From assembly GCF_045679555.1 (NCBI RefSeq), contig NC_092091.1, forward strand, positions 80,958,699 to 81,022,698: 64,000 nucleotides of DNA, read 5' to 3'. Below the pieces are notes generated by a model. It was not told where the DNA came from. It saw only the letters and a list, made by a program, of their open reading frames with translations, and made no database searches. This document shows, one piece after another, positions 1 to 64,000 of this stretch (its first letter is position 1; every line of letters begins with the position of its first letter). The DNA comes from Salvelinus alpinus. Its lineage: Eukaryota; Chordata; Actinopteri; Salmoniformes; Salmonidae. The position numbers and the translations under genes were made by a program.

Positions 1-188
1 CCTTTTTCAAACCTCTCCACAGCGACCTTCATGTAGCAGCTCTGAACTACCTCACCTGAGTCACCTCGTCAACGGTTTGATGATTAGTTGACCGGTAGAA
101 TCAGGTGGACTAGTTCTGGAACAGATCAAATCCACGGAACGGCTGTGGGTCCCAGAGGAGAGGTTGGAAACGGTCGGTCTTGCTGTAC
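1..188. other. Intronic edge, nothing recognised
   Basis: Presumably dnah6 intron 8. No reading frame resembles the next segment of the dynein tail, and no repeat or element is recognised. Confidence 0.5.
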
Positions 189-405
189 CTTCTTGTCGGA
201 GTCCTCCGTGGCTCCACCTCCGTCTCCAGCTGCAGCAGCGACAGCAGCAGCGACAGCAGCATCGGTGTCGGCCCAGCTGTGGATGACAGCGTGTGTCGGG
301 GTGTGTTGGATCTGATCCTGCAGGACGGACAGTAGTTTGGCCACAGAGTTCACAGCCAGGATGTGCATGGTGTTCACCATCAGGTAGTCAGCCAACCGGA
401 TGAAA
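189..405 (-). CDS. dnah6: dnah6 coding exon 8 with Ala/Gly-rich insert
   Basis: 217 nt from GTTCTAG|TTTCATCC to GACAAGAAG|GTACAG. The first base completes the Cys codon of RLTCFIRLADYLM, then NTMHILAVNSVAKLLSVLQD and HTPTHAVIHSW follow human DNAH6. After that comes DAAVAAAVAAAAGDGGG, encoded by a GCN/GTC-rich microsatellite (about 229-263) and absent from the remembered human protein. No further exon is recognised in 1-188. Confidence 0.85.
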
Positions 406-783
406 CTAGAACAAGACAGAGTAGGAAGGGGTTCCTCCACAGGTAAAGCAGTCCAGCTCAAAGCTCTGGTTGAAATGGAACGTGTGTGTGTGAGATGGTG
501 TGTGTAGTGGATAGGAGGGCTTCAATAATGTAACATGCCAGAGAAACAGCTTCATGTGGAAATTAGACTGGGAAATAATGAAACAGTACACAGGAGTGTG
601 TAGCAAGATAGTGTGACTGTGTGTGTGCGTGAATGCGTGTCTTTGTGTGAGTGTGTGTGTCTTTGCGTGTGTGTGTGTGTGTGTGTGTGTCTTTGTGTGT
701 GAGTGTGAGTGTGTGTGTGTGTGTGTGAGTGTGAGTGTGTGTGCGTGCATGCGTGTCTTTCTGTGAGTGTGTGTGTGTCTCTT

Positions 784-825
<42 letters not shown>

Positions 826-3800
826 CCACCAGGTGAGGCGTCTACAGTGGTACCTCTTGTTGGCCTGTTCTGTGTAACTCATCTTCTCTGGAGCCTCTTC
901 AAACAGCAGCTCAATCTCAGGTGACTGCTTACTGTCTGTCCCCTCTGGAGTACACACACACTTCAGACTCACTCCACTGAAACTCTAAAAGAGGTGTGTG
1001 TGTACCTGTGTTGTAGTTACAGTCGGGTGTGTGTGTGCCTGTGTTGTAGTTACAGTCGGGTGTGTGTGTGCCTGTGTTGTAGTTATAGTCAGGTGTGTGT
1101 GTACCTGTGTTGTAGTTACAGTCGGGTGTGTGTGTGCCTGTGTTGTAGTTACAGTCGGGTGTGTGTGTGCCTGTGTTGTAGTTATAGTCAGGTGTGTGTG
1201 TACCTGTGTTGTAGTTATAGTCAGGTGAGTGTGTACCTGTGTTGTAGTTACAGTCGGGTGTGTGTGTGCCTGTGTTGTAGTTACAGTCAGGTGAGTGTGT
1301 ACCTGTGTTGTAGTTACAGTCGGGTGTGTGTGTACCTGTGTTGTAGTTACAGTCAGGTGAGTGTGTACCTGTGTTGTAGTTACAGTCGGGTGTGTGTGTA
1401 CCTGTGTTGTAGTTACAGTCAGGTGAGTGTGTACCTGTGTTGTAGTTACAGTCGGGTGTGTGTGTGCCTGTGTTGTAGTTATAGTCAGGTGTGTGTGTAC
1501 CTGTGTTGTAGTTACAGTCAGGTGAGTGTGTACCTGTGTTGTAGTTATAGTCAGGTGTGTGTGTACCTGTGTTGTAGTTACAGTCAGGTGAGTGTGTACC
1601 TGTGTTGTAGTTACAGTCGGGTGTGTGTGTACCTGTGTTGTAGTTACAGTCAGGTGTTTGTGTACCTGTGTTGTAGTTACAGTCAGGTGAGTGTGTACCT
1701 GTGTTGTAGTTACAGTCGGGTGTGTGTGTGCCTGTGTTGTAGTTATAGTCAGGTGTGTGTGTACCTGTGTTGTAGTTACAGTCAGGTGAGTGTGTACCTG
1801 TGTTGTAGTTACAGTCGGGTGTGTGTGTGCCTGTGTTGTAGTTATAGTCAGGTGTGTGTGTACCTGTGTTGTAGTTACAGTCAGGTGAGTGTGTACCTGT
1901 GTTGTAGTTACAGTCGGGTGTGTGTGTGCCTGTGTTGTAGTTATAGTCAGGTGTGTGTGTACCTGTGTTGTAGTTACAGTCAGGTGAGTGTGTACACAAT
2001 CGGGTGTGTGTGTACCTGTGTTGTAGTTACAGTCAGGTGTTTGTGTACCTGTGTAGTAGTTATAGTCAGGTGTGTGTGTACCTGTGTTGTAGTTATAGTC
2101 AGGTGTGTGTGTACCTGTGTTGTAGTTATAGTCAGGTGTGTGTGTACCAGTGTTGTAGTTATAGTCAGGTGTGTGTGTACCTGTGTTGTAGTTACAGTCA
2201 GGTGAGTGTGTACCTGTGTTGTAGTTACAGTCGTGTGTGTGTGTGCCTGTGTTGTAGTTATAGTCAGGTGTGTGTGTACCTGTGTTGTAGTTACAGTCGG
2301 GTGTGTGTGTGCCTGTGTTGTAGTTATAATCAGGTGTGTGTGTACCTGTGTTGTAGTTACAGTCAGGTGTTTGTGTACCTGTGTAGTAGTTATAGTCAGG
2401 TGTGTGTGTACCTGTGTAGTAGTTATAGTCAGGTGTGTGTGTGTACCTGTGTTGTAGTTATAGTCAGGTGTGTGTGTACCTGTGTAGTAGTTATAGTCAG
2501 GTGTGTGTGTACCTGTGTTGTAGTTATAGTCAGGTGTGTGTGTACCTGTGTTGTAGTTATAGTCAGGTGTGTGTGTACCTGTGTTGTAGTTATAGTCAGG
2601 TGTGTGTGTGTACCTGTGTTGTAGTTATAGTCAGGTGTGTTTGTACCTGTGTTGTAGTTATAGTCAGGTGTGTGTGTGTACCTGTGTTGCAGTTATAGTC
2701 AGGTGTGTGTGTACCTGTGTTGTAGTTATAGTCAGGTGTGTGTGTGTACCTGTGTTGCAGTTATAGTCAGGTGTGTGTGTACCTGTGTTGTAGTTATAGT
2801 CAGGTGTGTGTGTGTACCTGTGTTGTAGTTGTAGTCAGGTGTGTGTGTGTACCAGTGTTGTAGTTATAGTCAGGTGTGTGTGTACCTGTGTTGTAGTTAT
2901 AGTCAGGTGTGTGTGTACCTGTGTTGCAGTTATAGTCAGGTGTGTGTGTACCTGTGTTGTAGTTATAGTCAGGTGTGTGTGTACCTGTGTTGTAGTTACA
3001 GTCAGGTGAGTGTGTACCTGTGTTGTAGTTATAGTCAGGTGTGTGTGTACCTGTGTTGTAGTTACAGTCAGGTGAGTGTGTACCTGTGTTGTAGTTATAG
3101 TCAGGTGTGTGTGTACCTGTGTTGTAGTTATAGTCAGGTGTGTGTGTACCTGTGTTGTAGTTATAGTCAGGTGTGTGTGTGTACCTGTGTTGTAGTTGTA
3201 GTCAGGTGTGTGTGTGTACCTGTGTTGTAGTTATAGTCAGGTGTGTGTGTGTACCTGTGTTGCAGTTATAGTCAGGTGAGTGTGTACCTGTGTTGTAGTT
3301 ATAGTCAGGTGTGTGTGTACCTGTGTTGTAGTTATAGTCAGGTGTGTGTGTGCCTGTGTTGTAGTTATAGTCAGGTGTGTGTGTGTACCTGTGTTGTAGT
3401 TATAGTCAGGTGTGTGTGTGTACCTGTGTTGTAGTTGTAGTCAGGTGTGTGTGTGTACCTGTGTTGTAGTTATAGTCAGGTGTGTGTGTACCTGTGTTGT
3501 AGTTGTAGTCAGGTGTGTGTGTACCTGTGTTGTAGTTATAGTCAGGTGTGTGTGTGTACCTGTGTTGTAGTTATAGTCAGGTGTGTGTGTGTACCTGTGT
3601 TGTAGTTATAGTCAGGTGTGTGTGTGTACCTGTGTTGTAGTTATAGTCAGGTGTGTGTGTGTACCTGTGTTGTAGTTGTAGTCAGGTGTGTGTGTGTACC
3701 TGTGTTTTAGTTATAGTCAGGTGTGTGTGTGTACCTGTGTTGTAGCTATAGTCAGGTGTGTGTGTGTACCTGTGTTGTAGTTATAGTCAGGTGTGTGTGT

Positions 3801-6800
3801 GTACCTGTGTTGTAGTTATAGTCAGGTGTGTGTGTACCTGTGTTGTAGTTATAGTCAGGTGTGTGTGTGTACCTGTGTTGTAGTTGTAGTCAGGTGTGTG
3901 TGTGTACCTGTGTTGTAGTTATAGTCAGGTGTGTGTGTACCTGTGTTGTAGTTATAGTCAGGTGTGTGTGTGTACCTGTGTTGTAGTTGTAGTCAGGTGT
4001 GTGTGTGTACCTGTGTTGTAGTTATAGTCAGGTGTGTGTGTGTACCTGTGTTGTAGTTATAGTCAGGTGTGTGTGTACCAGTGTTGTAGTTATAGTCAGG
4101 TGTGTGTGTACCTGTGTTGTAGTTGTAGTCAGGTGTGTGTGTGTGTACCTGTGTTGTAGTTATAGTCAGGTGTGTGTGTGTACCTGTGTTGTAGCTATAG
4201 TCAGGTGTGTGTGTGTACCTGTGTTGTAGTTATAGTCAGGTGTGTGTGTACCTGTGTTGTAGTTATAGTCAGGTGTGTGTGTGTACCTGTGTTGTAGTTG
4301 TAGTCAGGTGTGTGTGTGTACCTGTGTTGTAGTTATAGTCAGGTGTGTGTGTACCTGTGTTGTAGTTATAGTCAGGTGTGTGTGTGTACCTGTGTTGTAG
4401 TTGTAGTCAGGTGTGTGTGTGTACCTGTGTTGTAGTTATAGTCAGGTGTGTGTGTACCTGTGTTGTAGTTATAGTCAGGTGTGTGTGTGTACCTGTGTTG
4501 TAGTTATAGTCAGGTGTGTGTGTACCTGTGTTGTAGCTATAGTCAGGTGTGTGTGTGTACCTGTGTTGTAGTTGTAGTCAGGTGTGTGTGTGTACCTGTG
4601 TTGTAGTTATAGTCAGGTGTGTGTGTGTACCTGTGTTGTAGTTGTAGTCAGGTGTGTATCCTGCCTCCAACATGGCCGTGTGACAGGCGCTACTGGCCAC
4701 CTCCTTTACCAGCTCCCTGAACTCTTCCAGACGAGAAGATACCTGCACGGAGAATATGTCATGTAAAGGGACAGACACACAGAGAATATGTCATGTAAAG
4801 GGACAGACACACAGAGAATATGTCACGTAAAGGGACAGACACACAGAGAATATGTCATGTAAAGGGACAGACACACAGAGAATATGTCATGTAAAGGGAC
4901 AGACACACAGAGAATATGTCATGTAAAGGGACAGACACACAGAGAATATGTCATGTAAAGGGGCAGACACACAGAGAATATGTCATGTAAAGGGACAGAC
5001 ACACAGAGAATATGTCATGTAAAGGGACAGACACACAGAGAATATGTCATGTAAAGGGACAGACACACAGAGAATATGTCATGTAAAGGGACAGACACAC
5101 AGAGAATATGTCATGTAAAGGGACAGACACACAGAGAATATGTCATGTAAAGGGACAGACACACAGAGAATATGTCATGTAAAGGGACAGACACACAGAA
5201 AATATGTCATGTAAAGGGACAGACACACAGAGAATATGTCATGTAAAGGGACAGACACACAGAGAATATGTCATGTAAAGGGACAGACACACAGAGAATA
5301 TGTCATGTAAAGGGACAGACACACAGAGAATATGTCATGTAAAGGGACAGACACACAGAGAATATGTCATGTAAAGGGACAGACACACAGAGAATATGTC
5401 ATGTAAAGGGACAGACACACAGAGAATATGTCATGTAAAGGGGCAGACACACAGAGAATATGTCACGTAAAGGGACAGACACACAGAGAATATGTCACGT
5501 AAAGGGACAGACACACAGAGAATATGTCATGTAAAGGGACAGACACACAGAGAATATGTCATGTAAAGGGACAGACACACAGAGAATATGTCATGTAAAG
5601 GGACAGACACACAGAGAATATGTCATGTAAAGGGACAGACACACAGAGAATATGTCATGTAAAGGGACAGACACACAGAGAATATGTCAAGTAAAGGGAC
5701 AGACACACAGAGAATATGTCATGTAAAGGGACAGACACACAGAGAATATGTCATGTAAAGGGACAGACACACAGAGAATATGTCACGTAAAGGGACAGAC
5801 ACACAGAGAATATGTCATGTAAAGGGACAGACACACAGAGAATATGTCATGTAAAGGGACAGACACACAGAGAATATGTCATGTAAAGGGACAGACACAC
5901 AGAGAATATGTCATGTAAAGGGACAGTCACACAGAGAATATGTCAAGTAAAGGGACAGACACACAGAGAATATGTCATGTAAAGGGGCAGACACACAGAG
6001 AATATGTCATGTAAAGGGACAGACACACAGAGAATATGTCATGTAAAGGGACAGACACACAGAGAATATGTCATGTAAAGGGACAGACACACAGAGAATA
6101 TGTCATGTAAAGGGACAGACACACAGAGAATATGTCATGTAAAGGGACAGACACACAGAGAATATGTCATGTAAAGGGGCAGACACACAGAGAATATGTC
6201 ATGTAAAGGGACAGACACACAGAGAATATGTCATGTAAAGGGACAGACACACAGAGAATATGTCATGTAAAGGGACAGACACACAGAGAATATGTCATGT
6301 AAAGGGACAGACACACAGAGAATATGTCATGTAAAGGGACAGACACACAAAGAATATGTCATGTAAAGGGACAGACACACAGAGAATATGTCATGTAAAG
6401 GGACAGACACAGAGAGAATATGTCATGTAAAGGGACAGACACACAGAGAATATGTCATGTAAAGGGACAAACACACAGAGAATATGTCATGTAAAGGGAC
6501 AGACACACAGAGAATATGTCATGTAAAGGGACAGACACACAGAGAATATGTCATGTAAAGGGACAGACACACAGAGAATATGTCATGTAAAGGGACAAAC
6601 ACACAGAGAATATGTCATGTAAAGGGACAGACACACAGAGAATATGTCAAGTAAAGGGACAGACACACAGAGAATATGTCATGTAAAGGGACAGACACAC
6701 AGAGAATATGTCATGTAAAGGGACAGACACACAGAGAATATGTCATGTAAAGGGACAGACACACAGAGAATATGTCATGTAAAGGGACAGACACACAGAG

Positions 6801-9800
6801 AATATGTCATGTAAAGGGACAGACACACAGAGAATATGTCAAGTAAAGGGACAGACACACAGAGAATATGTCATGTAAAGGGACAGACACACAGAGAATA
6901 TGTCATGTAAAGGGACAGACACACAGAGAATATGTCATGTAAAGGGACAGACACACAGAGAATATGTCATGTAAAGGGACAGACACACAGAGAATATGTC
7001 ATGTAAAGGGACAGACACACGGAGAATATGTCATGTAAAGGGACAGACACACAGAGAATATGTCATGTAAAGGGACAGACACACAGAGAATATGTCATGT
7101 AAAGGGACAGACACACATAGAATATGTCATGTAAAGGGACAGACACACAGAGAATATGTCATGTAAAGGGACAGACACACAGAGAATATGTCATGTAAAG
7201 GGACAGACACACAGAGAATATGTCATGTAAAGGGACAGACACAGAGAATATGTCAAGTAAAGGGACAGACACACGGAGAATATGTCATGTAAAGGGACAG
7301 ACACACAGAGAATATGTCATGTAAAGGGACAGACACACAGAGAATATGTCATGTAAAGGGACAGACACACAGAGAATATGTCATGTAAAGGGACAGACAC
7401 ACAGAGAATATGTCATGTAAAGGGACAGACACACATAGAATATGTCATGTAAAGGGACAGACACACAGAGAATATGTCATGTAAAGGGACAGACACACAG
7501 AGAATATGTCATGTAAAGGGACAGACACACAGAGAATATGTCATGTAAAGGGACAGACACAGAGAATATGTCAAGTAAAGGGACAGACACACAGAGAATA
7601 TGTCATGTAAAGGGACAGACACACAGAGAATATGTCATGTAAAGGGACAGACACACAGAGAATATGTCATGTAAAGGGACAGACACACAGAGAATATGTC
7701 ATGTAAAGGGACAGACACACAGAGAATATGTCATGTAAAGGGACAGACACACAGAGAATACGTCATGTAAAGGGACAGACACACAGAGAATATGTTATGT
7801 AAAGGGACAGACACACAGAGAATATGTCATGTAAAGGGACAGACACACAGAGAATATGTCATGTAAAGGGACAGACACACAGAGAATATGTCATGTAAAG
7901 GGACAGACACACAGAGAATACGTCATGTAAAGGGACAGACACACAGAGAATACGTCATGTAAAGGGACAGACACACAGAGAATACGTCATGTAAAGGGAC
8001 AGACACACAGAGAATATGTCAAGTAAAGGGACAGACACACAGAGAATATGTCATGTAAAGGGACAGACACACGGAGAATATGTCATGTAAAGGGACAGAC
8101 ACACAGAGAATATGTCATGTAAAGGGACAGACACACAGAGAATATGTCATGTAAAGGGACAGACACACAGAGAATATGTCATGTAAAGGGACAGACACAC
8201 AGAGAATATGTCAAGTAAAGGGACAGACACACAGAGAATATGTCATGTAAAGGGACAGACACACGGAGAATATGTCATGTAAAGGGACAGACACACAGAG
8301 AATATGTCATGTAAAGGGACAGACACACAGAGAATATGTCATGTAAAGGGACACACACAGAGAATATGTCATGTAAAGGGACAGACACACAGAGAATATG
8401 TCATGTAAAGGGACAGACACACAGAGAATATGTCATGTAAAGGGACAGACACACAGAGAATATGTCATGTAAAGGGACAGACACACAGAGAATATGTCAA
8501 GTAAAGGGACAGACACACAGAGAATATGTCATGTAAAGGGACACACACAGAGAATATGTCATGTAAAGGGACAGACACACAGAGAATATGTCATGTAAAG
8601 GGACAGACACACAGAGAATATGTCATGTAAAGGGACAGACACACAGAGAATATGTCATGTAAAGGGACAGACACACAGAGAATATGTCATGTAAAGGGAC
8701 AGACACACAGAGAATATGTCATGTAAAGGGACAGACACACAGAGAATATGTCATGTAAAGGGACAGACACACAGAGAATATGTCATGTAAAGGGACAGAC
8801 ACACAGAGAATATGTCAAGTAAAGGGACAGACACACAGAGAATATGTCATGTAAAGGGACAGACACACAGAGAATATGTTATGTAAAGGGACAGACACAC
8901 AGAGAATACGTCATGTAAAGGGACAGACACACAGAGAATATGTCATGTAAAGGGACAGACACACAGAGAATATGTCATGTAAAGGGACAGACACACAGAG
9001 AATATGTCATGTAAAGGGACAGACACACAGAGAATATGTCATGTAAAGGGACAGACACACAAAGAATATGTCATGTAAAGGGACAGACACACATAGACAC
9101 ACACGTCTTGTAAAGGGACAGACACACGTCTTGTAAAGGGACAGACACACATCATGTAAAGGGACACACACGTCACGTAAAGGGACAGACACACGTCACG
9201 TAAAGGGACAGACACACGTCATGTAAAGGGACAGACACACGTGATGTAAAGGGACAGACACACGTCATGTAAAGGGACAGACACACGTCATGTAAAGGGA
9301 CAGACACACGTCACGTAAAGGGACAGACACACGTCATGTAAAGGGACAGACACACGTCATGTAAAGGGACAGACACACGTCATGTAAAGGGACAGACACA
9401 CGTCATGTAAAGGGACAGACACACGTGATGTAAAGGGACAGACATAGTGATGTAAAGGGACAGACATAGTGATGTAAAGGGACAGACATAGTGATGTAAA
9501 GGGACAGACATAGTGATGTAAAGGGACAGACATAGTGATGTAAAGGGACAGACACACGTGATGTAAAGGGACAGACACACGTGATGTAAAGGGACAGACA
9601 CACGTGATGTAAAGGGACAGACACACGTCACGTAAAGGGACAGACACACGTGATGTAAAGGGACAGACACACGTCATGTAAAGGGACAGACACACGTCAT
9701 GTAAAGGGACAGACACACGTCACGTAAAGGGACAGACACACGTCATGTAAAGGGACAGACACACGTCACGTAAAGGGACAGACACACGTCATGTAAAGGG

Positions 9801-12800
9801 ACAGACACACGTGATGTAAAGGGACAGACACACGTGATGTAAAGGGACAGACACACGTGATGTAAAGGGACAGACACACGTGATGTAAAGGGACAGACAC
9901 ACGTCACGTAAAGGGACAGACACACGTGATGTAAAGGGACAGACACACGTGATGTAAAGGGACAGACACACGTGATGTAAAGGGACAGACATAGTGATGT
10001 AAAGGGACAGACATAGTGATGTAAAGGGACAGACATAGTGATGTAAAGGGACAGACATAGTGATGTAAAGGGACAGACACACGTGATGTAAAGGGACAGA
10101 CATAGTGATGTAAAGGGACAGACATAGTGATGTAAAGGGACAGACACACGTGATGTAAAGGGACAGACATAGTGATGTAAAGGGACAGACATAGTGATGT
10201 AAAGGGACAGACACACGTCATGTAAAGGGACAGACATAGTGATGTAAAGGGACAGACATAGTGATGTAAAGGGACAGACACACGTCATGTAAAGGGACAG
10301 ACATAGTGATGTAAAGGGACAGACACACGTCATGTAAAGGGACAGACATAGTGATGTAAAGGGACAGACACACGTCATGTAAAGGGACAGACATAGTGAT
10401 GTAAAGGGACAGACATAGTGATGTAAAGGGACAGACATAGTGATGTAAAGGGACAGACACACGTGATGTAAAGGGACAGACACACATGATGTAAAGGGAC
10501 AGACACACGTGATGTAAAGGGACAGACACACGTGATGTAAAGGGACAGACATAGTGATGTAAAGGGACAGACATAGTGATGTAAAGGGACAGACATAGTG
10601 ATGTAAAGGGACAGACATAGTGATGTAAAGGGACAGACACACGTGATGTAAAGGGACAGACATAGTGATGTAAAGGGACAGACATAGTGATGTAAAGGGA
10701 CAGACACACGTGATGTAAAGGGACAGACACACGTCATGTAAAGGGACAGACATAGTGATGTAAAGGGACAGACACACGTGATGTAAAGGGACAGACACAC
10801 GTCATGTAAAGGGACAGACATAGTGATGTATAGGGACAGACACACGTCACGTAAAGGGACAGACACACGTCACGTAAAGGGACAGACATAGTGATGTAAA
10901 GGGACAGACACATCACGTAAAGGGACAGACACACGTGATGTAAAGGGACAGACATAGTGATGTAAAGGGACAGACATAGTGATGTAAAGGGACAGACATA
11001 GTGATGTAAAGGGACAGACATAGTGATGTAAAGGGACAGACATAGTGATGTAAAGGGACAGACATAGTGATGTAAAGGGACAGACACACGTGATGTAAAG
11101 GGACAGACACACGTGATGTAAAGGGACAGACACACGTGATGTAAAGGGACAGACATAGTGATGTAAAGGGACAGACACACGTGATGTAAAGGGACAGACA
11201 CACGTCACGTAAAGGGACAGACACACGTCACGTAAAGGGACAGACATAGTGATGTAAAGGGACAGACACACGTCACGTAAAGGGACAGACATAGTGATGT
11301 AAAGGGACAGACACACGTGATGTAAAGGGACAGACATAGTGATGTAAAGGGACAGACACACGTCACGTAAAGGGACAGACATAGTGATGTAAAGGGACAG
11401 ACACACGTCATGTAAAGGGACAGACATAGTGATGTAAAGGGACAGACACACGTGATGTAAAGGGACAGACATAGTGATGTAAAGGGACAGACACACATCA
11501 TGTAAAGGGACAGACACACATCATGTAAAGGGACAGACACACGTCATGTAAAGGGACAGACATAGTGATGTAAAGGGACAGACATAGTGATGTAAAGGGA
11601 CAGACATAGTGATGTAAAGGGACAGACACACGTCATGTAAAGGGACAGACACACGTCATGTAAAGGGACAGACACACGTGATGTAAAGGGACAGACACAC
11701 GTCATGTAAAGGGACAGACACACGTCATGTAAAGGGACAGACATAGTGATGTAAAGGGACAGACACACGTGATGTAAAGGGACAGACATAGTGATGTAAA
11801 GGGACAGACACACGTCATGTAAAGGGACAGACACACGTCACGTAAAGGGACAGACATAGTGATGTAAAGGGACAGACACACGTCACGTAAAGGGACAGAC
11901 ATAGTGATGTAAAGGGACAGACATAGTGATGTAAAGGGACAGACATAGTGATGTAAAGGGACAGACATAGTGATGTAAAGGGACAGACACACGTCATGTA
12001 AAGGGACAGACATAGTGATGTAAAGGGACAGACATAGTGATGTAAAGGGACAGACATAGTGATGTAAAGGGACAGACATAGTGATGTAAAGGGACAGACA
12101 CACGTCATGTAAAGGGACAGACATAGTGATGTAAAGGGACAGACATAGTGATGTAAAGGGACAGACATAGTGATGTAAAGGGACAGACATAGTGATGTAA
12201 AGGGACAGACACACGTCATGTAAAGGGACAGACATAGTGATGTAAAGGGACAGACATAGTGATGTAAAGGGACAGACATAGTGATGTAAAGGGACAGACA
12301 TAGTGATGTAAAGGGACAGACACACGTCATGTAAAGGGACAGACACACGTCACGTAAAGGGACAGACATAGTGATGTAAAGGGACAGACACACGTCACGT
12401 AAAGGGACAGACATAGTGATGTAAAGGGACAGACATAGTGATGTAAAGGGACAGACATAGTGATGTAAAGGGACAGACATAGTGATGTAAAGGGACAGAC
12501 ACACGTCATGTAAAGGGACAGACATAGTGATGTAAAGGGACAGACATAGTGATGTAAACGGACAGACATAGTGATGTAAAGGGACAGACATAGTGATGTA
12601 AAGGGACAGACACACGTCATGTAAAGGGACAGACATAGTGATGTAAAGGGACAGACACACGTCATGTAAAGGGACAGACATAGTGATGTAAAGGGACAGA
12701 CATAGTGATGTAAAGGGACAGACATAGTGATGTAAAGGGACAGACATAGTGATGTAAAGGGACAGACACACGTCACGTAAAGGGACAGACATAGTGATGT

Positions 12801-15800
12801 AAAGGGACAGACATAGTGATGTAAAGGGACAGACACACGTCATGTAAAGGGACAGACATAGTGATGTAAAGGGACAGACATAGTGATGTAAAGGGACAGA
12901 CATAGTGATGTAAAGGGACAGACATAGTGATGTAAAGGGACAGACACACGTGATGTAAAGGGACAGACATAGTGATGTAAAGGGAAAGACATAGTGATGT
13001 AAAGGGACAGACATAGTGATGTAAAGGGACAGACATAGTGATGTAAAGGGACAGACATAGTGATGTAAAGGGACAGACACACGTCATGTAAAGGGACAGA
13101 CATAGTGATGTAAAGGGACAGACACACGTCATGTAAAGGGACAGACACACGTCATGTAAAGGGACAGACACACGTCATGTAAAGGGACAGACACACGTCA
13201 TGTAAAGGGACAGACACACGTCATGTAAAGGGACAGACACACGTCATGTAAAGGGACAGACACACGTCATGTAAAGGGACAGACATAGTGATGTAAAGGG
13301 ACAGACATAGTGATGTAAAGGGACAGACATAGTGATGTAAAGGGACAGACATAGTGATGTAAAGGGACAGACATAGTGATGTAAAGGGACAGACATAGTG
13401 ATGTAAAGGGACAGACATAGTGATGTAAAGGGACAGACACACGTCATGTAAAGGGACAGACATAGTGATGTAAAGGGACAGACACACGTGATGTAAAGGG
13501 ACAGACATAGTGATGTAAAGGGACAGACATAGTGATGTAAAGGGACAGACATAGTGATGTAAAGGGACAGACATAGTGATGTAAAGGGACAGACATAGTG
13601 ATGTAAAGGGACAGACACACGTGATGTAAAGGGACAGACACACGTGATGTAAAGGGACAGACATAGTGATGTAAAGGGACAGACATAGTGATGTAAAGGG
13701 ACAGACACACGTGATGTAAAGGGACAGACATAGTGATGTAAAGGGACAGACATAGTGATGTAAAGGGACAGACATAGTGATGTAAAGGGACAGACATAGT
13801 GATGTAAAGGGACAGACACACGTCATGGAAAGGGACAGACATAGTGATGTAAAGGGACAGACATAGTGATGTAAAGGGACAGACATAGTGATGTAAAGGG
13901 ACATACATAGTGATGTAAAGGGACAGACACACGTCATGTAAAGGGACAGACATAGTGATGTAAAGGGACAGACATAGTGATGTAAAGGGACAGACACACG
14001 TCATGTAAAGGGACAGACATAGTGATGTAAAGGGACAGACATAGTGATGTAAAGGGACAGACATAGTGATGTAAAGGGACAGACATAGTGATGTAAAGGG
14101 ACAGACACACGTCATGTAAAGGGACAGACACACGTCACGTAAAGGGACAGACATAGTGATGTAAAGGGACAGACACACGTCATGTAAAGGGACAGACATA
14201 GTGATGCACGTAAAGGGACAGACACACGTGATGTAAAGGGACAGACACACGTCATGTAAAGGGACAGACACACGTCATGTAAAGGGACAGACACACGTGA
14301 TGTAAAGGGACAGACACACGTGATGTAAAGGGACAGACACACGTCATGTAAAGGGACAGACACACGTCATGTAAAGGGACAGACACACGTGATGTAAAGG
14401 GACAGACATAGTGATGTAAAGGGACAGACACACGTCACGTAAAGGGACAGACATAGTGATGTAAAGGGACAGACACACGTCACGTAAAGGGACAGACATA
14501 GTGATGTAAAGGGACAGACATAGTGATGTAAAGGGACAGACATAGTGATGTAAAGGGACAGACATAGTGATGTAAAGGGACAGACACACGTCATGTAAAG
14601 GGACAGACATAGTGATGTAAAGGGACAGACATAGTGATGTAAACGGACAGACATAGTGATGTAAAGGGACAGACATAGTGATGTAAAGGGACAGACACAC
14701 GTCATGTAAAGGGACAGACATAGTGATGTAAAGGGACAGACACACGTGATGTAAAGGGACAGACATAGTGATGTAAAGGGACAGACATAGTGATGTAAAG
14801 GGACAGACATAGTGATGTAAAGGGACAGACATAGTGATGTAAAGGGACAGACACACGTCATGTAAAGGGACAGACATAGTGATGTAAAGGGACAGACATA
14901 GTGATGTAAAGGGACAGACATAGTGATGTAAAGGGACATACATAGTGATGTAAAGGGACAGACACACGTCATGTAAAGGGACAGACATAGTGATGTAAAG
15001 GGACAGACATAGTGATGTAAAGGGACAGACACACGTCATGTAAAGGGACAGACATAGTGATGTAAAGGGACAGACATAGTGATGTAAAGGGACAGACATA
15101 GTGATGTAAAGGGACAGACATAGTGATGTAAAGGGACAGACACACGTCATGTAAAGGGACAGACACACGTCACGTAAAGGGACAGACATAGTGATGTAAA
15201 GGGACAGACACACGTCATGTAAAGGGACAGACATAGTGATGTAAAGGGACAGACACACGTGATGTAAAGGGACAGACACACGTCATGTAAAGGGACAGAC
15301 ACACGTCATGTAAAGGGACAGACACACGTCATGTAAAGGGACAGACACACGTCATGTAAAGGGACAGACACACGTCATGTAAAGGGACAGACACACGTGA
15401 TGTAAAGGGACAGACACACGTGATGTAAAGGGACAGACATAGTGATGTAAAGGGACAGACACACGTCACGTAAAGGGACAGACATAGTGATGTAAAGGGA
15501 CAGACACACGTCATGTAAAGGGACAGACATAGTGATGTAAAGGGACAGACACACGTGATGTAAAGGGACAGACACACGTCATGTAAAGGGACAGACACAC
15601 GTCACGTAAAGGGACAGACATAGTGATGTAAAGGGACAGACATAGTGTAAAGGGACAGACACACGTCATGTAAAGGGACAGACACACGTCATGTAAAGGG
15701 ACAGACACACGTCACGTAAAGGGACAGACACACGTCATGTAAAGGGACAGACATAGTGATGTAAAGGGACAGACATAGTGATGTAAAGGGACAGACATAG

Positions 15801-18800
15801 TGATGTAAAGGGACAGACATAGTGATGTAAAGGGACAGACATAGTGATGTAAAGGGACAGACATAGTGATGTAAAGGGACAGACATACGTCATGTAAAGG
15901 GACAGACATAGTGATGTAAAGGGACAGACACACGTCACGTAAAGGGACAGACACACGTCATGTAAAGAGACAGACATAGTGATGTAAAGGGACAGACATA
16001 GTGATGTAAAGGGACAGACATAGTGATGTAAAGGGACAGACATAGTGATGTAAAGGGACAGACATAGTGATGTAAAGGGACAGACATAGTGATGTAAAGG
16101 GACAGACACACGTCATGTAAAGGGACAGACACACGTCACGTAAAGGGACAGACACACGTGATGTAAAGGGACAGACACACGTCACGTAAAGGGACAGACA
16201 TAGTGATGTAAAGGGACAGACACAGACACACGTGATGTAAAGGGACAGACACACGTCATGTAAAGGGACAGACATAGTGCGTACCTCCTCCAGCTGTTTG
16301 TACTGAGCCTCCTGGAAGTCCTCCAGAGTGTATGTGTGGTCTTTCTGGATGTGACAAAGCCCCATGTCACTGATCCTGTAGCACATCTCTCTGATGTTCA
16401 GCAGCGCCGGACGCAGAGGCTGGAAACACACACAGCTGTTACTGGTCCTCCCTATTATCTTAAAGTAACTACCTTGGTTGTGTTCCATTATATGAACATC
16501 TCATAGGGAAGACAGGATTGTTTCAATAATCTTAAGTAACATTCAGACAACATGAACCAGCCCAAACACATACTGCAGGTTAATGGTACGGACCATTTTG
16601 ACTATAAACACATACTGCAGGTCAATGGTACAGACCATTTAAACTATAAACACGTACTGCAGGTCAATGGTACGGACCATTTAAACTATAAACACATACT
16701 GCAGGTCAATGGTACGGACCATTTTAACTATAAACACATACTGCAGGTCAATGGTAAGGACCATTTAAACTATAAACACATACTGCAGGTCAATGGTACG
16801 GACCATTTTAACTATAAACACATACTGCAGGTCAATGGTACAGACCATTTAAACTATAAACACGTACTGCAGGTCAATGGTACGGACCATTTAAACTATA
16901 AACACATACTGCAGGTCAATGGTACGGACCATTTAAACTATAAACACATACTGCAGGTCAATGGTACAGACCATTTAAACTATAAACACGTACTGCAGGT
17001 CAATGGTACGGACCATTTTAACTATAAACACATACTGCAGGTCAATGGTACGGACCATTTAAACTATAAACACGTACTGCAGGTCAATGGTACGGACCAT
17101 TTAAACTATAAACACGTACTGCAGGTCAATGGTACGGACCATTTAAACTATAAACACATACTGCAGGTCAATGGTACGGACCATTTAAACTATAAACACA
17201 TACTGCAGGTCAATGGTACGGACCATTTAAACTATAAACACATACTGCAGGTCAATGGTACGGACCATTTTAACTATAAACACATACTGCAGGTCAATGG
17301 TACGGACCATTTTAACTATAAACACATACTGCAGGTCAATGGTACGGACCATTTTAACTATAAACACATACTGCAGGTCAATGGTACGGACCATTTAAAC
17401 TATAAACACATACTGCAGGTCAATGGTACGGACCATTTTAACTATAAACACATACTGCAGGTCAATGGTACGGACCATTTTAACTATAAACACATACTGC
17501 AGGTCAATGGTACGGACCATTTTGACTATAAACACATATGGTCTTGTCCTGACCAGGAAACACTACTGGACCCAACAATACCACCACCTCATTGTCCTGA
17601 CCAGGAAACACTACTGGACCCAACAATACCACCACCTCATTGACCTGACCAGGAAACACTACTGGACCCAACAATACCAACACCTCATTATCCTGACCAG
17701 GAAACACTACTGGACCCAGCAATAACACCACCTCATTACCCTGACCAGGAAACACTACTGGACCCAACAATAACACCACCTCATTACCCTGACCAGGAAA
17801 CACTACTGGACCCAACAACACCACCACCTCATTATCCTGACCAGGAAACACTACTGGACCCAACAATACCACCTCATTGACCTGACCAGGAAACACTACT
17901 GGACCCAACAATACCACCACCTCATTATCCTGACCAGGAAACACTACTGGACCCAACAATACCACCTCATTATCCTGACCAGGAAACACTACTGGACACA
18001 ACAATAACACCACCTCATTACCCTGACCAGGAAACACTACTGGACCCAACAATACCACCTCATTGACCTGACCAGGAAACACTACTGGACCCAACAATAC
18101 CACCTCATTATCCTGACCAGGAAACACTACTGGACACAACAATAACACCACCTCATTACCCTGACCAGGAAACACTACTGGACCCAGCAATACCAACACC
18201 TCATTATCCTGACCAGGAAACACTACTGGACCCAACAATATCACCACCTCATTGACCTGACCAGGAAACACTACTGGACCCAACAATACCACCACCTCAT
18301 TGACCTGACCAGGAAACACTACTGGACCCAACAATACCAACACCTCATTACCCTGACCAGGAAACACTACTGGACCCAACAATATCACCACCTCATTGTC
18401 CTGACCAGGAAACACTACTGGACCCAACAACACCACCACCTCATTATCCTGACCAGGAAACACTACTGGACCCAACAATACCACCTCATTGACCTGACCA
18501 GGAAACACTACTGGACCCAACAATACCACCTCATTATCCTGACCAGGAAACACTACTGGACCCAACAATACCACCTCATTATCCTGACCAGGAAACACTA
18601 CTGGACACAACAATAACACCACCTCATTACCCTGACCAGGAAACACTACTGGACCCAACAATACCACCTCATTGACCTGACCAGGAAACACTACTGGACC
18701 CAACAATACCACCTCATTATCCTGACCAGGAAACACTACTGGACACAACAATAACACCACCTCATTACCCTGACCAGGAAACACTACTGGACCCAGCAAT

Positions 18801-21800
18801 ACCAACACCTCATTATCCTGACCAGGAAACACTACTGGACCCAACAATATCACCACCTCATTGACCTGACCAGGAAACACTACTGGACCCAACAATACCA
18901 CCACCTCATTGACCTGACCAGGAAACACTACTGGACCCAACAATACCAACACCTCATTACCCTGACCAGGAAACACTACTGGACCCAACAATATCACCAC
19001 CTCATTGTCCTGACCAGGAAACACTACTGGACCCAACAATACCACCACCTCATTATCCTGACCAGGAAACACTACTGGACCCAACAATACCACCACCTCA
19101 TTGTCCTGACCAGGAAACACTACTGGACCCAACAATATCACCACCTCATTGACCTGACCAGGAAACACTACTGGACCCAACAATACCACCACCTCATTGT
19201 CCTGACCAGGAAACACTACTGGACCCAACAATATCACCACCTCATTGACCTGACCAGGAAACACTACTGGACCCAACAATACCACCACCTCATTGACCTG
19301 ACCAGGAAACACTACTGGACCCAACAATACCACCACCTCATTATCCTGACCAGGAAACACTACTGGACCCAGCAATACCACCACCTCATTGACCTGACCA
19401 GGAAACACTACTGGACCCAACAATACCAACACCTCATTATCCTGACCAGGAAACACTACTGGACCCAGCAATAACACCACCTCATTACCCTGACCAGGAA
19501 ACACTACTGGACCCAACAATAACACCACCTCATTACCCTGACCAGGAAACACTACTGGACCCAACAACACCACCACCTCATTATCCTGACCAGGAAACAC
19601 TACTGGACCCAACAATACCACCTCATTGACCTGACCAGGAAACACTACTGGACCCAACAATACCACCTCATTATCCTGACCAGGAAACACTACTGGACCC
19701 AACAATACCACCTCATTATCCTGACCAGGAAACACTACTGGACACAACAATAACACCACCTCATTACCCTGACCAGGAAACACTACTGGACCCAACAATA
19801 CCACCTCATTGACCTGACCAGGAAACACTACTGGACCCAACAATACCACCTCATTATCCTGACCAGGAAACACTACTGGACACAACAATAACACCACCTC
19901 ATTACCCTGACCAGGAAACACTACTGGACCCAGCAATACCAACACCTCATTATCCTGACCAGGAAACACTACTGGACCCAACAATATCACCACCTCATTG
20001 ACCTGACCAGGAAACACTACTGGACCCAACAATACCACCACCTCATTGACCTGACCAGGAAACACTACTGGACCCAACAATACCAACACCTCATTACCCT
20101 GACCAGGAAACACTACTGGACCCAACAATATCACCACCTCATTGTCCTGACCAGGAAACACTACTGGACCCAACAACACCACCACCTCATTATCCTGACC
20201 AGGAAACACTACTGGACCCAACAATACCACCTCATTGACCTGACCAGGAAACACTACTGGACCCAACAATACCACCTCATTATCCTGACCAGGAAACACT
20301 ACTGGACCCAACAATACCACCTCATTATCCTGACCAGGAAACACTACTGGACACAACAATAACACCACCTCATTACCCTGACCAGGAAACACTACTGGAC
20401 CCAACAATACCACCTCATTGACCTGACCAGGAAACACTACTGGACCCAACAATACCACCTCATTATCCTGACCAGGAAACACTACTGGACACAACAATAA
20501 CACCACCTCATTACCCTGACCAGGAAACACTACTGGACCCAGCAATACCAACACCTCATTATCCTGACCAGGAAACACTACTGGACCCAACAATATCACC
20601 ACCTCATTGACCTGACCAGGAAACACTACTGGACCCAACAACACCACCACCTCATTATCCTGACCAGGAAACACTACTGGACCCAACAATACCACCTCAT
20701 TGACCTGACCAGGAAACACTACTGGACCCAACAATACCACCTCATTATCCTGACCAGGAAACACTACTGGACCCAACAATACCACCTCATTATCCTGACC
20801 AGGAAACACTACTGGACACAACAATAACACCACCTCATTACCCTGACCAGGAAACACTACTGGACCCAACAATACCACCTCATTGACCTGACCAGGAAAC
20901 ACTACTGGACCCAACAATACCACCTCATTATCCTGACCAGGAAACACTACTGGACACAACAATAACACCACCTCATTACCCTGACCAGGAAACACTACTG
21001 GACCCAGCAATACCAACACCTCATTATCCTGACCAGGAAACACTACTGGACCCAACAATATCACCACCTCATTGACCTGACCAGGAAACACTACTGGACC
21101 CAACAATACCACCACCTCATTGACCTGACCAGGAAACACTACTGGACCCAACAATACCAACACCTCATTACCCTGACCAGGAAACACTACTGGACCCAAC
21201 AATATCACCACCTCATTGTCCTGACCAGGAAACACTACTGGACCCAACAATACCACCACCTCATTATCCTGACCAGGAAACACTACTGGACCCAACAATA
21301 CCACCACCTCATTGTCCTGACCAGGAAACACTACTGGACCCAACAATATCACCACCTCATTGACCTGACCAGGAAACACTACTGGACCCAACAATACCAC
21401 CACCTCATTGTCCTGACCAGGAAACACTACTGGACCCAACAATATCACCACCTCATTGACCTGACCAGGAAACACTACTGGACCCAACAATACCACCACC
21501 TCATTGACCTGACCAGGAAACACTACTGGACCCAACAATACCAACACCTCATTACCCTGACCAGGAAACACTACTGGACCCAACAATATCACCACCTCAT
21601 TACCCTGACCAGGAAACACTACTGGACCCAACAATATCACCACCTCATTGTCCTGACCAGGAAACACTACTGGACCCAACAATATCACCACCTCATTGTC
21701 CTGACCAGGAAACACTACTGGACCCAGCAATACCAACACCTCATTATCCTGACCAGGAAACACTACTGGACCCAACAATATCACCACCTCATTGTCCTGA

Positions 21801-24800
21801 CCAGGAAACACTACTGGACCCAACAATACCACCACCTCATTGTCCTGACCAGGAAACACTACTGGACCCAACAATACCACCACCTCATTGTCCTGACCAG
21901 GAAACACTACTGGACCCAACAATATCACCACCTCATTGACCTGACCAGGAAACACTACTGGACCCAACAATACCACCACCTCATTGTCCTGACCAGGAAA
22001 CACTACTGTACTCAACAATACCACCACCTCATTATCCTGACCAGGAAACACTACTGGACACAACAATACCACCACCTCATTATCCTGACCAGGAAACACT
22101 ACTGGACCCAACAATAACACCACCTCATTACCCTGACCAGGAAACACTCCTGGACCCAGCAATACCACCACCTCAATATCCTGACCAGGAAACACTACTG
22201 GACCCAACAATACCACTACCTCATTATCCTGACCAGGAAACACTACTGGACCCAACAACACCACCACCTCATTGACGATGAACAGGTGCTCCTGCAGGGA
22301 CTTCTTGCACGTGTTGATCTTCTTGGAGCGGACGTTGGTCCTCCACACTCTGAAGGCCTTCCACCTCCTGAAGAGGGCGAAGGCCGGGATGGCCAGGAGG
22401 CGGCGGTGGCATCGGTACTCATGCTCCCAGCGCTCTAAGGGCAGGAAGTCCATCTCTGCGTCAGAGATGCAGGTCACACCCTGCTGGCTGATGGTAGAGT
22501 AGTCCTGCTTGTTGATGTTCTCATACGTCACTATCCTGGGGGGAAAGGTCAAAGGTGAGAGTTCGGGATGGGTAGTGAGAATAAGGTTGTAGGTTTATAT
22601 ATTTGATAGAGAACTTGGGAGTTCAAATGTTTGCGTGAGTGTGTGTGAGTGTCTGTGTCGTCTCTGTGAGTCCCAATAATCCCTCTTTTGTTCTGAAGTG
22701 TACACTCGTTCACTACTTCCCACAATCTAAAAGCAATGAATTGGTGCTGGTATGGGTTAGAGGCAGTTTCCAACATGTTTCTTATACCAGGCAGTCCTTC
22801 CCATTAAAATGAATGAAGGGAAGTGAACAAGGATAAATGGAATTAGAGATCATTGGGAAGTAGCATCTTTCTCTTGTTGACGTTGCTCTTACTTGAAGTT
22901 ATAAGCATCATATCTGATGTAGGTTATGGTGTGTGTTTCTCCCTCTCTTACTTGAAGTTATACACATCATATCTGATGTAGGTTATGGTGTGTGTTTCTC
23001 CCTCTCTTACTTGAAGTTATAAGCATCATATCTGATGTAGGTTATGGTGTGTGTGTTTCTCCCTCTCTTACTTGAGGTTATAAACACCATATCTGATGTA
23101 GGTTATGGTGTGTGTTTCTCCCTCTCTTACTTGAAGATATACACATCATATCTGATGTAGGTTATGGTGTGTGTGTTTCTCCCTCTCTTACTTGAAGTTA
23201 TAAACATCATATCTGATGTAGGTTATGGTGTGTGTGTTTCTCCCTCTCTTACTTGAAGTTATAAACATCATATCTGATGTAGGTTAGGGTGTGTGTGTTT
23301 CTCCCTCTCTTGAAGTTATAAACATCATATCTGATGTAGGTTATGGTGTGTGTGTTTCTCCCTCTCTTACTTGAAGATATAAACATCATATTTGATGTAG
23401 GTTATGGTGTGTGTGTTTCTCCCTCTCTTACTTGAAGATATAAACATCATATTTGATGTAGGTTATGGTGTGTCTGTTTCTCCCTCTCTTACTTGAAGTT
23501 ATAAACATCATATTTGATGTAGGTTATGGTGTGTGTGTTTCTCCCTCTCTTACTTGAAGATATAAACATCATATTTGATGTAGGTTATGGTGTGTCTGTT
23601 TCTCCCTCTCTTACTTGAAGTTATAAACATCATATCTGATGTAGGTTAGGGTGTGTGTGTTTCTCCCTCTCTTACTTGAAGTTATAAACATCATATCTGA
23701 TGTAGGTTATGGTGTGTGTGTTTCTCCCTCTCTTACTTGAAGTTATAAGCATCATATCTGATGTAGGTTATGGTGTGTGTGTTTCTCCCTCTCTTAGTTG
23801 AAGATATAAACATCATATCTGATGTAGGTTATGGTGTGTGTTTCTCCCTCTCTTACTTGAAGTTATAAGCATCATATCTGATGTAGGTTATGGTGTGTGT
23901 TTCTCCCTCTCTTACTTGAAGTTATAAACATCATATCTGATGTAGGTTATGGTGTGTGTTTCTCCCTCTCTTAGTTGAAGATATAAACATCATATCTGAT
24001 GTAGGTTATGGTGTGTGTGTTTCTCCCTCTCTTACTTGAAGTTATAAACACCATATCTGATGTAGGTTATGGTGTGTGTTTCTCCCTCTCTTACTTGAAG
24101 TTATAAGCATCATATCTGATGTAGGTTATGGTGTGTGTGTTTCTCCCTCTCTTACTTGAAGTTATAAACATCATATCTGATGTAGGTTATGGTGTGTGTG
24201 TTTCTCCCTCTCTTAGTTGAAGTTATAAACACCATATCTGATGTAGGTTATGGTGTGTGTGTTTCTCCCTCTCTTACTTGAAGTTATAAACATCATATCT
24301 GATGTAGGTTATGGTGTGTGTTTCTCCCTCTCTTACTTGAAGTTATAAACACCATATCTGATGTAGGTTATGGTGTGTGTTTCTCCTTCTCTTAGTTGAA
24401 GTTATAAACACCATATCTGATGTAGGTTATGGTGTGTGTTTCTCCCTCTCTTACTTGAAGTTATAAACACCATATCTGATGTAGGTTATGGTGTGTGTTT
24501 CTCCCTCTCTTACTTGAAGTTATAAACATCATATCTGATGTAGGTTATGGTGTGTGTGTTTCTGCCTCTCTTACTTGAAGTTATAAGCATCATATCTGAT
24601 GTAGGTTATGGTGTGTCTGTTTCTCCCTCTCTTACTTGAAGATATAAACATCATATCTGATGTAGGTTATGGTGTGTCTGTTTCTCCCTCTCTTACTTGA
24701 AGATATAAACATCATATCTGATGTAGGTTATGGTGTGTCTGTTTCTCCCTCTCTTACTTGAAGTTATAAGCATCATATCTGATGTAGGTTATGGTGTGTG

Positions 24801-26635
24801 TGTTTCTCCCTCTCTTACTTGAAGTTATAAGCATCATATCTGATGTAGGTTATGGTGTGTGTGTTTCTCCCTCTCTTACTTGAAGATATAAACACCATAT
24901 CTGATGTAGGTTATGGTGTGTGTTTCTCCCTCTCTTACTTGAAGTTATAAACATCATATCTGATGTAGGTTATGGTGTGTGTTTCTCCCTCTCTTGAAGT
25001 TATAAACATCATATCTGATGTAGGTTATTGTGTGTGTGTTTCTCCCTCTCTTACTTGAAGTTATAAGCATCATATCTGATGTAGGTTATGGTGTGTGTTT
25101 CTCCCTCTCATACTTGAAGTTATAAGCATCATATCTGATGTAGGTTATGGTGTGTGTTTCTCCCTCTCTTACTTGAAGTTATAAACATCATATCTGATGT
25201 AGGTTAGGGTGTGTGTGTTTCTCCCTCTCTTACTTGAAGTTATAAGCATCATATGTGATGGAGCTCTTGGGTGCGGCAGAGGTCATGTACAGGAAGCCTA
25301 GGTGAGGGTTGTTCCGGATGATTCTGACGATGTCCGGCGGGGAGCGTATTTTGGCACGGATCACATCCTCTGCCGAGCTGAAGATGAGGGGGTGACTGGC
25401 TGGGAGAGGGAAGGGGGAGTGGAGGAAGGATCCGGTGGGGGAGGGCTTTGTGGACTTGGAGGAGCGCGGGCGTTTGGGGGGAGAGGGGGAACACAGGGTA
25501 CTCTGGGTCATCTGAGCCTGGAGGGAGGAAGCAGTGACAGTCAGTTAGACTTTTATTTATTTATTTGACTTTGAAAAGCATCATGAACAGCTGAAAGGGG
25601 ACTTTGTACTACGTCTCTTGACAACAAAAGAGACAGATATTGATTGTGGACTGCATTCTTCTGTGGCTCAATGAGGTTGATGGAACTACTGGTTAAAACA
25701 GAAAGGCTATGAGTTTAACAGTTGTCTGCCCCGTATCGGTCCACTGTGATACCTCTCAGCTTCAGAGAGATCAGAGAGCGAGGAGGCATCAGAGAGCGAG
25801 GAGGCTATAGGGAGGGCTAGTGACGGACAGAGCACAGCTCAGTATCTGCCTCCCACCGTCTACAATCAATCATTTTATTTCAGAACATGGCTGTATATCA
25901 CTAGTGAAATCATGGTTAAGACAATCTTGATTTCAAATGAAACCATGTCAAATCTGCATGACGTCTGTCTGTCCAGCAGAGCCCTTCTCAGTCTTCCACC
26001 TGTTTCTCCTTGACGTGGTCAGGCAGCTCAGGGAGGTGCAGGGTGGAGCTCTGTCTGTCAGGGGCCATGTCCATCCACTCTACCCCAGCAAGGGAGGGCG
26101 ACGGCGGCTTCCAGCCCGACTGGATCAGCCTCTCCCGGTTCTGCCTGTGGATGAACTCTGGCTGCTTGTGGTCCTGGTACTTCTTCAGGACCGGCTGAAT
26201 GAGAGAAGATGTGTAAATAGAGGTGTTTATGTGCTTATGGGGCGGTTGATGTCTGGGATGGTTATGAGAACAAAGGCTGATATTTAGAACACATTACTGT
26301 GAGCAAACAGTGTTTACAAATGGCTGGGTCCCCATATTCCTCTCTCTTTTTCACACACACCCCCCACCCACCAGTATCTCCAGCGGTACGGGTCTCTGCC
26401 CTGCCCTCCTGCGTTCCTGGGCCTTGGTGGTGTGTGTGAAGACCAGGGCGTCAGGGTTGCGTTGTGCCTGGCTCGGGGCTACTGAGATCAGCCTGGCTCT
26501 CAATGCCTCTGGGTCTACATGGCCCAGAGACATGGCGAATGGGAGGGTCATCTTCTTCTGCCGGGCCCCAGCCACCTCCTCTCTCCCTGGGCCAGCCTTG
26601 CAGCGAGGGGACCCCTTCTGGGAGAACGAAGACAT
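189..26635 (-). CDS. dnah6: Axonemal dynein heavy chain, DNAH6-like, 5' part of the gene (8 coding exons, partial at the left edge)
   Basis: N-terminal tail of a dynein heavy chain, the ATP-driven motor of ciliary inner dynein arms. The tail, encoded here, binds intermediate/light chains and docks on the microtubule doublet; the motor ring lies beyond the window. Coding exons in transcript order: 26372-26635, 26000-26194, 25234-25517, 22268-22535, 16285-16419, 4631-4742, 830-about 971/984, 189-405 (about 540 codons). Assembled segments match remembered human DNAH6 in order, for example PVLKKYQDHKQPEF, GFLYMTSAAPKSSI, YENINKQDYSTIS, HTYTLEDFQEAQ, KMSYTEQANKR and NTMHILAVNSV. Junctions 1-5 and 7-8 are phase-consistent with GT/AG; junction 6-7 is not cleanly resolved. 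Four of the seven introns consist mostly of minisatellite. DNAH6 is preferred over other axonemal heavy chains from the N-terminal match; no search was run. Confidence 0.88.
606..822. repeat. (TG)n microsatellite with interruptions
   Basis: Imperfect GT/TG dinucleotide run in dnah6 intron 7, with TCTTTG and GAGTG interruptions and a pure stretch at about 786-821. It begins only a few bases past the exon-7 donor. Cys-Val and Thr-His reading frames across it are translation artefacts. Confidence 0.95.
830..984 (-). CDS. dnah6: dnah6 coding exon 7 (acceptor uncertain)
   Basis: Ends at CTCACCTG|GTGGGT (position 830, phase 2). Coding content: SLKCVCTPEGTDSKQSPEIE, then LLFEEAPEKMSYTEQANKR and YHCRRLT, matching the TYTEQASKRHYCMRLTC block of human DNAH6. 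The best-looking acceptor is CTTTTAG|AGTTTC (first base 984), but that fits a phase-0 predecessor whereas exon 6 ends in phase 1. The weaker GTGGAG|TGAGTC (first base 971) restores phase. The 5' boundary is therefore open. Confidence 0.7.
991..4658 (-). repeat. Minisatellite A, 33-35 bp unit, dnah6 intron 6, containing copies of the exon-6 splice donor
   Basis: About 110 tandem copies (33 bp on the left, 33/35 bp on the right, differing by one GT). On the coding strand every unit holds ACACCTGACTAYAACTAC and CAACACAG|GTACACAC, the latter being exon 6's last bases and its donor. The array spans the whole intron, from inside exon 6 to within about 10 bases of exon 7. Point variants (T/C in TATAGTC/TACAGTC, GTGAGTG for GTGTGTG) form ordered sub-blocks. 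Long reading frames on both strands follow from the 33-bp period. Confidence 0.95.
4631..4742 (-). CDS. dnah6: dnah6 coding exon 6
   Basis: From CCGTGCAG|GTATCT: VSSRLEEFRELVKEVASSAC then HTAMLEAGYTPDYNYNT, 37 codons plus one base. The first 31 residues follow the human pattern (RL.EFR...K.V...A....AG). The last about 26 nt are themselves a copy of the intron-6 repeat unit, so the terminal PDYNYNT residues are repeat-derived or the repeat is exon-derived. The donor is CAACACAG|GTACACAC. Flanked by minisatellite on both sides. Confidence 0.8.
4749..16277. repeat. Minisatellite B, 32-bp and 22/23-bp subarrays filling dnah6 intron 5
   Basis: Two related subarrays share the core ATGTAAAGGGACAGACA. 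From about 4.75 to 9.08 kb the unit is 32 bp with ACACAGAGAATATGTC (about 135 copies). From about 9.1 to 16.28 kb it is 23 bp (ACACGTCATG or ACACGTGATG) mixed with 22 bp (ATAGTGATG), about 320 copies. Four 22-mers followed by one or two 23-mers recur as higher-order blocks (for example 11.9-12.3 kb). The array starts a few bases after the exon-5 donor and ends at the exon-6 acceptor, whose TTCTCCGTGCAG resembles the 32-bp unit. Confidence 0.97.
16285..16419 (-). CDS. dnah6: dnah6 coding exon 5
   Basis: 45 codons, phase 0 at both ends, from TTTCCAG|CCTCTG to GAGGAG|GTACGC. It reads LRPALLNIREMCYRISDMGL then HTYTLEDFQEAQYKQLEE, aligning directly with human DNAH6. The donor is followed within a few bases by the 22/23-bp minisatellite of intron 5. 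Confidence 0.9.
16565..17536. repeat. Minisatellite C, 42-bp unit, dnah6 intron 4
   Basis: About 23 near-identical 42-bp units with core CATACTGCAGGTCAATGGTA and GACCATTTAAACTATAAA, each with a PstI-type CTGCAG. Variants are CGTACT/CATACT, TTTAAAC/TTTTAAC and ACGG/ACAG. The period is a multiple of three, so the plus strand reads (KHILQVNGTDHLNY)n without stops. It is antisense to dnah6 and has no coding support. Confidence 0.95.
17537..22277 (-). repeat. Minisatellite D, 45/48-bp unit, dnah6 intron 4, open in the exon-4 frame
   Basis: About 100 tandem units, mostly 48 or 45 bp, with plus-strand core GACCAGGAAACACTACTGGA followed by CCCAACAATACCACCACC. On the coding strand each unit contains AATGAG|GTGGT-like sequence, the same as the last bases and donor of exon 4. 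Length changes preserve the frame, so exon 4 reads on through the array as NEVVVLLGPVVFPGQD repeats (V/I/L variants; D/G/V at the last position) to a stop near 17.5 kb. Higher-order blocks of about 0.6 kb and 1.7 kb recur, e.g. the GGACACAACAATAACACC variants near 18.0, 18.6, 19.7, 20.35 and 20.8 kb. Confidence 0.95.
22268..22535 (-). CDS. dnah6: dnah6 coding exon 4
   Basis: 268 nt from CCCCAG|GATAGTG to AATGAG|GTGGTG: one base completes the Lys codon split with exon 3, followed by 89 codons. It holds the most conserved part of the N-terminal tail: YENINKQDYSTISQQGV, then FALFRRWKAFRVWRTNVRSK and CKKSLQEHLFIVNE. The frame stays open through the adjacent minisatellite for more than 1,500 further codons, so the exon end is set by the homology and the donor, not by a stop. 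Confidence 0.9.
22536..22885. other. dnah6 intron 3, non-repetitive acceptor-proximal part
   Basis: Unique sequence between the exon-4 acceptor (CCCCAG at 22536) and array E. No gene, RNA or element is recognised apart from a short GT-rich patch near 22630-22660. Confidence 0.6.
22886..25261 (-). repeat. Minisatellite E, about 60-bp unit, dnah6 intron 3, containing copies of the exon-3 3' end and donor
   Basis: About 39 tandem units of 57-62 bp. On the coding strand each reads CATCAGATATGATGTTTATA, ACTTCAA|GTAAGAGAGGG, then AGAAACACACACACC. About 28 nt of exon 3 (25234-25261) match the unit with one mismatch, so each unit carries a replica of the exon end plus the 5' splice site. A few units lack TTACT (e.g. 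near 23310 and 24995) and so lose the GTAAG. Confidence 0.95.
25234..25517 (-). CDS. dnah6: dnah6 coding exon 3
   Basis: 284 nt between CCTCCAG|GCTCAG and AACTTCAA|GTAAGAG, entering phase 0 and leaving phase 2. It encodes a Pro/Ser/Lys-rich stretch, then the conserved block AKIRSPPDIVRIIRNNPHLG and FLYMTSAAPKSSITYDAYNF. Its last about 28 nt and its donor are copied about 39 times in the tandem array filling most of the following intron. Confidence 0.88.
25518..25999. other. dnah6 intron 2
   Basis: Non-repetitive intron of about 480 bp between exons 2 and 3. No element recognised. Confidence 0.6.
26000..26194 (-). CDS. dnah6: dnah6 coding exon 2
   Basis: Exactly 65 codons between CTCATTCAG|CCGGTC and AAACAG|GTGGAA, phase 0 at both ends. 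It begins PVLKKYQDHKQPEFIHRQNR, nearly the same as the corresponding human DNAH6 segment. Reading past the donor meets a TGA after three codons, supporting the exon end. Confidence 0.85.
26372..26635 (-). CDS. dnah6: dnah6 coding exon 1 (start exon)
   Basis: Starts at an ATG in a strong Kozak context (GCCACCATGT) and runs 88 codons to a GATACTG|GTGGGT donor, phase 0. It encodes a basic, low-complexity N-terminus ending in KAQERRRAGQRPVPLEIL, which aligns with the HITKAQEKTRKRQQPIKLEPL stretch of human DNAH6. A possible acceptor (CCACTCAG) lies about 35 nt upstream of the ATG, so a separate 5' UTR exon is likely. Confidence 0.82.
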
Positions 26636-27257
26636 GGTGGCCTCAGATAGACCCTGGGAGGCAGACTGAGTGGATACTGTGTGTGGGGGTGAAGGAGAGA
26701 GTACAAGGAGAGGGAGGTGGGAGAACGATAAGCTCTCCCTTTCGTTTTGGTCTATTAACTCGTGTCAAAGCAAACTATAATAGCATGCAAGTCATCTTAC
26801 ACATAACTGACATGCAATATAACGTTCAATCAAAAAGTTCTAAACAAACATAGCCAACAACATCCACTAACGCGGAGACGGTTATATAAAGTGTTATCAC
26901 AAACCATCAGTTTGGTTAACATAAACAATGTAGCGCTAGCAATTTATAACATATTTCTGAGCAAGTCAAGGTGTATTACTTACATAGCTATCAAATGGCA
27001 CTTTAACATAGACATTAATAGAGAAACTACAGAAGCAAAAACATTAGCTACACTTCTTATCGCCGGTTCTCTTGTCAAAAGTGGAAACAAACTGATCTTG
27101 TGCGTTTACGGTTTCTTAGCAACCAGCACCTCCCAGCACACGGCGCGGAAGATCACCAGCTGCACATGCGCAATTTGCAGTAGAACTCACATATCATTCA
27201 TGTCCCAAACCTCAGGGATTTTAAAACTAGGCAAAAATACTTGCACCCTACAATATA
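26636..27257 (-). promoter_or_regulatory. Probable dnah6 5' UTR/promoter region with an RFX-type X-box
   Basis: About 620 bp between the dnah6 start codon and the fold-back Tc1 element. The plus-strand sequence GTTTCTTAGCAAC at 27111-27123 resembles an RFX X-box: the AGCAAC half-site fits the consensus and the other half is degenerate. X-boxes drive many ciliary genes, which suits an axonemal dynein gene. The surroundings are locally CpG-rich (ACGGCGCGG). The transcription start is not determined. Confidence 0.45.
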
Positions 27258-28818
27258 CACTGCTCAAAAAAATAAAGGGAACACTTAAACAACACAATGT
27301 AACTCCAAGTCAATCACACTTCTATGAAATCAAACTGTCCACTTAGGAAGCAACACTGATTGACAATACATTTCACATGCTGTTGTGCAAATGGAATAGA
27401 CAAAAGGTGGAAATTATAGGCAATTAGCAAGACACCCCCAAAAAAGGAGTGATTCTGCAGGTGGTGACCACAGACCACTTCTCAGTTCCTATGCTTCCTG
27501 GCTGATGTTTTGGTCACTTTTGAATGCTGGCGGTGCTCTCACTCTAGTGGTAGCATGAGACGGAGTCTACAACCCACACAAGTGGCTCAGGTAGTGCAGT
27601 TCATCCAGGATGGCACATCAATGCGAGCCGTGGCAAAAAGGTTTGCTGTGTCTGTCAGCGTAGTGTCCAGAGCATGGAGGCGCTACCAGGAGACAGGCCA
27701 GTACATCAGGAGACGTGGAGGAGGCCGTAGGAGGGCAACAACCCAGCAGCAGGACCGCTACCTCCGCCTTTGTGCAAGGAGGTGCACTGCCAGAGCCCTG
27801 CAAAATGACCTCCAGCAGGCCACAAATGTGCATGTGTCAGCATATGGTCTCACAAGGGGTCTGAGGATCTCATCTCGGTACCTAATGGCAGTCAGGCTAC
27901 CTCTGGCGAGCACATGGAGGGCTGTGCGGCCCCACAAAGAAATGCCACCCCACACCATGACTGACCCACCGCCAAACCGGTCATGCTGGAGGATGTTGCA
28001 GGCAGCAGAACGTTCTCCACGGCGTCTCCAGACTCTGTCACATGTGCTCATGTGCTCAGTGTGAACCTGCTTTCATCTGTGAAGAGCACAGGGCGCCAGT
28101 GGCGAATTTTCCAATCTTGGTGTTCTCTGGCAAATGCCAAACGTCCTGCACGGTGCTGGGCTGTAAGCACAACCCCCACCTGTGGACGTCGGGCCCTCAT
28201 ACCACCCTCATGGAGTCTGTTTCTGACCGTTTGAGCAGACACATGCACATTTGTGGCCTGCTGGAGGTCATTTTGCAGGGCTCTGGCAGTGCACCTCCTG
28301 GCACAAAGGCAGAGGTAGCGGTCCTGCTGCTGGGTTGTTGCCCTCCTACGGCCTCCTCCACGTCTCCTGATGTACTGGCCTGTCTCCTGGTAGCGCCTCC
28401 ATGCTTTGGACACTACGCTGACAGACACAGCAAACCTTTTTGCCACGGCTCGCATTGATGTGCCATCCTGGATGAACTGCACTACCTGAGCCACTTGTGT
28501 GGGTTGTAGACTCCGTCTCATGCTACCACTAGAGTGAGAGCACCGCCAGCATTCAAAAGTGACCAAAACATCAGCCAGGAAGCATAGGAACTGAGAAGTG
28601 GTCTGTGGTCACCACCTGCAGAATCACTCCTTTTTTGGGGGTGTCTTGCTAATTGCCTATAATTTCCACCTTTTGTCTATTCCATTTGCACAACAGCATG
28701 TGAAATTTATTGTCAATCAGTGTTGCTTCCTAATTGGACAGTTTGATTTCACAGAAGCGTGATTGACTTGGAGTTACATTGTGTTGTTTAAGTGTTCCCT
28801 TTATTTTTTTGAGCAGTG
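27258..28818 (-). mobile_element. Fold-back Tc1-like DNA transposon, defective
   Basis: 1561 bp flanked by TA dinucleotides (27256-27257, 28819-28820) and ending in CACTGCTCAAAAAAATAAAG and its complement. Bases 27258-27838 and 28238-28818 are inverted copies of 581 bp with few differences, around a unique centre of about 400 bp. Both arms encode the transposase N-terminus (helix-turn-helix, [19 protein letters not shown]); the minus-strand copy (start at 28566) continues through TDESRFTL into the DDE region and [12 protein letters not shown] (after frame breaks near 28.05 kb). The 3' part is then replaced by the inverted 5' arm, so no intact transposase exists here. Confidence 0.88.
28048..28566 (-). 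pseudogene. Tc1-like transposase, truncated and frameshifted
   Basis: Opens with [20 protein letters not shown], has a paired helix-turn-helix DNA-binding region (about residues 20-110, with the basic [20 protein letters not shown] linker) and reaches TDESRF, the first catalytic Asp of the DDE/D domain. It continues in another frame from about 28051 ([11 protein letters not shown], then [11 protein letters not shown]) until the sequence enters the inverted 5' arm near 27838. The final catalytic acidic residue and C-terminus are missing. Confidence 0.8.
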
Positions 28819-28820
28819 TA

Positions 28821-29434
28821 GTTTGTATAGCTAGATTCCCAACAGAACGCGGGCTGTCATACATCGTTTTTGTCCTTCATGGTAAAACTCTGGACCTCAA
28901 AGACGGGTTGCAGTTGAAACTACACACATTCCTGATATCGTCTTGATTCTGCAAAATTGAAACGCATACTATCCCATGCAAACCTGAAGGAGCATCCTGG
29001 AGACAATCACTCAACCACACACAAATTAAACATGACCATATGCACCAGTGAATTATTTTAGTTAATTTATCCCAACACAGAAAGGTGAATTTAAATACTT
29101 CCCAACAATGACCACAGAAATAATGAGCACTAAAATATTTCCTAATTTCCCAACAATGACAATAAAACACACCAGAAAGAGAATTTAAATATATTTTAAT
29201 AACAGACATCACAGTGAATGGTATAAATCCATAACAGACATGGGCATTTCTGTAGAAATGGTTGGCAATGCACACAGTCAGGGATGGAAATTAAGCTAGC
29301 CCGATGCTAGTACATTTCAGACTGGCTAGTAGAAAATGTGGCCAACTAGCCCAAAGTGAAATTTTATATTTTTAAATATCGTATGGCACAGCGGACAAGT
29401 GCCCAAAATCCTTAAGTCTCATCCCTGCACACCG
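28821..29434. other. dnah6-sclt1 intergenic region, 3' side of sclt1
   Basis: AT-rich sequence downstream of the sclt1 stop codon. It must hold the sclt1 3' UTR, but no convincing polyadenylation signal on the minus strand was found. Bases about 29285-29390 (CTAGCCCGATGCTAGTAC...) look like interspersed-repeat sequence, not identified. Confidence 0.4.
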
Positions 29435-29497
29435 CTATAGAGACTCCAGGTCTGCCATGGACGATGTTTTCCTTCTCTGTGACGTCATTATACTGAG
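29435..29497 (-). CDS. sclt1: sclt1 last coding exon
   Basis: After CTTTCAG the exon reads [20 protein letters not shown] then TAG, matching the human C-terminus LSVITVQRRKAASLMNLENI position by position. It completes the 688-residue model. Confidence 0.92.
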   Translation of the reverse strand, partial: LSIMTSQRRKTSSMADLESL

Positions 29498-32400
29498 CTG
29501 AAAGAGAAAGACAGAAAAATGGGTGTGTTAGAAACAGTCAAAGCCAACAAGGTCCTGTCAGTATCAGGGCTTCTTCAAAGATGGTCTCCATGAAGAATGC
29601 ATCATATAGAACAGACAGGAGACACGTCATTTCTAGCTGTGCAGTGTTCCAGTACTGCATCTCATCTCAATAAGATCCAGGGTCCTATTCATTAGACACC
29701 AAACCAAGTAACACTGACTAAAACAGGGACTACCTACACGTGTCCAATAACGTTTTTGAACTGTTTTACTACAGTGTGCCCAATAAATATGACCCTGTGG
29801 TGATATCAGACAACTGAGCTGACATCATCAGTGTGCGCCTCTCCCTGGCCCCAGTGTAAAACCCCTAGTACCTGTTGTGATGCTGTAGTTGCCTTCTGTT
29901 CTGCCTGAGTCAAACGCCTCTGGAGACGACTGTTCTTCTCCTGGTACTCTGCCATCTGCCTCTCGTACTAGACAACAACACATTTCAACCACAACAACAT
30001 TATTGAGACACTTCATCCCCTACTGGACCCCAGCAACAACACACCGACATCACATTTCCTCCGCATATGAATTATGATGCGGGTTGCTATTGGTTTCAAG
30101 GTGAGTAGTGTGTTGAATTCACGTAAGTAGAACAATTGTCGGTGTTTCTTTTTTATCTTCTATAACACTGTGTGTGTGTGTGTGTGTGCGTGTATGTTAG
30201 AATCACCTCTACTATGGACTCGTGGTCAGTCACCAGCTGGATCTCCAGTTCCTGACAACGTTGCTTCTGTCGACTCAGCTCACCCCTGAAACCCACAGAC
30301 CTTGTCATAGTTGAAAGCGACCAATCATCAAACACATACTTATATGAAAACATCCACTCATCAACTAGCAACTGTGTCAAACAGTTGGCCCTTTGGTCCG
30401 TAGCCTGTCAATCTCTCCCTTCTACATTGTGTAGGAGGCTTGAAACAACGTGATCTGCAAAGTGAGAGAGCAAGAACAGCTTCTCAGAGGTTCAAAGCAG
30501 AATGGAAAATGTGGACATCCTCTTACCAAATTGGTGAGTTTGTAAAGTTGCCTATATGGACACTGGGCTATTATGGTGGAGTGTCAGTAAGAACTTCAAA
30601 ATCACAGTTCATTGGTCAGATACACACAGGTGTACCCAGGACATTGAACTAACTTGAGGCTGGTGAGTTTGGTGTGGAAGGTCAGGGTGAGGGTCTTGGC
30701 CTCCTCCTTCCAGCGCTGGCTGGTCTTCTGCTGGGCAGAGAGGAGGCGGGTCAGGTCAGCACTGGAGCTCCTACTGCTGTCCTCCAGCTCCCTGACCCGG
30801 GCATCCAGACCCTGCTCCTTTAGGGAATACTCCTGCTCCACCTGGGAAACCTGGGGAGAGGAGGGGGGAAGTGAGGCTGGGTGGGAGTGTCTCCGACTTG
30901 ACCTACCCACCCGTTTAACCCTCATCTTGTTTTCATCTTCATCATCTTTTCACCTGCTAGACCTGTATCCCTCCTCATATCCCACCTTGCTCTACCTGCT
31001 AGACCTGTATCCCTCCTCATATCCGACCTTGCTCTACCTGCTAGACCTGTATCCCTCCTCATATCCCACCTTGCTCTACCTGCTAGACCTGTATCCCTCC
31101 TCATATCCCACCTTGCTCTACCTGCTAGACCTGTATCCCTCCTCATATCCCACCTTGCTCTACCTGCTAGACCTGTATCCCTCCTCATATCCCACCTTCC
31201 TCTACCTGCTAGACCTGTATCCCTGCTCATATCCCACCTTGCTCTACCTGCTAGACCTGTATCCCTCCCCATCTCCCATCTTCCTCTCTACCTGCTAGAC
31301 CTGTATCCCTCCTCATATCCCACCTTGCTCTACCTGCTAGACCTGTATCCCTCCTCATCTCCCATATTCCTCTCTACCTGCATCCCTCCTCCATATCCCA
31401 TCTTGCTCTACCTGCTAGACCTGTATCCCTCCTCATATCCCACCTTGCTCTACCTGCTAGACCTGTATCCCTCCTCATCTCCCATCTTCCTCTCTACCTG
31501 CTAGACCTCTATCCTTCCTCATATCCCACCTTGCTCTACCTGCTAGACCTGTATCCCTCCTCATATCCCACCTTGCTCTAGCTGCTAGACCTGTATCCCT
31601 CCTCATCTCCCATCTTCCTCTCTACCTGCTAGACCTCTATCCTTCCTCATATCCCACCTTGCTCTACCTGCTAGACCTGTATCCCTCCTCATATCCCACC
31701 TTGCTCTAGCTGCTAGACCTGTATCCCTCCTCATCTCCCATCTTCCTCTCTACCTGCTAGACCTCTATCCTTCCTCATATCCCACCTTGCTCTACCTGCT
31801 AGACCTGTATCCCTCCTCATATCCCACCTTGCTCTACCTGCTAGACCTGTATCCCTCATCTCCCACCTTGCTCTACCTGCTAGACCTGTATCCCTCCTCA
31901 TATCCCACCTTGCTCTACCTGCTAGACCTGTATCCCTCATCTCCCACCTTGCTCTACCTGCTAGACCTGTATCCCTCCTCATATCCCACCTTGCTCTACC
32001 TGCTAGACCTGTATCCCTCCTCATATCCCACCTTCCTCTACCTGCTAGACCTGTATCCCTCCTCATATCCCACCTTGCTCTACCTGCTAGACCTGTATCC
32101 CTCATCTCCCACCTTGCTCTACCTGCTAGACCTGTATCCCTCCTCATATCCCACCTTGCTCTACCTGCTAGACCTGTATCCCTCATCTCCCACCTTGCTC
32201 TACCTGCTAGACCTGTATCCCTCATATCCCACCTTGCTCTACCTGCTAGACCTCTATCCTTCCTCATCTCCCACCTTGCTCTACCTGCTAGACCTGTATC
32301 CCTCCTCATATCCCACCTTGCTCTACCTGCTAGACCTGTATCCCTCATATCCCACCTTGCTCTACCTGCTAGACCTGTATCCCTCCTCATATCCCACCTT

Positions 32401-35400
32401 GCTCTACCTGCTAGACCTGTATCCCTCATCTCCCACCTTGCTCTACCTGCTAGACCTGTATCCCTCCTCATATCCCACCTTGCTCTAGCTGCTAGACCTG
32501 TATCCCTCCTCATATCCCACCTTCCTCTACCTGCTAGACCTGTATCCCTCATATCCCACCTTGCTCTACCTGCTAGACCTGTATCCCTCCTCATATCCCA
32601 TCTTCCTCTCTACCTGCTAGACCTGTATCCCTCCTCATATCCCTCGCTCTCTGACCGGTGGCTTGGTTTTCCTTTACCTCTCATTGGCTCACCATCTCTC
32701 AAATGCCACTTAGCTCTGACCTGTGTTCTACAGATTGGTGCTATCGGTTGTTAACCTCGACAGACTGGTCTTACGTGCTGTTTTGCCTGTCTCTGTGTGA
32801 GCAGTAAAGCCTTGCATAGTTGGTCTATGTCCCCGTCCTTCCTCTACCCTGATCCCTCCCTCCCGTTCATACTGCATCCAGTCTAGTCTTAAAGGTGTTT
32901 AACCAGGTAGTCTCACCTGCTGTGTAGCTCTCCTCTGGGTCATCATGCTAGCCTTGCGTAGCTCCTCCATCTCCCTGCGGAGCTGCATGTTCTCCTGCTG
33001 CAGCTGGAGCCGCTCCTCGCTGACCCCGCTGCAGTCCTCCCTGGCTGCAGACAGAGACCCCTGCAGCCGCCGCACCTCCTCCTGGCACCGGGACAACTCC
33101 TCACTGTAGCTGAGGGGGGAAAGGGGAGGGAGGGGGGAGAGAAGGGAGGAAAAGACAGAGAGGGGGCATTTAAATGACAAAGTACTGTATACACTCGGGT
33201 CCAGACAGATGAAACAGGCAGACTAAAAAAGCACACTTGATAGCTGAACACAGATCTCAGATCAGCAGCTCAGACTAAGCACACAGAAATCTGTCTCACT
33301 CCATCTCCATTTTCTTCATCTTGTTGTGTGTGCTCTGCAGGGTGATGTTCATGTCGTCCTTCAGTCTCTCAGCATTCAGAGATCTCTGGTGGAGGGCCTC
33401 CATCTTCCTGTACTCTGGCTCTCCTCTACCCTCCTTATACACCTGGAGTACAGATGACATAGGAACAGGTTATAATGCATTATAATGCTTCATACCCTTC
33501 ATTCCCTAGAAAGTTATTTCACCACCTGTAGGAATGTACGATCCAGTTTGGTAAAACTATAGTATGACTTCTTCCCCAATCACCTCCCCTTCTCCAGTTC
33601 CTCCTCCACTCCCCCCCTCGCCTTCTCCAGTTCCTCCTCCACTCCCCCCTCCCCTTCTCCAGGTCCTCCTCCACTCCCCCCTCACCTTCTCCAGGTCCTC
33701 CTCCACTCCCCCCTCACCTTCTCCAGGTCCTCCTCCACTCCCCCCTCACCTTCTCCAGGTCCTCCTCCACTCCCCCCCTCACCTCCTCCACCTCCAGTTC
33801 CTCCTCCAGTTTCTCCTCCCCTTCTCCAGTTCCTCCTCCCCCAGTACCCCCTCTCCTCCACTCCAGTTCCTCCTCCACTCCCCCCCACTCCAGTTCCTCC
33901 TCCACTCACCTTCTCCAGGTCCTCCTCCACTCCCCCCTCACCTTCTCCAGTTCCTCCTCCTCTCCCCCCCTCACCTTCTCCAGTTCCTCCTCTCCCCCCC
34001 TCACCTTCTCCAGTTCCTCCTCTCCCCCCCTCACCTTCTCCAGTTCCTCCTCCTCTCCCCTCCCTCACCTTCTCCAGTTCCTCCTCCTCTCCCCTCCCTC
34101 ACCTTCTCCAGTTCCTCCTCCTCTCCCCTCCCTCACCTTCTCCAGTTCCTCCTGTCCCCCCCTCACCTTCTCCAGTTCCTCCTGTCCCCCCCTCACCTTC
34201 TCCAGTTCCTCCTGTCCCCCCCTCACCTTCTCCAGTTCCTCCTGTCCCCCCCTCACCTTCTCCAGTTCCTCCTGTCCCCCCCTCACCTTCTCCAGTTCCT
34301 CCTCTCCCCCCCTCACCTTCTCCAGTTCCTCCTCTCCCCCCCTCACCTTCTCCAGTTCCTCCTCTCCCCCCCTCACCTTCTCCAGTTCCTCCTCTCCCCC
34401 CCTCACCTTCTCCAGTTCCTCCTCTCCCCCCCTCACCTTCTCCAGTTCCTCCTGTCCCCCCCTCACCTTCTCCAGTTCCTCCTGTCCCCCCCTCACCTTC
34501 TCCAGTTCCTCCTCTCCCCCCCTCACCTTCTCCAGTTCCTCCTCTCCCCCCCTCACCTTCTCCAGTTCCTCCCCCCCCCCTCACCTTCTCCAGTTCCTCC
34601 TCCACTGCCCTCATCTCTCTCATGGACCTCTCCATCTGAGACTGTTTATCTGCACACTCCAGTTGTAGAGCCGACAACTCCTCAGCCATGCGATGGATCT
34701 GTGAGTTGCACTGTTTACGTACATTCTCCACCTGACAGAAACACAATCCAGAACGAGTCAATAACACCTGAAGGAACAACAGATTGAGCAGGTGGGATGT
34801 ATACTGTCACTTCACAAAACAATTATATTTTGTAAGTCACGCTTTTCAGAGGGAAATGCAGAGAGATGCACCCCTGGTTTCACCACATTGAAATGCACAC
34901 CGCAGCTTGTGAGTCTGTGCTATTTCAGTGTCCAGGCACGTCTAGATTTAGACCAGTGTCTGACAGCCTGGTGAAGGCTAACATTAACAGGCTTGGGGAG
35001 TTAGATCTTAACTCAAGAGCCTTTAATAGAATGGTAATCACAGTCCCTCCCTGGTAAAGAGCCAGGCAGAGAAGTCAGTTCAGTGAGTTGCTCAAGGAAA
35101 AAACTATACGGACACTGCTGAGCTGCAAACAGATCATTTCAGAATTGCTTAAAATTAGGTTAGGGTTGAGGGTTTGGTTATGGTTAAGGTAAGGGCCAGT
35201 TTTCGATTAGTCGTGTTACAGGTCAGCAGTGTCCTTATAGTCTTCCTCTACTGAGAACACAGCATCAACTGAGAACGTGGTCAGGAGGAAGCAGCCTAAC
35301 AGGTTGAGATTATAGTGTACTGGTGATGTATTGGAGATAATGAAACACTAGGGTTAGAGAGGGTGGCTCAGGATGCCGGAACTAGGGTTAGAGAGGGTGG

Positions 35401-38400
35401 CTCAGGACGCCGGGATTAGGGTTGGAGAGGGTGGCTCAGGATGCCGGGACTAGGGTTAGAGAGGGTGGTTCAGGACGCCGGGACTAGGGTTAGAGGGGGT
35501 GGCTCAGGATGCCGGGACTAGGGTTAGAGGGGGTGGTTCAGGACGCCGGGACTAGGGTTAGAGGGGGTGGTTCAGGATGCCGGAACTAGGGTTAGAGAGG
35601 GTGGCTCAGGACGCCGGGACTAGGGTTAGAGAGGGTGGCTCAGGATGCCGGGACTAGGGTTAGAGAGGGTGGTTCAGGACGCCGGGACTAGGGTTAGAGA
35701 GGGTGGTTCAGGATGCCGGGACTAGGGTTAGAGAGGGTGGTTCAGGATGCCGGGACTAGGGTTAGAGAGGGTGGTTCAGGACGCCGGGACTAGGGTTAGA
35801 GAGGGTGGTTCAGGATGCCGGAACTAGGGTTAGAGAGGGTGGCTCAGGACGCCGGGACTAGGGTTAGAGAGGGTGGTTCAGGATGCCGGGACTAGGGTTA
35901 GAGAGGGTGGTTCAGGATGCCGGGACTAGGGTTAGAGAGGGTGGTTCAGGATGCCGGGACTAGGGTTAGAGAGGGTGGTTCAGGATGCCGGGACTAGGGT
36001 TAGAGAGGGTGGTTCAGGATGCCGGGACTAGGGTTAGAGAGGGTGGTTCAGGATGCGGGAACTAGGGTTAGAGAGGGTGGTTCAGGATGCCGGGACTAGG
36101 GTTAGAGAGGGTGGTTCAGGATGCCGAGACTAGGGTTAGGGTACAGTTGGAGGGGAGGAATAGGGTTAGCATTTTGTAAAAGGAGTTGAGAGACACCTCT
36201 TTCCTGGTGCGTATGGCAGCATCCTGGATCAGTTGTCTGACGGCTTCATTCATCTTGTCCAGCTCCTCAGATTTCTGTTTCTCTCTCAACAGGGCCTGAT
36301 AGGGAGATACATACCATCATAACCAGAGTTATGCTGAATGACAGACAGTCCCTGACCAGACAGAGATACATACCACCATCATCATCATCATCACCAGAGT
36401 TATGCTAAATGACAGACAGTCCCTGACCAGACAGAGATACATACCATCATCATCAGAGTTATGCTGAATGACAGACAGTCCCTGACCAGACAGAGATACA
36501 TACCATCATCATCAGAGTTATGCTGAATGACAGACAGTCCCTGACCAGACAGAGATATATACCATCATCATCAGAGTTATGCTGAATGACAGACAGTCCC
36601 TGACCAGACAGAGAGGGGAGTAAAGGGTGTGAAGGAAGGGGTAGAGGGGGTTGTCTGACCTGGTGAGACAGAGAGAGGTTAGATTGTGTCCAGAGAAGCA
36701 GACCGTAGCAGTAGAAGACTGTATGTACCTGGTCCTTCTGTAGCGAGGCCTCCTCAGCCAGCTGGATGGAGTCTCTGACCTTGGAGAAGGCCTCGTAGCG
36801 CTCCTCCTCCAGAGAGGCACAGCGCACCTGCAGCTCCCCCACCTGACGGGTACACCTCGTTATACACCGCGCTATTTAGCTACATGACCTTGTAGATACT
36901 GTCGTGGAAAATCATTTTTCAAATACAACGCTTACCAGAACTTTTAAAATCAAACATGCTCTTTATTACAACTGTACAGCCCACTGGCATGTCCCCGCGG
37001 AACACACCCCGCGGAACACACCCCGCGGAACACACACCGCTTCCCACATTTATACATAAATAGCATATGGGTCCACCCCATATGCAAATAAGCATACTTC
37101 CCCTAATTTTCCCTGCCATCATTATCTTTTTAGTTCAGGCTTCCTGCTTGTTCACGCCTACTAACGCCCATTATCTGCTTTCAGTTAAATTATAATAGTG
37201 GCCAGACCCATGCTTGTCTTAAAAATAATCTATGTCCATCTACCCTCTAGGCCTATGACTCAACCCTGTATTTAATTCAATGCCCCAGCATGTTCTCTGG
37301 TATGTCCTTATTGGAATTGGCAGACTCTATGTCTCTTCTTGTCATTAGTGTCCAGTTGCCTTAAGCATATTTCTCTGGTATGTATGCTTTTAGTGGAATG
37401 TGTAGACTATAAGTCTAGTGTGTCCAATTATTCTAGGTGCCCATGTGTCTGGTCAGTCTGTCAGCACAATGGAGAAAATAAGAGGGCCAGAACATCCCTT
37501 AGTATATCTCCATTACCACAGTCTCATGATAAATGTGAACATGTGGTTCGTTACTTTAATGTTCAGCTGTCTTATGTCCTTATATTTTATCCATGTGTTT
37601 TATGTTACTACTACAATCCCCCCTCTGGGGCTATTTAGCCACATAAATGATACAAATAAGACTTTGGGATAGTAAATTAAAATACCTATGATAAACAAGA
37701 AAATACAAAAAATAAAAACAAAGTGAAGCATATAAACCAACTAGACCAAACATCTCCAATGTGAAATAGGAGTAAAAGATCCAATCAGAAACATTAAAGA
37801 AAACCAACTAGACCAAACATCTCCAATATTCATAAGAGTAAAAGATCAAATTTGGTATAAAAATATAAGGATAAAATATTACATATTTGATGAAGCATGA
37901 GCGTGTAGGTAAATAGCCTTGCCTGAGGTTATCTCAGTTATGTGAAAATCAAAATAATACAAGGAGTATAATAATAAATGAATAAGAAAAAAATAAAAGA
38001 CCTACATGCAGTTACAAAAGAAAATTGACACAACATCATTCTAAATTTAAGCATTTCAACATGATCCTCCTTGCAGACATGAATTTGGAAATACAGCATA
38101 TACAGGTAGACCATCCTTACAAAAATCATGGCAAGCATAACCACCTCCAGGAACTACTCTATATAGACAGTTTGGATTCCCAAAGGGGCAGTCCAAAGGT
38201 CCACCGACCGCATTACAAGGCTTTCCATACTTATTAGTATACTTGCCTGGGCTACTCGGTACAGGATCAATCACCACAGGAGGGTCATCTCTCCTTACAG
38301 ACATCTAGTTAACTGCTGTCTGAACCACAATTGACTTTACCAGGGTATAACACAACAAAATGCAATACCCAAAGCCAACAACCCTCCTCCCAACATGATG

Positions 38401-41400
38401 GTCATCCTAGCAAACATGACACAAACTCCACCCTTCTCCACTAAGAGCCAATTAAGTATAGTTAATGAATCCCTGTTGATTATATCATATATAATTAATC
38501 CATTCTAAGTTCATATTTGGTGTTATCCACAGAAATATAGATTCAAATCCTGATTTAACCTCCTCTCTGGCCTTGAAATCCCTAAGTAGACCTCTAAGCA
38601 GTCCAATTGCATTAAGGTATACCTCAGGATCCTTATCATAAACCCTTTTAACTCTAGGTTTTAACATAGTCATCATGGAGTGATTCAATAATAGTAACCT
38701 ATTTAATTGCTTCTAACTAAGGCACAAAGATCAATCCATCCATCAGGCAATACATTCAACAGTTAGTTTTTTCCACACATCCAGAAACTATCAGCAATAC
38801 CTCTGTCTTGATTTTTCAACATAGTAAGAGATGGCGCAACCTGAGTTATGTAACTACACAACCCTTTTCTATTCATAATCAATCCTTTATCATTACTTTT
38901 ACGAACTCCCGCATTCTCTAGCACCCAAATAGTATCACATTCTACAGTGGTGTTTCCTACATCAATTCCTTCAGTGTGGTGTCTGTAAAAACATTCATAT
39001 TTTCCTTTAACCACAGTACTTCTGTCTAACTGGGGTCCATTTAATTCAGTTCTAATTTCATAGGCAGCACAATCATTGTCTCCCAACTTAGTCTCGTTTA
39101 ACATGGCTCTGCCTCTAGTGCTCCCTTGAGCAATCCTACATTCAATGTCACACAAGGAAATAGAATACTTTCTATTGGTACAATGGTCATTTTTCCAACT
39201 TACACAGTTTTTAAATGATGCTGGTTCAGAGACTATTAAAAGATCAGACAAAGGTGATTTTCTACACAAAATACAATTGTCCATTCTGTGTTTGTTTGCC
39301 ATAGACTTAACCCATTTGTACCACTCGTTCTTCACTACTTCTTCTCGTGTGCTGTCCTTGAGTGGTTCTAATATATCTAATTCTGTCACTTTTTCAATGT
39401 TCTTATCTTGAGGTAGATCATTAGAGTTTATCAGAAAGTTCCAAATGTCAGTAAAAAACTCTCCTGACTGATGTCTCAGGTTGCTTTGTTGGCACGGTGG
39501 TCTGCTTGGTAAGGGCAGTCGATGTCATCTAGTGGTAACTACTGTGGTCGTCACAGCAGCCGCCACCCTTGTTGTTGTCACAGGTTCTTCCTGTTCAGGT
39601 GCAGGGGTAGGTCTTCACCTTCCACTGGTTCAATCTTGTTCATGATGAGCACCTACTCGTCTTTTTCTTTGATTCATGTCAGGTCACATCCTTTCGGGTC
39701 CCAAACGACTTCTCCCTTTGTTTGGTGATGTGTCCATCCACAGAGTGCAATCTCCGATAAGGGTTTGATCCTTATGATTGAGATAGACTTCAGTTCTCCT
39801 GCTTCTGTTATACATTGAGGTGGAACATAGATTCTAACCTTGTCAGTCTTTTTGGATTGTTCGGCTGATTCCATTCTTCTCTTCCTGCTCCCACCATACA
39901 TCTTGATTGTGCATTAGTCTGTTGTTTCTATACTAGCATTCACTGTTGCTTCTGTTATGTCAATGTCATTATTCTTTTGTTGTTCTAACATCAATTGTCT
40001 GTAAAGGAGGCCATTCAAAAGTTTAAAAGTCAATTGTGGGGTAATCCCCATTTTCTTCAGCTTGCGGGACTTTTCCTCCTCTTTCTTCACCTGAAGCTCC
40101 CTCCTCAGGCCGGACTTAGCTTCCATCTGGAAGGGTTTCAATTTTTAGGAAAGAAACGTTCTTATTCTGTTCCTTGTGAGGCCTCTCCTCCTCTTCTGGG
40201 TGCATTAGTCGGTGCACGTGTCATATTTTGGCTTTCACTTGATTTACTGTTTTCTTGGCTCCTCCCTGGCATCTCAATCGTTTCCGCTGCTCCTGCTCCC
40301 TCCAGGCTCCCTCCTGGTGAATCAGCATCCTCTGTGTCCTCATCTCTATGTGGTTGTGTCCTTCTCTCTGTTGGGACTCAGCTGCAGTGGTTCAGATGGT
40401 ATCACGTCTGGCTTCTTTTCACTTGGACGGCCGTTCTTGTTGCTTTGGCCACCTCATAGGGTCCATCTCTCCTCGGTTGATCCCACTTCCTCCGGATCCC
40501 TCCAACGTGGACTAGATCTCCTGGTACCACTGAGAGAGGTCCTTCTGGTCCCCTTGGATCATCAAACGCAGAACCTCTCATCCTGGTTCAGGTTTCTGCC
40601 TACTTTCTGTGAAGCATTCATACTTAGAGACTTATGGCCTCTGTTCTAAGATTGCACCATACATCCTCTTACTTCCATCACTCATCACACAACAAACAGA
40701 CATTCAGGCTGAAGCTGGCGAACCCCTCTCCTTCTGGTTTCCTAAACATAAGACTTGGAAAACAACAGACAAAACATAACAGCATTGACAATGTTATGTG
40801 TTATGCATAAATATATTCATGCAAACTGAAATCTGAGACCATGACAATTCCCACTCTCTCTTTACCTGACTCTATGCCTCCAGGATACTTTTCTGCTGGA
40901 CTCCACAAAAATAAAAGCCCTAAAAAGCTTCCTCATGCTTCCACCCAGTCTTCCCCTTTCGGCCACAGGTTCTGAGAGGTGTTCCCAAATCATGTCATTT
41001 TTACTTAGTTTCCCATCTACTCCATTTCAACTGATAATCATGTGCATAACCTACAATTAACATTCTCTCTTCTTGAATTAATTCAACACTGTATATGCTT
41101 TCATATCAATCCCTTTAACATGTTTGTTTAGAGTATAATATCCTATCATCCATTCTCTTTCACATGATGTATTAAAAATAAAACATGTAGCCTCCAAACT
41201 CAACCCAGTATGTCTATAGTGGAATCTAATCTCTCTCTCTTTCTCTCTCTGATTCCACATCCTCTGTCATGGTGTTTTCAAGCTCACCCATTATTCAGCT
41301 GGACCTTACTTCTCGTGAGACTTATACACCCACCAAAGAGAGACATAAAGAACTTTACCACTGCAGTGTTGTAAGAAGTATACCACCAGCCTGGTGTATC

Positions 41401-44400
41401 TTGATGTACACTCAGTCTCCAGAATGCAGCCCAAGCCCTTCCATTTCTGGCTGTTTTTTCCTGAGGACATACACACTAACACATGGGTTATTTCCTGACA
41501 ACATTAGCAAGATCACTAAATCTTAAGTTTTAATAATAGCCCTATGTAACCATTCTGCCTCAAATACCTGGCCTCCTGCCACAGAAATATTCATAATGAT
41601 AATCAAATGATGGTCCCTACAGCAACTGCTGTAAAATACATTCTTAAAACATTCTCAAATCTTTTCTAATCAATTTAAAATAGATATCAGTCCCCCCTTA
41701 GGAACATATTCACAACCTTATGTTCCTCAAAACACAAATAAATTGACCAAACGAGAAAAAGAGAAAAAGAAATTACAATAATTGCACAGTTGCAATATTA
41801 CCACTATTTGTAATGTAATTAAACCTGGGGAAAACGTCCATCCTTTTCAATCTATGCCAATGTTATTGTTGGTCTCTTTCTTCTACATTCTTGGGTATCA
41901 TCGCACAACAGACTACCTTTATAGTCAATCAAACAATACAATTTATCATTACAATTCCAATGACATTAGAAAACAAAAGAAACAAAAAACCGATAATCAA
42001 ATATTCTGGAAGTTTTGTCAACCTCCTTGTCCCAGGATTAGATTCCAGAGCGGCCCTAGGCCTATTAAATTCAAACAGTGCTATATCTAAATAACTAAAC
42101 AGTTATGTTTATTGTTTATACATTTACCAACCCAATATTCAGGATAACAATCCTTAGTGTTTACTTTAACTCAAATTGGACCTGATCAATTCAATACACA
42201 TCATCCCTTTAATAATTAACATTTAAACTAAACACTTTTATTACCAGTATTATCTATTTTCCCAATAGCCCTTTTGTCTCAGTTTTTCTTACATGAGTGG
42301 CCTGGTAATAAAAGTTCAATACCCCAATTCCTTTAATTCATAATACACCCTGGCCCATATCATTTCAACATGTCTATTATTTGATACAGTTCACAGGTCA
42401 TCAGACACAGTTGTCCCTCACTATTCAGTCGATTAGGGCGGGTATGAGCTCCACACCCACTAGTGGTGATATTCTCTCCCATGCCCTAAAGCATTCTGAC
42501 GTCACCTTTCATGACAACTCCCTTATTCTACTGGTGATCTCCCAGATGAATTACAGATGATGTAGTTATCAACAAAACCCTTACATAATCCCACACTCCA
42601 ATAAACCCTTTAGAAAAACTTTCAACACTTTTTATATGCATAATGAAAAAAACACATTTGTGTATTCCCCCAAAGACCATAACCCCAAAGAACTGATAGT
42701 TTTACCTATGAACCCATGTTATATCGAAAATAAAAATTAAAATAAACCTATTCGAATAACTTATTCAATTTAAGGGTACAACTCTTCATAATTTTCCCAG
42801 GGACATAATAGATTTTCAAAGTAATTATACAGTTTGAATAGAGTCAGGTGTCTTAAACATTTTATAAGTATATCCCACCTGTTCCAACAATTTCTAGTAA
42901 AAGGTGATCAGTCTTTCACAAGAAATTCCTAGGATTCAGGGCATTTTGAGACCATTAATATGTTTCCACTCCCCCTTTCTTTAGGAGCAACTTAAATACA
43001 TTTTTCAAAAACATGTTCATCCTTTTGCATACCCAATTTGAAACTGAATTGGAAAAAACCCTTCCAATAAACCTACTAATGTATATTCATTCCCAGTACA
43101 TGGTGCACTTAGTAGTAAATCATAAGCCAATAATCGCAAAGGGACTGGACTCACTCATCCAGAACTCCATGTTTTAGCCTTATCCAGATATTTTTATTTT
43201 TAAAGCGGCTGACTTTAATTAACTGCTTTCCACAGTAATGCAGTCTCCAATGACATTGTTGACCAGAGAAGATTAAAAAACCCTTTTTTTCCCTTATTCT
43301 TTCTGGAAAAGAAAGTGTACATATTGTTAATATTCACAACGTTACCTTTTAGTCAGCAAACCAATAATTTTACTTATCCATAGATTTTATTCTAAAGCGT
43401 CTTTAACAGTTCCAGAGAATTGTGGTATAGAATGTCTAACAATTAAAATTCCATCGTTATTTTACTAGATGTCAAACGTGATCCAATACTTCTTCTTGAC
43501 CACATATAAACTGTAATCTCTATGAAACACTCATTGTTCGCTCAGAGACTATACACCGACAAGTAAAAAATTCCATTCTCACTAACCTCAAACCAATTAG
43601 TTGTTTGTTATTTTGACAAGGAAATAAACTCTTGTATAGCGGCATTTCCTACTACCGCACTAAGTTCTAGTGTCACCTTACACTAATTTTCCCCATAACC
43701 CGCTATATCCATATTCAAAACAGGGAGCTATTTTCTCATTTGTTCTTAGATCTTGTCAATAGTTCTGCCAATCACCCGCACGTCTGCGAGGACTAGAGGA
43801 ACCACACACACAACCTCATCGCAATGTATTTTCTGATGATAGAATGTTGACATCAGAACGCCTACAAATCGAGCTTCACATTTTGGTCCCATGCGACTAT
43901 TTATTTATTTATTTTTCCTAAATACTCCCATGTATTTCTACACCTTTTATTTACTATTTTTCCGAGTTAGAGCCAATCTCCTTTCCAATTAATAATTCAT
44001 TTGTCACATCACTTAATTTCTTTTATCGAAGCCTACTCTATACAGTACATACATTATTTCTGAATACTACAGCATCAACTCTACTCTGTCACAGGAGAGC
44101 TGCGCGCTCCCTCTCCTGGACGTTCTGCCTACATACACACACAACTCGTCTTTCCTTCCTAATCTTCTATTTTTACACAGATCTACTCATTTCTTACAAC
44201 ATTATCATTCATCCTTTTATGTTTCATCCGTTCATTCAATCCCTTTGTTTTTACCTCAAAACAACTCAGTCTTTCTTTATTGACTTAATTCACTTCCTTC
44301 TACATAAGCCTAGACTTCTACAATATGACGAGACTACTGTCTAATCGGATCAGCTTGTCTTCATATCCTATTCAACCCCCAATACTTATCTTTTCTTCTA

Positions 44401-47400
44401 TTCTTAGAGTAGTATTGTGGCGTGACCTACTGAATTACCAAACCCTGGTAGCTAGACAGAGCGGTTTTTTATTCGCAGGATTTCTTTTGCATTTGAACGC
44501 CGCACAATCGGGCCAACGTTTTTCCTGCACCTACTACTTCACTCATACAGTCCTCATTTCAGAGCGGAAACTATGAATATTTATTTAACTACTGATTTAT
44601 GTTTTGACCGTATAAGTTACTTTTGCAGTTGAACGCCGCACAATCGGGCCAACGTTTTCCTACAACCTACTGTTTTATGCTTTGACTGTATAAGCTACTT
44701 TTGCAGTTGAACGCCGCACAATCGGGCTAACGTTTTCCTACAACCTACTGTTTTATGCTTTGACTGTATAAGCTACTTTTGCAGTTGAACGCCGCACAAT
44801 CGGGCTAACGTTTTCCTACAACCTACTGTTTTATGCTTTGACTGTATAAGCTACTTTTGCAGTTGAACGCCGCACAATCGGGCTAACGTTTTTCCTGCCT
44901 TCTAAATATTTCATCCGTTCAGTCCTTCTTTCAAAGCGGTAACCATGAAATATTAATTTAACTACTAAATATTCACCAACAGACCCTTCTGCCGCGCTGT
45001 GAATATCCCACCCAAGCAGACCTTTTCAAAAATGTTAACCAGCCATCTCAGCCAGATGCGCAAACAACCGCATCATTTAAGCTACACATTCGAACGGTCT
45101 GATCTGAACGAGCGCATGCATGCTCACTCTACATCTAACACAAGCAAAGTTCACAGCACCTATTCACTCAGTCTCTATACATGCGCATACATTTACATTT
45201 AATACCATTCCCCAAATTACACATACATGCAAATTCATTGAATTTAAAAGTTCTTTTGTATTTACTGGTTTCATTTTAGGAAATTTGAAAGAGAGACTTA
45301 CGTGGCGCTCCTCTCGCTGAGACAGTATCTCTGGAGCAATCTTACACAAACATTTCAACTATTGTAAGAACTTGCTTACCTTCTAGTTGGGCGGCCACCT
45401 CTGTTTGTTTAGATTGTCCAAAGAACCCATCATCAGCCAAGAACGTCCCAGTCCCTATCAGCTCCTGGCATGCTCGCCAATTATGTCGTGGAAAATCATT
45501 TTTCAAATACAACGCTTACCAGAACTTTTAAAATCAAACATGCTCTTTATTACAACTGTACAGCCCACTGGCATGTCCCCGCGGAACACACCCCGCGGAA
45601 CACACCCCGCGGAACACACACCGCTTCCCACATTTATACATAAATAGCATATGGGTCCACCCCATATGCAAATAAGCATACTTCCCCTAATTTTCCCTGC
45701 CATCATTATCTTTTTAGTTCAGGCTTCCTGCTTGTTCACGCCTACTAACGCCCATTATCTGCTTTCAGTTAAATTATAATAGTGGCCAGACCCATGCTTG
45801 TCTTAAAAATAATCTATGTCCATCTACCCTCTAGGCCTATGACTCAACCCTGTATTTAATTCAATGCCCCAGCATGTTCTCTGGTATGTCCTTATTGGAA
45901 TTGGCAGACTCTATGTCTCTTCTTGTCATTAGTGTCCAGTTGCCTTAAGCATATTTCTCTGGTATGTATGCTTTTAGTGGAATGTGTAGACTATAAGTCT
46001 AGTGTGTCCAATTATTCTAGGTGCCCATGTGTCTGGTCAGTCTGTCAGCACAATGGAGAAAATAAGAGGGCCAGAACATCCCTTAGTATATCTCCATTAC
46101 CACAGTCTCATGATAAATGTGAACATGTGGTTCGTTACTTTAATGTTCAGCTGTCTTATGTCCTTATATTTTATCCATGTGTTTTATGTTACTACTACAA
46201 TACTTGTTTAAATAGGGATGCCAAAAACTAAAGTGTTCCCCACCTGCCTCTCCCACACCACCTGCTCCCTGCGTACACTCTCTGCCTCCTGACTAGCTGC
46301 CTTCAACCTGCAGGAGACAGGAAGTGTTCAGCAAAAGGAAAAAGTAGAAGGAATTGAAGCGAGATGCACACAGCTGTGGAAGAATCCGGAAGAGGAACTG
46401 GAGTGAGGATTACAGGTGTGTTTCACCTGGCCTCTAGCTGACTGAGGGCTGACTGGAGATGGTGGAGTCTTTGATCTGAGGCCTCCTCTCTACCATGAGC
46501 CTCTGCTGCATCGTCCTCCTACACACACAATAAAGGGACTGAGGTTATATTCTGCTATGGTAAACTACGGTAGAGAACTAGAAGCCCCGTTGTTTCCCTA
46601 CCCGTCTCTGTATCTGCTCCTGGACGTTCTGCATCAGCTTGGTCATCTCCTCCACCTTGGCTGTGGCCATCCTCAGATCTGCTTTGGCCGATCTGCAGTA
46701 GGAGTGGAAAGAGAGAAACAAATAAACCCTGCTCTCTGCAGTAGCACTGCCTGAGCTGTGCAGCAGCTGAAGAGCTACATTCCTGAGAGCCATTTTGGAT
46801 CGAAATGTAGGAGGCCATTCTGGATCTGTAGTAGTGTGTACCTGAGCTGGTTGCGTAGCTCCTCCATCTCAGTGCTCTGTTCTGTCAGCGTCTTCAGGAA
46901 CTGCTGGTTGGTCTGAGTGTGGCACGAGAGACACGCGCGCCGGTGAGGCATGATGGCTTCAGTACACACACACACACTAAACTTCTCACAAACACCAAAT
47001 GTCTCACACACACACACAACTCCTCAGTCCTCACACTACACTACAGAAGCACTACCTGGTAGACAGAAACAGAGAGAGGAAGGCCCTTGCCTCACTCCTC
47101 ATTAAAGATGTATAAGATGGATACATTACTCCCCAGAAGCAGAAGGCAGGTGTGTGTGAGATAAACCTGTACTGTCATATTAGTTTACAGGCAGGTCTCT
47201 GTCGTAACAGTATCTAGAAAAGCCAGTTAGCGGGCAAGTGAGTAAGGAAGTCAGAATGATAGTGTGTGTAACAAGCATGGGGCAAAGCTGGGAGAGCAAA
47301 GGGATTAGGCTCCTTCCTGTCTGCAAACACTAAGCCCCACTGACTGACTGACTGCCTGCCTGACTGACTGACTGGTCTAGTTAGTGTTGGTGTGTTCTAG

Positions 47401-50400
47401 CCATGTGTAAAACAGATTCCTTATTTACCAATGACCCAATATTCTCCATTCTATATCACAAACACTATTATAACGTTACACACACATATATTTGACCTAG
47501 TGATTGGCTGCAACTTACAGATTCCAGTTTCTGATTGGTGACTTGGAGTTTCTGGATGTGCTGCTGGAATTGGATGAGTTGATCCTATGACAAAAATAAT
47601 AAAGAGGCGGGGTTAATGACAACTTCCCTCACATCACTTCCTCTTAGACAACGACATTGAATTAATCATGAACTACGGACACAAAGTCAAACTCTCAGCT
47701 TGTACTAACTTCTAGCATTACAGAGGTTTAGAAGCAGCAACGATCAGCTCCACTCACTGATCTCAATGGGAGAGGGATGAGCTCCATAACAACGCTGCCC
47801 TCTGGGGGCCAAACTGGGAGAACGTCTACCTTGAGGCGCTGTTGCTCGGCAACATGGAGCTGTCCGTCAGAGGTTGTTATCTGGTAGAGCTGCTGTAAAC
47901 GGTCCAGCTCCTGGGCTGAGGCCTGCCACAGCTCCATGGCCTGGTCTCGCTCCTACACACACACACACACACACACACACACTTCAATATATTTGAGTCA
48001 CTCAGCATATGGTCTCATCCAGAGAGCCTTACAGTAGGGTGTATTATAATGCAGGTAACACACACACGCCATATCGTCCCACACACACCATATCGTCACA
48101 CACAACATATCATCACACACACGTGGAGGTGTTTAGACTAACCTGTACAGAGAGCTGGATCTGTTCGTGAAGGTTGCTGATGAGCCCCTCGTCCCCCAGT
48201 GTGTCCCCCTCCACCCCTGGTCCTGTACTGACTGGGAGGGTCTGCAGCTGCCTCTCTATGGACCCCCTCAGCTCAGCATGCAGCCTGGATGGGAGATGGC
48301 CACACACACACACAGCATTAATTTACCTCATTGATGTAAAAAGGCACCGGCATGCTGTGGTCTGAGTACTGAAGTTTAAACCGTACCGTTCATTCTCCTT
48401 GACCACCGTGTCCAGCTTCAGTCTGATGGCAGTCATCTGCATCTTGGAGTTCAAAGTGTGAGGTAAAGATTAAATGTCCATCACTTTGGAAGTATATTGT
48501 AGTCAATCATAAAATATCTCCATTGTAAAACACAATCCTTTCATTTTATTGTAGTCAAACTCCAAAAGATGAATGAACAAACAGAACAGCGAGAATTTGG
48601 ACAAATGTTCACCTGGTAGCTCTGCAGTTGTTCAGTCATGTCATCCATGTGACGGTCATACTCTGATAGGAGGGGAGCCATTATACTGGAACACATCCAC
48701 AAACCACAACACTGGAATCACCTTCATTATACTGGAACACATCCACAAAATCACAATACTGGAAATCACCTTCATTAGACTGGAACACAACCACAATACT
48801 GGAAATCACCTATATCAGACTGGAACACAACCACAATACTGGAAATCACCTTCATCAGACTGGAACACAACCATAATACTGGAAATCACCTATATCAGAC
48901 TGGAACACAACACTGGAAATCACCTCTATCAGACTGGAACACAACCACAATACTGGAAATCACCTATATCAGACTGGAACACAACCACAATACTGGAAAT
49001 CACCTATATCAGACTGGAACACAACCACAATACTGAAAATCACCTTCATCAGACTGGAACACAACACTGGAAATCACCTATATTTGACTGGAATCACCTT
49101 CAGACTGGAACACAACCACAATACTGGAAATCACCTATATCAGACTGGAACACAACCACAATACTGAAAATCACCTTCATCAGACTGGAATCACCTTCAT
49201 CAGACTGGAACACAACCACAGTACTGGAAATCACCTTCAACAGACTGGAACACAACACTGGAAATCACCTATATCAGACTGGAATCACCTTCAGACTGGA
49301 ACACAACCACAATACTGGAAATCACCTTTATTTGACTGGAACACAACCACAATACTGGTAATCACCTTTATTTGACTGGAACACAACCATAATACTGGAT
49401 ATTACCTATATCAGACTGGAATCACCTTCATCAGACTGGAACACAACCACAACACTGGAGATCACCTATATCAGACTGGAATCACCTTCAGACTGGAACA
49501 CAACCACAATACTGGAAATCACCTATATCAGACTGGAACACAACCACAATACTGGAAATCACCTTCATCAGACTGGAACACAACCACAATACTGGAAATC
49601 ACCTATATCAGACTGGAACACAACACTGGAAATCACCTCTATCAGACTGGAACACAACCACAATACTGGAAATCACCTATATCAGACTGGAACACAACCA
49701 CAATACTGGAAATCACCTATATCAGACTGGAACACAACCACAATACTGGAAATCACCTATATCAGACTGGAACACAACACTGGAAATCACCTATATTTGA
49801 CTGGAATCACCTTCAGACTGGAACACAACCACAATACTGGAAATCACCTATATCAGACTGGAACACAACCACAATACTGGAAATCACCTATATCAGACTG
49901 GAACACAACCACAATACTGAAAATCACCTTCATCAGACTGGAACACAACACTGGAAATCACCTATATTTGACTGGAATCACCTTCAGACTGGAACACAAC
50001 CACAATACTGGAAATCACCTATATCAGACTGGAACACAACCACAATACTGAAAAACACCTTCATCAGACTGGAATCACCTTCATCAGACTGGAACACAAC
50101 CACAGTACTGGAAATCACCTTCAACAGACTGGAACACAACACTGGAAATCACCTATATCAGACTGGAATCACCTTCAGACTGGAACACAACCACAATACT
50201 GGAAATCACCTTTATTTGACTGGAACACAACCACAATACTGGTAATCACCTTTATTTGACTGGAACACAACCATAATACTGGAAATTACCTATATCAGAC
50301 TGGAATCACCTTCATCAGACTGGAACACAACCACAACACTGGAGATCACCTATATCACACTGGAATCACCTTCAGACTGGAACACAACCACAATACTGGA

Positions 50401-53095
50401 AATCACCTATATCAGACTGGAACACAACCACAATACTGGAAATCACCTATATCAGACTGGAACACAACCACAATACTGGAAATCACCTTCATCAGACTGG
50501 AACACAACACTGGAAATCACCTTCATCAGACTGGAACACAAACACAACACTGGAAATCACCTTTATTTGACTGGAATGACCTATTGCTAATTTGTCAAAC
50601 ACTTATCCAGAGCATTCAACTATAGGTGGGTAAGAAAACCAAAAATCACAGTCATTGTAAGTAAACTATTTATTTTATATTTAATACTACCGACCCATAT
50701 CATCTTTCAAATATAGACATTCTGACTCAAATAGTTCACGTCGTCTAGTGACCCAGCAAATAAACAACGTTTCTAAAACAGTTGTTGTAATTGTGAATCG
50801 GCACGTGGCCGAGGAAATTGCAACTAAAACATAAACTTCGCTAACACTAGCCCTGCTGACGTAAAAAGTTATAGACCGACTAAACTTTATGGTTTTCTTC
50901 CAGTCAAGAGTTAAACATCACCCTTATAAACTGTGATAAAGATGTAGATGGATAACAGAGAAAACATCTACACTGTTACATTAGAGATTCAAAGGTCTCC
51001 TGGTCAGTACAGGTGAGTGTCTATCACGTGTCGCCTTAGGAACAGGTATCACTTGTCTTGTCTTAGGAACAGGTATCACTTGTCTTGTCTTAGGAACCGG
51101 TATCACTTGTTGTCTTAGGAACCGGTATCACTTGTCGTCTTAGGAACCGGTATCACTTGTCGTCTTAGGAACCGGTATCACTTGTCGTCTTAGGAACCGG
51201 TATCACTTGTCTTGTCTTAGGAACAGGTATCACTTGTCTTGTCTTAGGAACAGGTATCACTTGTCTTGTCTTAGGAACAGGTATCACTTGTCTTGTCTTA
51301 GGAACAGGTATCACTTGTTGTTGGTGCTATGAGGTTTATCATATTTTAACTCTCCATCTTTGAATGTGCTGTAGATCAGAGCTCGACATATTTTGCAAGA
51401 TGGGTGTAGAAAGTCTCCAGATGGGATGGTGAGAGATGTCTTCCATGTCCAATGAAATTGGACTATACGTAGCCGCAACTTATACAGTCAAGTGTTGCAA
51501 CAGTAAAACACTGGTCATCAGCGTTGACATCTTTCTGTTTGTTCTCATCATTAGAAGAAGAGGGCAGTGAGAAGAAGAAAGTGGACATTCATTACTTCCT
51601 TCATTGTTGTCGTGTCAATCTTGATTTTGACCCTTGGTCTTTACTTCGGACTGGTGGTGAAACAGGTAGCCCACCCTCAGCAAAACACGACCTTTAACCT
51701 TTAAGCGCCTGGAACATGGGCTGTGTTCCATATGACACCCTACTCCACTACTTCTGACCAGAACCCTATGGGCAGCCCACTGATGAAAAGTAGTGCATTA
51801 TTTTGTGAATAGGGTGCCATTTAGGGGACACACGTAAGCTTTGGTTCCTAAAGAGGGCCATGTCACTGTCGGGTGACAGCGGAGTTGTTCCTCTCTTACC
51901 TCTGGTCAGCAAGCCAGGGGGCTGGGGTCGCTGCGTGTGTCTCCTCTTCACCCTGCAGAAACAGACCATTTAGAACGCTCTCAGGCCTGACTCCTAGTAT
52001 TACTCAAAATCTTATGGATTTTATCATCTAGGTCATATTTTGTGGTTTATCTTTTTGGCAGTGTGCAGCAGTGGTGGAAAATGTACCCAATTGTAAAAGT
52101 AAAGATACCTTAATAGAAAAATTACTCAAGTAAAAGTGAGTCACCTGGTAAAATAATACTTGAGTAAAAGTCTAAAAGTATTTGGCTTTAAATATACTTA
52201 AGTATCAAAAGTAAATGTAATTGCTAAATGTATAATTTCAAATTCCTTATATAAATCAAACAGATGGTATAATCTTGTTTTATTTAATTTACGGATAGCC
52301 AGGGTCACGCTACAACACACATCATTTACAAACGAAGCATGTGTGTTGAGTGAGTCCACCAGATCAGAGGCAGTAGGGATGACCAGGGATGTTCTCTTGA
52401 TACGTGTATGAAATGGACCATTTTCCTGTGCTACTAAGCATTCAAAATGTAACGAGTACTTTTGGGTGTCAGGGAAATTGTATGGAGTAAAAAGTACATT
52501 ATTGTCTTTAGGAATGTAGTAAAGTAAAAGTAGTAAAAAATATAAACAGTAAAGTACATATACCCCAAAAAACAACTTAAGTAAAAATACTTCAGTCATT
52601 TTACAACACTGCTTTGCAGTATAGGCTACCAGCTAATGTTTGACCATTGCTAAATAACATTGGTTTACCTTTTGGCACTGAGCAGTGTCGACTAGAACTG
52701 ATGAATAATAGACTCCTGCTACATCACAGCTAAACCCTTTCACACCTTACAGTACCTGTGGTGCTGATGTTTCTTGAGAGCGGTGCCTATCCTGATAGTG
52801 ACTCAAGGCAGAGTTCAGCCTTTGGACTGCAATGATAAATCCAGTATGAAATCAGATGCTAAACAATAACAATGACATATATATAATATGCAAAGCTTAT
52901 GAAAAGGGTATGGCTGTGGGCTAGCTGCAATGTAACCAAGAGAATTTTGACATTGTGCTGGACTCTTTCAAAAGTCTCCTGGTTGCATCACAGGTAGGCT
53001 ATGGTTAGTATGGATATAACAACAAGACTAGTAGCTAGTATTCAGAGAATATCCAATTAACCTTGATCACGCAAAAACTCGACTTCAGTGGACAT
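29435..53095 (-). CDS. sclt1: Sodium channel and clathrin linker 1 (SCLT1), complete, 21 coding exons
   Basis: Coiled-coil protein of centriole distal appendages, needed to dock the mother centriole to membrane at the start of ciliogenesis; also described as linking clathrin to a voltage-gated Na+ channel. Exons: 53062-53095, 52756-52826, 51900-51952, 48613-48685, 48387-48442, 48143-48284, 47830-47952, 47519-47584, 46842-46912, 46602-46692, 46427-46518, 46244-46307, 36729-36842, 36197-36295, 34585-34731, 33300-33442, 32917-33109, 30654-30850, 30207-30285, 29872-29967, 29435-29497. All introns are GT/AG, every phase agrees, and the sum is 688 codons plus stop, the length I recall for human SCLT1. 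Diagnostic matches: [90 protein letters not shown]. Nearly all predicted helix with heptads; no membrane segment. Intron 12 hosts an ERV in sense orientation. Confidence 0.95.
29498..30206. other. sclt1 introns 20 and 19 with exon 20 between
   Basis: Unique intron sequence around exon 20 (29872-29967, [20 protein letters not shown]...). A (GT)n run of about 20 bp lies at about 30168-30190. Nothing else is recognised. Confidence 0.6.
30950..32640. repeat. Minisatellite F, about 42-bp unit, sclt1 intron 17
   Basis: About 40 units with plus-strand core ACCTGCTAGACCTGTATCCC followed by TCCTCATATCCCACCTTGCTC. Shorter units (about 36-39 bp, TATCCCTCATCTCCC) and longer hybrids (CTTCCTCTCT) are interspersed. 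Both strands read open for long stretches because most unit lengths are multiples of three. It lies about 100 bp from the exon-18 acceptor and 280 bp from the exon-17 donor and does not copy either. Confidence 0.95.
33580..34602 (-). repeat. Minisatellite G, mainly 30-bp unit, sclt1 intron 15, containing copies of the exon-15 end and donor
   Basis: On the coding strand each unit is GGAGGAACTGGAGAAG|GTGA followed by G-rich GGGGGGACA or GGGGGGAGA. The first 16-18 nt equal the end of exon 15 and GTGAGG is its donor. About 33 recognisable units; the distal part (33.58-33.97 kb) is shorter and irregular. In one frame the 30-bp period reads [11 protein letters not shown] repeats. The C-run on the plus strand makes it a likely G-quadruplex-prone tract on the transcribed RNA. 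Confidence 0.93.
34585..34731 (-). CDS. sclt1: sclt1 coding exon 15, next to array G
   Basis: 49 codons, phase 0 at both ends: [20 protein letters not shown], then [20 protein letters not shown] and RAVEEELEK before GAGAAG|GTGAGG. It matches the human NTKKQCNIQISRLTEELSAL to AVEEELEK block (about residues 384-432). Its last 18 nt and its donor are repeated in array G. Confidence 0.92.
34732..35348. other. sclt1 intron 14, non-repetitive part
   Basis: Between exon 15 and array H. Ordinary intron sequence. A patch near 35155-35240 (GGTTAGGGTTGAGGG...GTTACAGGTCAGCAGTGTCC) looks like common fish interspersed-repeat sequence, unassigned. Confidence 0.5.
35349..36135. repeat. Minisatellite H, 34-bp unit, sclt1 intron 14
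   Basis: About 23 units of ACTAGGGTTAGAGAGGGTGG followed by TTCAGGATGCCGGG, with variants GGCTCAGG, GACGCC and AGAGGGGG. Each unit includes TAGGGTTAG, a telomere-like hexamer and a half. It lies about 60 bp past the exon-14 donor and does not contain it. Confidence 0.95.
36300..36610. repeat. Minisatellite I, about 60-bp unit next to the exon-14 acceptor of sclt1
   Basis: About five units with core GTTATGCTGAATGACAGACA and GTCCCTGACCAGACAGAGAT, carrying (CAT)n length variation. On the coding strand GTATGTATCTC...TCAG in the unit resembles GTATGTATCTCCCTATCAG, the true exon-14 acceptor. Confidence 0.85.
36900..37615 (-). repeat. 3' LTR of the ERV
   Basis: 716 bp, TG...CA. Reading on the minus strand it has an octamer-like ATTTGCAT, a TATAAA box followed by three direct copies of GGGGTGTGTTCCGC-type sequence, and an AATAAA signal (complement of 36962-36967) before the end, the usual U3-R-U5 order. 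Confidence 0.92.
38340..39901 (-). pseudogene. ERV envelope remnant, disrupted
   Basis: Minus-strand reading frames at 39674-39901, 38763-39389 and 38485-38688 carry env hallmarks: a CILC (CXXC-type) motif in the surface-unit-like part, several N-X-S/T sites, and RVKR, a furin-type site, at the start of the transmembrane-like part. An LVEKGGVC-like motif and a hydrophobic anchor with paired cysteines near 38.35-38.45 kb lie in a different frame. Stops and frame changes separate the pieces, and the membrane-proximal ectodomain seems to be deleted. Confidence 0.65.
40443..40600 (-). pseudogene. ERV pol remnant: integrase C-terminal domain
   Basis: A minus-strand frame reads PGDLVHVGG, then [19 protein letters not shown], the SH3-like C-terminal domain of gammaretrovirus-type integrases (the G.R.V and GPY.V patterns), and stops shortly after. 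The catalytic core was not found upstream. Confidence 0.7.
40660..44600. other. ERV interior without recognisable genes
   Basis: About 3.9 kb of AT-rich sequence where gag and most of pol would be expected. Only short frames on either strand and no retroviral motif seen. Either strongly decayed or replaced sequence. Confidence 0.5.
44620..44900. repeat. 77-bp tandem repeat in the ERV leader region
   Basis: Just over three full copies of GCAGTTGAACGCCGCACAAT followed by CGGGCTAACGTTTTCCTACA and ACCTACTGTTTTATGCTTTG; the core also occurs once in a diverged copy near 44490-44530. It lies about 600 bp downstream of the 5' LTR in element orientation. Confidence 0.85.
45484..46199 (-). repeat. 5' LTR of the ERV
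   Basis: 716 bp. No difference from the other LTR was found by eye along its length. This copy would hold the element's promoter, pointing left into the internal region and in the same direction as sclt1 transcription. Confidence 0.92.
46913..47518. other. sclt1 intron 8
   Basis: Unique intron with a short (CA)n patch (46963-47022) and a (CTGA)n/(CTGC)n tetranucleotide patch at about 47341-47372. Nothing else recognised. Confidence 0.6.
47957..47982. repeat. (CA)n microsatellite
   Basis: Pure CA run immediately upstream, in transcript direction, of the sclt1 exon-7 acceptor (GTGTAG). Confidence 0.9.
48686..50580 (-). repeat. Minisatellite J, about 40-bp unit abutting the sclt1 exon-4 acceptor
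   Basis: About 1.9 kb of units built from ACTGGAACACAACCACAATA and CTGGAAATCACCTATATCAG, with 20-26 bp partial units (TGGAATCACCTTCAG). On the coding strand the units contain TGTGTTCCAGT and GATTTCCAGTATTGTGG, closely resembling the true exon-4 acceptor GTGTTCCAG|TATAATGG. A segment near 49.05-49.45 kb recurs near 49.8-50.35 kb, so there is higher-order duplication. Confidence 0.94.
51045..51320. repeat. Minisatellite K, 23-26 bp unit, sclt1 intron 3
   Basis: About 11 units of GGAACAGGTATCACTTGTCT plus TGTCTTA, with ACCGG variants and some units lacking TTGTC. Confidence 0.93.
51340..51720. other. sclt1 intron 3, unique part
   Basis: A short basic, hydrophobic-rich plus-strand stretch (about 51540-51670, RRRGQ...-like) was looked at but has no start, homologue or splice support. 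Nothing assigned. Confidence 0.4.
51721..51832. mobile_element. Short palindromic interspersed element (MITE-like)
   Basis: Ends CTGTGTTCCATATGACACCC and GGGTGCCATTTAGGGGACAC are inverted relative to each other; the centre (CCAGAACCCTATGGGC, AAAGTAGTGCA) is the motif of a very common salmonid repeat. It sits about 70 bp past the sclt1 exon-3 donor. Confidence 0.65.
52069..52611. mobile_element. hAT-like MITE
   Basis: 543 bp with imperfect inverted ends CAGTGGTGGAAAATGTA and CAGTGTTGTAAAATGAC (complement of the right end) and internal AAGTAAAAGTA-type motifs typical of a widespread fish non-autonomous hAT family. The flanks GTGTGCAG and CTTTGCAG are a decayed 8-bp target duplication. The 133-residue minus-strand frame inside is not a gene. 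Confidence 0.75.
52827..53061. other. sclt1 intron 1
   Basis: Short unique intron; no element recognised. Confidence 0.6.
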
Positions 53096-53598
53096 CTTGC
53101 ATTGAATCTGCACAAGAAAAGACCGCACATATTACTTAACAAGAGATAGATATCTAGCTATAGCTACCGTAAACCATACATGCCCTCTGTCATGCTAGTT
53201 ACGACACAAGCTTGCTACAAACACAACACAAGCTTGTACAATCAACAGGTGGTTTTCAAAAGATTCGGGGAGTAAGATAGTTGATTTGCTGGTCGAGCCC
53301 TTGTCATGACCCTGAAAAACAGCGATGTTGTTTAATGTTTACTGATAGCTGGCGGGTTACTAGGCGTAACTAACAAGCCACAGTAATTAGCTAAGCAAAT
53401 TTTGAGTCAGCAGGCACTGACTGCTATGTGATATCGTGTGAGCGACAAACATTTCGATGAGTAAAAACAGCTTTTCGCTTGCACATATCACGTAATCTGA
53501 CCAAATAACTACAAGCGATACAATAGCTACAAGCTATACGATTAATTGTGCTATGTGAAATTCCATCTTTACACTAAAGCAAACAAATTAAACTAACC
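53062..53598 (-). CDS. sclt1: sclt1 start exon and upstream non-coding exon
   Basis: The start codon lies at 53093-53095 and gives [11 protein letters not shown] before a CAAG|GTTAAT donor. The acceptor CTTGTGCAG lies only about a dozen bases upstream of the ATG, so the mRNA must begin in an upstream exon. A matching donor, ATTAAACG|GTTAGT, ends at 53598, placing the non-coding first exon at about 53598-53650. Confidence 0.65.
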
Positions 53599-54051
53599 GT
53601 TTAATTTCTCTATAATCCTTCCGCCGTCGATTTAAAGAAGGGCACCGCTGAAAAACCAATCACAAAAAAGAAGTGCAACCGCCTATTCTGCCCCCATAAA
53701 TTAGAAACATACAAATAGTTCCACCTATTTCATGGAACACAGTTTAAACCTGGCATCAATCAATTAGATATGAAACGCCATTTCAATATGTAAACAAATG
53801 TACTTCGAGACTGTTGTACTGAGTTGCGTGCCAACTGATTCCGTAATTATTCCACCCAAGAACATCTGATAGGGAAGATATATCATCATATGATCACACC
53901 AGGAAGTTGATACTCCATAGAAAGTGCATTATCTCTTTGGCATGAGCTACTGTATGTATTTTGATAACAAGCTAAATATATAGCCATCACACAAGCGCGC
54001 AACTGGATTCATCCTCTTACAAAGTAAGTAACGTTAGCCTTCCTATTAGTC
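53599..54051. promoter_or_regulatory. Divergent promoter region between sclt1 and the C4orf33 homologue
   Basis: About 450 bp separates the sclt1 non-coding exon (minus strand) from the C4orf33 first exon (plus strand). A CCAAT box lies at 53656-53660. The first ATG of the plus-strand gene is at 54052. Shared or bidirectional control is inferred from the head-to-head layout; no start site is mapped. Confidence 0.5.
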
Positions 54052-54132
54052 ATGATGCACCGATCGTGGACATCGGTGTCGCTAAAAGCGGTTATCTTCC
54101 TCTATGTACTTACATGCGCCGAACTTAAAATG
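54052..54132 (+). CDS. c4orf33: C4orf33 homologue, candidate first exon with signal-peptide-like sequence
   Basis: 27 codons from ATGATG to CTTAAAATG|GTAAGT, joining in frame to exon 2 (ACTGAGATGGAG). The peptide begins [12 protein letters not shown] and then has [11 protein letters not shown], a hydrophobic stretch like a signal peptide. Human C4orf33 instead starts where exon 2 has MEF. A second donor (ACAAA|GTAAGT near 54022) would give a non-coding exon and a start at the exon-2 ATG, so both forms are possible. Confidence 0.5.
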
Positions 54133-57100
54133 GTAAGTTTAGTACAAGTTTTATCTTTTCCAAATTACTGCATTGTACCATACTTATGCGGCTACTACAA
54201 ATAACACTGCTCTTGGTCTGCCATGCTGGCACCAGTGTGTAGGGCAGGCACAATGTAGCCTGGTCTCAGACGTATTAGTAGGCAATAATATTTCTTGTTT
54301 TTAGTTGTCATCAAAATCAATAAATCGAAGCACGTTTTTGGACTCATTCAGTAATTTTTACTTGATTAATTATAATCCTGTTGGAAATAATGTTAGAAGT
54401 ATAATTTATTCCTAAATCATAAATTGAAAATTATAATGTTGATGTTTCAAGGGATGTATTCATTACGCAAACTATTTACCGTTTAAGAACCAAACGGAAG
54501 CAAAAAGGGGTGTACTCATTTCCCAAAGTTGAACGACAGTTTATATTGGACAAATTCATCCCTCCGTTTCGTTCCATTTAAGAAACGTTTTGCAACAGAA
54601 TCGGCGTGATGAATATGCCCCTGTTGTCATCAATTTTAGATTCATAGGCCAGTGTCAAAATACCCGTTTATTAAATTTCCAAAATAATAATCATTATATG
54701 CTGAAATTGTTTGTGATATTTGAAGACCAAACATAAGACTCCCTACACATGTGTCACACCTATATTTTGCTAAATTAGTACATTATAAACTGCACACGAC
54801 AACATTTACCAAGCGGCCATTCTACACTAGAATTGATTAGCTTGTTCTACTGTAATCAATAATGCGCGCAAATGAATCACTCGATATTGTATAGAAATCA
54901 ATGGAACGGGACAATAACCGCGGCAAATGACAAACCAAAACGAATTTGGTTTTATGAACTAATCTCCTTGTGCGACAGTGTTTACAAATATTTGTATAAC
55001 TAACCCAAGACAGACAACAGCCTTTCGTTTCCAGTGGGAGCAAATTAATCACAGCAAGGAGGTGGGCAGAGCCAAGCACGAACTAGCGAGAGCCTATTGG
55101 CGCGTTCTAGCATATTTTCGTTAGGGAACGCCTACTTTGCACCCTTAAACGACGCAATTTTCAGAAACCTTGGCAAAGGGTAAAGTCTACAAAACTAAGT
55201 CCACTCTTTTCGAAACATATTTTATTTTTGGAAACAAAAACTGTATTGAGATAAAATGTTCCATCATTGAGAAAATTTGCAGAATGTCGGCCAAAATCCA
55301 TCTTGCGCAATCTTCTTCCATTGCCGGTTTTCCGGCCACTGGGTTTCCATTTGGAGGTGAGTGGAAATGCCAACCGGATGCTTCACATTTATACATCGGT
55401 GAAATGTCTCATTGTTCTGTCTGTGGCGTTTACTTCTTCTTCTATGATATAATAGCGGTCCGCAAACAAACGTTTAAGGTGCATACCGCCACCTACTGTG
55501 CTGAATCACGGTTAGTTCAACATTCCTAAATCCTACCTTTAAAAATGTTTTTATCCTTTATTTAACTAGGCAAGTCAGTTAAGAACACATTTTTATTTAC
55601 AATGGCAGCCTAGGAACAGTGGGTTAACTGCCTTGTTCAGGGGCAGAATTACAGATTTTTACCTTGTCAGCTCGGGGATTCAATCTAGCAACCCTTCAGT
55701 TACTGGCCCAAAGCTCTAACCACTAGGCTACCTAACTCGGTACTTTTGACAAAATAAAAAAAGAGCTCTACTAACTTCTAAAAGACCCTCCTCCATCCCC
55801 CAACCCCGTTCAATATCAATGACCTTACACTTCAATCTTTCCCTCTCCAACATACTTACAACAATATAACAACACATGCTCCACCGTTTCATCGACCATA
55901 CACTCCAGACACAAACCATTCGCATGCTTGCCAACCATGTAATGACGAGTTCAATGTATGCGCAATCGAGCAAACACAACCTCTTCCTTCCTAATCTGAC
56001 CTTTGAATCTTGGTCCACCGACCTTTCTTTGGAAGGCATATAAATGCCAGCCCTTGTGCTCAGTCCCATATCTTCTGCCACACATCTATCAAAATGGCTC
56101 TGATCTTACATTTGGCCTCACTTCTCACTTCACCCAGTAGAACATGAATATCAAACATGTCTAGTTTTAAAGCCCTTTTGGCTATCTGGTCTACAATTCC
56201 TTTCCCTTCCACATCCTAATTGGCTGGGATCCAGCCATTCTCCATAATAACATGAATGCCTCCAATAGTAAGTAACTCCTATTAGATTGGTCAGATGATA
56301 AACCATTCAACACAGACAGGGAATCTGAGCACACTATAATTCTGACAGGCTGAGCGTCCTCCACCCACAGTGTTTCCGGTAGACGGCCAATAAGAAAAGA
56401 GAAACAACACTTTTCTGATTGGATAATTTCAACGAATCACCACCTCACCGGTATCTACATAGTGACAGGGCTTTACTGTCTTTGGTGATGGCTTTACTGT
56501 CTTTGGTGATAGCTTGACTGTCTTTAGCTTGACTGTCATTAATGATAGCTTGACTGTCGTTGGCTTTACTGTCATTAGTGCTAGCTTGACTGTCTTTAGC
56601 TTTACTGTCATTGGTGCTAGCTTGACTGTCTTTAGCTTTACTGTCATTAGTGATAGCTTGACTGTCTTTAGCTTTAGTGCCATTAGTGATAGCTTTACTG
56701 TCTTTGGCTTTACTGTCATTAGTGATAGCTTGACTGTCTTTAGCTTTACTGTCATTAGTGATAGCTTGACTGTCTTTGGCTTTACTGTCTTTGGTGATAG
56801 CTTGGCTGTCTTTGGTTTTACTGTCATTTGTGATAGCTTGGCTGTCTTTGGCTTTACTGTCATTTGTGATAGCTTGGCTGTCTTTGGCTTTACTGTCATT
56901 TGTGATAGCTTGACTGTCTTTGGATTTACTGTCATTCGTGATAGCTTGACTTTCTAATCCGTGTATTTGTTTGTGGCCAGCGACTTTTATAAACATAGTG
57001 ACACGATTTTTCCTTGTAGTTGAGTTTGAAAATGATCAACTGTGTTCAAAGTCCTGCGACGGACAGGCACGTATGATAAAATAAATTATACCAAACCAAA

Positions 57101-60100
57101 TATAAAAATCTGTTTTTAAGCAATCGATTTAGTATCATCTTGATGACTATAAACGTGTATATTAACATCACCAATCTGAGGTTAAAAGGATGTGTAAATC
57201 CACTCCATTTATCAGTTGGAAATGCAAGCTTGTGTAAGATAGTAATACAAACCGTCCACATTAGGGGTAGTTAGCACAATATAAAATAATTCTATATGAC
57301 AAAATCAAAAGCTATTGCAACAATTACACCTAGTTCTCACTCATATAACCATTTGAGTGAGTTAAGAAATGCTCTCGAACACAATTTAGCCTCCATTGTT
57401 CCATTTAGCCTCCATAGTTCCATTTAGCCTCCATAGTTCCATTTAGCCTCCATAGTTCCATTTAAGCTCCATAGTTCCATTTAGCCTCCATAGTTACATA
57501 ATATGTTCCATTTAGCCTCCATAGTTCCATTTAAGCTCCATAGTTCCATTTAGCCTCCATAGTTCCATTTAGCATCCATAGTTCCATTTAGCCTCCATAG
57601 TTCCATTTAGCCTCCATAGTTACATAATACGTTCCATTTAGCCTCCATAGTTCCATTTAGCCTCCATAGTTACATTTAAGCTCCATAGTTCCATTTAGCC
57701 TCCATAGTTCCATTTAAGCTCCATAGTTCCATTTAAGCTCCATAGTTCCATTTAGCCTCCATAGTTCCATTTAGCCTCCATAGTTACATTTAAGCTCCAT
57801 AGTTCCATTTAGCCTCCATAGTTCCATTTAGCCTCCATAGTTCCATTTAGCCTCCATTGTTCCATTTAGCAGCCATAGTTACATAATAAGCTCCATAGTT
57901 ACATTTAGCCTCCATAGTGTCTATGCAGCAGCCTGAATGTTTGACTTCCCTAGTATTGGTGCTGCTGTCAACTCCTGCACTCATTGTCAAGCCCGGGAAT
58001 GAACATGATATCACAAACAGATCTGGGACTAGGCTGTGGGTCTTTACACAGCATAGTCTAATCCCATTGTAAATACAAAACAGCAAAACCCATAACCAAT
58101 CGTTCTCTGCCAGACTGAGATGGAGTTTGTGATCAGCACCACATGGGACAGCCTTCCTGTGGATCATGACCCTGTGAAGGTGACGTTTTCTCCCGGGGAT
58201 GGAGGGATGAAGATGCAGGTGTCTGCTCCCTTCTTCAACAACCCCCCTGGTCCCTCCGGCCCTCCAGGACAGCCCTTCCCTGGCCTCTGGAACTATGAAG
58301 GTGGGTAGAGAGAACAGGACAGCCCTTCCCTGGCCTCTGGGACTATGAAGGTGGGTAGAGAGAACAGGACAGCCCTTCCCTGGCCTCTGGGACTATGAAG
58401 GTGGGTAGAGAGAACAGGACAGCCCTTCCCTGGCCTCTGGGACTATGAAGGTGGGTAGAGAGAGTGATAACAGGGTAGCCCTTCCCTGGCCTCTGGAATA
58501 TGAAGGTGGGTAGAGAGAACAGGGCAGCCCTTCCCTGGCCTCTGGGACTATGAAGGTGGGTAGAGAGAACAGGACAGCCCTTCCCTGGCCTCTGGGACTA
58601 TGAAGGTGGGTAGAGAGAACAGGACAGCCCTTCCCTGGCCTCTGGGACTATGAAGGTGGGTAGAGAGAACAGGGCAGCCCTTCCCTGGCCTCTGGGACTA
58701 TGAAGGTGGGTAGAGAGAGAACAGTGGTGGTTTGTCCTGGCCTCTGGGACTATGAAGGTGGGTAGAGAGAACAGGACAGCCCTTCCCTGGCCTCTGGAAC
58801 TATGAAGGTGGGTAGAGAGAGAACAGTGGTGGTTTGTCCTGGCCTCTGGGACTATGAAGGTGGGTAGAGAGAACAGTGGTGGTTTGTCCTGGCCTCTGGG
58901 ACTATGAAGGTGGGTAGAGAGAACAGTGGTGGTTTGTGCTGGCCTCTGGAACTATGAAGGTGGGTAGAGAGAGAACAGTGGTGGTTTGTCCTGGCCTCTG
59001 GGACTATGAAGGTGGGTAGAGAGAGAACAGTGGTGGTTTGTCCTGGCCTCTGGAACTATGAAGGTGGGTAGAGAGAACAGTGGTGGTTTGTCCTGGCCTC
59101 TGGGACTATGAAGGTGGGTAGAGAGAGAACAGTGGTGGTTTGTCCTGGCCTCTGGAACTATGAAGGTGGGTAGAGAGAACAGTGGTGGTTTGTCCTGGCC
59201 TCTGGGACTATGAAGGTGGGTAGAGAGAGAACAGTGGTGGTTTGTCCTGGCCTCTGGGACTATGAAGGTGGGTAGAGAGAACAGTGGTGGTTTGTCCTGG
59301 CCTCTGGAACTATGAAGGTGGGTAGAGAGAGAACAGTGGTGGTTTGTCCTGGCCTCTGGGACTATGAAGGTGGGTAGAGAGAACAGTGGTGGTTTGTCCT
59401 GGCCTCTGGGACTATGAAGGTGGGTAGAGAGAGAACAGTGGTGGTTTGTCCTGGCCTCTGGAACTATGAAGGTGGGTAGAGAGAACAGTGGTGGTTTGTC
59501 CTGGCCTCTGGGACTATGAAGGTGGGTAGAGAGAGAACAGTGGTGGTTTGTCCTGGCCTCTGGGACTATGAAGGTGGGTAGAGAGAACAGTGGTGGTTTG
59601 TCCTGGTCTCTGGAACTATGAAGGTGGGTAGAGAGAACAGTGGTGGTTTGTCCTGGCCTCTGGGAATATGAAGGTGGGTAGAGAGAGAACAGTGGTGGTT
59701 TGTCCTGGCCTCTGGAACTATGAAGGTGGGTAGAGAGAGAACAGTGGTGGTTTGTCCTGGCCTCTGGGACTATGAAGGTGGGTAGAGAGAACAGTGGTGG
59801 TTTGTCCTGGCCTCTGGAACTATGAAGGTGGGTAGAGAGAGAACAGTGGTGGTTTGTCCTGGCCTCTGGGACTATGAAGGTGGGTAGAGAGAACAGTGGT
59901 GGTTTTTCCTGGCCTCTGGAACTATGAAGGTGGGTAGAGAGAGAACAGTGGTGGTTTGTCCTGGCCTCTGGGACTATGAAGGTGGGTAGAGAGAGAACAG
60001 TGGTGGTTTGTCCTGGCCTCTGGGACTATGAAGGTGGGTAGAGAGAGAACAGGACAGTCCTTCCCTGGCCTCTGGGACTATGAAGGTGGGTAGAGAGAGA

Positions 60101-63100
60101 ACAGTGGTGGTTTGTCCTGGCCTCTGGAACTATGAAGGTGGGTAGAGAGAGAACAGGACAGTCCTTCCCTGGCCTCTGGGACTGTGAAGGTGGGTAGAGA
60201 GAACAGGGCAGCCCTTCCCTGGCCTCTGGGACTATGAAGGTGGGTAGAGAGAACAGGACAGTCCTTCCCTGGCCTCTGGGACTATGAAGGTGGGTAGAGA
60301 GAGAACAGTGGTGGTTTGTCCTGGCCTCTGGGACTATGAAGGTGGGTAGAGAGAACAGGACAGCCCTTCCCTGGCCTCTGGGACTATGAAGGTGGGTAGA
60401 GAGAACAGGACAGCCCTTCCCTGGCCTCTGGAACTATGAAGGTGGGTAGAGAGAACAGGGCAGCCCTTCCCTGGCCTCTGGGACTATGAAGGTGGGTAGA
60501 GAGAACAGGGCAGCCCTTCCCTGGCCTCTGGGACTATGAAGGTGGGTAGAGAGAACAGGACAGCCCTTCCCTGGCCTCTGGGACTATGAAGGTGGGTAGA
60601 GAGAACAGGGCAGCCCTTCCCTGGCCTCTGGGACTATGAAGGTGGGTAGAGAGAACAGGGCAGCCCTTCCCTGGCCTCTGGGACTATGAAGGTGGGTAGA
60701 GAGAACAGGACAGCCCTTCCCTGGCCTCTGGGACTATGAAGGTGGGTAGAGAGAACAGGACAGCCCTTCCCTGGCCTCTGGGACCATGAAGGTGGGTAGA
60801 GAGAACAGGACAGCCCTTCCCTGGCCTCTGGGACTATGAAGGTGGGTAGAGAGAACAGGACAGCCCTTCCCTGGCCTCTGGGACTATGAAGGTGGATAGA
60901 GAGAACAGGGCAGCCCTTCCCTGGCCTCTGGGACTGTGAAGGTGGGTAGAGAGAACAGTGGTGGTTTGTCCTGGTCGTGGGGGTAATTGCATAATCATAA
61001 CTATTACTACCATAATCATTGTGAAGTGAATATTGAATGTATCGTTGATTGCTCATTTTTTATGTGGTTTGTGGATGTTTTTTCTGCCATCCTACTTTAG
61101 GCCACTAGGCACAACAAGATGGTTTTTCAACGCATATAATATAACACTTTTTATGTTATTTTTCTACAGTGGTTGAGGCGTTCTTTCTGGACAGTACTAC
61201 TGTGAACTATCTAGAGGTGGAAGTGTGTCCGTAAGTAGAGGCGTTTTCTAAAGGCCTTGATGGCCTGATTGATGGTTTTCCAGTAGCACTGTACTGATTC
61301 TTGCTCTTCTGTTGCAGACATGGACAACACTTGGTGTTACTGCTCTCTGGAAGAGGTCACGCATTCATGGTAAGAGAACACCATCACATCCTCCCTATGG
61401 ATGAATGACTGAATGGATGAATGACCGAATGGATGAATGGATGAATGACTGAATGGATGAATGACCGAATGGATGAATGACCGAATGGATGAATGACCGA
61501 ATGGATGAATGAATGAATGGATGAATGGATGAATGAATGACTGAATGGATGAATGACTGAATGGATGAATGACTGAATGGATGAATGACCGAATGGATGA
61601 ATGACCGAATGGATGAATGACCGAATGGATGAATGATGAATGACCGAATGGATGAATGACCGAATGGATGAATGACCGAATGGATGAATGACCGAATGGA
61701 TGAATGACTGAATGGATGAATGACTGAATGGATGAATGACTGAATGACCGAATGGATGACTGACCGAATGAATGACTGAATGAATGATGAATGACTGAAT
61801 GGATGAATGACCGAATGGATGAATGACCGAATGGATGAATGACCGAATGGATGAATGACTGAATGGATGAATGACCGAATGGATGAATGACCGAATGGAT
61901 GAATGACCGAATGGATGAATGACCGAATGGATGAATGACCGAATGGATGAATGACTGAATGGATGAATGACTGAATGACTGAATGGATGAATGGGTGAAT
62001 GACCGAATGGATGAATGACCGAATGATCGAATGACTGAATGACCGAATGACTGAATGACCGAATGACTGAATGACCGAATGACTGAATGACCGAATGACT
62101 GAATGGATGAATGACTGAATGGATGAATGACTGAATGGATGAATGACGGAATGGATAAATGACTGAATGGATAAATGACTGAATGGATGAATGACTGAAT
62201 GGATGAATGACTGAATGGATGAATGACTGAATGGATGAATTAATTAATGCATGAAAGAATGAATGAATGAACAATGGAACAGTACAATGTATTACACTCA
62301 TATCTTATAAATATTTAGTTCTGCCCCAATATATTTCATCAAGGTATATTCACATAGACTTACCTCTATTTCGTCACTTACCCTAAAAGTAATCTAAGTG
62401 TCCAACAGATACAGTCATCAATGGTTCAGATTAGGTTTAAAAAAAAAAAATGGCCTCCCGGGTGGCGCAGTGGTCTAGGGCACTGCATCGCAGTGCTAGC
62501 TGCGCCACCAGAGTCTCTGGGTTCGCGCCCAGGCTCTGTCGCAGCCGGCCGCGACCAGGAGGTCCGTGGGGCGACGCACAATTGGCCTAGCGTCGTCCGG
62601 GTTAGGGAGGGTTTGGCCGGTAGGGATATCCTTGTCTCATCGCGCTCCAGCGACTCCTGTGGCGGGCCGGGCGCAGTGCGCGCTAACCAAGGGGGCCAGT
62701 TGCACGGTGTTTCCTCTGACACATTGGTGCGGCTGGCTTCTGGGTTGGAGGCACGCTGTGTTAAGAAGCAGTGCGGCTTGGTTGGGTTGTGCTTCGGAGG
62801 ACGCATGGCTTTCGACCTTCGTCTCTCCCGAGCCCGTACGGGAGTTGTAGCGATGAGACAAGATAGTAATTACTAGCGATTGGATACCACGAAAATTGGG
62901 GAGAAAAGGGAAAGAAAAAAAAATAATAAAAAATAATAATAATTTAAAAAAAATATATATATATATATATGTTTTTGTTTCCAGCAACAACTGCCCCTGT
63001 CGTTCACGGCAACCATCACAGGAAACAGGTGGGAGGGTGAGGCTCTTCTCCCCTGGTGTTACTTCCCCCCTAACGTCAACAAGATGAACTCGTACGCCAT

Positions 63101-63184
63101 CCACGGGTCCGGGGCGGGGCGTACCTACGAGTCCCTCTACCCCGTCCCCCAGGCTGACCTAGTGGAGGGACAGAAGCCCAACTT
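54052..63184 (+). CDS. c4orf33: UPF0462 protein, C4orf33 homologue, first five coding exons (3' end beyond the window)
   Basis: Protein of unknown function. Exons: 54052-54132 (optional N-terminal exon, see below), 58114-58300, 61170-61230, 61318-61369, 62985-63184, all GT/AG with matching phases. The assembled protein reads [67 protein letters not shown]-type [20 protein letters not shown] and [20 protein letters not shown], aligning throughout with human C4orf33 (the human [27 protein letters not shown] and SYFPPNVTKFNSFAIHGS segments). The last about 25 residues are not in the window. Intron 2 is a splice-donor-bearing minisatellite and intron 4 holds a minisatellite and a SINE. Head to head with sclt1, as in human. 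Confidence 0.92.
54133..55530. other. C4orf33 intron 1, unique part
   Basis: AT-rich intron sequence. A 119-codon plus-strand frame (55170-55529) and its antisense shadows have no homologue I recognise, and no splice or codon-use support. Confidence 0.5.
55535..55740 (-). mobile_element. tRNA-derived SINE, salmonid type, reversed
   Basis: On the minus strand: GTAGCCTAGTGGTTAGAGCT (A-box region), GGTTGCTAGATTGAATCCCC (B box), then the 3' tail ending TTCTTAACTGACTTGCCTAG, TTAAATAAAGG, which is the tail of the HpaI-type salmonid SINEs. Confidence 0.85.
55741..56450 (-). mobile_element. Degraded non-LTR retrotransposon (LINE) 3' end
   Basis: Broken minus-strand frames read [16 protein letters not shown] (RNase H-like, with the D-S-LSVL pattern) near 56330, then ADDMGLST-like EDMGLST...[10 protein letters not shown] and [14 protein letters not shown]-like pieces and a GVGGWRR-type end near 55800. 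These resemble the C-terminal part of I-clade elements common in fish. Many stops and frameshifts. Family assignment is from memory of such proteins. Confidence 0.55.
56470..56955. repeat. Minisatellite L, 36-bp unit, C4orf33 intron 1
   Basis: About 13 units of AGCTTGACTGTCTTTGGCTT plus TACTGTCATTAGTGAT. Half-units of 18 bp are themselves similar. The multiple-of-three period keeps frames open on both strands ([12 protein letters not shown] on the minus strand). Confidence 0.93.
57400..57915. repeat. Minisatellite M, 19-bp unit, C4orf33 intron 1
   Basis: About 27 copies of TTCCATTTAGCCTCCATAG with variants TTTAAGCTCC, TTACATTTA and inserted TACATAATA. Confidence 0.94.
58114..58300 (+). CDS. 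c4orf33: C4orf33 homologue exon 2
   Basis: 187 nt from CTGCCAG|ACTGAG to [33 protein letters not shown] begins the part conserved with human. It ends [13 protein letters not shown]. Its last 34 nt and donor are the seed of array N. Confidence 0.92.
58267..60975 (+). repeat. Minisatellite N, about 50-bp unit, C4orf33 intron 2, containing copies of the exon-2 end and donor
   Basis: About 54 units. Each has TGGCCTCTGGRACTATGAAG|GTGGGTAGAGAG, i.e. the exon-2 end and donor. Outer units (58.3-58.7 and 60.05-60.95 kb) also keep the preceding exonic ACAGCCCTTCCC, so they replicate 34 exonic nt. Central units (58.7-60.05 kb) have AGTGGTGGTTTGTCC instead. The array starts inside the exon and ends about 200 bp before exon 3. 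Confidence 0.96.
61170..61369 (+). CDS. c4orf33: C4orf33 homologue exons 3 and 4
   Basis: Exon 3 (61170-61230) and exon 4 (61318-61369) are separated by an 87-bp intron. Joined they read [20 protein letters not shown] then [18 protein letters not shown], the best-conserved segment of the family. The exon-4 donor is TTCATG|GTAAGA. Confidence 0.92.
61397..62240. repeat. Minisatellite O, 16-bp unit (GAATG-based), C4orf33 intron 4
   Basis: About 50 copies of ATGAATGACCGAATGG/ATGAATGACTGAATGG with 4-bp and 8-bp slippage variants. It begins about 28 bases after the exon-4 donor but does not copy it. Confidence 0.94.
62452..62955 (+). mobile_element. Long tRNA-derived SINE, salmonid type
   Basis: A-box-like TGGCGCAGTGG at 62463-62473 and B box GGTTCGCGCCC at 62520-62530, then a body with CACAATTGGCCTAGCGTCGT, GGCGGGCCGGGCGCAGTGCG and GAGACAAGATAGTAATTACT, and an A/TAA-rich tail to about 62955. 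This is a full-length copy lying 30 bp before the exon-5 acceptor. Subfamily name not assigned. Confidence 0.88.
62985..63184 (+). CDS. c4orf33: C4orf33 homologue exon 5
   Basis: 200 nt from TTTCCAG|CAACAA to [54 protein letters not shown] and [19 protein letters not shown]. It leaves in phase 2 and the remaining exon(s) lie beyond 64000. Confidence 0.9.
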
Positions 63185-63199
63185 GTGAGTATGTTTATT

Positions 63200-64000
63200 G
63201 CCTTCAGAAAGTATTCACAGCCCTTGACTTTTTCCACATTTTGTTATGTTACAGCCTGAATGTAAAATGGATTAAATATTGATTTTTTTGTCACTGGCCT
63301 ACACAGAATACCCCATAATGTAAAAGTGGAATTATGTATTTTTATTTATTTTTTACTCCGTTGCCCGAGAGGAAGGAAACCGCTCAGGGATTTCACCATG
63401 AGACCAATAGTGACTTTAAAACAGGTGGAGTTCAGTGGCTGTGATAGGAGAAAACTGAGGATGGATCAACAACATTGTAGTTACTCCACAATACGAACAT
63501 AAATGACAGTGAAAAGAAAGAAGCCTGTACAGAATAAAACATATTCAATAAATATGCTTCCTGTTTGCAACAAGGAACTAAAGTAATACTGCAAAACAAA
63601 TGGCTAGGCAATTAACCTTTTGTCTTGAATACAAAAGTGTTACGTTTGGGACAAATCCAGTACAACACATTACTGAGTACCATTCTCCATATGTTCAAGC
63701 ATAGTGGTGGCTGCATTATGTTATGGGTATGCTTGTAATCGTTAAGGACTGGGGACTTTTTCAGTATAAAAAAATGAATGGAATGGAGCTAAGCACATGC
63801 AAAATCCTAGAGGAAAACCTGGTTCAGTCTGCTTTCACTGTGAGATGAAATCACCTTTCAGCAAGACAATAATCTAAAACACAAGGCCAAATCTACACTG
63901 GAGTCGCTTACCGAGAAGACATTGAATGTTCCTGAGTGGCCTAGTTACAGTTCTGACTTAAATCTGCTTGAAAATCTATGGCATGACCTGAAAATGGTTG
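63200..64000 (+). mobile_element. Decayed Tc1-like transposon, cut by the window edge
   Basis: Starts with CTTCAGAAAGTATTCACAGC and CCCTTGACTTTTTCCACATT, the terminal sequence of a common salmonid Tc1 family. From about 63690, plus-strand frames give fragments of a Tc1 transposase DDE domain (GGCIML-like, then WPSYS- and NLLENLWHDLK-like words at the very end) broken by many stops. Confidence 0.8.

Follow-up and report, generated by a model that had tools for sequence, protein, structure and literature searches.

Minisatellites that span exon ends and 5′ splice sites in dnah6, sclt1 and a C4orf33-like gene of Salvelinus alpinus

A repeat-rich region and its three genes

The stretch under study (the window) comprises 64,000 nt of Salvelinus alpinus DNA in which three neighbouring genes are found, dnah6 and sclt1 on the minus strand and a third gene on the plus strand. 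Tandem arrays, called with TRF and with their junction sequences inspected directly, make up 53% of the window. When the analysis is widened to 264 contiguous kb of the same chromosome, 90 arrays account for 51% of the sequence. For comparison, five 8-kb stretches picked arbitrarily consist of 16% arrays, which were present in two of the five, and a single 4.3-kb dynein stretch on C7 contained short and low-scoring repeats only. The identity of dnah6 was established by phmmer against the PDB and by a protein search, and that of sclt1 by a protein search (99% to a Salvelinus alpinus protein). The plus-strand gene is presumably C4orf33; short motifs of the human protein are encountered downstream at ~61.2 and ~63.1 kb. 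Pfam yielded no families for the C4orf33 model or the sclt1 model. A whole-genome search with the dnah6 N-terminal query returned its own six exons as the sole matches, so dnah6 is not to be regarded as a recent gene duplication. The non-array part of dnah6 introns has a median of 290 nt.

In the construction of the dnah6 model, six of 58 rows (starts -12001, -74564, -88398, -89629, -89772 and -95192) were dropped because the PDB alignments run on without them, and exons 22, 23 and 49 were given new bounds. For sclt1, two of 18 rows (45464 and 40381) were dropped and one (29967) was added by eye, with its donor off by one base in the junction tabulation; the sclt1 model lacks 5′ exons, and the PDB DNAH6 queries lack some split codons. 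With exon-proximal sites, the dnah6 model is a single frame of 2,785 aa with no stops that aligns with vertebrate DNAH6. Relative to PDB DNAH6, no array-derived insertions were found at the array donors of exons 4, 19, 23, 24, 34, 37, 45 and 48, nor at five array acceptors. For exons 3 and 6 the donor comparison was with fish protein models only, and for exon 52, where the model ends, with nothing. The donor of exon 17, which is not an array donor, is probably wrong in the model, as suggested by 7-8 residues that are absent from the PDB chain and from five fish models.

Arrays across exon ends

Coding exon 3 of dnah6 (25234..25517, minus strand; DP gene model, in frame in the 2,785-aa model) ends at 25234 (TTCAA/GTAAGAG, the slash marking the junction). 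Its array (22886..25260, minus strand; TRF) consists of ~39 copies of a 61-bp unit and covers the exon end, the donor and intron 3, with 27 exonic nt inside the array and GT kept in 34 of 38 aligned units. Coding exon 4 (22268..22535, minus strand), which aligns with PDB DNAH6, ends at 22268 (AATGAG/GTGGTG). Here the exon end and donor are covered by ~100 copies of a 48-bp (some 45-bp) unit (17547..22273, minus strand; TRF) that include 6 exonic nt according to TRF and ~9 by eye, and the array is open in the exon's frame over its entire length. Within intron 4 a 42-bp minisatellite (16564..17538; TRF) touches no exon. Coding exon 5 (16285..16419, minus strand; gene model) is followed, 5 nt past its end, by the start of an array, so exon 5 sequence is not repeated; the 11.5 kb of intron 5 (4746..16279) are nearly entirely minisatellite, with 32-bp and 22-bp units. 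The majority of coding exon 6 (4631..4742, minus strand) aligns with PDB DNAH6. This exon ends at 4631 (AACACAG/GTACAC), and its array of ~109 copies of a 33-bp unit (992..4657, minus strand; TRF) covers the exon end, with 27 exonic nt, the donor and intron 6.

The sclt1 exon at 34585..34731 (minus strand) is exon 12 of the model without 5′ exons, and precedes the intron numbered 15 in an earlier reading of the sequence alone (the sequence-only reading). It ends at 34585 (GAGAAG/GTGAGG), and the exon end, with 18 nt, and the donor lie inside ~34 copies of a 30-bp unit (33583..34602, minus strand; TRF), GT being kept in 27 of 33 aligned units. All 15 aligned sclt1 protein models have the resulting junction, EELEK-VY, with nothing inserted. 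Elsewhere in this gene, a short array of 59 bp and 3.9 copies (36386..36614, minus strand; TRF) lies close to the acceptor at 36295, which by eye may sit in a diverged final copy and was left out of the counts. The first coding exon of the C4orf33-like gene (58120..58300, plus strand; gene name presumed) ends in LWNYE at 58300 (TATGAAG/GTGGGT). An array of ~53 copies of a 50/102-bp unit (58279..60974, plus strand; TRF) covers its end and donor, and includes 22 exonic nt by TRF and 34 by eye in the first copies; the exon's LWNYE corresponds to LWDYE in the first intronic copies (N to D).

The sequence-only reading had reported these five arrays as beginning inside an exon and repeating its end together with the GT donor, and TRF and inspection of the junctions located all of them where it had placed them. 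The same geometry recurs, at 13 donors over the 264 kb. The five units had been thought unrelated. For 8 of the 13 donor units this stands in all but two of 28 pairs; these two score above the 99.8% point of shuffles, with AC-rich stretches in common, so a single unit shared across arrays was rejected.

Chance, splice sites and exon residues

Among the 69 modelled exons of dnah6 and sclt1, arrays take in 12 donors and 5 acceptors, and the C4orf33 donor is the 13th array donor. Donor arrays are found on 11 of 52 modelled dnah6 exons, and the five acceptor-straddling arrays are all located in dnah6, outside the window. Chance had earlier been considered unlikely on the grounds that exon ends are a tiny fraction of the window. 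This argument fails, since with arrays occupying half of the region and non-array intron parts this short many chance duplications span a junction. A chance model based on array-collapsed introns gives an expectation of 5.2 donors and 5.2 acceptors. Observed were 11 donors with a modelled intron (P 0.008) and 5 acceptors (P 0.62), and outside the 64-kb window 7 donors against 3.35 expected (P 0.037), in a test that involves few arrays, a single region and a hypothesis drawn from the same data. When the ancestral intron length is capped at 300, 200 and 120 nt the donor P becomes 0.11, 0.33 and 0.79; the donor excess is sensitive to how long ancestral introns are taken to have been, and no longer shows once the cap is 300 nt or below. 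Comparing donor with acceptor counts by themselves yields P 0.14 (0.096 including C4orf33). The two kinds of array differ in size, with a median copy number of 30 for donor arrays and 3 for acceptor arrays (P 0.019), two of the latter being larger (6.6 and 14 copies). Donor-array introns of known length (n=11) range from 546 to 13,018 nt.

These counts bear on whether a mutational process, such as transcription- or R-loop-linked slippage, favours duplication over 5′ splice sites and seeds donors above chance. The excess over the model, inside and outside the window, with acceptors at chance is what such a process would produce; selection against junction duplications could only reduce the expectation, and if introns were longer the excess would call for more than chance. 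It is nevertheless rather unlikely, as the excess hinges on intron length, donor and acceptor counts do not clearly differ, and sense-strand GC skew is positive in 6 of the 13 units, negative in 6 and 0.0 in one, mixed signs that do not favour a single R-loop mechanism. The earlier proposal of a process that acts at 5′ splice sites in particular, possibly of R-loop origin, also sits poorly with the capture of acceptors.

On the charr side, array-covered exon residues show a higher rate of change (5 of 158, versus 14 of 2,476 others; P 0.004), a comparison of five residues and probably four events in three exons. Intronic copies, too, carry the charr state at four of the five changed residues, and the trout state at four of the five. 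Variant exchange between the exon copy and intronic units may be the mechanism; an exon edge in an array that shares variants with intronic units would let a few codons evolve alongside the minisatellite. A bolder formulation, exon-edge capture, is put forward only tentatively: minisatellites in repeat-rich salmonid stretches might arise over 5′ splice sites by preference and afterwards trade variants with the exonic copy, with the result that exon-end residues evolve by minisatellite turnover and the spliceosome must choose the first of up to ~100 near-identical donors.

Decoy donors and their probable tolerance

As the sequence-only reading proposed, the introns have gained decoy donors: GT is kept in 465 of 490 aligned units of the 13 donor arrays, and 402 of 463 scored donors (real donors counted in) equal or exceed the real donor. 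Decay of decoys, considered as a mark of harm, was looked for and not seen: conservation at GT positions is no lower than elsewhere in the unit (P 0.54).

The most probable reading (about 0.6) is that ordinary minisatellites arose in compact introns and are tolerated through exon-proximal splice-site choice. Local tandem duplication by slippage, recombination or repair would create minisatellites in the compact introns of a repeat-rich stretch, and with short introns and units of ~30-190 bp many births would span exon edges, taking the end of the exon and its splice site into the repeated unit. They would persist if the exon-proximal copy is still used, and the earlier suggestion that duplications are tolerated since the first donor still works is consistent with the intact gene models. 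Lengthening of the intron by array growth would favour exon definition, in which the closest sites across the exon pair (a preference set out in PMC9225289), and junction arrays may be tolerated because exon definition picks the exon-proximal copy. Downstream decoy donors could then multiply almost freely, and decoy acceptors would mostly remain few.

It is improbable that decoys are used and retained for that use, as variable in-frame peptides or for tuning of splicing. The decoys are intact and the exon 4 array is open throughout, yet a coding role for this 4.7-kb open array was rejected, other arrays with periods divisible by three being open too, including a 21-kb internal one. Selection for in-frame units was likewise discarded (periods divisible by three in 7 of 12 donor arrays versus 15 of 33 internal arrays, no clear enrichment), and in 6 of 11 donor arrays tested, translation carried on past the exon reaches a stop within 75 nt. 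One rainbow trout DNAH6 model has two additional 11-aa units at the exon 6 array and seems to use its third donor, so the rule of exon-proximal use may have exceptions; in sclt1 all nine S. alpinus models among the matches listed have the first donor.

Birth of the introns themselves by tandem duplication of exon sequence (the AGGT model) is very improbable: units do combine exon end and donor, as in an intron gain described in PMC4974935, but the next exon's acceptor lies outside the array in all 11 donor arrays with the next exon modelled, and most modelled dnah6 exons bear no donor array. An assembly artefact is scarcely credible, for although long arrays are difficult to assemble and copy numbers may be wrong, units carry structured variants, exons remain in frame and the 11-aa unit of the exon 6 array is found at that junction in the trout model too.

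Growth of minisatellites within existing introns, the preferred reading, has relatives elsewhere, and the earlier statement that no named system exists was too strong, boundary repeats having been published for human IFI6 and for human segmental-duplication genes. A study by Zhuo in 2007 reportedly proposed human introns from tandem arrays as a form of intron birth; splice sites lie inside tandem arrays in both cases, whereas the charr arrays appear to enlarge pre-existing introns. The human IFI6 (6-16) minisatellite contains multiple splice donors (Turri 1995, as cited in PMC4526556), and two downstream repeat units serve as donors to give three mRNA species (PMC4526556). To the extent of that account, IFI6 and the 13 charr arrays share a minisatellite at an exon/intron junction with donor-bearing units contiguous with the exon end; in the charr, 13 junctions spread over three adjacent genes are involved, arrays reach ~109 copies, and the gene models use the exon-proximal donor. 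Human segmental-duplication genes carry tandem repeats at exon-intron boundaries, with 27 intron modifications, a mean unit of 30 bp × 4 and a repeat-retaining transcript in 66% of intron cases as well, according to PMC2812944. In the charr, too, units span exon-intron boundaries and intron structure is altered; it differs from those human cases in its single region, longer arrays and conserved protein. Intronic minisatellites with copy-number polymorphism are mentioned for a further fish gene, sparid growth hormone, in text from PMC3045353.

Should the donor bias hold up when tested genome-wide, it would indicate a mutational process linked to transcription or splicing. The arrays may both record and generate codon changes at the ends of exons, and to our knowledge protein change by such a route is known only from coding minisatellites. 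Tests of donor choice usually pit two or three sites against each other. The dnah6 gene alone holds 11 natural donor competitions with up to ~100 near-identical donors in matching local context, so that the effect of position can be tested by itself, and decoy acceptors, mostly in far fewer copies, provide an internal comparison. The charr junction arrays are a natural test of how cells locate the correct splice site.

Arrays over exon edges in the window and its surroundings

The window, at bases 80,958,699-81,022,698 of contig C6, belongs to a 2.37-Gb assembly, and TRF returned 53 rows within it, the 17 arrays listed covering 53% of its length. The sequence-only reading had described five minisatellites seeded on splice donors (dnah6 introns 3, 4 and 6, sclt1 intron 15 and C4orf33 intron 2), and TRF together with a reading of the junctions confirmed that each array starts within an exon and repeats the exon end with its GT donor. 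The weakest of the five is that of dnah6 exon 4, where TRF places 6 exonic nt in the array.

The region was widened by 100 kb on either side of the window, and the resulting 264 kb hold 90 merged arrays with 51% coverage of a length that includes 17.5 kb of N. Gene models, to which the exon numbers used here refer, were made with a home-made gene finder and hand corrections, yielding 52 exons for dnah6 and 17 for sclt1. The joined dnah6 exons encode 2,785 aa with no stop and match PDB DNAH6 in four stretches, and the sclt1 model is 99% identical to the Salvelinus alpinus sclt1 protein.

When an array had to hold at least 4 exonic nt to be counted, dnah6 showed 11 array donors (exons 3, 4, 6, 19, 23, 24, 34, 37, 45, 48 and 52) and five array acceptors (exons 17, 22, 29, 32 and 33); sclt1 has one array donor and no array acceptors, C4orf33 contributes one more array donor, and 33 further arrays are internal to introns of the dnah6 and sclt1 models. 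The exon 29 acceptor has exactly 4 exonic nt, just at the threshold, and requiring at least 6 nt gives 12 donors versus 4 acceptors. Near misses, ending at most 20 nt short of a junction, concern six donors (dnah6 exons 5, 15, 16, 22 and 41; sclt1 exon 3) and five acceptors (dnah6 exons 6, 18, 45 and 50; sclt1 exon 1). The donor-acceptor contrast is larger in copy number than in these counts, with a median of 30 in donor arrays versus 3 in acceptor arrays (3.1, 3.0, 6.6, 2.1 and 14.0 copies; P 0.019).

At the dnah6 exon 22 acceptor (window coordinate -12382 on C6, the contig of the window), 62 nt of exon start, the pyrimidine tract and the AG are repeated, placing three decoy acceptor copies upstream of the real exon. 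Three more arrays in the right flank (window coordinates 77037-78586, 92499-95505 and 127066-127369) lie where there is no gene model, and by eye their units resemble exon edges bearing a donor or acceptor. Between sclt1 and dnah6, at 27474-28608, two opposite-strand open frames that we take to be transposase-like have their sequence start in common. One 14-bp repeat with identical flanking open frames occurs twice in the same orientation, at 36993-37040 and 45577-45624, and the two copies might be the ends of one element inserted in the long sclt1 intron.

Elsewhere in the genome, arrays cover 16% of five arbitrarily chosen 8-kb stretches, being present in two of them, and none was found in one dynein stretch on C7. 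AAA_6 matches number 105 genome-wide; at C21:33579225 and C21:33580961 one dynein AAA_6 segment is matched twice, 1.7 kb apart and equally well by score, which may reflect a duplicated exon. Minisatellites over splice junctions in salmonids were not found in the literature searched, which covered few subscription papers.

Chance placement and a possible donor-directed process

Chance was modelled by collapsing each array to one unit and placing it uniformly in its own intron, with overlap of either junction permitted. For the 49 arrays in modelled introns this predicts 5.2 donor and 5.2 acceptor overlaps; dnah6 exon 52 was excluded because its intron extends beyond the region. With that exclusion 11 donors were observed (P 0.008), and 5 acceptors (P 0.62). 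Outside the window there are 7 donors versus 3.35 expected (P 0.037), and 4 versus 1.9 in the window's dnah6 and sclt1 (P 0.09). Capping ancestral introns at 600, 300, 200 or 120 nt moves the overall donor P to 0.026, 0.11, 0.33 or 0.79, and these cases are realistic, since the non-array part of an intron has a median of 290 nt in dnah6 and 197 nt in sclt1. Donor versus acceptor counts alone give P 0.14, or 0.096 with C4orf33 added. Of the earlier proposal that DNA is duplicated across 5′ splice sites, the recurring geometry stands, and a donor-specific process behind the arrays is suggested rather than shown, its P depending on ancestral intron length.

Decoy sites and the donors implied by protein models

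The donor base could be aligned in 490 units of the 13 donor arrays, in which TRF counts about 515 copies; the shortfall is mostly due to the 45-bp units of the exon 4 array. The GT is intact in 465 of these 490 units, and 402 of the 463 donors scored, real ones included, are equal to or stronger than the real one; the GT and the remainder of the unit do not differ in conservation in these arrays (P 0.54). In the acceptor arrays, the number of matching acceptor copies ranges from 2 to 14 per array. The period is divisible by three in 7 of 12 donor arrays and 15 of 33 internal arrays. The dnah6 exon 4 array is open for 4.7 kb in the exon frame, and several internal arrays of mod-3 period are open too. 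Read-through meets a stop within 75 nt in 6 of 11 donor arrays (exons 3, 6, 34, 37, 48 and 52), exon 45 and C4orf33 having been left out. Beyond the window, from -45739 to -24483, some 431 copies of a 48-bp unit form a 21-kb array that occupies most of dnah6 intron 32, with one frame open throughout.

The first sclt1 donor, joining EELEK to VY, is implied by all 15 aligned models, nine of them from S. alpinus, among 120 models listed. Against PDB DNAH6, no array-derived insertion was seen at the donors of dnah6 exons 4, 19, 23, 24, 34, 37, 45 and 48 or at any of the five array acceptors (exons 17, 22, 29, 32 and 33), that of exon 29 being judged from two queries meeting at adjacent residues of the PDB chain. 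The PDB alignments do not span exons 3 and 6, which were set against fish protein models only; together these comparisons cover every dnah6 array donor but that of exon 52, where the model ends. In Salmo trutta, Esox, Umbra and Osmerus, the DNAH6 models have no repeat-unit insertion at the 10 donor junctions compared, and at the exon 6 junction brown trout has 6 residues fewer and smelt 2 more. The Oncorhynchus mykiss DNAH6 model carries two additional 11-aa units at this junction that match the charr unit exactly, and therefore the exon 6 array exists in trout. This model is without the start of exon 7, and either a later donor is used in trout or the protein model is wrong. No separate row for the charr DNAH6 annotation appeared among the matches listed in the protein search. 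Donor-array introns of known length (n = 11) span 546-13,018 nt; for large introns, the published analysis in PMC9225289 describes a preference for sites closest across the exon. At 47758-47952 the sclt1 exon is longer by 24-25 aa in some charr, brook charr and coho models, via an alternative donor outside any called array.

Exon-edge residues and array variants

Substitutions were counted at dnah6 residues with both trout and brown trout aligned, charr being scored against the agreeing pair. Charr-side changes affect 5 of 158 array-covered residues. The figures for comparison are 14 among the 2,476 remaining residues (P 0.004) and, at other exon 3′ ends, 1 of 377 (P 0.01). At dnah6 exon 37, AKK is found in the exon and in 2 of 11 matched decoys; the other 9 have TNK, which trout and brown trout also carry. 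The exon 22 edge encodes T, as does one decoy, and two decoys encode S. At exon 3, F is present in all 23 matched decoys; the T codon (ACA) is confined to the exon, with AGA in 22 decoys and AAA in one. AAA encodes lysine, which is also the residue of the trout protein. C4orf33 has N in the exon and D in the first array copies. Small as these numbers are, they would most simply mean that variants have been exchanged or inherited between the exon copy and the intronic copies of one array.
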